NCBI RefSeq assembly: GCF_036884655.1 | Contig: NC_088354.1 | Location: forward strand, 13,030,501 to 13,094,500 | Length of the DNA: 64,000 nucleotides | DNA from: Musa acuminata AAA Group | Lineage: Eukaryota; Streptophyta; Magnoliopsida; Zingiberales; Musaceae | Direction of reading: 5' to 3' | Shown: one piece after another, positions 1 to 64,000 of the stretch | Numbering within the stretch: the stretch's first letter is position 1 | How the letters are laid out: every line of letters starts with the position of its first letter | Translations under genes and position numbers: made by a program | Notes under the pieces: model-generated | Told to the model about the DNA's origin: nothing | What the model saw: only the letters and a program-made list of their open reading frames with translations | Databases searched by the model: none

Positions 1-342
1 CCTTATTTTTCCCCTCTCCCTCTTTTCTCTTGTGAATGTAAGGTGCTCGCTGAATTGCTTGTAAAGCTTCCCCTTTTCGCGAGACGTCGGGACTTGTCCG
101 TCACTCGTTCTTCGAACTAATCAACTTTCTCTTTTTACAGGTCTTTCGGGACCTGCAAGAGGTTGCAAGTGGGCTGATCTTTGCGGACGCAAATCGCAAG
201 AGCGAAGCGCGACTTAGACAACGCAAGCTAAGTTGGCGTCTTTGCCGCAAGGGTGCCTCGCGACTTAGGCAACGCAAGCTAAGTTCGCGTCTTTGCCGCA
301 AGGGTGCCTCACGCCTTAGGCAATTCCAGCTAAGACCGTGAT
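1..342 (+). mobile_element. LTR-family 3' terminus in a TPLATE intron
   Basis: The end of this block (about 150-342) resembles the 3' end of the LTRs at 33471-33897 and 36320-36766. Shared words in order are 'ctgatctttgcggacg', 'gcaagggtgcc', 'gacttaggcaa' and a final 'ccgtgata'. The terminal part is expanded into three roughly 52-bp units starting near 208, 260 and 312. The left end of the element is outside the window, so I cannot tell a solo LTR from a full element. It lies inside the TPLATE intron that starts at 1917 on the minus strand. Confidence 0.6.
208..342 (+). repeat. Three tandem units of about 52 bp
   Basis: The sequence 'gcgacttag(a/g)caacgcaagctaagtt' followed by 'cgtctttgccgcaagggtgcct' repeats with starts near 208, 260 and 312. 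The last unit diverges to 'cgccttaggcaattccagctaag'. The related LTR ends at 33890 and 36740 carry the unit only once, so this is a local expansion of an LTR end. Confidence 0.75.
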
Positions 343-1917
343 AGTGGAGCAGTACTTAATGCAGTATCACTTAATTTGGTATGCCCCAGTGTAAATATGC
401 CGTGCACCTAAGTGGCCATATAAGAATAAAGGTTCATGATAAGCTTGAAAAAATTTGAAGGATTTAAAAAAAATATATACTGGAGATATTTAAATCTACT
501 TTTGAAGTGCATATCCATTGTTTCAAAAAAGGGTCAGGAATGTTTTCCATAAATATCTACCCTTTGGCAGTTCATTTTTAGTGTCACAGGATTCATCAGA
601 ATTGTTGGAACTGCAACAGCCTTCCTCACCCACCAACCATCAAAATATGTGACTGTGCATTCTCGTATACTGCCCATGTATCCTCCAATCTCCAATCCTA
701 TCTCTTGTACCCTGTCTCATTCTCTCATTCGCTTCATATGCCTTAAGAGTGTGAATGATGAACATGGAAAAAAATATCAGCTAAAAGTACTGAACATGCA
801 ATAAAGGTGTCCAGCAAGAAACAGATTTCTTTCTCCACCTCTACTTCCAATTCCACAATCCTCTTGTCCACTCACTCTCCTTTTTCTTATTTCCTCCTCT
901 ATGTAGTCCTCTCTGCTGAAGTTGGTCACTTACTGCTACATTCCATCTAAAATCAGCCAATCCAAACATATTCACGCCGAATCAACTGCAGAATTAGATT
1001 GAGTGATAATCATCAATTAGATAAAAGTTAGGACCAAAGCTGGACTACATCAGATTATGATTGGCCAATTCCCAAAACCTTGGTAATAAGCATATTAGTG
1101 CTCCAAAATTCTTTCTGTAGCCAAGTTCTACATTAATTAGGCTAGGAGAACAAAATCATACTTGTCCTGATAAAAATATCATCTGCAAGTTTGTTTTTAT
1201 TGAGTACTGTAGTGCATTCTACACAACTAAAAGAAACAATTTTTGCATTATATGAAACATCAATTTTCTAAAAATCATGTCAGAAGCTACACAAAAACAA
1301 GATTATCAGTATATGGTTCATTCCATGAGGATGTTTAATCTATTAGTTATATGAACATGTTGTGGCTTTCCGAAGAAAATATGCTGCCTCATTGATAGGA
1401 GATCTAAGTAAAAGTTAACAGTCTTTAATAACATTAATAGACTCCGATCTGTCAAATATCTACCTAAGATGTAAAGTTACGAGCATTAGACAGTAGACAC
1501 CCTTCCAAGCTAGCAGCACATGTTTATCAACTTATCTTTATTTCTCTCAGTTTGAGAACCCATCAACTTAACCAAAGAAAAGTGTATATTTAGTTAAAAA
1601 ATATCCTTGTCTTGGTAAATGCAGTTACAACAACATGACCAGTGTTTATTGCCCTATCAAGAGAACAATTCTTGGAGTCAACAACAACACAAACATATAA
1701 GACAAATGCATTACCAAAATGGACTTAACTGAAGCATTTCTCAATCATTTTTAAGCTTTTTGGTAAATGCTATAATCAACAACTGAAACACATTTCTTAG
1801 TTTAAGTATCTAATTGATTAAAATGCATATCTAATCAGATAATTCCACACAATAATAAACTCAATCAACTGATGAAAAACACACTTGCTGAACTTGTAAC
1901 GTGCACAAAGGACTGAC
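343..1917 (-). other. TPLATE intron, unique part
   Basis: This AT-rich sequence lies between the exon-3 donor at 1917 and the LTR terminus. I searched both strands for later TPLATE exons (appendage and SH3-like parts) and found none. No other feature was recognised. Confidence 0.7.
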
Positions 1918-4900
1918 CTGCTTTCTGGATGACTTGTAACAAATTTTAACATCTGCAATATATAGCGACTTTGATGCTTGTTTACAGAGTCAGCCATGGA
2001 ACCACCTTTAAAATCTTCAAGTTCTTTACTCAACAGTTGTCCTGCTCTGGGATTCCGTGAACCTAGACGTTGTGCACAAATAAGGACTGCTTGCACATCT
2101 TGAAGCTTGTTTGAAGTAGTTGCAGAGGAATCAGTATTAAACAACATATTGTGTATATTGGATATAAATATGTTCAATGGATCTTCTGGATCATCAGCTA
2201 GTAGTGGATCAAGACCCTCCATATCAAAGTGTTCAGCAATGGCCCAAATCAAGCGTGCAGATATTCTCGGTGTATGCACCTTGCAGAGCAAAATAGATCT
2301 TTAACATGATAAGTAGGCAGGCGAGGACAATATGTGTGTTTGTATAAACAAAATAGATAAAACACGTAAGAAGAAGAATGAGAGTCAATAGAACGACATG
2401 CAATTGCTATTTTACAATTGACGGCTAAGGCACATATGATATTGTTAAAGAGGACAGTAGGCTGTTTTAACGAGAAAGGAGCCTTGGCAACTTCAAATAT
2501 TTCTGAAAGGGTTAAGCCACTGTCACATTTTCATCCTGAATAAAGCAAATGAACTGATATGTACAAAAGTCTCTTTTGATAGTTATTTTTTATATGATTA
2601 TCATAGTCTCATACTATTACAGCCTCACAGGAATATTAATTTACCAATTCAAAACAGATGCATAAAAAGAGCATGATAAACAATTACATCTAGCTGATAA
2701 TCTCCCAAGCACCCGACGGTAAAAACATTCAGCCAAATTTAAGAAAAAAATTGAATACGAGAGAAAAAAAGAGGCATTTATGCAAAAATAAATTGGTTGT
2801 TTCATTGCAATCTTGAAAAGTACTGAACTTAATGCAGAAAATGGCAATTTACTAGTGTATTTTATCTCTATTATTTCATGCTTGCTCACTACAAATTTGC
2901 AAGTTCCTGCATATGTGCAATGCCTTAGCATTTCTTCACAATCATTTTCCACGAGAAAAAGATGTATCAGATTTGGTTGTGACAAAAATAATGCTACTAA
3001 CCTCACGCAGATCTTTGATAAGTTGTAATTGCAAGTTGCGTAACCTAGTCTCATACAGAATCTGCTCCTGAGAAGCACCATCTTTGATCCTTTTCACGCC
3101 TCCTCTTGTATCATAAATGTGACAGAGCCTGACGAGCAACTTCAGGTAACAATCAATGGCATAAGTTCGTCCATCACAGTCCCACAAAACACATGGCCGA
3201 CACACTTCCACAACCTCTAAAGCTGATTCTGTCCAATTCAGTGCACCATAACCAGTTCCATAGGCTAAAGCACCAATGACTCTGCCCTCCGTTCCAGAAT
3301 TTTTCTGCTCAGGCAACGGAAGAGATAACTGAAAGCAGCTTTCCACTAGTGAAGCAACTAATTCCTCTCTGAACAAACTTTTACTTATTACGCTGTTCAA
3401 ATCATCTTTTATTCTTACATCCTCAAAAAGTGAGGTAATGTCTGTTCCAGGAAGAGGCTTCTGTCCTCTTCGCACACTTTCTTTTGCAAAAAGATCGACA
3501 CAAAGGGCTGTACGGCAAATACATGCCAGAGCATACATACGATCTGATTCTGCCCTCAGGTTTCTCACCATCAGAAGCAGCCTCTTAAACAAAGAAACCT
3601 GAAATAAGGAGGAATGAGAAAAAAAATTAACCCTACAAAACTCCATCAGAGTAAAGAATACCTACACTTACCCCTCTGAATTATCAGAAAAAATAAACTT
3701 TGTAATTAAAGTACAGTATCAGGCAAATCTTGCAGCACTCTTACCATTTCTTATATTGTATGTTCTGAAAAATCATATCTTTGAATAGGATCAGCACCTA
3801 GTGCTTTAGTCTTCTATTGTTTATTAAAGAACATTACTAGAAAGTAAGTTAACATCACTAATCTAGTCTAAACATGAAAAAGCCAAACAAACAACAAGGT
3901 GTTTGGGTTTGTGTACATACATCATGCACATACATATATACACATGTGTATATATACATGTACATACATATATGAATATATATATATATATATAAATGCT
4001 TGGTTGTGTTTGGATTTGTGTTCTTGATATTTACTACGTTAGAGCTTGCATATGCAATAAAGATCTGGTGGCAGCATTTGGTTAGTTAGACTTGCTAAAG
4101 TCCTGGCTGCCTTTTTTGCATATGTAGTTGCTCGCTTAAGTTCTTTAGCATGTAAAAGATCAGCTCATGTCATCTTTGGCTATTGAGACCACCAACAGAT
4201 AAGTAAATAAAAGACCACTAAGTAGACAAAATGGACTGGCGGTGCACCTGCATGCTGAGATCGAGAAGGTGGAGATTCGTGACGACAGCCCTCACAATGC
4301 TTTCTCTAGCAGAAGAGAACTCCTGCCTATCCCAGAGTGTGAGAATGGCAATGATTGACGCTGAAGCCCACTCTGGCTTCCCTCCCGGAACATCAGCCAG
4401 CGAGAGCATATTGATCCCGACCTCAAATATCAGAGGCGGATCCAACGAGCTCAAGAATGGAAGGAGATGGGAGACCACATCCGAGACCCCCACGTGTTTC
4501 TCAGCGCTCGTCGAGGAGTCCGCTGCGGCAGAAGCGCTCCTGTCGTTGCTGCTCCCTCCCAGCCTGGAGATCTTCCGGAATACCTCAACCGAGCCAGATG
4601 CCACGGCCTTGGTAGCAAAGACGAGTGGGAACACGGTGACACGGAAGCTCTCAATGGGGAGGACCAGGGAGCGGGCTATGAGGGCGTTGCGCTTCTTCCA
4701 GACGAGGTCGATGGCAGCGACGACCCAGTTGGAGCGGATGGCGAAGGAGTTTTCGCCGTCGATGAGCTTGTCCCCCGCAAGGCGGCTCATGCGCTTGGTT
4801 TCGAACTCCTGGAAGAGACGGCCGACGGCCTCAAAGGCGGCACGGGAAACGGCGTCGGAGCGGTCGAGGGTGCCTTGGTTGATACGGGCCCACCAGGCGG

Positions 4901-5387
4901 AAGCGCGGTCGAGAAGGCCCGGGGCGGTGTGGCAGAGGAGAACGAGGTCGTCGCGGGCAAGGACGCATCCGAGGGTCTCGGTGGCGGCGAGGCGAAGGGT
5001 GTCGCTAGGGGAGTCGAAGAAGGCAGCGATTTCGCGGTGGGCGTCGGCGACGAGCCGGGGGAGGCGGTGGGATGGGAGGGCGGAGAGGATGGAGACGGCG
5101 GCAGCGGCGACGTCGGGGTCTGGGAAGTCGAGGTCGGAGCGGACGGCGGAGCAGACGGTGTCCCACAGGTCGGGGGTGAGGCGAGTGGACCGAATGAGGT
5201 CGAAGGCGAGCTTCTTGGAGACAGCGGAGGCCGGGGATGCGAGAATCTCCTCGCAGGTAGAGCGGGCGACGGCCGACACGTCCCGCCCCGCCGCCGACTG
5301 CTGCAGCGCCTGCAGTAGCGCCCCCGACTGCCGCAGCGCGTCGTTCGACCGCAGGTCCGCCTGGATCTGCGCGATCAAGATGTCCAT
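1918..5387 (-). CDS. TPLATE: TPLATE, endocytic TPLATE-complex subunit (5' part, three exons)
   Basis: TPLATE is an adaptin-like core subunit of the plant TPLATE complex, which works with AP-2 and clathrin at the plasma membrane and in cell-plate formation (known from Arabidopsis). Visible exons on the minus strand are 5387-4248 (380 codons), 3598-3002 (199 codons) and 2279-1918 (120 codons plus 2 nt). All have GT-AG borders and continuous phase. The start MDILIAQIQADLRSNDALRQ is near identical to the Arabidopsis protein as I recall it, as are RLFQEFETKRMSRLAGDKL, LTLWDRQEFSSARESIVRAV, LAYGTGYGALNWTESALEVV and EGLDPLLADDPEDPLNI. These about 700 residues cover the alpha-solenoid trunk. The appendage, SH3-like and anchor parts (about 475 residues in Arabidopsis) must lie left of the window, because nothing matching them occurs in 1-1917. 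Exon 1 is very GC-rich and the introns are AT-rich, as is common in monocots. No frameshift or stop was seen. Confidence 0.95.
3935..3995. repeat. AT/ACAT-rich microsatellite in TPLATE intron 1
   Basis: Runs of 'catacatatata' and a (TA) run near 3976-3993 lie between exons 1 and 2 of TPLATE. Confidence 0.8.
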
Positions 5388-5640
5388 CCCTCGCTCGCAA
5401 TTCCTGTCTTTCCCCTCAAGAACAAGGAGATTGAGGCGGGACGTGGTGATGGGATTGGGTCGGATCGGGATCTCTATCCTCGGGTAGAAAGGGGAGAGGG
5501 GGGGGAACGGGACCTCTCATGGCAGTTGGGATCAACAGGGAGGTGGCGGAAGAGACTTGTATTCCGGCTGATGAGCTGCAACAATCAAAGCCCAAGGCGT
5601 AGTAACGAAGAAACGGCATTTGGGCCTTCGATGACACCTA
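5388..5640 (-). promoter_or_regulatory. TPLATE 5' leader and proximal promoter with two site II motifs
   Basis: This is the GC-rich sequence just upstream of the TPLATE start. It contains TGGGCC at 5621-5626 and AGCCCA (TGGGCT on the minus strand) at 5589-5594. TGGGCY 'site II' elements are known targets of class I TCP factors and are frequent in housekeeping promoters. The sequence turns abruptly AT-rich beyond 5640. The transcription start is not determined. Confidence 0.45.
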
Positions 5641-6870
5641 TCTCTCTTCTTTCTATTTTTAAGAAGGGCTTTTAACATAGTTTCTAATTAGTGTGTATAT
5701 ATATATAATTTAATCGATCTAATAAATTTAATTCAATAACTACAAATCATGATTACTAGTAAGTTTTTCAGAAAAACAAATTTAAATATCTAAATGCTCT
5801 TTAATACTTTTATTGAAAATTTAATTTTAAAGATATAAATACAGGAATTACAAATTGTAGAAATATAGATAATATATCTCTAAAGGGAATTAGATATTAT
5901 TTAGAAATTTTATTTGTGGGATTGACTGAAGATGACTAAATATTTATGCACATTTTTAGTATTAAAAAAATAAATACATGAAACATAAATTAGAGGGCTA
6001 TATATCATTAATTTTGCTTGATGTCTTCATTTTCCTTAAAAGTAGTATAGCATGCAATTTAACCCTAAATTCTTATTGTTTTCATATCGTAAACAATAAT
6101 TAAAAACATGGGCCTAATTAATGCCATCTTCAATTTGGGACTTTGTTGAATGAAAAACACTAATCCAAGAACTTATTGAAAATGTCTAATTTTTCATGGT
6201 TTTTTACTTCAATTATTTGTGATATATATATTATATAAATATTTATTGAAAATGTCCTGTGAAAATGATGTACAAATCAAAGAAAGAATTCCAAAGGAGA
6301 GACACCACTGAATCATAAATATGATCATTCTGTACATTAATTAATCCCTTTTGATGATTCAATGAATGCCAAACATATCAAGTTGAACAAACAACTGCCT
6401 ATCATCTAAGCTTTGGCAAAAAGATAGTAACACATATTATGAACAACTATATAGATCTTTCTAGTATCATTAATATTATTTATTTTATATTTTTAATTAT
6501 AATATATATATATAGGTTTTTTTAGCATGATCAACTACTACTATTATAGCAACTACATGGATATATTAAGTTTTTCTCTCTGTCTCCTCCTACCATTTAT
6601 TAATTATAATATATATTATATATAGATTTTTTTTAATATGGATGGATAGCTTAAGATTTTCTTTATATCTTCTAGTTATCACTAATATTAATTAATTAAT
6701 ATTTTAATTGTAATATATATGATATACATAGGTGTTTTTAGCACATGATCATGCTCTCCGATTTTACATGTATTAGAGCAATTAAATAAAAATAATTTTC
6801 TTTCAATCTTATCCACCTCAATATTTTCATATTAATGACACAAATTATAAGTACATTATGCATGAACAAC
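5641..6870. other. AT-rich intergenic stretch
   Basis: This is low-complexity AT-rich sequence with several 'taatatatata' tracts and 'gcatgatca' repeats near 6520-6760. I see no credible coding sequence or RNA gene on either strand. Confidence 0.7.
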
Positions 6871-6878
6871 AAAAAGAG

Positions 6879-7632
6879 TCATAAATTGTCTATTGAGGAA
6901 AACTCAATATAAATAAGCTGCAGTGCATCACTGCAGTTGTGCTCATCCCATGACTCTGATGTATCTCTTCCACCCAAAAAGAAGAAGGAATCCTTAATGA
7001 TTTCATGAGCCGGCCATGAAGAAAGTTTCATTACTATGTCACCAAAGTCAACATGACAATGACTTGCATCGAAAGCACTGTTGCAGAAGACTTGGTAGTG
7101 AAGCATTCATTGCTAATGAGGTCATTTGGACAATGTTAGATGGGAGTCTCAAACACATGCAACTCGATACGACCCTTAAATCCTCTCTACGATCACCCAA
7201 AGAAGCTTTCTTGAACACACACCGACCAAAGGAATCATTAAGAGACACCAAGCGTTTATTTGAGCCCTAGAAATCCAACGAAGCCCAACTAGCAATTCAC
7301 GATCACACATTCCGACATCGAGGATCAAGATGGGAACTTGCAGATTAGATAGCAGCTCCGAAGGCATAAATGATTGATTTCACACAGAGAATACCCGAAT
7401 CTCTAATGACCGAATTAGAATCGAGCAAAAATACCGAGAGATTTACTAAGAAAACAGGGGGAGAGTAAAAAAAAAGCACTCTTTCGGTGGCCGAGCGGGA
7501 GATGAAACCTACCGGAGAAAGACGGCGAAAGGCATTTCTATCTGGCAGCCGGGGGCGAGGAAGAGACGGGGCGACATGGGCGGCGGCGGACACCCTCCCC
7601 GGTTCTCGGCTGCTATTTGGTACATGTGGCAA
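6879..7632 (-). other. Unassigned block with a GC-rich 5' end, possible transcribed unit
   Basis: The part at 7480-7640 is GC-rich, unlike the AT-rich flanks. Read on the minus strand it goes over into a moderate-GC stretch with several short overlapping open frames, the clearest at 7106-6879 (75 codons) and 7632-7345 (95 codons). The layout resembles a 5' exon plus first intron. I recognise no protein family, and the frames do not join into one long reading frame. It could be a non-coding transcript, an orphan gene or a decayed gene start. No function is proposed. Confidence 0.25.
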
Positions 7633-7649
7633 GCGTCGGGCCGATCGCG

Positions 7650-8340
7650 TCTGCCTGCATATTTCGAGCTTACCACGTAAAAGAATAATTTGTTTTATGA
7701 ATTTTTTGTTAAATAAAAGTAATTAAAAATCTGTTGATTTTTTTTTTGAGTAATTAGAAATTTTCGAATAACCGTTTTATTATTTTCCATTTGTTATGAG
7801 AAAATAGAAATGTGGGTTTGTAATAATATTATTTAAAATTCAAAAAAATTACCCTATTTTTATTTTTAATTGTATTAAATATATTAAAAAATAAATAAAT
7901 ATTTTCGAGTCACATTTAAGATATCAATTATCTTTAGCTAATATAGAGTTTAATGATTGATGATGATGATGATGATCGATAACAACATCCTACGATCAAA
8001 ATCTATTATCATCATTTATTTTTTATTAAATAAAATAAAATATATATTCCTTTGATTTTAATTATTTTTTATATTTTTAACTATTTGATTGGATAATAAA
8101 AAAAATTTAAATTCTAATTTTTCTCGATATATACTTTTACATCTTTAATAATAAGTAAATCGATTCAAACCTAACATATGAACAAAATCCGAGTGTATGA
8201 TGCAAGTCGAGACGTCCAAAAAAAAAAGGATTTTTTATTTGCTAACTAAAACTATCCAAAACTTAAATTGTTAAGAAAGGATCTAATATATGCTTTTAAC
8301 ACTATATATATATACCCCTAGAAAACTATAAACATTATAT
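7650..8340. other. AT-rich intergenic stretch
   Basis: AT-rich sequence with a short (GAT) run near 7959-7975. No coding potential or structured element was recognised. Confidence 0.7.
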
Positions 8341-9015
8341 GCAGCATGTGTAGAAGAAGCTCTACCGAAATATTGTAGTATCAGATTCTACTTGAGGTGT
8401 CTGTGGTCTTCCTCCTCCGATGTCATCTTCGATCATCTAACAGCAGCTTCGCAGTGGCATTTACTTGAAGAAAAAGGATATTATGTTGTCACAGGTCAAC
8501 TTCAGCGATGCAATCCCGCTTCGCTTTCCTGTGATGTTATGTGCCACACCACATGATGCTTATCACCGCACTGGTGCAGTCCAGGGAGGCAGGTCTCCTC
8601 CACAAACCACACCGAAGGCCGTGCAGGTGTGTGGCATTCTCAGCATGGCGTCGACATCACCTTCTTGCCTTTCCTCTCAGCACTGTTCGTGGCTTAAGAT
8701 GTCCACGGATCTGTTCGGCGGAGCAATCTCCTCCCTGTAGCCATCGCCTGGTGGATTCTGCACTTTGTGCTGTCAAGAAACAGCAGCCGTGCCCATCATC
8801 TGCATGGCTAAATGATGCAGCCAAATGAGCAGTTCCTCCGCCGTATGCCTCACCATCTTCCCCAATCATTCTTCTTCTTCTTCTTCTTCCAGCCTCTTAT
8901 TGATCATACATGGTTTCTGTCCATCGAATCCCATACCACCCCACCCTATACTTCCCTTACACAAAAGAGAAGCGAAAGAAGTGTATCAGTCAACAATTTG
9001 AACTTCAATTACTAA
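8341..9015. other. Moderate-GC block without a recognised gene
   Basis: This is an island of higher GC between AT-rich flanks. Short open frames occur on both strands (plus 8465-8740 and 8541-8828, minus 8869-8657), but none matches a family I know and none has convincing splice partners. It also holds a CTT run at 8871-8890. It may be a decayed gene or a non-coding transcript. Confidence 0.2.
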
Positions 9016-10830
9016 TAATGGATCCAAATTCTTATGATATATTTTATATTGTAATATGATGAACCTTATTTTACTATAAATCTTAAATCACAATGTTTAA
9101 TTTATTATTTCAACATAATGAATCCAATTTCCTATATGAGCTTTTTATTTCACTAACCATAAAGTTTAATTTAATAATATTACAAGAAAATGAACCTTAA
9201 TTTTTACTAAAACTATTATATTGATTTCTTATATAATTATAAAGTTTAATTTAATATTTCAACAAAATGAATCATATCTCATTAGGCTCTCTTTTCTTTT
9301 TTTTTTTGTCTTTTGCCTCAATAAATCTATTCTTATTTGAAAATACTAAATGTAAAATCTTTGAGAAGAAGATTAAAGACACTAATAACAAGAAAAGCAC
9401 ACACTAAATGTAAAAACTTTGAACTATTATTGCCTGTTGTTTCACTACACCTCCAATAATAATTAAAAGGACATGCACTGTCAAAGGAGGCCATCATGCA
9501 ATGATTTCCAATAATTTCCATGTTGCCTTGATGGATGCTTGCACCATTAAATGCTATTCTAGCTCAATCAATCCTAGTCTTTTTCTCATTCTTGCCAACT
9601 TGATGGCTTGGTATGTGGAAAAAGAGTTCCTGATGTTTGTTCTCTGGATCTTGAAAAGGAGACATGCCAAGCTTGCATCCATGAGTCTAATATTTGAATA
9701 AGTAGGGGAAGAATCATGATTGGAATATTACAACTTGCAAGATTAATGGCTGAAGGTGTCAAATCAGCTTGACCTAAAGTCCTCCTAGCCTTTTCCTTCC
9801 CACTGGTTCAGATTGAGATCTGGTCCTGCTACCCAATCTTTTAAGAAAGGAATCAAATATGGTGGTGTAGGTCCTCTACAACTTTGGCCGTAGAAAGTGA
9901 CTACCAAAGGCCACCTAAAATGATGAATTGTCTACTTGGCTGTAATTTTATCTTTGATTCAAATGTTAAGTTGTGGAATAGATTTATAATTTTATCTAGG
10001 ATTTGGTTTAAACAGAGATGATAAAAAAAAAACGACTCGGATCGAATCAATTAGAATTTTATCGATAGAAAATACGATACGATACCTCACGTGAGAAGGA
10101 GAGTCAGTCCATCTTCATCCATTTTAATTTGTGGATTGTTTGGTTGCTTAGATTTTTTTTTTTCTCTAGATGTATGTACTTTGATTTTGATTAGTTATTT
10201 TTTAATATTTTATATCAATTAAAATAATTATTTCATAAATATTAATTTTATTTAAAAATACATAAAATTCAAACTCATTGAATAGTTTTGTATGAATGAT
10301 CACTTATCTCAAAAGCTTAGACCCATAGGAAAGTACTCGATTAATCTTAAACATCCATAATCCAATACCTTAAATTTAAGAATGTAATAATAATAAGAAA
10401 GAGTCAACAGCTTTATTATATTAAAATCATCATATCATATTTTAGGATTCCTCGAAGCCAATATTCTAGAAGGATAAAAAAAAATCTAAATACACACAAT
10501 TAAGATTTGATTCCCTTATAAATATCTTATATATATTTTTAAGTTTTTGATGAAAAGATAGAAATATGTAATGAGTATTTTATGTGTTACGAGTTTCTCT
10601 AGAATTTAAGTTCCTCGAGGTCTACACGAGACTTTGTGATTAATATGACACGAAGAAAACTTTAATTTTTCTTTACTAATTTAAGTAAAAGTTATCAAAT
10701 TATGTTAAATCTTATGATATATTTTTAATTATTATTCTCTTTTAATTTTTCAAGTTATCTCGATGCAAATGAATAGTTATCATGTCAAATATATGGTCTC
10801 TCGTCTGATTATTTGAATCATATGGATGTA
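9016..10830. other. AT-rich intergenic stretch
   Basis: I see no gene. Short open frames near 9333-9701 have AT-rich, non-conserved translations and are most likely chance. Confidence 0.65.
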
Positions 10831-13445
10831 GATTGAGCTCCATGCCACTCACTAAGCTCCATGCCACTCACTAAGCTGTCCTAAGAACCCCCATCGCATC
10901 GCAGAAGTGCAACAAATGCAATGCTGCTTCTCCATCTACTAACTCACCTCCTAATCTCATCTTTTGCGCTCAGTGTGGAGACTGATTGATTAATGGATGT
11001 TAGCTGGGGTACCAAGATTGGATGGTACGGGTGAGATCAAGCCTTGCCTGTGTCAATCAATGCAGGAAAGAGGGATGCCAGAAGGCAGGCATGTGAAGAG
11101 ATGATGGAGTCAGGATGATGGTTTTAGCAAGCTCCAACATGAAGTTGTCTACCTGTGACTGTTCGAGCTTGAAATGTGGAAAGAGTTGCAGCTCGAGGAC
11201 CCACCTCATTACCATCCCCACCTGCATCAGGAAACCCTCCATTAAATGTCAGTGATAGATTTGGCTACGCCGCACTCTCATACCAAAAGTGCTACACTCC
11301 TCTTCTGCACAACCATCATCTCTTATGTTTCGCGAGGAAGACAGGCACAGGACCATTGCTGAGATCTCAGTTGGCGTCATTCGCACTCGTGTTAATCTCA
11401 AACACAAGCTGACCAGCTCAAGAGAATCCACTAAGCTTATGTAGAGAGAGAGAGAGAGAGAGAGACCGTACGAGCAGGACGGTGAAATGGAAAGGAGAGC
11501 ATGCAGTTCTACGGCTCACAATAATTGATCGATCACCGTCCTCCTCCTCCTCCGCCTTTGCGTCTCTTTTTACCGCAGTAACTATGCACGCACGCACGCA
11601 CGCACGCACGCACGCGCCATTCCGCAGGCGAAAGCAGAGCTGAAGCCATGCAGTCGCTGTACTTGCTGGCTTTCACCCTCCACCTCCCCTGCTTCACCCG
11701 TCTCCCTCACAATAGGAAAGCCCCTGGCGCGGCTTTCACTCCCAACAGTGGAAGCTTGGCCGGTGAAGAACCCAAAACCAGCTCAAATCTGATACGCTTC
11801 TGTGGAATGAAGCCACGGAGACGGACGCGGACGGAGCGGCGTTGCTTCAAATTATGGCATCGGTGAGTGGGATGGGATGGGATGGGGTGGGGACGCGGGA
11901 GGGGTCACCGTCAGGAATTCACATACGGAGTAGCCAACAAAGGTGGGGGTGATGCAGGAACAGCGATGCTGCTGTGTCTGGTGACCAGAGGCCGCCATAT
12001 AATACACCATTACTCCTCCGTGTATTTGAATCCGCACCTCGCTTTCCTTGCCTCTCCTGCCCCCCTCTCCAACTTGCTCTGCAACTTGGCAGGGCGCAGG
12101 GCAGGCCACCGAGCGCACGTGGGTCAGGTGGTGGCTCGATGCTCGAGCCGGGTCCTGACACCCAGTCGCGTGTGGTGCAGCAACCCATTGACATGGTGAT
12201 CCACCTGGGAGTCAACAAAAGGAAGGCTTCCCCAGGCTTTGATCGGCGCCATGAAAGACCACATATCAAAAGAAGAGAAAAGAAGGAGACACATCGGATC
12301 GCTACCGGCCTCCTAACCATCTCCTCTCCGCGAGTTGGTGCACCAGAGGCCGGTCGAGAGAGAGAGAGAGAGAGAGAGGCGGGCAGGCCAAGATGGAGTA
12401 AAATAATCAAACACATTGTGATCATAATGTAAGCGGGGGATAAAGTTGGGGATGTCCGTGCTGCTGTATCTATCCATCAAAGGAGGGGGCGAGGTGGGGC
12501 AACCTGGAGTTGACTGGCAGATGAGTATTCTACTGCTACTGCTGGATCATCTTACGAGGGTAGGAGGAGTCTGCTGCATCGACTGGAGGGGTCAGTGTGC
12601 AAAGGTTTTTTCTTTTGGAAAGGAAATTTCTTGAAAAGAAGAGATGGTTGTGTTGGGATGAGCTGTCATCAGCATTAGATGCTTTATCTGACGCCCACCT
12701 GCGATGTCTGGCTGCTGCTGCTGCTGCTGCTGCTCCATATTACCGCAGGGGAGCAGTAATAATCATAGACTGAATCCTGCATCAACCAAGTAGGAAGTGA
12801 GATTAGCATTGGGCAGTGATGGAATGAAGTGAAAGAGACATGGGTTTGCTAGGTTTTTAACTGCATCTTTCTAAACCAGCAGTCTATATTCATTATTCTG
12901 TTCGAGGCCCCACGAGTGGTTCTCAGACTCGAAGCAGTGACAGAGAAAGGAAGAGAGGGAGAGAGAGGAATCATAAGAAAGAGGGAGAGAGAGAGAGAGA
13001 GAGGGGTGAGGGAAAAGAGAAGAGAAGAGAAGAGAAGGGGGGAAAAAAGCTGAGGCCTGAGGGAATTAGGGTTTAGGATCTAAATCTCCGCGACCCTCCT
13101 TTGCTTTCCCCTCCTCTCAACACATCTCCTTCTTTGTGTTCGTATTTTATTGGTAGTCTCTCTCACTCACTCACACACACACACACACACACACTCTCTC
13201 TCGGTCTCGCTTCTGTGTCTGTGCGTTTAAACGATCTAAAGTTGCGTCTTCCCCACCTCCCATCCGCTCTCCCTTTCTCTCTTGCTCGCGTGCGTTCGTT
13301 CTTCTTTCTTCCATTCTCGCCCACACTGACGCGCGCGCACAGGGGACGACAGTGAATCAAGAGAGGAGAGAGCCCCACGCCAGTCTTCCAGCCAAGTATG
13401 CAGCGGCCCCCTGCACGTGTTCCCCCTCGCAAACCCTAACTAGGT

Positions 13446-13483
<38 letters not shown>

Positions 13484-13633
13484 CCTCTTATTATTTCTTC
13501 GGATTTTTTTTTACGAAAAATCTCATAAAGAAATATATAGAGTTCGAGAGGAAAAGAGAGAGAGAGAAAAAAAAGGAAAAGGAAATAATTGCTGTGGATT
13601 TATAGGGGAGATTAGAGAACAGTAAAGGAAGAT
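10831..13633 (+). promoter_or_regulatory. Upstream region and leader of the TCP gene, rich in GA/CT repeats
   Basis: The region contains (GA) runs at 11445-11464 and 12359-12379, (GCAC) at 11586-11614, (CTG) at 12711-12734, (CA) at 13172-13192 and a long (CT) run at 13447-13471. GAGA-type tracts are known binding sites for plant BBR/BPC factors. A G-box CACGTG lies at 13414-13419. Telo-box motifs AAACCCTAA occur at 13431-13439 and, on the minus strand, at 13066-13074. The 5' UTR probably starts somewhere in 13050-13450, which is inferred from composition only. Open frames within 11640-12430 look like chance frames in GC-rich DNA. A 20-bp duplication with 'ccatgccactcactaagct' lies near 10838-10877. 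Confidence 0.5.
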
Positions 13634-15220
13634 ATGGAAAAAAGTGAGCATGGTAGGCATGGAGGTGGAGGAGGAGGAGGAGGAGGAGGAGGTAGAGGGG
13701 GAAGAGTTCCAACAAATAGCAACAGCAGCAGTGGAACCAGCAGCAGTAGAAGCACTTCGGAACACCACCAGCAACAGCACTACTTTGGCCATCATCACCA
13801 ACAGCAGCAGCAAGGAAGCAACAGCAGGCCGTCGACGCTCGACAAGGTCGCCTTCGAGAGCCGCGGCTCCGTAGCCCCCTTCATGGGCTCCATCATCCAC
13901 CACGGTGCGTCTGGCCGAGGCGTCGTCGACGCCTCCCTGGCCATCTCCACCGCCAAACCTGACCCCGGCGGGGCCGTTGGCCCCTCCTCCTCCTCCCCCG
14001 CTGCCGAGGCGTCCAAGAAGCTCGCAGTCGCTGGCACCCCGGCCAAAAGATCCTCCAAGGACCGTCACACTAAGGTCGACGGCCGCGGCCGCCGGATCCG
14101 CATGCCGGCTATCTGCGCCGCACGTGTGTTTCAGCTGACGCGGGAGCTCGGGCACAAGACCGACGGCGAGACCATCGAGTGGCTGCTGCAGCAGGCCGAG
14201 CCGGCAATCATAGCTGCCACTGGTACCGGTACGATCCCAGCCAACTTCTCCACGCTCAACATCTCGCTGAGGAGTAGCGGCTCCTCCTTCTCCGCCCCGG
14301 CCTCCAAGTCCGCCCCGCTCTCCTTTCACGCGCTCGCCCTCGCCCACCACCGCCCCGACTTCGAGCTGGTGACAGACCCTGGTGCTGCCGCAATGCTCGG
14401 CTTCCACCAGCTCCACCATCATCCCCACCAGCACCAGCTCCTGTCCGCCGACCAGATCGGGGAAGGCTTACAAGGCGGAGTCGGCAGTGGCGGTGGCGAC
14501 TCCACCGACACCTATTTGAGGAAACGATTTAGAGAGGATCTCTTCAAAGACGAGCAACAGACTCCTCCCCAGCAGCAGGAAGGAGGCGGAGGGGCCGGCC
14601 CCTCGTCGCCGTCGTCGGTCTCCAAGTCCGTGAGGGCGGGCAGCGGGCTCCAATTGCAGCAGCGATCACAGCAACAAGACGCAGCAGCTGCAGGACTGAC
14701 GAGGTCGCCAGGGATCCTCCCTGCGGCGGCAATGTGGGCAGTTGCCCCGAACAGCGCAGCTGGCGGAGCGTTCTGGATGCTTCCCATGTCCGCAGGGTCA
14801 GCCGCGCCGGCAGTGGCCGCGGCCACCGGGTCCTCAGAGCCGTCCATCTGGACGTTCCCGGCCATGGCCGGGCAGTACCGCGGCGGGATCAGCGGCGGAA
14901 ACACCATCCAAGCGCCACTCCAATTCATGTCACGAGTAAACTTACCTGGTGCCGCCGACTTCCAAGGTGGCCGTGCTCTGCCGCTGGGATCGATGGTGCT
15001 GCAGCAGCCCACGAGCGGCGTGGCGGCTCAGCATCTCGGCCTGGGAACGTCCGAGACTAACCTGGGCATGCTTGCGGCGCTCAACGCGTATAATAGAGGA
15101 GGTGGCCTGAGCATGAATTCTGAGCACCACCACCCAATGGATCACCATCACCAAGCCCACACCCATCAGCAACAGCAAAGCGCAGACAGTGACGAGGACA
15201 ACCACACCAGTTCACAGTAG
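13634..15220 (+). CDS. Class I TCP transcription factor (TCP8/TCP14/TCP22-like)
   Basis: Single exon, 528 codons. The TCP domain spans about residues 138-203. Its basic region starts [18 protein letters not shown], helix I is around [12 protein letters not shown], and helix II is [20 protein letters not shown]. The short basic region without the class II insertion assigns it to class I (PCF). Outside the domain it has a Gly run at residues 11-20, a Gln/His-rich N-terminus, and a C-terminus with the class I signatures MWAVAP and FWMLP, QYRGG, and [14 protein letters not shown] near the end, followed by His/Gln-rich and acidic tails. Class I TCPs are nuclear, bind GTGGGNCC/TGGGCY sites and promote cell proliferation and growth genes. 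The ATG at 13634 is the first in frame and precedes the conserved N-terminal leader. A second ATG at 13644 is in another frame. Class assignment is firm; the exact orthologue is not. Codon use is strongly GC3-rich, typical of monocot single-exon genes. Confidence 0.95.
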
Positions 15221-15633
15221 AGGCGAGGAGAATTCACATTTGCGTCATCCCACCGTGTTCAGTAAGATCCTAAGCATGCATGGTAGAAACAAACAATCCA
15301 ATTGGAGCTTCGAATCCAGGAAACGGAGACTGTCCCTCCCCCTTTTCCTTCTTGTTCTTCTTCTTATTCTTCTTCTTCTTCTTCTTCTTCTCTTTTGACT
15401 TGCAGAAGGTGAGCTTGGCGTGCAAAAAAGAACCCTTTAAATTAATGGACAGTGTTCTTTCAGCTTGTGAAAGAATACTTCCATCGCTTCTCTTTCTTTT
15501 ATTTTTGTTCTATTCTGCTTGAGTGTTGTGATTTTAAGAACCTGATTTGTGGGTCCAAATGGGCCGCAAGAGTGGGGAACAAAGATTTGTATAGGGATCC
15601 AATTCGTCTCTGTAGTATAATTCTTTGTTTGTT

Positions 15634-15670
<37 letters not shown>

Positions 15671-15700
15671 CTTTTGATGGCTAAGTACTCACAATCTTTC
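15221..15700 (+). other. Probable 3' UTR of the TCP gene with CTT and GA tracts
   Basis: The sequence after the TAG stop contains a pyrimidine (CTT) tract at about 15349-15393 and a (GA) run at 15635-15667. No open reading frame of note. The polyadenylation site is not determined. Confidence 0.5.
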
Positions 15701-16757
15701 CTTCACCTGCCAAACCTTTTACCCGGGTGCATCTTCCTCCTCGGTTTCATGTAATCCCTGATCTAGACTTCTGCAATGGCTCTTCTTTCTATTTTCACGT
15801 TCATGGGGGTTCTCTATCTCCGGTTATCTTTGATGTGTGTCGTCGGAAGAGCCACCGAGCGATAATAAAAATGAAGGGCTTTCGCTGTCACAGCCAAAAC
15901 TAGGCAAACATCCTCATCTCCACGGGGAGCGAGCTGCAAAGGCTAATCCCAAATGACCAAGTCCTAAATGGCCATTTATTAAGGGGATGGCTTTTTGTAC
16001 CGTGCTCCGACGCGTTGTGGCCTCGAGATCTGTGGATTCCAGTCGTGAGACGTCCGTGTCCTAAGCCACCAACAGGAGATGCACGCACCCCGACACAGAG
16101 AGAGATAGAGCCAGCAATGACGGTGGGAAGAATTCCTGCGTCACCTTTACAAGAATTGGGGCTTAAATCTCTTCTCCGGCTGTGTCATGATAGATATACA
16201 ATTCCTCGTACGTCTGCCCCCTAAAAAGAAGTAATGAAGCGTTATAAACACAGTATCGGAGCTGGCGTGCCTCGAAGTGCAGGAAAGGTGTTTGTGATAA
16301 TGCCAAAGATATTGTGTAACCCTGTAACAGCCGTTATTTAAAAGGGTGGGGGGAGTAGGAGTCACTCACAGTGGGTTACACAAGACGGCGATCGATGATG
16401 ACGGCTTCTGTGTGGTCACGGAGGTAACAGGACAGGCACATCAAAGTCTGGGAACGCTGTAACGGAGGAGGAGGAAAGAGTAGTACACCGTGTGCCGTTG
16501 CTCGCCCATCAAAGCTATCAGTGGCCGTACATTTCTAATCAGGATCGTACGAGGCCGGACACGTGGGGAGGGGCCGTGCTCCTCTGACCCCTCTCATCAT
16601 GTTGTCTCCGCCCCGGCGATGAGATTCGACTCACTTTCCCGCTCTGCTTTTATTGTCGTTGGTGCAGTGAAAGTGTTTGTCCCCGTACCTATATAATGTT
16701 ATTATTTTCATGATTTGATGGGCTCAAACATGAACCCTAATCGCTCTGTTTTAGTGA
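15701..16757. other. Intergenic stretch
   Basis: Moderate-GC sequence between the TCP gene and the aminotransferase pseudogene. Small open frames occur on both strands but none is recognisable. I see nothing else. Confidence 0.55.
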
Positions 16758-17496
16758 TTAGACTGGAACTGGTTGCCTCAGGAGAAGCACGGCCCTGCCT
16801 TATCTTCTCCATCGCCTCTTTGTAATGTCGATAGTGATGCTGCATACGAGATGCACTCGCATCTCGCACCTGATGCTGACTGCCATCAACTGAACGTTTG
16901 CGGCTCAGCTCAGCAGTGCTCTGTAGCAACAGGTTTGCCTCGATTTAGCAGTCCATCACAAACAACGTATTAATTGCCATGAAAAGTATAATCAAGACCA
17001 GACTAAATACAACCCAAAGCAATGAACATGGTCGCTGCAATGTTGCTCCACAAACCTGTATGTTAGCAACCCAAAGCATAGTCACTGTAATAAGAGAGAA
17101 GGATCCACTAACCCTTTCAGTTTACGACAGATAGCTTGGCGAAGCTTCAAAGTTCCAGCATTAGGCGTGTACCCTTCCCGAATAGGGTTCATCCCCGCCT
17201 AAAATGAACCGAAACCAGATGACGATAGGAGTTGGGAAACTAATCGTAGAACCCAAGTTGCAAGGAAGGACCTACCCGGCGATGGCGGCGGGAGTCGGGC
17301 TGGCCGGTAGCAAGACCGATGACAGGAAAACCAGAGAGCGGTGGCGTGATCGGTGAGTGGCCATAGTCTTGGATGGCTTCAGGGGTTGAACCCTGGGGGG
17401 CTCACCGTGGTATCCACCGGCATCGGCATCGGCATCGTGTCCGCCATCAGATATTCTCCTGCCGCAGCTGCTTTCACGATTGGTTTGGCCCAAAGA
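16758..17496 (-). pseudogene. Broken copy of plastid aspartate/prephenate aminotransferase (PAT)
   Basis: Three exon remnants of the bifunctional aspartate / glutamate-prephenate aminotransferase gene remain (PLP fold-type I; makes arogenate for Phe/Tyr synthesis in plastids). Remnant 1, 17496-17277, follows a retained acceptor 'catgtag' and reads AKPIVKAAAAGEYLMADTM...VDTTVSP, then after a frame change LKPSKTMA and, in a third frame, PVIGLATGQPD. Remnant 2, 17198-17113, reads AGMNPIREGYTPNAGTLKLR then QAICRKLK; the Thr-Arg-Tyr before TPNAG seen in real enzymes is shortened. Remnant 3, about 16890-16758, reads ISYAASLSTLQ and, after frame changes, EAMEKIRQ and VLLLRQPVPV-stop, the normal C-terminus. 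At least four frame disruptions are visible, and all middle exons, including the PLP lysine region, are missing. Splice borders are kept, so this is a genomic duplicate with an internal deletion, not a retrocopy. It lies downstream of the CCA-enzyme gene on the same strand. Confidence 0.8.
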
Positions 17497-18570
17497 CTAC
17501 ATGCACAACAGATCAAATCACAAAGTATCATTAAGAAAAATTGCAGAAAAAAAGAAGGAAGAAAATGAAGGATGGAATAGAGATCGTAACTGGGAGGAGA
17601 AAGATCGAGGGGGATGTGGAGGGAGCGGAGAGATCGAAGAGAGAAGGGGGATCTTCTGGGAAAGAGAGGCGGTGGTGGTGGCGTCGGAATATGTGAGATG
17701 CAGATCAGACAGATGGGTTTATATATTGGGTGCTCTGAATTCCAAGCGACAGCTTGCCGCTCGAAGGAATTATCCAAATCACTCTCTTTGTTGCTTGCTT
17801 CACCGACTTCTACCAAAAGAAAGAAAGGAGACGGAGGAGACGCGTCTTCTTTGAAACGATCATGCGCCATTGGATGTGAAGATTGGTGAGGAACAAACGG
17901 GAGGAAGAGCGAGCGGGTGGCCATGAAAACGTGAGGCGGACAGAACACCCCTGAAAATAGCTCTGATGAGTGAGACACATGCAAGTCATCACCTGGGCAT
18001 AACGCCCTCGAAAGAACCAAGACTACTGAAACGGAACAGTAAGCGATGGCTGGATGAGCGTGTGGGATTACCTGATGTTGTCACTTCACGACCATCGAGG
18101 CTTGGCTCTGGTCACCCACGGTAGACGTGATGTACGACCGAGCTCGTGCTTTCCCTGAAAAGAAAACTGCAACATTCTTGCTGACAACACGAGAAAAAAA
18201 AGACCAGCTGACTCGGTCGTACATCGTGCGAAACTTTCTCCTCAAATGTACCGAAACTTACACGAGGTATACAAATGTCAAAATGGCCTGTTAAAATGGA
18301 CATAACATTAAATATTTAGTATTCTACATCAGACTCGTTTTTGCGAGTCCAAACCAAAAAGGAGAGAAAAGAGAAGTCAGCTGATACAAAACTTGTTGGC
18401 CACAGTAAAACGAGTTCAAAGATAACTGTCCTCGACCCACACCGACGACCATAGAAAGTACTGGCGCAACCTATCAGCAGCAGCACAAGAACTTGTCTTG
18501 TAAGTGCATCAACATTCCTCCTGAACATGGAAAATTGTAAGTGCAATGACAGACTAATGGACCGTGTGAG
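17497..18570 (-). other. Sequence between the PAT pseudogene and the CCA-enzyme stop codon
   Basis: The part at 17497-17900 looks like the decayed 5' end (leader or intron) of the PAT copy, with pyrimidine-rich tracts on the minus strand. A 213-codon open frame reads through it (18020-17379), but it mixes intron-like and PAT sequence and is not a gene. The part at 18100-18570 is probably the 3' UTR and flank of the CCA-adding enzyme. Confidence 0.45.
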
Positions 18571-21500
18571 TCAAGTGCAGCAGTCAAGTTTTGCCCGTTT
18601 TGATTGAAATTGCTTCATCCAATCTTGACACTCCTCTGCGGTTCCTTCAGGATGAGCAAGTTGCCACTTTAGCAGCTTTTGTTGCTGTCAAGAAGGGATT
18701 TGTTCATAAGCATTCCGAGTGTGAGAATTAGTGCTGGGAGTGAAATCATATTATCTTACCCATTCCCTGACCAGCGGACCACCTGTCTTTAGTTGTAGAA
18801 AATTCATGATTGCCTTTCCATCAAGCAATGGTTTCACTTCCCACACCTGATCAAGACCTGCCGAGACACTTGGCCCTCAGAATCTGACTCTTGCAATTAA
18901 TTGAAAGCAGCAGTAGAGCAACAAACAATATGAAAATACACAAGGAAACAGCTTGGAAAGAATAAATAGTTCATGGTAAGCAGATGTAGCAAGAAGTTAA
19001 AACTAATATATGCTGAAATAAAATATTTTAAGTCTTGTTAATAACCATATTTATGCAAGAATCAGAATTATAAGTAGGGGTAATTTCTTACCTAATTCAG
19101 TTACAATACTCTGAACTTTAGAAAACATTTTCCTTCTTTCTGATTCTAACTGTCTGCTTGAAGGGTCATCATTGTGGTCAACTCTGCAGTATAATAGAGT
19201 TGATGCTAGCAAAGAAACACGCCAAAAATCTTTAATTTGTCGCAGAAGAAGTCCTGTGCATTTGTAAAAGCCAAAATTGGTTAAGAATCCACATCGAGTT
19301 CTGAGAGTCTCAATTCTCAGGATGTTAAAATCAGAAGAGAAAGAAAAACAATATTGCAAAATTAAAGCTCAAAAATATGCTACTATGTTGGTTGTTGAAA
19401 TGAAAGCTTCAGAATCAAAGTTCCTGGTAATTTCTAAAAGATGATTTGCTAGTGCTGCAGTGCCAATATGCTACTATTTGTCAAATTGTTCAGGTAGTTG
19501 TCAATCACGCCTCTAGTTATGATGTATATCCTAGTTAAAGACAGAACACAAATCTTCAACATCCTAATCATTGCAGAACCGAAGCATCTATGATTGCAGA
19601 TCAAACAGAATGTCAAGGAGCTGGCATGCAATGTAATATCCCATTAGTCCCACATCGGAAGTGGGGAATGTGTATGATTAGCTTATAAGGGCCTGATGAG
19701 TGTACTACGTTAACTCCCGCTTAAGCATTTTGGTCCATGGTTGAAGGACCAAAATGGAGTTGTTGGCCAGTTGGCTCATCAGACCCGGGTCGTGACATGC
19801 AACATGTATTAATGCACATAGTAAGCCAAGACATTAACTGATCTGAGCTGTAAATGTTCACATTTACTCCATGTGTCATGAAAATAAGCCTATTCCATGG
19901 CTAATCCTAAGCTTTCCAATTTTTTCTTTTCTTGACAAGCCAAATACTGTTCAAGTTCAGCTGCTCATATATGAGCTTAAATGAGTCATTTAATGGGGGC
20001 AGAAGGATCAGCCAACCCCAACACGTTCGATAATCATGTGCCATATCATCCTAAACAATGGGAGGATGGAAGCATCCAGTATGCCAGATAAAAGAGTACA
20101 GATAGGAAGCTGAACTGTAACATGCACAGATGCACAATGTACGTAAAAAATAAGCTGACCGGAGCTGTAAATGTTCTAGTTTACTTTATATTTGGGGTGC
20201 GATGAATCCACTAACCTAACATGCTTAATTACCATGTCAATATCCTTGTCTCAAGTCTAACCCTCTGAATATGGAACAACCTATTTAGCCTTCATCACTG
20301 GTTTTGTATAGTTGGATTCCAACATGATGCTTTGGTATGGAAGCTATAAATAATGCAAGGAAATACCACAAGTATATAAAATGCAGCATTTCTTAACCTG
20401 CCAAAACCCTTCTTTTTGAAGTCAGAGGTATGTCAAGGAATTCATCAGCAAGCTCTGCATCAACAAATTCTGAATCTTCGTTTGACTCCAGTAAAGGAAT
20501 TAAGTAAACGAACCTCTCAGATGCAACATGCAAATTCATCACCTAGAGGTTGAATTTTGTAACATATTGAAGATGGCAAGTAGAAATAGGCTATCTTACA
20601 AAAAGATAAATGATTGTGGAACACTAAAATTTGCAACTGAACATGAGATGTAGCTTGTTAATGGGGTAAGAATTCTGACCATCTCAGCATCACTAGCCTT
20701 CAACTTAAGGGAATCCCGAAAGATAAAGCTGGTGACAGGTACCTGATAATTAGATCACTCAGATAAATTTAGAAAGAGTATGAAAAATAAGCTGGTGACT
20801 GAGTAAGCAATTAGGATTAAGGCGTAAAAAGCAAACATTATTGAAGAATGAACAAGTCCTTGCACTCAAGACAAAGTCTGACTCTTCCCTAATCAATGTA
20901 CACCTTTTAGATATAGCATAAGCAAGTTAAATCTACTCACCATTTTAGATTTTCTATCCATGTACACCATACTTCTAAATGGAAGAAACAATGCCGCATA
21001 TAAGTAGAGCCTTCGGTGTTCATCCTGAAATTTGTATTGCAACTACTTATACCAATTACACAAATAAAAGACCAAATGACTGTTTAATATAAGAATGCTT
21101 TTAAAAATTAGAAGTCAAATATTTATCATGAAGTCAAATACATACTGGAAAGGATGACTTAGCATGTAATTTCATCCCAAAAGAGGAAAAAGGAGTCCAT
21201 ATATTCATATGTGGTTTCTTATTATGAGGCAGAAATTGGACAGTATGCACATTAACAATAAAAGAAGCAACACAATGCATCAACGGAAACCTTTATATTA
21301 CATGAAGAAAAAGATCTCACATAGGGCAAGACTTTTGCATGTTGAGCTCAAGGGTCACCCCTGTGATGCATTGATCTTACTCCTTTTGTGCGAGGAATTC
21401 CAGGATTAAACATCAATTAGAGGCCAAGAAACTACAGTAAATAATTCAATGTGTGGAACAGTACAAGCATGTAAAGGAGTTAAACTGTCATGCTGTTAAG

Positions 21501-24500
21501 GTCAAACAACTGCATGGTTGCAACCAGATCTGTCAAAGTAGCAAAAGGTTCTGCATATGAAACAAAAATATAGCATACTCTCAAAATAATTAACTCACAC
21601 TAAATATTGAATGGCCAACACACTGCAGAAGATTCCATGCTGCATCCAAATACGAAACACAAATCCTGCTCAGTAGTAGGACCAGAAATGATCAACAAGG
21701 GTTTTACATTGTAATGTGACAAAAAATCAATAAAAGAACTCAAAAATGATATAAATGCTGCGACTCAGGAAGCTTGACAGACTTCACAAGAAGAATTTGC
21801 TAACTATTTTCCAAAAGGCAAACAAGTTACTACTGGTAATAAGTTGTTAATAAGATGCCAGGATAAAGAAAAATCACATTTGCATTCAAAAGAAAGTGAG
21901 GTGTTTTTCTTTTCTTTTCTACTTTTCTTTGATTTTTTCGTTCCTTTTTTCATGGGGTTGGTTGAGTCTGTGGCATGTGTTTGTGTGTGTGTGAGAGAGA
22001 AAGAGAGCAAGGAGAGAGATAACGTAGACCAGATTGAACAACCAAGTCATATAATCGTTAATTCCAAACATGTAAATCAAGTCAAGAAAGAGAATTAATG
22101 AGATACAACCTCATAGGCTGTTTTAAACTGTGATCAAGTATTGGGGAATAGAGATAGCAACCATGACAGTATTCATAGTGCAAATAGAGTTAATGAAACT
22201 CGATGAACAAAGTGGACACCAATTCTCAAATTCCTCCAAGCAAACATGTCTTCAGGAAGCCAGTCCATTAGCACGAGTTTGTGCATAAGTATCATGAAGT
22301 TCATGAACATTTAAAAACACTAGAGGTTTTAGGCATCAATTCACGAAGTTATCAAACAGAAAAACATTCTTAACAGGTAAATAGATCTCCCATGTGATAA
22401 CAACAGAAACAAAATCTGGCAGATTACCACAATTTTAATCAAGATAATAATTGATTAAAAAAAATCAAACCAATGCGAATTCATGTCAACTAAAGATACT
22501 GACAAAACGGACCAAAGTTTTAAAGGTGTACAGTTGCAGCAAGGAAGAAAAGAAGGAAAATTTAGCTTGTACAGTTGTAGCAAGGAAGATTTAGCTTGTA
22601 CAGTTGCAGCAAGGAAGAAAAGAAGGAAAATTTAAACTTTTCTGCTAACAAAACAATAGTGAAAATTCCATCTGCACATTATGTGACTTGAGCAAAAGGT
22701 GAAATACAACTATTGCCAATTGATGATGACATGTCCACTCCACATCTAATTTCCTTAATTAATGTTATCTTCTTAGTAGTCATTCCATGATATTGAAGAC
22801 ATAAAAGAGTCATTGTATAAATGTATACTACATCATCCATGAAGATAAACTCCAAGGTCTAGCTGAAACAGCAGCATGTCAAAGAAATGGTACCACTGAT
22901 GGTTTTGTTGAATGCTTAGATGAGTTTCAGAAGAAAATAGAATAACTATATTTGGACAAACACAAACCTATCAATTCCTTCAATTACTGCAGGTTTAGGA
23001 TTTGCAGGTAAGGTGAAGACAACATAAAATAGTTGTAGATCAACAATGTATGAAATTGCTTTCACTGGTTGCTTGTCAGACATCATCAGATCAATCTGAA
23101 AAAAAAAAGAAAATGGATAACTAGTAGAAACTAATTTTGATATATAAAAGTCAGAAATTTAGAGAAAGGAATTGTTTAAAAGCCCACACATGAAAACTAG
23201 GATCAACCTTAGCTAGCACCAGAACTACCATCAAAAGAAATCAGCTGGATTGGTCAAAAGCACTGAGAAATTGACAATATGCTGGAACCAAAACCAGCTG
23301 AAATCTGACCAATCCAACTCTACCCCTCAAACATAAGGACAATGTTTCACTCATGAGGAGCCGTCCCTAAAGAGAAAGAGCAACATTTGATAACAAAAGA
23401 AAATTCATACCTCATGACCAATACGCTCTCTGCTAATTTTTCCTGCAATTGCTGCTTTTACTTCGTCATCACAGGCAGCTTTCTTTAATTCTTCATCCAA
23501 TGCAAATCCAAATCTAGCACCTGGTATTGCAAAAAAGGATGATTTAATATTCTATTATACTCAAGTTACTTCTACAAGAGGAGTACTGACAAGATGAAGA
23601 AGGTTGCATTTTTCAATAAAGTATATTGAATAGTAATATCTGTAACGGTATATTTATGTCACTAAAGATGAATTTGTGCAATTTCTTCACACTTCAAATT
23701 CTATCATAATATTGCAATTCCGCATTGATAATGATAATTTAGTCGAAATACCTGACAACAATTCACTGTAAGCATTTAATTGAAATAACCTAACTTGACA
23801 TGCAAACAATCAAAAGTTATAGAATAAATGTCTGAAGTGTCTAAAGCAATCCAGCTTAAACATACATCTTTGCAGTTTAGTGCAGTTGTAAAGTAATAAG
23901 GTATAGCTATTTAACTAACCCCCTCAGAAAAAGTTCTTTCTGCATTATCATATCTCACAAGTCACAACATTCTAAAATAACTTCTTTTAATCTTTCTAAA
24001 TTACTGAGTTTGTATGTTTGATGGTCATGGTTTTGTGTGCTGCTCAATCAGCAAGACATACATGAATGCTCCTGCATGGCCTTGGCCAACAATACTTGGC
24101 AAGTGTATCTGAAACACTCTCTCTCAGAAAGAGAACTATCGGAAGAAGGAAAGCAGATTACTGATATGGCAAACATCACTAAAATTTTACATTTGTACAT
24201 AGCAAACACAGAGAAAAAATGCTTTACAGATTAAAAATAAAAAAAGAATTTATATATTAAAGTTTACATAACAAAATCTATCAATTTACTGTAACAATAA
24301 AACCAAGTCACCCACATGTAATACAATTTCCTAAAAGAAAAAGAAGCATAAATTGTTGGAAATTTACTTTACAAACGGTTCCATGTTTGTCATTACCAAA
24401 GCGAATTGCTCGAAGAACTCGGAGTGGATCATCAAGAAAGGTAGCCTTAGGAGGTAATGGAGTAACAATATATCCATTCTTTAGATCTTGAACACCTGAA

Positions 24501-27500
24501 CAGAAAGATTATGTTAATCAGGATTACCAGGAGTGTCAGACCAAAAATGAAGATATCATGGTAGATTGATGAAAAACAAACTAAAACAGAACCTCTTCCA
24601 GTTGTATCTTCAACAGTGCTAGTGTTAATATTGTAGAATAAGCTGTCAAAAAAAAAAAAAGTAGTCATAGTAATATAAAAAAGATGTCATAATTAAATAA
24701 TTGAAGAAATCATGTTGGACTAAACAAACAGTTTTGAACTCAGAATTAGCTTAAGTTTATAGTCTTGTGTATGAGAGTGGTTGAGTGCAATGCATGTTTG
24801 AAATTCTTCACTAGCCTTTTCCAGTTCTTCCAATTAGTACACAGCAACACAGTTTTAACAGGAGACCACAATATATAGAGAATTTGATAAGGATAAGGCT
24901 GCAAATGTTACTTCAGAAAGAGTATCAAAAGATACAATGATCTGTAATTTGTTACTGGCTCTAAAAAAAAGAAAAAAAGAAAAAAAGAAAAAAATAGATT
25001 CATGATGAAAGGGCATTCAATATTCCATCATATATGCAATTGAAATTAGTCTATTTCCAATTGACCGAAAATTAGGTTAAATAAATTATATTATAAGTGA
25101 TCAATTTTCATCTAAATGTTCAACAGCACAAAGGTCACTTATCAGGAACATAAACATTTTCTCAACAAGTTAAAACGACCATAGCTCTAAGTGGCTTAGT
25201 GTATCCACAAAGCATCAACTATGTGGATTAGTTTGAGGATTCTCATAGTATGTAGTATGTACAATGCTAATCTGGTCTATAATAATAACAACAAAGGGAA
25301 GAAACTCTGGTTTGGACATAAACAAGAAGCACAGGAACAAATGTCACCATTTGAAACATGAGAAAAAAGAGCAGAAGAAAATGACATTATACCTGTTAAT
25401 TGTTAAATCCCTCCTGTAGGCATCTTCTTCAGCTGTTCCAAACTTCTGAACACAATTAGAATTTAAGACTGTCACAATATATACATCCATGCAGACACAA
25501 TCTGCAGCTGAATAAATAATTCAAAACACAAACTACTGAAGTATAACTTCTGAGTTACTTGAAGAATTTCTCCAAGTTTTAGTAAATACCACAAATATTA
25601 ACCAAGCAATACAAGTAATCTTGAATAATAAAGCAAGAGAAAAGGAATTTTGGGTAATAAATTATAGAAACAATTCCGAAACATTTCCAAAGCTAGAAAG
25701 ACAGACTTTGGTCAAGATAGAGATGAACAGGACCATTTTGTAATCAACATAACTAGAACAAAAGAAAAATAGACAAAGATGATGCATTCGGAGATGAAAA
25801 TATTGCCTAATCCCCATTTGCAACCAGTGACCTACCTTTCACCATTCACCGCCAGTCAACCAACCGTAGCAATTTCAACCTTGAAGGTGCTATTTCTACA
25901 GCTTTCTCTACTTTTGTATTGTTACCTTAATTTGCAATATGCAAACCAGGGTATGTCATACCGAGCCATACCGTCCGGTACGGGCGGTACGTACCGGTCC
26001 GACAGGTTTTCGGTACGCGGACCGATTGTTACCGTTTCGAGGTACTGTAGCACTATAGCAGTTTACTATAGCACTGTAGCAGTGCTACAGTACTCGGTAC
26101 ACCCAGATGTACCGCTCGGTACACCTGGGTGTACCGCTCTGACACAGACTTAGCTGATTTTGCCTAAGTCGTGCGGCACCCTTGCGTGTCCGTCCGCAAA
26201 GGTCAGCCTCCCCGAAGCCTCCCATTGTCCCTTAGGACCACCAAAAGAGAGAACGGGCAAGAGAGAACGCCTCAATCGGGATCCACAAGCAAACATATCC
26301 GAAAAACACTTCATAGACAATGCAAATTACAAACAGACTTTACAAGCTCTGAACAGTGGCACAACAAAGGGTAAAATGGTCCATTACAGACCGAAAATCT
26401 CTCACACGTGTCCACATGACACAACCTTTATTTACAAGCCTAAAGAGGCCACCAACCCAACTAAAATGAGATTATTAAGCCTTCGGCCGCCCCTTTACAT
26501 GCTGTACAAGGCATGAACATGCCAACAGACACGGACAGATATAAGCATTACATCAAACACCTTGTTTAGAAGTTTGTCCGTGACATTCTCCCCCACTTAT
26601 CCCTTCGACGTCCTCGTCGAAGCCTTTGTGAACACTGCAACTCTTCGCCTTTGCTGAGTCTTCAATCTTCTGCTCCAGCTGCAATGCGCCTCCTGGCTCC
26701 AAGCTGCTCTCCGCTGCTGTTTTTGAGTAGTCGAACTTTGACCCGCCATGCTGCTTCAACTCACCAATGACTCTGACTCTGGTGTGGGATTGGCTGAGTT
26801 GTGTTGATCCTCGTTGATTCCTGCGGATCCACCAAATGAAGGAAAAGACCATTCTTACTGCGCCAGTTTCTCAAAATTTCCACATGCTGCTTGAACTGGG
26901 TGGATGCTTGTTGGAGCTTTAACGAGCATCGCCTCGCAAACTTCTGAAGTTTTGGGTCCTTCCTCCACAAAATCTGCTCATTGACTCTTCTTTCAGTTAG
27001 TTGTCACATCCAAGTAGGTTCGCATCACTTCCGCTTTCGATTGGCATTTCGTTGGGAAATGAAGCGGACAATCTACTCTCAGTAGCACTGATCACCGTTG
27101 GTGAGGATTTGACAACTATTGTCTTCCATTATCCTCGAAGGGTCTTTGAACTTGTGCAGATGTCCTCTGCTGGATAAATAAGAGAACTGGGGTACTCGGT
27201 TTTGCCCATTCTCTTAAGAGTTGAGAAGACAAATGTTACTTGACTTCGCCCGCCTCCTCGAGGTTGTACTTCATGCATCGAGCTGGTTACTGGCCTTCGC
27301 CTGCTCTTTGCTCACACTTCTGAAGCACTTGAAGTGTTTGCACTCCTTGCGTTGAGTTAGCTACTGTGATTCACCTTCTCAATGCCATTGAACTTCTGGA
27401 ATGCAGGAAGTTTTCACCCCAACTTGGAGTAATTCTCTGATAGATGAGGTCGCCTCTGGGATTGTACCGTCTTCTCCATCAACCCTGCCGCCTACTCCAC

Positions 27501-30500
27501 TGAGTAGCAAAGGTACAGCACCGCGTACTGCCTGCTTCGTTCCTTGGTCGTGCACTCTTGCATGACCCGAAGTCCTTCACTTACGGCTATCTTGATGAGA
27601 AACTTGTTGACACCGGTCTTACGAAGTTTCTTGGCCTCTGCCCTTCAGCCTTGTCTTGGTACTTGGAGATTGCCTCTGCATGCTCCACCTCCTCGGCCCC
27701 TTTCACGACCAAACGCTCTCCCTCCGTGAGAGCAAAGGATCAATGACTTTCACGGAAGTCCCGCCTCTGCGATACCATGGCGCTGCCATGCCCCTGGCAC
27801 TACTATCCGTCGCCTCGCCTCTGAATCCCTTTTCTTCACAATCAGTAGAAATGTCTCCGTGGCACTCCTCTGAGTCCACCTCCATTCTGACCGATGCTTG
27901 ATTTTGGGTAGCTAAGTCCCTCTGGACTCGTCGTCGCTTCCTCGCCCCTTTCGACCTCCTGCTTCAACACATCTGTGTTCTCCAAGTAGTCTGTTTGGTC
28001 GATGGAAAGACATACTGCAACTCCCATGCATGGCCTCTGCCATCACATTGTAGGGTTTGCACCGATTCTGTTCTCCTTAGCCTCCTTGGTAGCAACGTTC
28101 GCTTACTCGACCTTGTCCTCTGACTTGTCGGGCTCCCTTAAGCGAATATGAGCTCTGGAGCAGTCCAACTCTCCAGCTGTTTCGATCATACCTCTGCATG
28201 ATCAAGTCCCTCCCATGGAACTCACTGGTACTTGCATTCGAACTTTTCCCTTGGTGGAACCCAGCCTCCATATGCTGATGACCAAGGTTTTCATCCGATG
28301 CAAAATTCGATGCACGCCCGGAAGACCCGCCTCTGCGGTACCATGGCCTTCACTCCTTGAATCCATAGCCCAAGGTTTGCCGGTCCGACCTGAATCCATA
28401 GCCCAAGGTTTGCCGTACCGAGCACTGTAGCAGTGCACTGTAGCAGTGCTCGGTACACCTGGGTGTACCGAGCGGTATACCGTACAGTACCGGTACCGAG
28501 CCCGGATCGAAACGCCGGTACGGTACGGTACGACGAACCTTGCCATAGCCCTTCTTGCCGTCGTGTTGTTCACCAAAGCGGAGCTCCCAGTAGCTCCCGA
28601 TCATACCTCCATATGATCTCATCCCTCACGGGACTATGTCGTGTGTGTCGCATTGCCACGAACTATTCCACCACGATCCGCTGCACCATGTCGCCTCCTG
28701 GTGACATCTCCATTGCATTCTGATCCTTGTGGAATAAACTCGAATTGTGAACCCTCCATGTGTGGCCTCTGCCAATACATCGCAGGGTCTCCTCCACCTT
28801 CGATTTTGTTCGCTCATTTGGCAATCGACCTTCATCCACCCACTCTTGGGTCACACCTAGATGAAGTACCGCTCTAGGACAGTCCGTCGCCTAGTAGCTC
28901 CCGAAGTCCACCGACTTCACTGTAATTTGTGCACCATTGTCTGGATCCTGGGCCTCTGCCCCTACCAGCACAATCTCCGCTGCGCACTGCTTCCTTCATA
29001 GCAACTCGAATGGCAACACTGTGGCATATTCTTCAAGAGTACCCGCCTCTGCGTCCTCTTGCCCCGTGCTAAGGCCTTCTGAACCCAACTTCGCCTCCGC
29101 AAATTGAGTCGTCTTAGTTCCTCCATCAAATGCTTCTCCGAGATAAGGTGCATGTGCCCCGAAGCTCCCTTCGTCTTTGGCACCATGCAAGATGAGTCTG
29201 CTCCGTCAGAATGAAGGACCCATGGAACAACATGATCCTACTCTTGCCTCTGCAAGAGTTCATGTCCTTGACCTCTGCCTAAGGAAAGCACTGTGCCTCT
29301 GCTCCATGTCCCAACTTCTATGCTGGCTCCCTTCATGCGGCTTGGGTACTTCGCCAAGTTACACCCAAGTTACTCCGCTCCTCGTTTTTGCATTGAGTCT
29401 ATGGTGGCCCTCGTGCCCACCATTCCACGGGTCAGCCCTCCCTTGAGTCCGATCTCCACATCGACTCCAAGTGTGCCTTCATTTAAGTTGCTTTAGGTCG
29501 CTCCCCCACTTGATCTCGCAATGCATCCACCAATGCATTCTCTCGAGCGAGATCATGCGACAACTCCTCGCCGCTTGCTCAGTCCATCGAGCTTCGTGAA
29601 GTTGTTGTTTGTTGAGGTACTCCTCCTCAACATGTGAGGTCCGTCTCACATGATTCTCCCTCTGGAGAGCCGGGACTTATCCCTCCTGGATAACTATCCC
29701 GTTAGAGCAACATCTCTCTTCGTTTCGGAGACCACCATCCCCTTGGACTACTCCGATCTGCTGAACAAACTGTGCACTGTTCTGCCTCCTGCAAACGCAC
29801 TTGCTAGATTGCGACTCCATGTCAATACAGCCCCCACTGCACCCCTCAAGGCCTAGCAACATGCTGAACACATTGCACACTTCAGCCTCCTACGGACGTA
29901 TCCTTCACATGCCGAAGAGAAAGTTTCAATGCTCCATGGCGCCGAGTTTCGGTCGCCTTGGGATGGCCACGAACATTCCATCGTCCGCATACAAGCCCAT
30001 GCATGAGTATCAAATTCTTCGAATTAGCAATTCCCCTCACCTCTATGAGCTTTGCATAACTCTTTTGGTTGTTGAGCAACTCATTCCACCTTGCATGGTC
30101 TCATTCTTGCCAAGCGCCTCGCTTGCCTAGAGCACCATCAAGTATAGTTGTCAACGTTGAGCCGTAGCTCAAACTCAGCCATCCCAACCTTTGTGCACTC
30201 CAAATTCTTCCAAGCTTGCCTGTTCTCGTGGTGCCTCTTGCGCGAAGGGTTGGCCATTCCTCTGAATGCCGATCTCAGATGCCCGCTCCTCTGAGCGACT
30301 CTTTTCCCTACATCTCCATGCCCGTTTTCCCTCAAACGGTCGCGCGTGTGCTGACTGCCCTCAACGCAGCCCCGCTAGGTCCCCCACGTTTGCATGTCAA
30401 GTGTTTTTATGAGTGCTTGTCCCGCTCTGATACCATATGACACGGAATTAGCTGATTTTGCCTAAGTCGTGCGGCACCCTTGCGTGTCCGTCCGCAAAGG

Positions 30501-33500
30501 TCAGCCTCCCCGAAGCCTCCCATTGTCCCTTAGGACCACCAAAAGAGAGAACGGGCAAGAGAGAACGCCTCAATCGGGATCCACAAGCAAACATATCCGA
30601 AAAACACTTCATAGACAATGCAAATTACAAACAGACTTTACAAGCTCTGAACAGTGGCACAACAAAGGGTAAAATGGTCCATTACAGACCGAAAATCTCT
30701 CACACGTGTCCACATGACACAACCTTTATTTACAAGCCTAAAGAGGCCACCAACCCAACTAAAATGGGACTATTAAGCCTTCGGCCGCCCCTTTACATGC
30801 TGTACAAGGCATGAACATGCCAACAGACACGAACAGATATAAGCATTACATCAAACACCTTGTTTAGAAGTTTGTCCGTGACAGCTCGGTATACCGTACC
30901 GTACCGGTACCGAGCCCAGATCGAAATACCGGTACGGTACGGTATTGCGAACCTTGATGCAAACAATCGTACTAGAGATCTCTTACATGAGTGTTGGCTG
31001 GTTTTCTTTTTGTAATGGACACTTAATCCAGTCTGACCAACCTGAGCTGAACTCAACCCTATACAGTCTGACTTCAAACCCAAAATATGAAACATATACT
31101 ACAGTTGGGTTCAATTTTTGGAACAAAAATGGGTTAGGTTGGACATCAGGCAGGATCATTTTGGTCAGATCATGCCTTAATGTATTGGACCCCAGATCAT
31201 AGCTTGCAAGCTATATATATGGAGGCCTTACATATATCTTATCCTTATGCAATGCTAGTTTTCCCATTTATATAATCTATTTCATATATCTTTTTTGCTT
31301 TGTTTTACAAGCAACAATACCTAGCATAGAACAACCTTAGTTGAGGAAGTAATCCCAAATTGAGTTAGTTTCAAATATATACAAATCAAACTAATGCCAA
31401 TATATATTTGAAATAATGAAATATATCGTAATTCAATATAACATGCCTCAAAAGACCAAACCCACCTTAAAAGGACAACAATCTGATAAAGCTAAACAAA
31501 GATCAAGTAAAATCTCCTTCATGAGTTCATATATTACGACCAATATAGGTTTTCATTGGCTAATATATTTCAGACATCAAGTGGTAAATAAGTTCAGTAT
31601 AGACTGGTAAACCAGCTAATACTGCAGAGGGATCAGGTGATGAAAAATAAAGGTGCCACAAGTGGGGGAACAATATCAGACAGTATTTCATTGGAATCAG
31701 TAAATTGAGAGTCTGAGACTATATTATAAAGACCATAAAATATCAAGAGATGATGTCTTTAATAGATAAAGAGGATTAAAACAGATTCACAAGAACCATC
31801 CAGATCATAAGGCGAATGAAACATGTTATATTCCTGAAGAATATAGATCTTCTTCATGGATGTAAGCACTATTCTAAGCCAAATCATGAAGGTCAGAACC
31901 ATGGTTTGCAGTACCGGTCCGTACCGCCCGGTACGACAGACTTTCGGTACGCGGACCATATGTTACCGTTCCGACACTGTAGCAGTACTGTAGCACTGGA
32001 AGTACCATTGTGGGGATTCGGCTGTTCTCAGCATAGATATTAAAAGAACTGTAGTTAGATATAGTATTAAAAGAACTGGAAGTACCATTGTGGGGATTCG
32101 GCTGTTCTCAGCATAGGTTTCAGATCGCAAGTTAACAAAATCAATCCAAGTATCATAAATTCTCATCCTTGCAGTTTCCAAATGTTTAGATTGGTCAGGG
32201 TTGCTGCATAAACATGTGTCTCATCAGTATATATATCAAAATGAGAAAAGAATGAGCCAATACAAAATCAATCAAATATTCACAAGAAACTATTGTTATT
32301 AGTACCTTAACAGTTTAACCTCCATAAGTCACCTTAACCATATTACCTAAAATAGTCAGAAGGACCTATGTTCACTGTGATTTGATAATAACTATAAATT
32401 AACACACAAATGAATTGATATATTATAATTTACAAGCACTAAATGGGAAACAAGTATATTCTTTAGTCTGGTTCAACTTTGGCACTGATAAATCTCAACT
32501 CCAATGGAATACAATGTTTGCCATTGGATCAACTACATGATAGATAAGAGCACTTCCAAGTTCCAACAATTCAAAAGTTGACTTTCTCAAACCAAATAGT
32601 AAATAAATCATTGAACACGAATAACATCTATTTCCAGAAACCAAAGGAAGGAAAACTTACCACTGGATAACACCTATTCCTTGTTGTTCTTCACCTGTAA
32701 ACTGGAGAAACTCGTTGACCTTCTCACAGAACTCTCGACCCAACATGTTGTCCAATGCAATATCAATATCATAACAATCTTTACCCAATAGCTGTTTAAT
32801 TTGAACAATAAACATTTTTCATAATGAAACCAAGAATAATTTTTTTGAACCAAAGTAACAGCAATATGCTTACATGAGAGTTACTATAAATCTGCCCTTG
32901 AAATTTCGTACATTACTTGTATTCTAACTTTGAGAAGAAAAAAATTTCAGAAGCACATATATAGAAAATCAAGTTCAACAAAAAACATAATGAACATAGA
33001 AAACCACAAAGTATTGTTCAAGTACCACAAATGTTTCGTACAATTTTTGTTAACATATGCATACAAATCCATCACCTCATTTACACAAAATTCCTCTATC
33101 TGAACTACAGATTGAGGGGTTGAAACTGACAAATTAGCCCCATGAAGCAAGAGTGGTCTTTCTTCAAAGTGAGACACTGCCATGTCTCGAGCAGAATCTT
33201 ATTACAACAAATTCTTGAGAAGGCAGTGTAAGAAGTTTGATCCCAATTAATAATATCTAAAAAGCACAAATTGCCACTGGTTGGTGCAGATACACCATAG
33301 AGCTGATGAAACAATTATTAAAAATATATTTTTATAGAAGATTCTTGGACTACTACTCATAACTACAACATGTATTTCATGAAAACTAGTAGCGTGGCCA
33401 GTAAGAATTTCATCCCCATCAAAATGAAGGAAACTGAAAACGTAAAAGCCATAAAACCTTGTTGGCATATTGTCACGGACAAACTTCTAAACAGGATGTT

Positions 33501-36500
33501 TGATGTAATGCTTATGTATGTCCATGTCTTTTGGTATGTTCATGCTTTGCACAGCATGTAGAGGGACGACCGAAGGCTTAATAGTCTCATTTTAGTTAGG
33601 TTGGTGGCCGCTTTAGGCTTGTAAATAAAGGTTGTGTAATGTGGACACTTGTGAGAGATTTTCGGTCTGTAATGGACCATTTTGACCCTTTGTTGTGCAA
33701 CTGTTCGGAGCTTGTAAAGTCTGTTTGTAATTTGCATTGCCTATGAAGTGTTTACGGAAATGTTTGCTTGTGGATCCCGAATGAGACGTTTTCTCTAACC
33801 CGTTCTCTCTTTTGTGGGTCCTAAGGGACCATGGGAGGCTGACCTTTGCGGACGGACACGCAAGGGTGCCACACGACTTAGGCAAAACCAACTAAGTACT
33901 GTATGCTTCGTTCCTTGGTCGTGCACTCTTGCATGACCCGAAGTCCTTCACTTTCGGCTATCTTGATGAGAAGCTCGTTGACACCGGTCTTACGAAGTTC
34001 CTTGGCCTCTGCCCTTCAACCTTGTCTCGGTACTTGGAGTTTGCCTCTGCATGCTCTGCCTCCTCGACCCCTTTTACGACCAAGCGCTCTCCCTCTATGA
34101 GAGCAAGGGATCAATGACTTTCGCGGAAGTCCCGCCTCTGCGGTACCATGACACTGCCATGCCCATGGCTCTACTATCCGTCGTAATGCGATACACACGA
34201 CATAGTCCTGTGAGGGACTAGATCATATGGAGGTATGATCGGGAGCTACTGGAAGCTCCACTTCGGTGAACAACATGACGGCAAGAAGGACTATGGATTT
34301 AAGGAGTGAAGGCCATGGTACTGTAGAGGCGGGTCTTCCGTGCGTGCATCGAATTTTGTATCGGATGAAAGCCTTGGTCATCAGCATATGGGGTCTGTGT
34401 TCCACCAAGGGAAAAGTTCGAATACAAGTACCAGTGAGTCCCATAGGAGGGACTTGATCATACAGAGGTATGATTGAAGCAATTGGAGAGTTGGACTGCT
34501 CTAGAGCTCATATTCGCTTAAGGGAGCCCAACAAGTCAGAGGACAAGGTCGAGTAAGCGAACGTTGCTACCAAGGAAGCTAAGGAGAACAGAATCGGTGC
34601 AAATCCTACAACGTGATGGCAGAGGCCATGCATGAGAGTTGCAGTCTGTCTTTCCATCGACCAAAGGGAGCTGCTTGGAGAATACAGAGGCGTTGAAGCA
34701 GGGGGTCGAAAGGGGCGAGGAAGCGACGATGAGTCCAGAGGGACTTAGCTACCCAAAATCAAGCATCAGTTAGAATGGAGGTGAACTCGGAGGAGTGCCA
34801 CAGAGACATATCTACTGATTGTGACAAAAAGGGATACGGATGCGAGGCGACGGATAGTAGGGCCATGGGCATGGCAACGCCATGGTACCGCAAAGGCGGG
34901 AGTTCCGCAAAAGTCATTGATCCCTTGCTCTCATGGAGGGAGAGCGCTTGGTCGTAAAAGGGGCCGAGGAGGCGGAGCATGCAGAGGCAAACTCCAAGTA
35001 CCGAGACAAGGCTGAAGGGCAGAGGCCAAGGAACTTCGTAAGACCGGTGTCAACGAGCTTCTCATCAAGATAGCCGAAAGTGAAGGACTTCGAGTCATGC
35101 AAGAGTGCACGACCAAGGAACGAAGCATACAGTACGTGGTGCTGTACCTTTGCTACTCAGGAGAGTAGGCGGCAGGGTTGATGAAAAAGACGATACAATC
35201 TCAGAGGCGACCAAATCTATTAGAGAATTACTCTAAGTTGGGGTGAAAACTTCCTGCATTCCAGAAGTTCGATGGCATTGAGAAGGTGAATCACAGTAAC
35301 TAACTCAACGCAAGGAGTGCAAACACTTTAAGTGCTTCAGAAGTGTGAGCAAAGAGCAGGTGAAGGCCAGTAACCAGCTCGATGCATGGAGTACAACCTC
35401 GAGGAGGTGAGTAGGCGGCAGGGTTGATGGAAAAGACGGTACAATCCCAGAGGCGACCAAATCTATTAGAGAATTACTCCAAGTTGGGGTGAAAACTTCC
35501 TGCATTCCAGAAGTTCGATGGCATTGAGAAGGTGAATCACAGTAACTAACTCAACGCAAGGAGTGCAAACACTTTAAGTGCTTCAGAAGTGTGAGCAAAG
35601 AGAAGGCGAAGGCCAGTAACTAGCTCGATGCATGGAGTACAACCTCGAGGAGGCGAGCGAAGTCAAGTAACCTTTGCCTTCTCAACCCTTAAGAGAATGG
35701 GTGAAACCGAGTACCCCAATTCTCTTATCTATCTAGTAGAGGAGCTCTGCATAGGTTCAAAGACCCTTCGAAGATAATGGAAGATAATAGTTGTCAAATC
35801 CTCACCAACGGTGATCAGTGCTACTGAGAGTAAATTGTCTGCTTCATTTCCCAACGAAATGCCAATCGAAAGCGGAAGTGATGCGAACCTACTTAGAAGT
35901 GACAACTAAGTGAAAAAAGAGTCAATGGGCAAATTTTGTGGAGGAAGGACCCAAAACTTCAGAAGTTTGCGAGACGATGCTCGTTAAAACTCCAACAAGC
36001 ATCCACCCAATTCAAGTAGCATCAGACATTTGAGAGACTGGCACAGTAAGGATGGTCTTTTCCTTTATCTAGGGGATCCGCAAGAACCAACAGGGATCAA
36101 CACAACTCAGCCAACCCTACACTAAAGTCAGAGTCATTGGCGAGTTGAAGCAGCATGGTGGATTAAAGGTTCGACTACTCAAAAATAGTAGCGGAGAGCA
36201 GCTGGGAGCCAGGAGACGCATTGCAGCTGGAGCAGAAGATCGAAGACTCAGCAAAGACAAGGTGTTGCAGTGTCGGCAAAAGCTTCGATGAGGACATCGA
36301 AGGAATAAGTGGGGGAAAATGTCACGGACAAACTTCTAAATAGGATGTTTGATGTAATGCTTATGTATGTCCGTGTCTTTTGGTATGTTCATGCTTTGCA
36401 CAGCATGTAGAGGGACGGCCAAAGGCTTAATAGTCCTATTTTAGTTAGGTTGGTGGCCGCTTTAGGCTTGTAAATAAAGGTTGTGTCATGTGGACACTTG

Positions 36501-39256
36501 TGAGAGATTTTCGGTCTATAATGGACCATTTTGACCCTTTGTTGTGTAACTGTTCAGAGCTTGTAAAGTTTGTTTGTAATTTGCATTGTCTATGAAAGTG
36601 TTTACGGAAATGTTTGCTTGTGGATCCCAAATGAGGCGTTTTCTCTAACATGTTCTCTCTTTTGTGGGTCCTAAGGGACCATGGGAGGCTTCGGGGAGGC
36701 TGACCTTTGCGGACGGACACGCAAGGGTGCCGCACGACTTAGGCAAAACCAGTTAAGTCCGTGATAATATACCAAAAGAAGCTTATATTAGAACCCAGAG
36801 TAGGAATCTAGGAACCAGTATAGATAGTTCTACTAAAAAATAACATTTTTTTCCCAATTTATTCACTGTTGAGCAACTCAAGCAAAATTTTTATTTTAGT
36901 TTCATTCCCCTCACTCCCCCACAAAAAGAAAACAAAAAGAACACACATATGGTTTTTTTTTCACTATTGATGTCATTTTATACATTTTCAATAATTTCAA
37001 TCATTTTGAGGGCCGGCCGTGCTACAATGGTAAGATTGCTCCTTTGCGACCTGAGAGACCAGGGTTCAAGTTACGGAAACAACCTCTTTAAATATTTAAA
37101 GGTAAGACTATGGATATTGACCCTCCCAGGTCATCATGCATTGGGTACGCTCTTTTTAGTAATTTCAGTCATTTTGCATTAAGTTTCTAACTTTTGAGTT
37201 TTGACCAACATGGATAGGGATTTGTATTTTGTAGCTTTTAAAAAATAAACATTTGCTGAAGATAGATACAAGCAGCTTCAGTAATACTGGAATCAGATTG
37301 GCTTCTGTTAATCATAAAGTGCTTAACCCAATCAGGAGAAAGATTAGCAGGAGTACTAAACTGTTATCAGAAACAGCAGCCAGCATCCAAGTCATTTGGT
37401 TGAAATGGTACAGTTCAATTATCTTTTAAAGCCTTCTGTACATTAGCTTTACCTCTCAAAACTACAAAAGTTCCATTCAATACTTCCATTGTCATCGTAT
37501 GGTAAAACCGTAAAGAAACTTTGCCCATTGATGAGTCTAACTATGGAGAATGACTATAAGTTGCAAAAGATATGAAACGACTCACCATATGATTATAGGG
37601 ACTACTGACCTCATATCAACTCCAAACAAGCAATATTCAGTTATTGACTATCACAATGACCTAAGTGTTGGCAGGAAATGCTTACTGTCAAAAGCACAAG
37701 CAACCACACAGAAATCTGAGAAATTCTTCGAGTAATGGTATGCCATATGAACACCAAAAAGGAAAGACATAATTGCAAGAACTAACAACAGAAATGTTTG
37801 ATGCTTTGCCAGTTTTTCTATTGAATGCTCCACATTTGTATAAGACCTTAAGCATAAAATTTTATTTTATTTCAAACCTCTAACATTACATGATCCTGGG
37901 TCTTTTAAGCTATCCCAAGAAACACAATATAATCAGATATTGCATACAGCAAATTGTTCTGCCAGGAACAAATTAGTGACTACCTTAAGATAAGATGAGC
38001 TTTAGAATGAAATCATAGTATCCCAGTTTAGTTTCCCATTTTATGGGATTCAGGCCTGCAGGACCAATATAACTGGATAACTTGGGATTGGGAACAGGTT
38101 AGATCGGACAAATGATGTCAAACCAAGTCATGAGTCTGAATCATGTATCTGCCCCACTTTTCTGTGTTTAATTAAAAATATTTTGTAGTATTCATTCTTC
38201 ATTTGAGTTTCCATCATACATTTCGGTTGCGTTCACACATCAAGTCTAAACCGGCATACCCGTGAAAGGGGATGTTAAATCATACGTTGGGTCTTTCCTT
38301 GCAGTGAATTTGTGATCACTCAATCAAATATTTAGGACCCAATAATATTTTAAATAAGAATCTTAAACACCAAGGGCATCTCATCATACTGAAATTTTAA
38401 TATTTTAAACAATGTCCAGATCACTTCTATCCTTTCCATGTAAAACCCTTTTATTAGTATATCACCAATCTCTAAGAAATTGTGGTCACTATAATGGTTA
38501 AGCTTCTCAGTTCTATAAACCCTACTGTGATTTGAGAAACTGTATCCAATAGTAAAGACAAAGATCTCAAGTTTCACGAAGCACGAGAGTTACCTCGATT
38601 ATCGGTCACAAAACTTAGATACAAGATACTGAGCATTCATCATCACATACTACGTTATGTTTAATAAACATTTCTCAGAAGATAAGGCATAGCCCATCGT
38701 CAGTATATTCATTCAGTTCTTGTCAGCATTAAAGAGTTCGTCCGAGGACGACAATGAGAAATTGACCTTCGTTCAAATAGCATGTAGTCAATCGCAATTC
38801 AGAGTACAGGTACCACACAATCAAAGTCTTAGCAACTGTGATTCAGTTGTTACAGATTCTGATTCGATTTAATTCTCGAGTAACCTCGACTAATCTGGAT
38901 GCAGACAAGATAATCGAAACAAGAAGAGGAACGGAACACGAGCAAACCTTATCGCGGACCCAACCACCGGCGACTCGGAGCTGCGTCTCCAACTTGAAGT
39001 GACGGATAACATCGAGCAATCGCTGGAAGATCTTCTCCTCCTTTTTCGTCAGATCAATCCTCTCCTTCACCGTGAACGGCGCCTCCATTACTCTCCTGTC
39101 TGTAGCGCTGCCGCCACGGCTACAGAGTCCACGGAGACGAAACCCTAGTCGCCTACTCGGGGGAGGGCGAAGGATTTGCGAGAGGGGAAGACGTAGAGGC
39201 GGGAATCGAAGGGGGTGGAACGCTATAAAGCGAGCAGGGTTGAGATGGAGAGCCAT
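18571..39256 (-). CDS. tRNA CCA-adding nucleotidyltransferase (class II), 15 exons
   Basis: Adds or repairs the 3' CCA end of tRNAs, using CTP and ATP. Exons on the minus strand: 39256-38948, 32791-32661, 32203-32086, 25445-25393, 24642-24593, 24495-24397, 23520-23411, 23095-22968, 21665-21599, 21024-20941, 20742-20680, 20542-20398, 19253-19092, 18857-18760, 18684-18571. All phases agree, giving 1731 nt and 576 aa. Class II motifs are intact: motif A RVAGGWVRDKLLG with DYDID-type metal ligands (D111, D113), motif B RRDLTIN (197-203), motif C DDPLRVLRAIRF (242-253) and motif D ISRERIGHE (to 290). The tail ends EECQDWMKQFQSKRAKLDCC. Residues 1-56 (MALHLNPARF..., Arg/Pro/Leu-rich) look like an organellar targeting peptide; MEAPFTVKERIDLTKKEE at 39088 could be a second, cytosolic start. 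Introns 1 (6.2 kb) and 3 (6.6 kb) hold LTR elements. The exon-11 donor GTCAGA is non-canonical around GT. The gene appears functional. Confidence 0.93.
19632..19797. mobile_element. Solo LTR of a small (TRIM-like) retrotransposon, 166 bp
   Basis: The sequence runs from TGTAATATCCC to GACCCGGGTCGTGACA, that is TG...CA ends, and is flanked by a perfect 5-bp direct repeat TGCAA (19627-19631 and 19798-19802). It contains 'gtcccacatcgg', a word I know from small plant LTRs, and a perfect 11-bp hairpin CATTTTGGTCC (19726-19736) / GGACCAAAATG (19746-19756). No internal region or second LTR is present. It sits in intron 12 of the CCA-enzyme gene. Confidence 0.8.
22527..22632. repeat. Short tandem repeat in CCA-enzyme intron 8
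   Basis: The word 'tgtacagttg(c/t)agcaaggaag' starts at 22527, 22568 and 22597. The first and third copies are followed by the same 'aaaagaaggaaaattta'. Confidence 0.85.
26140..26585 (-). repeat. Element A, 3' LTR
   Basis: Paired with the repeat at 30438-30883. On the plus strand it reads TGACACAGACTTAGC to TTTGTCCGTGACA. Confidence 0.9.
28404..28542. mobile_element. hAT-type GGTAC MITE, copy 2, inside LTR element A
   Basis: 139 bp, from CAAGGTTTGCCGTACCG to CGACGAACCTTG, flanked by a perfect 8-bp duplication CCATAGCC (28396-28403 and 28543-28550). The matching position in LTR element B (about 34275-34310, inverted) lacks the insert and reads as an uninterrupted 'ggactatggatttaagg'. A short partial copy of the same left end, 'caaggtttgccggtccgacc', precedes it at 28371-28390. 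Confidence 0.9.
30438..30883 (-). repeat. Element A, 5' LTR
   Basis: On the plus strand it reads TGACACGGAATTAGC to TTTGTCCGTGACA. The primer-binding site adjoins at 30422-30435. Confidence 0.9.
31900..31997. mobile_element. hAT-type GGTAC MITE, truncated copy 3
   Basis: It starts CATGGTTTGCAGTACCGG and continues with the family interior ('cggtacgcggacc', 'actgtagcagtactgtagca'), then runs without a right terminus into a duplicated piece of CCA-enzyme exon 3 at 31996. No matching 8-bp duplication was found downstream, so the right end is lost. Confidence 0.7.
31996..32116 (-). repeat. Duplicated end of CCA-enzyme exon 3 with its splice donor
   Basis: The 41-bp sequence 'ctggaagtaccattgtgggg...' occurs at 32076-32116, spanning the true exon-3 end at 32086 and its donor, and again at 31996-32036. 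The offset is 80 bp. The linker contains a second small duplication 'tattaaaagaactg' (32038-32051 and 32065-32078). Confidence 0.85.
33896..35135. repeat. Large inverted repeat inside element B
   Basis: The arms 33896-34183 and 34848-35135 are 288 bp each, inverted, with a spacer of about 664 bp. The outer ends read 'gtactgtatgcttcg' and its complement; the inner ends read 'ctactatccgtcg' and its complement. Confidence 0.85.
35163..35654 (+). repeat. 246-bp tandem duplication inside element B
   Basis: The sequence starting 'gagtaggcggcagggttgat' at 35163 recurs at 35409 with only a few changes. The interior of element A carries the corresponding sequence once (around 27240-27490, inverted). 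Confidence 0.85.
37009..37159 (+). mobile_element. tRNA-derived SINE (Au-like), with target duplication
   Basis: The tRNA-like head has a box A-like 'tgctacaatgg' (37020-37030) and a box B 'ggttcaagtt' (37063-37072). The tail 'ggtaagactatggatattga', 'ccctcccaggtcatcatgca' and 'ttgggtacgctcttttt' matches the 3' part of plant Au SINEs as I remember it. It is flanked by a 17-bp direct repeat with one mismatch: TAATTTCAATCATTTTG (36992-37008) and TAATTTCAGTCATTTTG (37160-37176). It lies in CCA-enzyme intron 1. Confidence 0.85.
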
Positions 39257-39484
39257 TAGAATTGGGTCTTTATAGGCCGTCCTTTCCCCATATACCCCGT
39301 TTGCTCTCCATCGCTTGGCTTGGTGGGTTTGATTTGGTTGTGGGGGTTTGCTCATCCGAAAATATTATCTCCACCCGCCCGCGTACCCGGCGATTGAGCC
39401 TGTGGCCCACATACAGATACGGTTCTATAATAAATAAAAGAAAATTAGAGAGAAAGAAAGAACTCATTTGCACCGTTTCCCCTC
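39257..39484. promoter_or_regulatory. Short shared promoter between CCA-enzyme and DExH helicase genes
   Basis: Only 228 bp separate the divergent start codons at 39256 (minus) and 39485 (plus), so both 5' leaders and promoters must share this piece. A site II motif GGCCCA (TGGGCC) lies within 'tgtggcccac' at 39401-39410. An AT-rich 'ctataataaataaaagaaaa' at 39424-39443 may be a leader or core-promoter element for the helicase. Transcription starts are not visible directly. Confidence 0.65.
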
Positions 39485-42400
39485 ATGGCTCCGAAAAAGA
39501 AGCAACAGAGGGCGAGCAACAAGGCGGCGTCCAAAGCGAAGCTTCAATCGGCCGACGCCAAGCCCGCTCCCAAGCTTCAGATCTCCGCAGAGAATGAGCG
39601 CCGTCTCCGACGCCTCCTTTTGAACACCGAGAGGCCGGCAGCTGCGGAGGGGCCGTCCCTCGCCGCCGCAGATGCTGCTTCAAGGACGCAGAAGGCGAAG
39701 AGGCTTCGCGGTGTCTATGATAAGCTATCTCTAGAGGGATTCTCCGCGGATCAAATCGAACAGGCTCTCTCCGCCCTCGGAGTTCGTTTCCATTTCTCCT
39801 GTCCTTTAAATTTTCTTCTCCTGTCCCTTCGATGATAAGTTTTTGATTCTTGATAAGGTTTTCGTATCTGAAATATATGGTAGCGAAACATGCGATGGCT
39901 TCTGACTTTTTTGAACTCTTAATCCTTTAATTAGGAGACACGAAGGAAGTTGCTCGACTTTTAATCAAAGTGAAAGAGTAAAAATCGGTCTAGAAAATGT
40001 ATGTCCATGAAACATGAAATGGAACTGAATTCTCCGTCATCAGACTTTGGTGCTATTGATCCTCTTTCAATCTGGGTTTCTTCTGCTGTTTCCGTGATGA
40101 AGAGTTTTTTATTCTTGATTAGGATTTCGCTTCTCAGATCGAGAGTAAAAAAGCATGGATGGATTCTGGTCTTTCTTGAACTACTAAACCATTAAACTAC
40201 CATCTTCATAGTTTAGTAGAGGAAAATCTGTCGAGGAAAGAAAAGGTCAAGAAACTGATGACTTTTTTGAACGATTAGTACATTGTTGTAATCAACATTG
40301 TTCGTAGGAGGAAAAATCGATCTAGAAAATCTATGGACATGAAGCATGAGATGTAATCTGAGTTCACCCCAAATTTTGATTTTGTTATATTTTAATTTAT
40401 TTTTCTTCTATTTTTGTGTTGAGAAGTTTCTGATTCTTGCTTAGGGTTTCGTTTCTGAAATCTAGGGTAAAGAAACATTCAATGCTTTCTGAACTTTCTT
40501 GAACTCTTGATCTTTAAATCAATGTCAACATTTTTGATAAAAGTCCAAGCTAGGAGATATACTGGTTAATAAACTTTTTAATCCATTATTCAATCATGGC
40601 AATCAACATTGTTTGTAGAGATTTTCAAATCCATTATTCCATTATCATAATCAAGATTGTTTGTGAGTGGAAATGTCTAACTAGGAAATCTAAGGCCATG
40701 AAAATTTAGACTACTGGAAGTTTTTGAACTTTTCATTTTTAAATGCAACAAGTGTTATTTATTAGAGGAAAAATTACATCTGGATTTTCTTTAGTTTTAA
40801 TCCTTGAATTGGTGCCGAACTATCAACAAACTTGATAAGAAGAAAATTTTAACTTCGATGGAGACTGAGATACCATATGTTGATGAATTTTAGGAGGGAG
40901 CAACATTTGAGGGTGCTTTGGATTGGTTATGTTTTAATCTTCCTGGAAATCAGCTTCCAATGAAATTCTCCAGTGGTGCCTCTACATCTAATCTTGAAGG
41001 TAGATTCTTGCATGCTACAATGCCATTTTACCTTTTACTCTTCAATTTTTGACTGCCATCAAATCTGCCAGAGAGTATTGTGATGTCAATTTTCTTACTT
41101 TATTGATAATTAGGATATGTCCTCAACTTTTGGTACGACATAGCTTTCATCACTCTGATATACGCGTTCCTTATGTTTAAAATTTTCAGTAGGTTTTTCA
41201 TGTGTGGTAATATTTTTGTGAAGGGACAGAAAGGTCGGTGAAGATAATATCTGCAGCTCGGGAAGATTGGGTTCCACAGCAACGTCAGCCAGAAAGTATA
41301 CCTAAATCTTTACTTGAAATTAAGGTGAAGCGGGATGAGTTATCTCTTGATATAGGAAAATCTTCGCATAAGGAATGGATACAACAGTACTTGGAGCGAG
41401 AAGAAGAGGTACATGGATTTATTAGTTCTTGTTTTATTGCTGGATCTAGATGTGTTTTTGAACTATTTTAATATTTGTCATGAATTTCACTTTAGTTTTA
41501 TTTATATGACATTTCAAATCTGAGTTAAGATATTATTACATGAAGAATCTTTCCTAATTAATTTTAGAGGATACAACTGAATGTATTTGTTTAGTAAGTA
41601 AAGCTCAAAGATGATGCATATGATGATACTTTGCTTTTGTACTTTTTTGGTTTAGGACAAGTCCTTCCTTCAGCAAAATGATTTTGTAGCTTAGGACCAT
41701 GTAAAAGAAAAAAAGGGACAGTAAGTATATCACTGACTCATATGCAAAAATTCATGGAAGAGTTCATAGGATATAATGAGTTTGATGGTTGTCAATATTA
41801 AATTGTTAAATTCCTGAAAAAGGATACTGTAGTAGTAAATTTTGAACTGATCAGCATGGTCCTTGACCATTCTGGTTTCTTATGGTATGCCTAAAGGTTT
41901 CACTAGGATCATGCTTGAGGCTGGATCTTGGAGACCATGGACTGACAAGATTGGCTAGATTTGATTCCTGGACCCAATTTATTTGAAGAATATAATTATA
42001 ATATTAAAATAAATTATAACTAAAAAATGAGTATGTGGTATTAGCTTGTTTTCTCATCTTGATTAACAAGTTGCCTCTCTCTAGACCACAATGCTGACCT
42101 TCTTTAATTTTTTCAGTCATTCTGTTTTGCACCATAGATTGAAGTTCCCCTTAGGCACACTTGACCACATAAGTCAGGTTGATTGTTTGAAGGGCAGCCT
42201 TCAGTCTTCTGTCTGTGACCTTTTAATGCATACTTCACTTGGCTTACGTGTATAACTCTAATGACAGATTTCTGATATGCTTTTTGTCTTTCCTTGCCAC
42301 CATGTTCACCATTGAAGCTTTTCATTGATGTATCTAGATGCATAATCAAAGAGGCATAACTAGTGTCTACTTGTTCAAAAAATTTTATACATTAAACTAT

Positions 42401-45400
42401 TGTAGTTGAACGTCAGTTCATTATATTTATGAATCTCTCCTAGTTTCAGGCCTAGTCAATGCATAGCAATGTTTGTGTATCAGTGTATCAACATAGGTAA
42501 AGGGAGAATTATATGCTGCTACCTAATTGATAGACAGCTGATGTATTGATTTAAATGAGCAAGATTCAGAATAACTCAAAACATTTATTGGCTTCTGATT
42601 CCAGGAGGATGAGCCAAACTCTCAAGCAGCCTCTATTGAGTATCATCAGGCTGGGTTGGGAGATGTAGAAGCAAAGCAGAAAGGAGACGAGAAAAGTGAG
42701 GACCATTCTGGCATTATTGTGAACAATTTTAAGCAAGAGTTATCTGTGCTAGGTTCTATACACCTGGATAAATTTTCTTATCATCCTTGTTAATGCTGCT
42801 GTTCTTGTGCAGGCTTCCATGATGAGATTTTGTTGTCTGGCTTACAAGAAGAATCTACTACTAAAATGACCGAGGAGATTGCATGTAATTCTGCATTTAC
42901 CATATCTTTAGAGTTGAAAGCTTCAGATGATCAACAGAATCCGGGGCAGAGCAAGGTAGTTAATTTAGAGGCAGATGAAGCTGATCACTTTAAAGCAGTT
43001 GATTCTTCTGTTAGTCTTTTGGAAGGCCATGTGAATGAAACTGATAAAAAAACCGAGGAAGTAGAAGAATTGGAACTTGATAATCTCTTTTCTGAAGATT
43101 GTTCTTCTAGCATTACGTTACCTGCAGAAATATCGACACAAAAAAATAAAAAGAGTTTGTCACAATTTGCATTCAGGTATAATCTTGGAAGCATTGATGA
43201 CATATGGATGAAGGTAAGTTAATCTTGTCATATTGTCTCGTTAATTTTGCATTTACTCATTATTTTTTCACCTTTAAATGGTAACATGCCGTATACTTGT
43301 TTTTAAATAATTATCTTGATTGATGGTTGCTGGAACTTGGATGTGTTTGCATAATGATGTTTACATAACCATAGCTTTTGTATTTGAACTGTCGATAGTA
43401 TTCTGATTCTTTGGACAATGTGCTCACATGTTATGCAACACTCTCTTGTTCACAGGGAGACACTGGGAAAATCCCAAAGGCTGTTTTACAGAAGCTGTGC
43501 CAGAAACTAGGTTGGGAACCGCCCAAATACAGTAAATTGTCTGGAAAAGAAGATAAGTTCCTGTATGCTGTGAGTATCTTACGTTCGGCAAGTGGCCGAG
43601 GTAAGAGCCGGAATGCTGGAGGCTTGATTTCTATTCAGTTACCCAATGGTGGCGAATCTTTCAAATCTGTTGAGGTGCCAAATTTGAAAATCGACAGTTC
43701 AGCTAGGTTCCATACATCAGTTTATACTTTTGAGTAGAAAATTTATCTTAATTGTGGACTTTTTGTATTGCTAGAGAAATTATATCCTCTTATTCTCATC
43801 CTTGCTTAGAGCCATCACTGGTATTATGCTTTTGTTTATGTTTCTATTGTTCATTGGTAGTATAAAATGACATACTAGAAGTGTCCTATGCATCATGTAA
43901 AGAGGGAAGACATGCTTTCTTAATTTATATACAACGTCTACAATTTTACATCATTTATATTATGACTGTTATAAGTCCTACCTATGGCTGATGACAAAGT
44001 AATTGATTACTAATATAGATTTGAACACCGCTCTAATTTTATGATCACTAAAATTACTAATATAGATTTGTTATTGTTCTTGGCATCAATTTTATGATCA
44101 CTAAAATTACTCGAAATAAAATTCTTTTATGACTTTTTCTACTCGCAATTCTTACTTGTAGGATGCGCAAAATAAAGTAGCCTCGTATGCCCTTTGTCAA
44201 CTTTTTCCTGAACTTCCGCTTTGCCAAATGCTCATGGAACCATACTCTTCGTTTGTTTCGATGTGGCACAATGGTATGGAATATGTCTTGAGATATTCTT
44301 TATTTTTTTCATATTTATAGAACATTCTTTCAATGTTTTTCATGCTTACCTTTTGAGTTTGAATCTGTAGATGAACTTCCAGCCAACCTAGTTGAGAATG
44401 AGGATGCCCGTCGAGCAGGCTTTGTGGATTCATTGTTGAATGCAGATTCTTCGCTACCAATGTCTTCTGTTGATGCCAAAAGAATTTCTGTTGGTGAAAA
44501 GTTAGTAAAAGCGGAAAATCTAGAAGTAACTATTGACTGTCCTATTGAAACTGCAAAAGTAATACCATCAGGTATGTACTCTTGGTGAAAGGGTTGGTTT
44601 TGTATTTTGCATCATGGTCAAAAGCAAAATGACATTTTGAACAATTATGTAAACTTATGCACATAATTGAGTTTAGTTTTAAGAAAAGCAAATGAATTTA
44701 GTTTCTGTTGAACACTACCGTTAGTTTTGTGTTTATTTTCAGAAGCCTTTTCATGAGTCTTTTTCTGGATTTTGATTTTAGCCCATTTTGTTTATAGCCT
44801 TTTACCAAAGGAGTTTTGACAAGTTCAAAATCTTTTCTCTTTTCATAACTCGTTGATATAGTTAGCGTATATCTATGTTGTAGATGCAACTAAAGCTAGA
44901 AGTCAAATGGTTTTGTTTGAGCCATCCTAAGTCCTGGTTCTAGTTTATCCTTTTTTTTGTTATTTATGTAAAACGGATTCCTGATTTCAATCTTATAAGG
45001 GAAGGGTAAGCATGGCCTGAGTATATTTTGGTTTGGAATTTAGGCAAACCTATCAAAGCCTAGATTTTTATAGCCATCGCAATGAGTTTTGGCTTGCAAG
45101 AAGCCTCTCACCTTAGAGTGCAGATGTTGTGAGTCTCCTACTTATGCAAATGAATTTCAGTTGTGAAATTCCTTTCAAGTTTCAACTAATGCAAATCTAA
45201 ATCCTAGTAATCGATAGTGGCTTAGGTTACTATGCCTCTGGTATGTGACTTGTTAAGATACATACTGGTGATCAGAAGTTTCTTGATTATTAAAGTTAGG
45301 TAGGTGGTGCATTTTTACTATCATTGAGATTGTGAATTCATAATATGATTACGATATTGCATCAGGTGAAAACTTGTGTAAAAATATAATGTTGAACTTG

Positions 45401-48400
45401 AGACCAAGGTAGGCAATACCAAATGATACCGCCCGGTACGGGCGGTACGTACCGGTCCGACGGCATACCGGTACGCGGACCGTCCGCTACAGGGCGGAAC
45501 GAAAAATAATAATAAAATTATATATATATATATATTAATTTATATATATATATATATAAACGAGGCTACGTCGTTGCCTGGGAGAAGAGAGAATGGTATA
45601 TATAATATATATAATATATATATATATAACGAGCGGTATACCGAACGGTATACCGCTCGATATACAGTTTCGTACCGTATCGAGCGAACGTCGAAAATCC
45701 GGTACGGTACGAAATTGCAGACCTTGCTTGAGACAATGTATGATGCCTGTAAGTGTTAGTCATAATGTGTGATATTTAAACAAAACCACTTATGTACAGG
45801 TTTCATAAATTTTTTATCTTAATCTTTGTCCTTATTCTTTGTTAACTTTGTGTAGCAATGACAACAAGTTATAATGACCCAATTTTATTTTACTGAAAGT
45901 ATGAATATTTATTAGCACATTTGCTATGTTTTTTTAACTTGTATATTGCCTCCTTGTCTATACGGAGGTTGCTTGAAAACTTTAATTTCAGTTTCTGGTG
46001 ACTCCATTTTCTTCTTTGACTTTCCAGGAGCTAGTTATCCTGAACAACGGGAAAGCATCTTTTTGAAAAAAGAACTTGAGAATAAAATGAAGCAACCCGA
46101 GTACATGGTAATCACCTTATCATGCAATTTTCTTATAGCTACACTATGAGCCATCTCTCACTTCTACTAAATATTTCTTTTTTCCATCATATTTGATAAT
46201 GATGACATCCAAAATTTACAATTTTTTTTTGCACACTGTGTGCCTAAATACCGTGCATGAAACATGTACTTTGCATTGAGAACATCATGGTACATTTTTC
46301 ATACAATATTATTACCTGGGTCTATGATTTACATGTAGATTCAAATTTGTTATTATATTGACCTGATATTTGCTCTTATGCATACATAACACTTAATTTG
46401 CATTTCATGTTTTTAACACAGAAAATTCTGGAAGCTAGAGATTCTTTACCTATATCTAAGCTGAAGAGTAATATTCTACAATTGCTAGTTGAGAATGATG
46501 TGATTGTTGTTTGTGGGGAAACAGGTTGTGGAAAAACAACACAGGTACTTCATAAATTTTTGTAAATATATATGCTATTCCTTGTCATTGTTCCTATATG
46601 TATTACATATATTTCATCTTGATAGTTGGTATGATTTACCTGCCTAACAAAATAATTTTACTCCGGTACACATATGGGATGCTTCTGTTCCAATACATGT
46701 TACAAAATAATTTTCTTACCTTAGTACTTGTGGAAATGTTTGGATTTTGAAGGTCTATTTTGGTAGAAAATTCTGAAAGTGCCTGTTGACAAATTCCCCA
46801 CTTTTTGATGTTGTTGCATGGTTGATATGTCTGTCCATAGAATTAAAGTTTCATGGTTAAAGTGGAGAGGGATATCAATAATTTTGTGTGATTGTCATGT
46901 GCCTCTTAATTTAAAGAAAAATATTGCATCACTGTTGCAAGTCCATATATGCTTTATGATTATGCATGTGGAGCAGTTAGGTTAGTGTTGTGGAGATGAG
47001 TATATTGAGTTGTGGACATTTGCAGGTACAAAAAAAGATAGAATGTGAAATATTTACATTTGTGAACTATTAAGTGTAGGTTGTAGCTTTGACTGGTGGT
47101 AGAATGAGAAATAGATCACTTGAGATGGAGTGGACATCCAAAGATGAGTAGATGTAACAGTTAATTGAGGTGAATCAATTATGATTTTTTGGCATGGGGA
47201 GAGGTTGAGGGAGACCTAGGAAAACCTCATTAAATACCACACCTCTTAGTTTAATTAGTGATATTGTCCTTAACAAAGCTAAATGACGAGAAAGTTCCAT
47301 GTAACCAACTGCAAATAGTTGGATCATTGTAGCTTATTGATGTCGTTGATGTTGGTTTGTTGTGGATAATTGGTTCATGCTAGGTTAAAGTCTTGCCAGC
47401 ACTTATAGTTTTTGATGAATAGTCAGATTGAAAGGTTGTGTGCTTCGTCGTGTCAGCATGACTTGTGTGTTGATGATGGAAAGGAAACAAGAAGAAAATA
47501 AAAAGAGCTTATTTATTTATTTGTTTTGAAGGTAAATGTGCCTTTTAATGGTAAAAGATGAATTTCTCAACCCATTTTCCCTCTCCAACATTGGATTGCG
47601 ATGCAATGCCTTGAATTTATAGGGGTTTTTGTAATCAGTGTTTGATTCTTTCAAAGCCCTAATTGAGGTAATGAGTAGGTGATTTATATTAGATTGGACA
47701 AATTGAATTGGTAGTGTCTTGCAAACTACCCCTTTTGATAAAAAAGAAATGTGAAACTGTGATTTCTGGTATGTTTATCGAACTTTCCTTCCCTTTTTTC
47801 TGTTAGTGTATTCTTCTGAAAATTGTAACTTTTATTCAAAAAAGTGATTTTTTGGTTTAAACTGTTTCACTTTGCAAAAACTCATGGTTCATGCTACAAC
47901 CCCACATTGTTTCTTGTGATTATATTTCATACAAGTGTGATAATCTGCCAAAGAAAGTGTGTTAATCATGCTACAACTCATGGTTCATGCTACAACCATA
48001 AAAGTGTGATAATCTGCCAAAGAAAGTTCTTTATGTAAATTGCTTTGTATGAGTAGATCAGTCATTTATCCTTGGGATCTGACGTACTGGACACTTCCAA
48101 CATGAATTGATTCATTTTGGGTCAAAAGTGATTCTTCAATTTTTTTTTATAGGTGCATATGTTACTTATTTCCTTATTTAATAACTTTAGTTTATGATTT
48201 GAGCTATTGTGGATAAGAATGTATCTATTGATCTTTATAGTTATGAATTATATTTTATGTGTTATGCTTTGCTGTTATTTCTCAAACACTAGCATGGTTT
48301 ATGACAGCGGATTTGAAAATAGGTATTATGTAGGCTATGTATATAGCTGGTTCTATGTAGTGGCACGACCCATGCTCTTCTGACTTGGTATGGTATATAC

Positions 48401-51400
48401 AACATGCATGGCAGAAATGTATTTGTAACTTTGCTTAAGAGGTCCTAAACCTGTTTTTTCTTTATCACATGTTTATGACTTTTTTTTATATATTTTCCCA
48501 GAGGTAGTACCATGTGATAGGGTTCATGATGAAATGAAACTTTTTATCCATAAAGTAAAATTGCTGCTCGTGTCACATATATCACATTGTATCTTGAGTG
48601 TCACGTTGGATGGGGCATGCTACTAATAACAAGTTTTCAAGTTATGGTGGTGTAGGGGGTTCAATTGGGTGCTAAAATGGTTCAGGCTGGTGCATTATGC
48701 CACCAATTTATGCATAAAATGATGAGGAAAATATTTATTTGAAAAGAAAATTTCGTACCTGAGATTGTTAGTATTTATTTGTGTTTGCCATTTAACTTTG
48801 CCTCTTCGGCCTCCCATGAAGTGGACACTCCTAGGGTTCCACTGCAATGAGTTGGCTTTTCCATTCTTTTCTTATTTGTATAATTAGGAAGCATTTTGTT
48901 TCATTAGGGATCTGAGTCTCCACTGAATTTCTTCATCAACATATGAATTTTCTTTCTCATTCTTATTCTTTAACAAAATATTGCAGCATCTTTTATCTGA
49001 CTATGTAACCTTTTGTAGGTTCCTCAATTCATTTTGGATGACATGATCCAATCAGGTCTCGGTGGATACTGTAACATAGTGTGCACACAACCCAGAAGAT
49101 TAGCGGTATGAATATTCATAATTCTTGTTTTCTGGAAAAGATACTTGGTGTGATCATCACTTCTAATTCTCATAAATAAGTATCTTGTGCTAATTTTATC
49201 TCACTGTATATACTTGATGTTATACACTGTATCACTGAGAGGTGTACCTCCAATTTTATCTCATAGGTACCTGAGTTAAAATTCTGGCTCAATCACCATA
49301 TGACTTGTACCTTTCCAGCTTGTGCTAAATATACAATTTGGTGTGCACAATTATAATCCCTATTTTTCTCTTGTATCACACATATCCATATACCTCTTCC
49401 ATGGTCCAAATCCTCTGCTTTTGTTTTCTATTTTCGTGCTTGATCTTTTGAAGATCAATCCTATGAAATCAGATTGATCTGGGCTGATATTACTACTGGT
49501 TAGGTGGACATGTGCTGTAACTGACTGATACACTGAACTATGATTAACAAGATTCGTTGTCAACTATGAAAATGTGGACCCACAATCTTCTTTCTGGTTC
49601 TTAATGCAGAAGGGAGGTTCTTTTATGATTGTAGTTAACATTTGAAAATTGAATTATGACTTTGATAAATGGGATATCATTGATAAGGTCTTGATCTACA
49701 TAGAGATTCTTGCCATAATGAATGGACCTTTGGTAAACAGGCCAGGATCTACTAAAATTTGATTTTAAATGATAATCTATGGTGTGGAGTGGACATACTT
49801 TTATTTGGGTCCAAATGCTAGAAATTTTCTGGTGATCTTGAGTCTAGACATTATGTGTTGCATGCCATGTTTGTTGGCTTTTAAGTGGCTTGAAGAAGGG
49901 GTATACAGAGGATAGATATTGATTTTCACCTTTTTTTTGAGCCAAACATTGCTTTTAGCCGCTTACATTGGATTGAAATGTTTCTGTTTTGTTCTTGTAG
50001 TATTTATAGTGTTCCCTTGTATGAACATCAGAAACTAAGGTTTACGTATGCAGGCTATCTCTGTGGCAGAAAGAGTGTCAGATGAGCGATGTGAGCCTTC
50101 ACCTGGTTGTGACGGTTCATTGGTTGGTTATCAAGTACGCCTTGACGTTGCAAGGTGCTATACTTTTTTAGTCTTTGTCATTTTGGTCTATAATCTTCAC
50201 TAGTGTGGATCACTAAAAGATCTTTGTCCTTTCATCAAATATTTGGCTAGGTCTTGCCGTGAATAATGTCTGTGATTTTGTATGCATTTGTCTATATTTT
50301 AGTGATAACACACTTCATGGTAATGTGGAATTCATTATTTGGTTACAATGGCATTTTGGCACTAGGTAGTTGGATTCTTTGTTTGCATTACAACCATACT
50401 TTACTATCTACTTCTACTCTTTGACTCATACATCTTGGCTGTACAGTCAATGCCATTGAATTTCAAATAGCTTGCATCATATTTTATGTGACACTCAAAC
50501 AAACCGAGCAACTTTATGTTCCTACAGTATCCCAGCCAAAATTTGATTAGCTGTTCTAAAAAAAAAGTCACTCTTTAGTAGTGATAGTTCTAGAAGTGGA
50601 GATTGCCAATACTTGTAGTTAGTGATGTTGAACAAGAGGAACTTCGTATTTATTTCAGTCATGATCATGATGAGGTCTGAGAATGATTAACTGACTTGCT
50701 TTATTTTATTTCGGATTTAAGTGTGTGCAAAAGAATTCCCTTGACATGGTTCCAACTTCCAAGAAGCAATTGATGTGGATAGGGGCACATGCATGCATCA
50801 ATAATTTAATGTTTTATTTATTAACTTAAAACGAAAACTTATGTTCAATTATTAACAAGTTTCAGGGTATGCAAGATTTTAGAGTTTGGTTTTAATAATA
50901 GATCAAATGAATCATGAATCTCAGTCTGGTGCTGATATTGATGGTGGTCGAATATGTACATGCCTGTACGGATTGATGTGATGAGACTCGGTATGAGTTG
51001 GTATTACCTGGACCACAGAGAAAGAATGAAAAAGAGGGGAGAAGAAGAGGAAACAAGGTAAAAGAACATAAAAAGAAGAGGTTACAATGCCTGCCAAAGG
51101 AGTTGATGACAGTGAAGCGAGGAGGTGGCAACAGCGGAGGAGGTGGATGCAATGACGGGGGTGAAGGTGGAGAGACATATGCGATGGAGGCAGAGAAGAT
51201 GGAGGGGAGTGAGAGGAGAGAAAGCTGTTGTATGACGTTCTAGTTTAGTTTCAAATTTGAGTTGGTTTACAGGACTAGATGAGTTTGCTAAAATCTTAAG
51301 TGTTTTGGGTTAGTGGTTTAGACTAAGTTAGTTATCTTATCTCATCAGATTGTTATATGTTGAGACTGATTGATAGCTGCTGAAAGCTATCAACACCTCC

Positions 51401-54400
51401 CCTCGAGCCGATATTTAAAAATAAAAATTATAAAATTTAATACAGTTTGATAGTAGTTATCTTACAGTCTTACTATATGGTGTGCTCAATAAGGTAACCT
51501 TCCAGGACGATCCACCCAAACTGAACTGACTGAAATTGCTCGTTTCATGTATTGGTTAGTTGTCAAACCAGTAAATATGGATTTGTACTATTTGGTACAG
51601 TTGATATTTAAATCTTGGACTGAGGTTTAAAATATTCGTTTGATATTGGACTGATATGGTACCAGTATGTTGGGTGATTTACCGACTTTTAGCAAGGTGC
51701 AAAATACGTAGTTTGTAGTTTGTACTTAGTATTGGAGTCCAAATAAGCGATAGGTTTGAGATGGGGACTGACAGATTGGCAAATCCTTTCTCCTTAATTT
51801 ACTTTATTGATCTTGCCCGTAATTTGATCTTGTTTTAATAATAACATCATCACCTTGTGCCTCTGGATAAAACAAATAATAAGTTGCCCATGGCATGATT
51901 TTAAATGTCTGTTAGGCCAATACATACAAACTAGGATTGTTAGTAGTTATTGGTCCGACCAAGAACATGGCTTGATATCGGTTGATATTAATTTACTTTA
52001 TTTTTAAAATGATACTAGATGGACAATACAAATGAGATATTGCACTATATCTATTAACCTTTTGGTCAATGTTGACTGGATAGAAGTCTCCAATCTAGGT
52101 TTATCGACCTCCATGCCTTTGAACTGTATGGATATCTGAGTTTCATTAATTAGATACATAGATCCCCAAATCTGTAAACTTGATTTAAGAAACTCCAAAT
52201 CATTAAATTGAGGTAGATGAATCTCTATGTCCATGAATGATTAGACTCTCTTCATTTCATCCCTGAATAGAGGTAGCTAAAGAAAACTTTCTTCAGAATC
52301 ACAAATGTGTGAAATTTAATATTAGATATTTGATCTCTATGTTGATATTCATTATACCTTGGTTAAGTAATTTGCTGAGACGTTGAGGCAGCAATACGTA
52401 GATTTTAATACTCCAATTTTTGTACTGGGTTAATGATCAGAGTGTGCACCTGCAGAAGCATCAGTCTAATGCATAAAAAGGGAGGAAGAAGGGCCATATT
52501 CCAGGTGGATGTTTGATCTGTGTAAATCAAAGATGCTTTCATTTGTGTACTGTTTGTGGTGATACATTGATGTCTACTGAATTAATGCTTTGTTGAGTAT
52601 AAAGCTTTAACAGATTATGATTTATTGAAATGGTGACTAATTTATTGCATTTATATTTAATTTTTACCACTTTCTTACTTTGGAGAATTTTACTTTTATT
52701 GTTGTGCAAAAGAGTACAATTTCTTAAGTCTTATGGATGTACTTTTCCAGGAATGAGAAGACAAAACTTTTGTTTTGTACAACAGGAATCCTTCTCAGGA
52801 AGCTGGCTGTAAGATTTGCTCCTTTGACTTCAATTGCATCCATCATACATACACAATGTCTATATGTATTTGGCATTGATCATAAATTTGTCCTGATCCT
52901 AATTGGACTTATGGTTGACCATTCAACAATAACATATAGTATGGAACTTTGTACGGTCAATAGTTGGATAGTATTGAATTGGAGCCCTTGGTGATAATAG
53001 TCCCAAATAGAAGAAAAAAAAATTCTTAATGTATACATGTTATATGTTTTGGATGACATCCAAAACTGGGAACGAGTGTGGAGTTGTTTGGGCCATCTTA
53101 TCCCACTAATGTATATACTCAATGAGGAAGTGAATTTGGATAGCATAATTTGTGAATCGAAATTGAGATTATGATTTGAGTCAATAGAATCCTGTGATAA
53201 GGTCGGAGTTTATAGTTTTTTGCTTCTAAAAGAATAATAATTTTGAAGGATGATTCCTGTCCCCAATAAGTCTATCACTACTGTTGAAAACGAGCAGAAA
53301 TTAAAAATTACTGGTGTACATCTTAAAAGCTCATAAGATAAGTGACTTCATCAGAGAGAGTTTGGAAAGTATTACATGAACAGGGAACATTGAATTGTAT
53401 CTTCAAGGGATTATTCAGTCTGCTTGAAGGCTGCACTACTGATCAAACACCTGAGATTCTTGCTTTCCAAACCTTAATTCTTCTCATCATACACAGTAAT
53501 TAATTATTCACGTATTTTGCTGACATCTTCAGACTCTTATTTGTGGTATTGTCTTATGGAGCTATATTTGTGGGCTGTGGCCATCTTCTTTCTTTTTCAA
53601 TGTCCTTGTTATAAGACATCCTCATAAACTTCGCACCTGCTTAATCCAGTCTTTTCTGTTTGTTATGTCTTATCTTTAAGAGGATGGAGGTGTTTAAAGG
53701 GGTAAATAACAGAGAAAATTAGTTTCAGTCTTATGATACTATTATGAAGATTAGTGTCCCTACCCAATCATTCATATGCCGTTGTCCTTTATATTAATTG
53801 CTATATACAAGAAAAGCATGTGTATTTTATGCCAATTTGGTTAGTCATCATCATGTGGTTCTTACAGGTAAATAAAGACTTGGCTGGTATCACACATGTG
53901 ATAGTTGATGAAGTTCATGAACGATCACTTTTGGTATGATTCTTGTCCTTGATGTTTTCTAACCTAATTATGTGTTTATGTTCTTATGTTGTGTGCCATC
54001 CCCCCTCACCTTCTCTTTTTTTGGACTTGTTACCCATATAAAAGAAAGTGGTGAGAGACAAGAGACTTTCAAAATTCATATGGGTAGATTACACGAACCA
54101 AATAATACAAGTATCAGAGTGTTTGATGCATCAGGTAGCTGAGAGTGTTATAGGAGGAAACATAGGGGAGCACTAGTAGAAGTAGATTGCACTGAAACAT
54201 GAGATTGGAAATCTACAAGTTGGGACTTCTAAAGTTATTGGCTAACCAAAATGGTCAAATAATCTCACTTGGTATGTGATAAGCCTCACGATATTATACT
54301 TGAAAGAACAAGGATAGAAATTGGCCTCAAATTTTGGTTTGAAATCTGTGTTCTTTTGTAATGACCACAAGAAAATACTAAAAAAAAATATAAATATGAA

Positions 54401-57400
54401 AAAGAGAAAGACTACATATGCTAAAAATAAATTATATATATAATAGTAATACGATGTGAGATTATCATAATCCTGTAAAATATTGAAAACTATATGTAAA
54501 CGCAATTATATAATAGCTATGGAAAAGAGAATTTGGGCTTGTTATCTGTGATTTTCATAATGGCCACTAGTTAATACTAAAAAGAGAATTTGAGTTTGTT
54601 ATCTGTGATTTGCCCATGGGTGGCCATGGCTTGGCATGACCTGCTTCAAGTCAGGTGCATCTTTCCTGCTACAATGTCATGTTGGGACTATCCCCATGGT
54701 CCAACATCAGCTCTGCTAGGCTAAGGGTTGGCTGGCCTGGCTTGGGCATGTGAGAGGGGGCTTTTCCTAGTATGTGACCCACCATGTGTTTGGCACAAAT
54801 TTCAATTGACATGACTCAACTGAGCTCTCACCATCACATTGCTCCAAAGCCACTGCTTAGCCTTACCCTTCTCTGTTCTATCTTGGTCCTCATAGTCCAC
54901 CCCTTACTCTTCTCGGCCCTCCCCCTCCTCTGGCCTCCTGATTGAATCACCCTCTCCCTATCACTTCTTCCGACTCTGGTTTTCTACCTTCTCCTGTATC
55001 TCCCCCTTTATCATCACTGTGCTGTCTGTCACACCCGCTATCAAAGAGGGTGTCCAGGTGAACATGCATAGGTGAGGGCCTAACAATCTTGTGAATGTCT
55101 ATATGGCTTAAGCTGAGTGATCATTATGTGGACTGATCATTATGGGCGCTGCTCAGCTAGTCATTCTAGCATGCCTTGCTACAAGGCTGTCATAAACCTG
55201 ATAGGTACTGGTCATGGTGTTCCAATTACACCTGTATAACCATGGATCAATGTGTTGTTTTTTGTCATCAACATGAACTGAAGCTAACTATTTTGACAAG
55301 AAATGATATAGTCCAATTTGCTCGTCCCTACTCTTTTCTTAATCAAATTTTTTTAGAAAAGGGAACGAAAATATAAATCTATCGTAAAATAAGAAATAGC
55401 AAGGTAAATTTACCATCTTCAATGGCTATAATATTTTTCAACACTTCCTCGTTACATTTATGATCGAGAGGGTAATTTCAACTCTTTATTAGATGCTTGA
55501 CCCATCTCCAGCCATTAAAGCTAACTATCAAAATGCACTGTATAGCCATGTTTTGATTATGTTTTTATGTTCTCTCCTTTTTTTTCTATTCCCCCGTCTC
55601 TTTTCCCCTCTTCCTTTCTTTCTTTCTTCAATCAATAATAGTAGCATGTCCATGACATGATGTGTGGAACTTTTGGATGCCACCTGTGGGTTATCATTGG
55701 GTGTCTGTGTTGCACTTGACTCCTTTCTTATAATAGTGAATCATTTGGCCAATAGATTCATCCTTGTAAAAATGTAATTGCATATTTGCTGAATGCAATA
55801 TTTTTGTATATACTATATACACAAATATGTGTGTAAATTTTATATGGATACATATATTAGTTTCTTCCTTTCAATTTGCTAAAGCCTTCCACTTTTAAAA
55901 TATTTTTCTTTTCTAATCTTTTGTTTTATGGTTATATTGTTCTTGACTTCTTTCGTTGTGTTGATATATTTACTTATGTGACATGACTTATTGGTTTGTT
56001 TATATGTTTATAATGGTATTGTTCTTGTTCACTTTGCCTAAGCTTCCTTTATTATCAATCCTATACATGAAATGTTGTTATACATTGTCTTGATTTTATC
56101 ATTCTTATAACTTAATATATGTTATATTGTTTAATGGAATAAGGAGCTTAGATAAGTATTGAGTGAAAGATTGCATATTTTTTCCGCATGAAATTTACTA
56201 GTTCCTTGTACTTCTTTCAGGGTGACTTTTTACTCATTGTTCTCAAAAACCTTATTGAGAAGCAATCTGATACTGCCAGGCAAAAGTTAAAAGTGGTTCT
56301 CATGTACGTTTTACTCAATGACATTGATTTTGAATTTGTTATCTATTCTTAAGTACTAATAGCACTTATAATCTTCTCAATTTACCTTTTACCCAGGTCT
56401 GCAACAGTTGATTCAAGTTTGTTCTCAAGGTACTTCGGGAATTGCCCTGTGATTAGTGCAGAAGGAAGAACACATCCAGTATCAACTTACTTTCTTGAGG
56501 ATGTTTACGAAAGGCTTGACTATTGTCTTGCTTTGGATGCTGCAGCATCAGGAACATCCATGACTGGATATAGAGGAAAAGTCCGTTTTTCTCTCTTTGT
56601 TACTAAAAACATCGAACATCTTATGAGATACATCTATTATTGTAAATGAATATTTACTTCATGTATATCTGTTTCACCTGTGATGGGACATTTACACGGT
56701 CCACAATCCACATATTGGTCATCTCCACATTGAATTTATCCTTTAATAAAGATCTTTCCTTTTAGCTTTCAAATCATGCTTTCTCTTATTGACTGTTAAG
56801 ATGCTTCATCAATCCTCTCTCGGTTGTTCTATCAATCATTAGCCTTTTTAAATTGATCATTTTTCCCCTATTAGGTGGTGGATAGCAATAGTCAAATATA
56901 GCTTAACACAACCATTTTTTAATTTTCTGATTCTGCATCTTTTTTCTTTTTAAAATTACAACTTGGTGATATGGTGTTACTACTTGCTAGTTCATGTAAG
57001 TCTCTGTTTATGAAAAATTAACCAGGATTGTTGATTCATGTTTAGGAAGCAATTAAAGATTTGAGTGGTATTGGCAAAATGCCATGTATATTTATTATAA
57101 AGGTAATATGCAAATGTATAACATTTCTGGTGATTTTCAGCAAGGATTGCAATTTCATATCAGTATACTATTGGACATTCACTAATTTTGGAATCAATTC
57201 TATTTCTAGGCTTTTACTGATATCACATTTGTTTGTTGTAGCAATTTGACATCATTGCCACATTACTATGATTGTTCATTATGTCAAAAATGTCGATACA
57301 ATATTTAATCTCTAGATTTTGCTTAGTGCTTTTTGTTTAACAGCTTAAGGGCAGTATTGTGGATAATCACAGAGGAAAGAAGAATATAGTTTTATCTTCA

Positions 57401-60400
57401 TGGGGTGACGAGTCACTACTTTCTGAAGACTATGTTAATCCCCATTATATCCCAGATCAATATGCGTCATACAGTGACCGAACACGGCAAAATCTGGTAA
57501 ACACCTATTTGATGGTTGGATAACCAGGTAATTGTTTACATAACTAACATTGTGGCTGTCATAAATACTGTGTGCAGAAGCGTTTAAATGAGGATGTGAT
57601 TGACTTTGACCTTCTTGAAGATTTGATATGCTTTATTGATGAAAATTATCCACCGGGTGCTATTCTTGTCTTTCTTCCAGTAGGTCCTTGTGAATGTCCG
57701 TCAATATACTACATTAATTAACTATATTGTCTATGAATGTTTGTTTCTTGTGCCTTGCTTACCGGTCATCAAACGGTTACTACAGGGAGTTGCAGAAATT
57801 GACTTGCTAGTTGACAAGTTAACTGCTTCCTATCAATTTGGAGGAATATTATTGGATTGGATTCTTCCTCTGCATTCATCTCTTTCAGCTTTTGAACAAA
57901 AAAAGGTGTTTTTGACCCCACCTCAGAATATCCGCAAGGTATTTGTTACTGAACTTATGTATCAAGCTGCAATTTTGTTATTCTCCTGTAACTTCAAATC
58001 CTGTGTGTTATTTTTAGTTTTTGCTGGCAGTCATCACTACTCTTGTTGATAGTTTATGACAGGTTATTTAACCCCTTGATTAAATGGAAATACCTATATA
58101 GAAAAATGAAGTCAATGGTTGCTACTTTTAACAAATTGATGCTTCATATTGTTCAGATTTTTCTTTGTTTCAATCTTATTTTCCCAAATTCTTTGTATTT
58201 TTTAATTTTTTGATCAAAACACTGAAGTATGCATCCTCATGTAATGTTTGCAGATCTCTGTGATGCATGCAAAATAATTGAAATGCATTACCATGTTTAT
58301 GCTTGTTCTTTTGTTTCTATTAGGCATGGTTGGATGTCTATGGTTCATTAGAATAAAAGTACTATGGTGAATCTCTTCTGTGCAATATGTTTTTTCTTCT
58401 TTCTTTTCATCTGTAAGTAATGTGGATTGCTTGCGCTGGTTGTGTGATGTCCACATATTAAATGTAACAGATATATGACTAGTACTAGCATTACTCGATG
58501 CTCATACAGTCAATAAATGATTGCCATGAAGGTGACGAAGTGCTTTATTAACATTATTTTGTCATAATGCTATTGCTAAGTTGGAATATTATTTTTTAAA
58601 AATATAAATCTAGGGCCAAAGTTACGATTGTGGTCTTTGAACTTTGTTACTTAAACCTTCATGGTTGCTAACATCTTCCTTAATCTTGGTTGCTTTTGGA
58701 TGGGAAACTAAAAAATAATTCTTGTCGCTACCAAAGATCTCAATTTCGGTCTGTACTGGTACACCGAGCCCTGCTCGGTACGATACGTATTGGGGTGTAC
58801 CAATGGTACACTGGGGCATACTGGCGGTACACCCAAAAAGAGTTGAAAAACCTGCAAAAATACCTGGAGGCAACGGTCCAAAAATATTGGGGCGTACTAA
58901 CTGGTATACCTCGGTAACGATCGAAATCCACTTGGTAACAGTCAGATTTCGACCATTATCGCTCGATACGAGGTCAAAACATTGGTCTTACCCGGTAGAT
59001 GGCGGTTTGCGTACCAGTATCCTTTCGGACCGGTACATATCTCCCGTATCGGGTGGTACACATCAAAGTTAATCCGACCGTTACCGCCTGATACGAGGTC
59101 AAAACACTGGTCCTACCCGGTAGATAGCGGTCCGTGTACCGGTATCCTCTCGGACCGGTACATATCGCCCGTATCGGGTGGTACACATCAAAATTGAGAA
59201 CCTTGGTCTCTACAATATGTTGGAAAGCAAGGATGATGTCTACTTCACAAACTATCAAATGGGTTATTACTCAATATGAGAACATTGTATTGTATTGGAG
59301 AGTTTCATGCCTATAGTAGGATGGAAGAAATCAACTGAGAAGTTCTTCCCAGATTTATAGTTTGAAGGATAGTTATGCATTTAACAGTGTACCTAAAAAA
59401 CCATTTGTTGTACATTTATAATTTTAGGTCTGAAGGTTCTTATCATGAGGAATTGGGTGGTATCTTTTCATGTACATGAAGATAGACTAAATATGTACTT
59501 TTGGTTTTCAGTTACATATTTCATATTGTTCATCGACTAAGTGGGTTGATAATCTCTTCTTGTATGCTAATTTTATTGATGATTGTTCATTTCCCCAGGT
59601 CATTGTTGCTACAGATATTGCGGAGACCAGTATAACAATTGATGACGTGATTTATGTGGTTGATGCTGGAAAGCACAAAGAGAAACGTTACAATGCTCAA
59701 AAGGTTTAAGGTCAAGCTTGTTTATTCATGATAGTAAAAGAAAATATTTTACGATGATCATTAAAAGTGGAATTCTAATTTATGCTTACCTCATCTTGTT
59801 TTGTTTGTATGGTCACAATTAGTTACTTTGAGTTGAACCCAAGTTTAAACAAAGTTCATTGTCCTTATTTCAAATGGGTGAAGGCTGAAGTGGTTGTGAT
59901 GTAGTTTCCAAAACATAATATGGATTATGGACAATAACAATCATGGAAAGAACATGGATCTTCATGCCTCATGAAAATATACGATCTCAATTCTCATGTA
60001 TGTGGATCTTAATCATCTTTAGCAGAAAACCCGTTTTTAGTATAGAACTCTTGTCACATGAAAGTGACGCCAGGTTCCTGGCCCATCATATTGGTCCTCA
60101 GATGTGGTGCAAAATAGACGAGTTCTCAAATTGTTTTGGACTGAAACTTGGTGTACAGGAACACCTTCAAGAATATGACTAGTATTGGTAGATACAATGA
60201 TTTGATGGAGAATTAATATAATTTCTTTACAGGAGGCCAAGTGGGTAGGGCAAAAATTTTGGATCTTTCCAGTTGGGTTTGGCCAAAATCTGATCAAATA
60301 CAAACCATTTAGAGTCTTTCAATGCTTTAGGATGCACGATAATCCTATCAATATAGGTCTAGCAAATTCTTTCTATCACTTAGAAAATTGACCCCTACTC

Positions 60401-63400
60401 AATAATTCAATGCAAACTAAATGTTGTTTCTTTCCTGGGCATCCTAACCTAGTAATACCATAAAGAATAAACTTATAAGAATAAAGTTGTAATAATTGTT
60501 ATCTTACCAGGGACATTCTGTGTCAAAATCTTTTTTTTAAGGCCTGCTAACAAGTTCAATTTCTAGACATGCTGTGTTTGTCACTATAGATCTAATAAAG
60601 GTATCTTTTTCTGGTCAGTTTTGGATGCTATGTTGGTTTGGTACCTGATTATAACTCAAGTTCAAGTTCTTGCAAGCAGTTTCACCTATGCCATGAGGCC
60701 ATTTTTATGAAGCAAGGATTACTTTACTATTATGATACGGATACCCTTTGAATCACAATTTGTTTGTTTACCTAAAGTTCTTGTAAGCAGTTTTGGCTAT
60801 GCCAAGGCCATATATGTGAAGCAAGGATGCTTTGAATCATGGTTCGCCTTACCGGTCTGTACCTGTGTATTGACCGGCCATCGGTATGGTACATACTAAG
60901 CCTTACCGATGTATCGACACACGGTATGGTGGAGCATACCGATGTACTGATATATACTGCCCGTACCAGTACATACTATCCATATCGAGCAGTATGTTGC
61001 GGTATGATGAACCTTGCCTTGAATTACTTTTTGTATCCATATTAGATATTTACTGAATAGGATACTTGTAGGTGTGGTATTCAATTATATATAAATGGTA
61101 AAAAATTGGATGGTTTTACTTGAATACTTCATGGATACTTCTCGAGATTTGTTTTCTACTTGAATGTCTATTTTGTTAACCTAGTGATGAATAATGATTA
61201 CGTAGTATGTTCATATCTTGTTTGTATTTAGCATTAGTGGGTAGTGAGATTAATTTAATAATCTTAATTACATAAATTCTTGCTATATTTGGCATGCTAT
61301 GTTGCTGAAAATATTTTTCATAATGAATAGGATAGATATCATGATTAGTTACTTATCATTTATCATGATTCACTATATGATATATAATTAGCTATTCTGA
61401 CACTGATTATTGTCAAATACTCATATTCATAAAATATTCTTTGTTGGTATATCCGTTTCTACTTTTTCAAAATGTACTTTGACACATATGTATTGTGTTT
61501 TATTCTTATCTTGTATTTGTATCCAAAGTTCATGGGACCATATCTGTTGGCAGATCTGAGTTATAGGCATCTGAAACTAATTTATTATGCTCTTCAAATT
61601 CCCAGTTTAATAATGTTTTAGCAAGCCTTTCTAGTAGGTTTAATAAGCGGGGTCAGATTTATCATACTTCTTATTACTTGTTGCAGAAAATGTCAAGCAT
61701 GGTAGAGGATTGGATATCTAAGGCTAATGCAAAGCAACGTCGAGGGAGAGCTGGACGTGTGAAACCTGGTATCTGTTTCTGCTTGTACACATGCCACAGA
61801 TATGAAGTGCTCATGCGGCCATTTCAGGTTTGTCCTGTATCATTATGTTGAAGATTTTTCCCCCCCTTAAGTTCTTGTTGACTTTGGTTTCACACTTTCA
61901 CGGTTATCATTTTGTAAAGTTTAAGAACAAATGTTTGACTATATATTCGGCTTGTGTGGAAGAGTTGTATGCCTGTTCATGATATTCTGAAGTTGCCAAT
62001 TCCAGGTCATTTATAGCTTTATTTGGCCAATAAAAGATCATGCCTGTACTTTTAGGCTGTTGTTCAACAAAACGAGGCGCCCTCGAATATTAAAATTTTA
62101 AAAATATATTATGATTGATAAATATGATCAGAATGTGGTGAACTTAGAAAGAAAGTTCTAACTCCTAATAGAGTAATAGTGTACCACCTCAATATAGTGC
62201 AGCAAGTTACTCCACGAAAGTGTTACTTATAAAATGAGAAGATGGAGAAGTAATTGGCGACCATGGAGGAAGGTGGAAACCAACGACGGATGAAGCTGCA
62301 ACGGTGGACGAAATGGATGAGGTTGTCGACGATGGCGGACGAAGCTACAGCAGCGGACGAAGCAAATGAGGTTGTCGACAGCGGCGGACAGAGCTGTAGT
62401 GGCAGACGGCACATAAGAAGGCAATGGACGAGCAGTAGGTTTTCACTTCTGGTTTCTTTCACTAGGTCAGTGTTAGGATAAGTGCACTTACAGCCTACAT
62501 TAGTTGGTTCGATTGAACCAACTTACTCACCAAGTCAACCCAATTTGGCTCGGGCTTCGGTGCACACCCAGGCAGTGCTTCATTGAAATGCCTTGACCGA
62601 GTGCCTAGGCAAGGCACCTTTTGAAAACACTGTTGTTGTTTACCTTCTGAGTGACCAGTCAAGGCTCAGTTAACCAAAATTTATTTTAAGCAAAGCAATA
62701 AAGTTTAAGTCTTACTTTATAAAGTAGATGAATTTCAAACAGAATAAAGAAAACAGAGAAGGAAACAAAAGAAAAGAAGTAATAGAATGTTTGTGTGTGT
62801 GAGAAAGAGAGAGGAATAACATGTACTAGAGGCTATCTGGTACTGGTGTATACCGAAGAGAGAAGAATGAAGAAGAGGAGACGGTGAAGGAAGAGGAAGG
62901 AGGAGAAAGAAGTAAGGAAGAACAGGAGGCATTGGAAGAAGAGGAAGGAAAAAGAGGTGAAGAGGGTTTAGCAATGGAGGAAGAGGAGGCGGTTAAGTAT
63001 CGCATTGGATGGCTGGTGGTGAGCAGCAAGTACCGAGCGACAGTGGCTGCAGGCCTCATCACCAAGCATGAGAAATCACACATCACTAGTCCGTAACCCG
63101 AAGAGAAAAAAATAATGATCGGACCGAACCGAATTACTCAGTTTGAGTTGGTCTGTGTACCTGTAGACAGTTGGACCTATATATACCAGTCGAATCGCGC
63201 TAGACTTGTTGAGATTTCAGTCCTTGTTTGACCCTAGGGATGCATAGTACTCCCAATTTTAAGATGGGCTAGGATATCCCTACAAGATTAAGGAACCTAT
63301 ATAGTGATGGGACTGAGAACATGTTTAGATGTCTCCATGATAGGGTATCAGGAACTCGTTAAGAATCACTTTGTCAAGTCTTTGAGACGGAAGAGAGGAA

Positions 63401-63965
63401 GCACCCTTCGGCCAAACTAAAAGATCCAACATATTTTCTTTGTAACTGAGCATCTCTCAAGAGATAGGGGGAGGATCCTGCTGCTTGTCCTTTAAAATTT
63501 GATGTTTCTCCAGCTCTATGTTTGAATGCTAGTTTGGAGTATAGGATGCCTCTCTGTACAACAGAGAGGAGCTTGTATTATCCCAGAGGGCCCCATTTTC
63601 TGACAGCATGTTATCAGTCAAATTTTACTCCATTATAACCTCCTTCAAAAAGAATTCCTTTTAAATCCTATAATATTCTAATTGTTCTTTTATCGAAATG
63701 GAATCTGAAACCTATTTTCGATAGGTACCTGAGATGGTGAGGATGCCATTGACAGAATTATGTCTCCAAATAAAATCCCTTTCACTGGGAGATACAAAAT
63801 CCTTCTTATTGCAGGTATTTTCTGTCCTCATACTCATGTTTGCCTCTCTTTTTTTTTCTCGAAATATCTTATGTTTGAAATCTAAGGGCGTAATTTGTTT
63901 ACTTACAGGCTATAGAACCTCCACGTGAAGATGTAATTTCTTCTGCAATTGATTTGCTGTATAAG
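39485..63965 (+). CDS. DExH-box RNA helicase, DHX29/DHX57 (plant DExH7) type, 3' end off window
   Basis: Exons: 39485-39781, 40894-40999, 41230-41408, 42605-42752, 42813-43213, 43456-43674, 44162-44273, 44371-44571, 46028-46107, 46422-46544, 49019-49105, 50054-50154, 52751-52808, 53868-53933, 56221-56303, 56397-56580, 57344-57496, 57578-57679, 57786-57938, 59599-59703, 61687-61827, 63725-63814, 63909-63965. All phases agree: 1082 codons so far, ending at a GT donor. Domains: Lys-rich start, UBA-like helices (about 75-120, [20 protein letters not shown]), acidic linker, dsRBD-like unit (about 378-470, ending [17 protein letters not shown]). The SF2 core has Walker [11 protein letters not shown] (about 613-622), Ia TQPRRLA, DEVH (718-721), SAT (755-757), [13 protein letters not shown] and QRRGRAGR (1003-1010). 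The HA2 and OB parts would follow to the right. Family members unwind RNA; DHX29 assists translation initiation, and the plant protein's predicted location (plastid or cytosol) is unsettled. No lesion seen. Confidence 0.93.
45405..45726. mobile_element. hAT-type GGTAC MITE, copy 4, in helicase intron 8
   Basis: 322 bp, from CAAGGTAGGCAATACC to GAAATTGCAGACCTTG, flanked by a perfect 8-bp duplication CTTGAGAC (45397-45404 and 45727-45734). Both ends carry the GGTAC/ACCG family sequence ('ccggtacgggcggtacgta'). The middle is a long AT dinucleotide tract (about 45507-45630) around a short GC-rich island 'acgaggctacgtcgttgcc'. Confidence 0.92.
47080..47365 (+). mobile_element. LINE 3' fragment in helicase intron 10
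   Basis: With stops and frame changes, the plus strand shows the end of a non-LTR reverse-transcriptase reading frame. [11 protein letters not shown] (about 47209-47242) and LNKAK-stop-RESSM (about 47270-47302) resemble the usual GRPKKTW...LDRAQWRERIHV. These are followed by 'catgtaaccaactgcaaatagttgg...' and 'gatgtcgttgatgttgg', the familiar tail of plant LINEs (a tag plus poly TTG). It is strongly decayed and 5' truncated. Confidence 0.65.
47877..48035 (+). repeat. Imperfect duplication in helicase intron 10
   Basis: 'aactcatggttcatgctacaacc' occurs at 47879 and 47975, and 'aagtgtgataatctgccaaagaaag' at 47933 and 48002. The two parts have different offsets (96 and 69), so a tandem duplicate has lost an internal piece. 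Confidence 0.75.
58732..59205. mobile_element. hAT-type GGTAC MITE, copy 5, in helicase intron 19
   Basis: 474 bp, from CAAAGATCTCAATTTCGG to the inverted CAAGGTTCTCAATTTTG, flanked by the 8-bp repeats GTCGCTAC (58724-58731) and GTCTCTAC (59206-59213), one mismatch. The interior is ACCG/GGTAC-rich. The right half contains a 125-bp tandem duplication beginning 'gaggtcaaaacattgg' at 58970 and 'gaggtcaaaacactgg' at 59095. Confidence 0.85.
60838..61016. mobile_element. hAT-type GGTAC MITE, copy 6, in helicase intron 20
   Basis: 179 bp, from CATGGTTCGCCTTACCGG to the inverted CAAGGTTCATCATACCG, flanked by the 8-bp repeats CTTTGAAT (60830-60837) and CCTTGAAT (61017-61024), one mismatch. The interior is full of 'ggtac', 'accg' and 'ggtatgg' words, more diverged than in copies 1, 2 and 4. 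Confidence 0.82.
62065..62629. mobile_element. Candidate second hAT-like element in helicase intron 21
   Basis: The left end CAACAAAACGAGGCGCC and the right end, read inverted, TGTTTTCAAAAGGTGCC are loosely matched inverted ends. An 8-bp CTGTTGTT flanks both sides (62057-62064 and 62630-62637). The interior includes a (G/A)-rich stretch 62235-62420. The duplicated word is low complexity, so the borders are tentative. Confidence 0.4.
62740..63130. repeat. Purine-rich tract in helicase intron 21
   Basis: A long GA-rich run ('agaggagacggtgaaggaag', 'ggaagaagaggaagg') is bordered by 'ggtactggtgtataccg' on the left and 'aagtaccgagcgacag' on the right. A similar purine-rich tract with a bordering 'ggtattacc' lies at 50990-51235 in intron 12. 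Both may be old relatives of the GGTAC elements, but no clear termini are left. Confidence 0.35.
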
Positions 63966-64000
63966 GTGCTGTTTTGGTACACTATAACTGTTTTTATATT

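What the first reader, a model, noticed from the sequence alone, without database searches (positions are those of the whole stretch)
25947..61016. A family of hAT-type MITEs built from GGTAC/ACCG palindromes, six copies in 35 kb
Copies at 25947-26139 plus 30888-30956, 28404-28542, 31900-31997 (truncated), 45405-45726, 58732-59205 and 60838-61016 share CAAGGT-like termini and an interior made almost wholly of GGTAC, CCGGTACGG and CGGTATACCG words. Five have both ends and 8-bp target duplications, three perfect (ATGCAAAC, CCATAGCC, CTTGAGAC) and two with one mismatch. The terminal CAAGG and 8-bp duplications fit hAT elements (known). Lengths of 139-474 bp and no coding capacity make them MITEs. 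The density of self-complementary tetramers is unusual: almost any part can pair with any other part, so transcripts would fold strongly. All copies lie in introns or in an intronic LTR element. Whether the family is already described I cannot tell.
Basis: partly seen in the sequence, partly recalled or inferred. Interest (0 to 1): 0.75.

Follow-up and report, generated by a model that had tools for sequence, protein, structure and literature searches.

The report
Banana hAT-type miniature transposons, GGTAC-rich
Six short DNA inserts in a banana chromosome, apparently all in introns, share one end design and five carry 8-base target duplications, so they are likely passengers moved by a hAT-type jumping-gene enzyme, predicted to grip the repeated TACCG words near their ends; the class is well known, and the regular end layout is what stands out.

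Summary
Six copies lie at the stated places. Five have both ends: three with perfect 8-bp duplications, two with one mismatch. For one, a sibling LTR element has the empty site. CGGTA/TACCG/GGTAC/GTACC words are 44-fold denser inside than outside, and every copy folds better than shuffles. The host is Musa: one window protein is 100% identical to a banana TCP8-like protein.

Additions: c5 lies in reverse, its left block duplicated in tandem. The end signal reaches about 27 bp: TAC(C/T) begins at position 23 in 10 of 11 ends and at 13 in 8 of 11. In c4, 20 of 20 words lie within 100 bp of an end. The compared blocks of c5 and c6 differ from c1/c4 mostly by C-to-T/G-to-A changes, 20 of 21 at CG or CHG.

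Best reading: non-autonomous hAT elements of mixed length, built more like maize Ds than a uniform MITE family; the palindromic words are probably subterminal transposase sites. Not shown: genome-wide copies, an autonomous partner, binding. Musa hAT elements were described in 2014 (paper not held), so the family may already be catalogued.

The parts
25939..25946 (.). c1 left target duplication ATGCAAAC
   Evidence: 8/8 match to 30957-30964
25947..26139 (+). c1, left part of a 262-bp hAT-type element, with the left palindrome block at 25969-26024
   Evidence: 82% identical over 78 bp to the left end of c4
26140..30883 (-). LTR retrotransposon inserted in c1; LTRs 26140-26585 and 30438-30883 (446 bp each, 5 differences); flanking GCTC duplicated
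   Evidence: strand from a tRNA-type primer site next to the upper LTR, read by eye (recalled motif)
30888..30956 (+). c1, right part
   Evidence: 90% identical over 70 bp to the right end of c2
30957..30964 (.). c1 right target duplication ATGCAAAC
28363..28403 (+). upstream CCATAGCC plus a 33-bp partial duplication: a 21-bp left tip of an element and a second GAATCCATAGCC flank
   Evidence: absent from the sibling LTR element; the join without it aligns gap-free
28404..28542 (+). c2, 139-bp element inside the LTR retrotransposon; target duplication CCATAGCC at 28396-28403 and 28543-28550
   Evidence: 8/8 duplication; empty site in the sibling near 34288, join 487 bp at 92.8% with no gap
31900..31997 (+). 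c3, left-end fragment, right end lost
   Evidence: 79% over 75 bp to c1; TACCG at positions 13 and 23 from the tip
45405..45726 (+). c4, 322-bp element; word clusters at both ends, AT-rich centre; duplication CTTGAGAC
58732..59205 (-). c5, 474-bp element in reverse orientation with a tandemly duplicated left block (58950-59070, 59075-59195); duplication with one mismatch
   Evidence: left block of c4 matches 59183-59128 at 86% and 59058-58991 at 78%
60838..61016 (-). c6, 179-bp diverged element; duplication with one mismatch; orientation uncertain

Best explanation
These are likely non-autonomous hAT-type DNA transposons of banana, cut and pasted in trans by a hAT transposase that is predicted to recognise the CAAGGT tip together with TACCG boxes ten bases apart and the palindromic CGGTAC blocks behind them. 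Shown: matching ends in both orientations, 8-bp duplications, an empty site for c2, a shared spacing of the boxes, and word clusters at the ends of c4 with none in its middle. Inferred: the transposase, its binding to these words, and that the density of palindromes reflects packing of binding sites into a very short element. Also inferred: older copies decay through methylation-linked C-to-T change, which weakens the palindromes, so that they would be kept by transposition and not by use in the introns.
For: Duplications of exactly 8 bp in 5 of 5 two-ended copies, 3 perfect and 2 with one mismatch. The pattern nTnnnnAn, reported for Hermes (PMC2803484, two passages), holds in 4 of 5 copies (c1, c4, c5 on both sides, c6 on the left side only; c2 not), against 8.9% of 8-mers in the window. 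Empty site: the join without the insert aligns to the sibling LTR element over 487 bp, 92.8%, no gap. TACY at position 13 in 8 of 11 ends and 23 in 10 of 11; the highest count at any single position in 2000 rotated controls was 5, in 2000 shuffled controls 3. Left and right ends of the five elements agree at 71 of 125 positions (6-30), and at 19 to 33 of 125 when slid by 1 to 3. c4: 20 of 20 words within 100 bp of an end, an area that is 62% of its length. Subterminal repeats are called a defining feature of hAT elements (PMC4890040, passages); Ac transposase binds repeated AAACGG cooperatively (PMC3260210, passages); Hermes BED domains bind a quasi-palindromic repeat pair cooperatively, at a fixed distance from the tip (PMC10368747, passages). 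Decay: over left-block stretches chosen by hand (50, 50 and 31 positions at which c1 and c4 agree), c5's two blocks and c6 differ 25 times: 21 C>T or G>A, 4 transversions, no A/T to G/C transition; 20 of the 21 at CG or CHG.
Against: No transposase, autonomous copy or binding result was seen. The ends share ancestry, so the fixed spacing may be inheritance. c3 and c6 left tips read CATGG, which departs from the hAT tip pattern YARNG (recalled). c2 lacks the left palindrome block yet has a perfect duplication, and its duplication does not fit nTnnnnAn. In c5, 7 of 21 words lie further than 100 bp from an end; six of them fall in the tandem-block region and one at position 181. The diverged copies have not lost their folds: c5 still folds at z -6.0 and c6 at -3.6, and of the pairs folded from c4's left block, c5's blocks keep 17 of 20 each (17 and 15 Watson-Crick) and c6 8 of 9 (5 Watson-Crick), with one double change each in c5's first block and c6. 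The ancestral state in the decay count is assumed from c1/c4, 36 of whose 50 compared positions are G or C, and c5's two blocks are not independent. Protein searches with translations of c1 and c5 found no relative, and two DNA patterns found none in viral contigs, which says little about plants.
Confidence: 0.87

Rival explanations
1. The palindrome density is a fold-back feature in itself: the elements arise and persist as multi-hairpin sequences, by template switching at inverted repeats, and would feed small-RNA production from the introns.
For: All six fold better than shuffles, z -3.0 to -11.7, and c1, c2 and c4 fold into several hairpins in a row. The left-block fold is largely kept in diverged copies: 17 of 20 pairs in each c5 block, 8 of 9 in c6, with two double changes in all. 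A template-switch-like scar lies at 28371-28403.
Against: Pairs weaken with divergence: Watson-Crick pairs 20 in c4 (the reference), 16 in c1, 17 and 15 in c5's blocks, 5 of 9 in c6; block energy -30.8 in c4, -26.9 in c1, -21.5 and -17.8 in c5. The words lie near the ends in c4 rather than along its length. No Rfam family matches in the window at gathering score.
Confidence: 0.22
2. Separate element families that only share a CAAGGT tip by chance or by common hAT ancestry, with c5 and c6 unrelated to c1-c4.
For: c6 aligns weakly to the others (best orientation 23-33, above the shuffle maximum in 3 of 5 pairs); forward scores of c5 against c1-c4 and c6 are near shuffle level.
Against: c5 in reverse matches c1 and c4 at 77-86% over 56-68 bp, in both of its blocks; the 11 ends share much of their first 27 positions.
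Confidence: 0.12
3. Elements of another superfamily (Mutator-like, PIF/Harbinger or fold-back).
For: Palindromic build and short length also occur in other MITEs (recalled).
Against: Duplication length is 8 in 5 of 5; lengths 4-7 and 9-12 do not fit. Tips are CA(A/G)GG-type in most ends.
Confidence: 0.04
4. Chance clustering of GGTAC words.
For: Some smaller word clusters also occur outside the copies.
Against: 44-fold enrichment and z-scores of 3.4 to 9.3; paired ends with duplications.
Confidence: 0.01

Closest known systems
hAT transposons of Musa (Menzel et al. 2014, Chromosome Res. 22:559; seen only as a citation in PMC7385995; text not held; the name MuhAT is recalled)
   Same: Same genus, same superfamily; PMC7385995 (passages) lists Musa among species with hAT MITEs at high copy number.
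   Different: Sequences could not be compared; whether these copies belong to a published family is open. PMC12550479 (passages) also ran MITE annotation on Musa acuminata; its sequences were not seen.
Maize Ds elements (Ds1, Ds2, Ds-l4) of the Ac/Ds family (PMC3260210, passages)
   Same: Non-autonomous, short TIR, subterminal repeats, variable length and filler middles; 8-bp duplications (recalled for Ds).
   Different: Repeat word is TACCG/CGGTAC here against AAACGG in Ac; most copies here are shorter. That they are more palindromic is an impression, not a comparison made here.
hATpin derivatives of sugar beet (Menzel et al. 2012; seen as a citation and as term hits in the listing)
   Same: Described in that title as MITE-like hAT derivatives; hairpin-prone by name.
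   Different: Text not read; here several hairpins in a row by the folds.
Hermes left-end subterminal repeats (PMC10368747, passages)
   Same: Quasi-palindromic repeat pair at fixed distance from the tip, bound cooperatively by BED domains.
   Different: Animal element, different word (AAGT), asymmetric ends; binding here is untested.

Membership tests
hAT superfamily | 8-bp target site duplication | tested here: met
   5 of 5 two-ended copies, 3 perfect, 2 with one mismatch; no other length from 4 to 12 fits
hAT superfamily | Short terminal inverted repeats with tip pattern YARNG (recalled) | tested here: met
   L/R identity 6-8 of 10 and 16-20 of 27; 9 of 11 tips fit YARNG, the left tips of c3 and c6 (CATGG) do not
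hAT superfamily | Target preference nTnnnnAn | tested here: met
   4 of 5 copies; c2 fails, c6 on one side only
hAT superfamily | Subterminal repeats bound by the transposase | tested here: inconclusive
   Repeats at shared spacing present; binding not testable here
hAT superfamily | Transposase of the hAT type encoded by the element or a partner | not testable with these tools
   The copies are too short to encode one; the host genome could not be searched
MITE (non-autonomous, under about 1 kb, no coding capacity) | Short and non-coding | tested here: met
   Two-ended copies of 139-474 bp; no protein relative for translations of the 2 copies tried, c1 and c5
MITE | High copy number of near-uniform length | tested here: inconclusive
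   6 in 35 kb, but two-ended lengths 139-474 bp and different middles; genome count not available
Published hAT families of Musa | Sequence match to the published families | not testable with these tools
   Paper not held

The most novel reading that the evidence does not exclude
The family is a minimal hAT substrate: elements as short as 139 bp that consist almost only of transposase-binding palindromes laid out in a fixed helical register (TACCG at positions 13 and 23 from both tips, then a dyad block), so that transposition alone selects and renews the palindromes while methylation wears them down in resident copies. That would make the repeat register a readable code for the binding of a plant hAT transposase.
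Probability: 0.3. Interest if true: 0.5.

Novelty: new member of a known kind. Interest (0 to 1): 0.3.

Why it matters
Short hAT elements are common in plants. What is useful here is a clear, testable end architecture (two boxes ten bases apart behind the tip, then a palindrome) shared by differently built copies, and a nested series: c1 before the LTR element, c2 within it. It would give a compact substrate for asking what plant hAT transposases read.

Tried and rejected
Translated copies as protein queries (c1 and c5), to catch the family in plant gene models: one candidate each, none significant. DNA patterns from the right end and left block in viral contigs: 0 hits each.

Paper searches: for Musa hAT names 20 of 130 papers were listed and for the words themselves 20 of 100; no listed title is on this family. 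Searches on Musa with hAT and MITE listed 20 of 611, 7 of 7, 2 of 2 and 11 of 12 papers; two were looked into by passages (PMC7385995, PMC12550479), the rest seen as listings only. The unlisted papers were not seen.

A structured-RNA reading: no Rfam family at gathering score and no tRNA. Covariation as evidence for a kept fold: on the left block it is thin, two double changes in all, and most pairs survive with some weakening; this check was run late and went partly against my wording that palindromes dissolve, so I now say weaken and raised the fold-back rival from 0.20 to 0.22. Dating c2 by the LTR age was dropped: c2 may have been carried in by the LTR element, so the LTR age gives a lower bound for c1 and none for c2.
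Full report
Setting. The window is from banana: the open frame 13634-15217 is 100% identical over its 528 residues to a TCP8-like protein recorded for Musa acuminata, and the next hit, from Ensete, is 82%; the species within Musa is not settled by this. c1, c2 and c3 lie between the 25.4- and 32.7-kb pieces, c4 between the 39.5-kb frame and the 46.5-kb piece, and c5 and c6 on either side of the 59.6-kb piece, so all appear intronic.

The copies. Five copies have both ends, with duplications of exactly 8 bp: 8/8 in c1, c2 and c4, 7/8 in c5 and c6. A mechanical scan found the four unsplit ones, c2 twice, and 20 shuffles gave 0 rows in 17 and 1 row in 3; c1 was missed, being stretched by the LTR element and having tips alike at 6 of 10. 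The duplications fit nTnnnnAn in c1, c4, c5 and one side of c6, not in c2; the pattern covers 8.9% of 8-mers in the window and is the Hermes target consensus in print (PMC2803484, two passages).

Nested history. An LTR element (26140-30883, LTRs of 446 bp with 5 differences, K = 0.011) split c1. That is about 0.44 million years at 1.3e-8 per site and year, 0.63 at 9e-9 and 1.26 at 4.5e-9 (rates from memory), so c1 is older than that. c2 sits in the same LTR element. A sibling LTR element lies inverted at about 33.5-36.8 kb and has the empty site: the join without 28371-28550 aligns over 487 bp at 92.8% with no gap. c2 is thus probably younger than the split of the two LTR copies, but may have arrived inside the LTR element. 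Next to c2 is a 33-bp scar, a 21-bp left tip followed by a second copy of the 12-bp flank; the simplest reading is repair with a template switch, which is inference.

Relationships. c3 and c4 share a left block with c1 (77-83% over 60-80 bp), and c1, c2 and c4 share a right block (70-91% over 77-95 bp in pairs). c5 matches c1 and c4 clearly only in reverse, and twice, because its left block is duplicated in tandem. c6 is weakly tied: best-orientation scores of 23-33 against shuffle maxima of 23-31, above the maximum in 3 of 5 pairs (shuffles made in one orientation only). Its ends and spacing fit the others, and in reverse a 32-bp stretch of its left block reads as a C-to-T/G-to-A version of c4. 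The set varies in length and middle, as maize Ds does (PMC3260210, passages).

Palindromic words. CGGTA, TACCG, GGTAC and GTACC occur 114 times in 1507 bp of element (the 33-bp scar included) and 108 times in 62,493 bp elsewhere. Word z-scores run from 3.4 to 9.3 and folding z-scores from -3.0 to -11.7. In c4 20 of 20 words lie within 100 bp of an end (62% of its length) and the centre has none; in c5 14 of 21 do (42% of its length). c2, c3 and c6 are under 200 bp and c1 is 262 bp (34 of 36 words), so they cannot test this.

End architecture. With all 11 ends lined up from the tip, TAC(C/T) begins at position 13 in 8 and at position 23 in 10, at 18 in 3, and at no other position before 46. The exception at 23 is c2's left end, which lacks the left block. 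Random rotation of each interior gave at most 5 at any position in 2000 trials, shuffling at most 3. Left and right ends agree at 71 of 125 positions in register and 19-33 when slid. The ends are related by descent, so this shows a shared end signal of about 27 bp; that spacing is under constraint is an inference, helped by the more variable bases between the boxes. The strict word TACCG is rarer: at 13 in 7 of 11 ends and at 23 in 6 of 11.

Mechanism. hAT transposases read tips and subterminal repeats together (PMC4890040, passages); Hermes BED domains bind a quasi-palindromic repeat pair cooperatively and need its distance from the tip (PMC10368747, passages). Boxes ten bases apart behind the tip, then a dyad block, fit such reading. 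I therefore take the words as transposase sites. No binding, transposase or mobility was tested.

Decay. Over hand-chosen left-block stretches, at positions where c1 and c4 agree (50, 50 and 31), c5's two blocks and c6 differ 25 times: 21 C>T or G>A, 4 transversions, no A/T to G/C transition. Of the 21, 13 are in CG, 7 in CHG and 1 in CHH context. This fits deamination of methylated sites in silenced copies, with the caveats that c1/c4 is taken as ancestral, that 36 of the 50 positions are G or C, and that c5's blocks share history. The folds weaken but are not gone: of 20 pairs folded from c4's left block, c1 keeps 18, c5's blocks 17 each, and c6 8 of the 9 it covers; Watson-Crick pairs are 16, 17, 15 and 5; two double changes occur in all, one in c5's first block and one in c6. 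That leaves room for the fold-back rival.

Verdict. The class is ordinary; the end architecture and decay pattern are refinements. Musa hAT elements have been described (Menzel 2014, citation seen, text not held), so the family may already be in a catalogue; no search here shows that it is not.

Noticed in passing
26140-30883 and about 33464-36770: Two copies of one LTR retrotransposon in opposite orientation, apparently in introns of the same gene, about 93% alike in their three longest shared stretches. Of frames of 120 aa or more, four lie wholly inside the first copy, of 120, 132 (through c2), 121 and 120 aa. The second copy has a 246-bp tandem duplication at 35159-35657.
   Followed up: partly
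28371-28403: A 33-bp partial duplication of an element tip and its flank next to c2, absent from the sibling LTR element; looks like a repair scar.
   Followed up: partly
195-347 and 36720-36770: 51-bp tandem units near the left edge of the window resemble a stretch at the end of the second LTR element, which is 63% identical to the first unit.
   Followed up: no
31992-32116: A 45-bp stretch at the broken right edge of c3 is repeated 80 bp further on, which may mark how c3 lost its right end.
   Followed up: no
62287-62384 and 62857-62949: 49-bp and 48-bp tandem repeats near the right end of the window.
   Followed up: no
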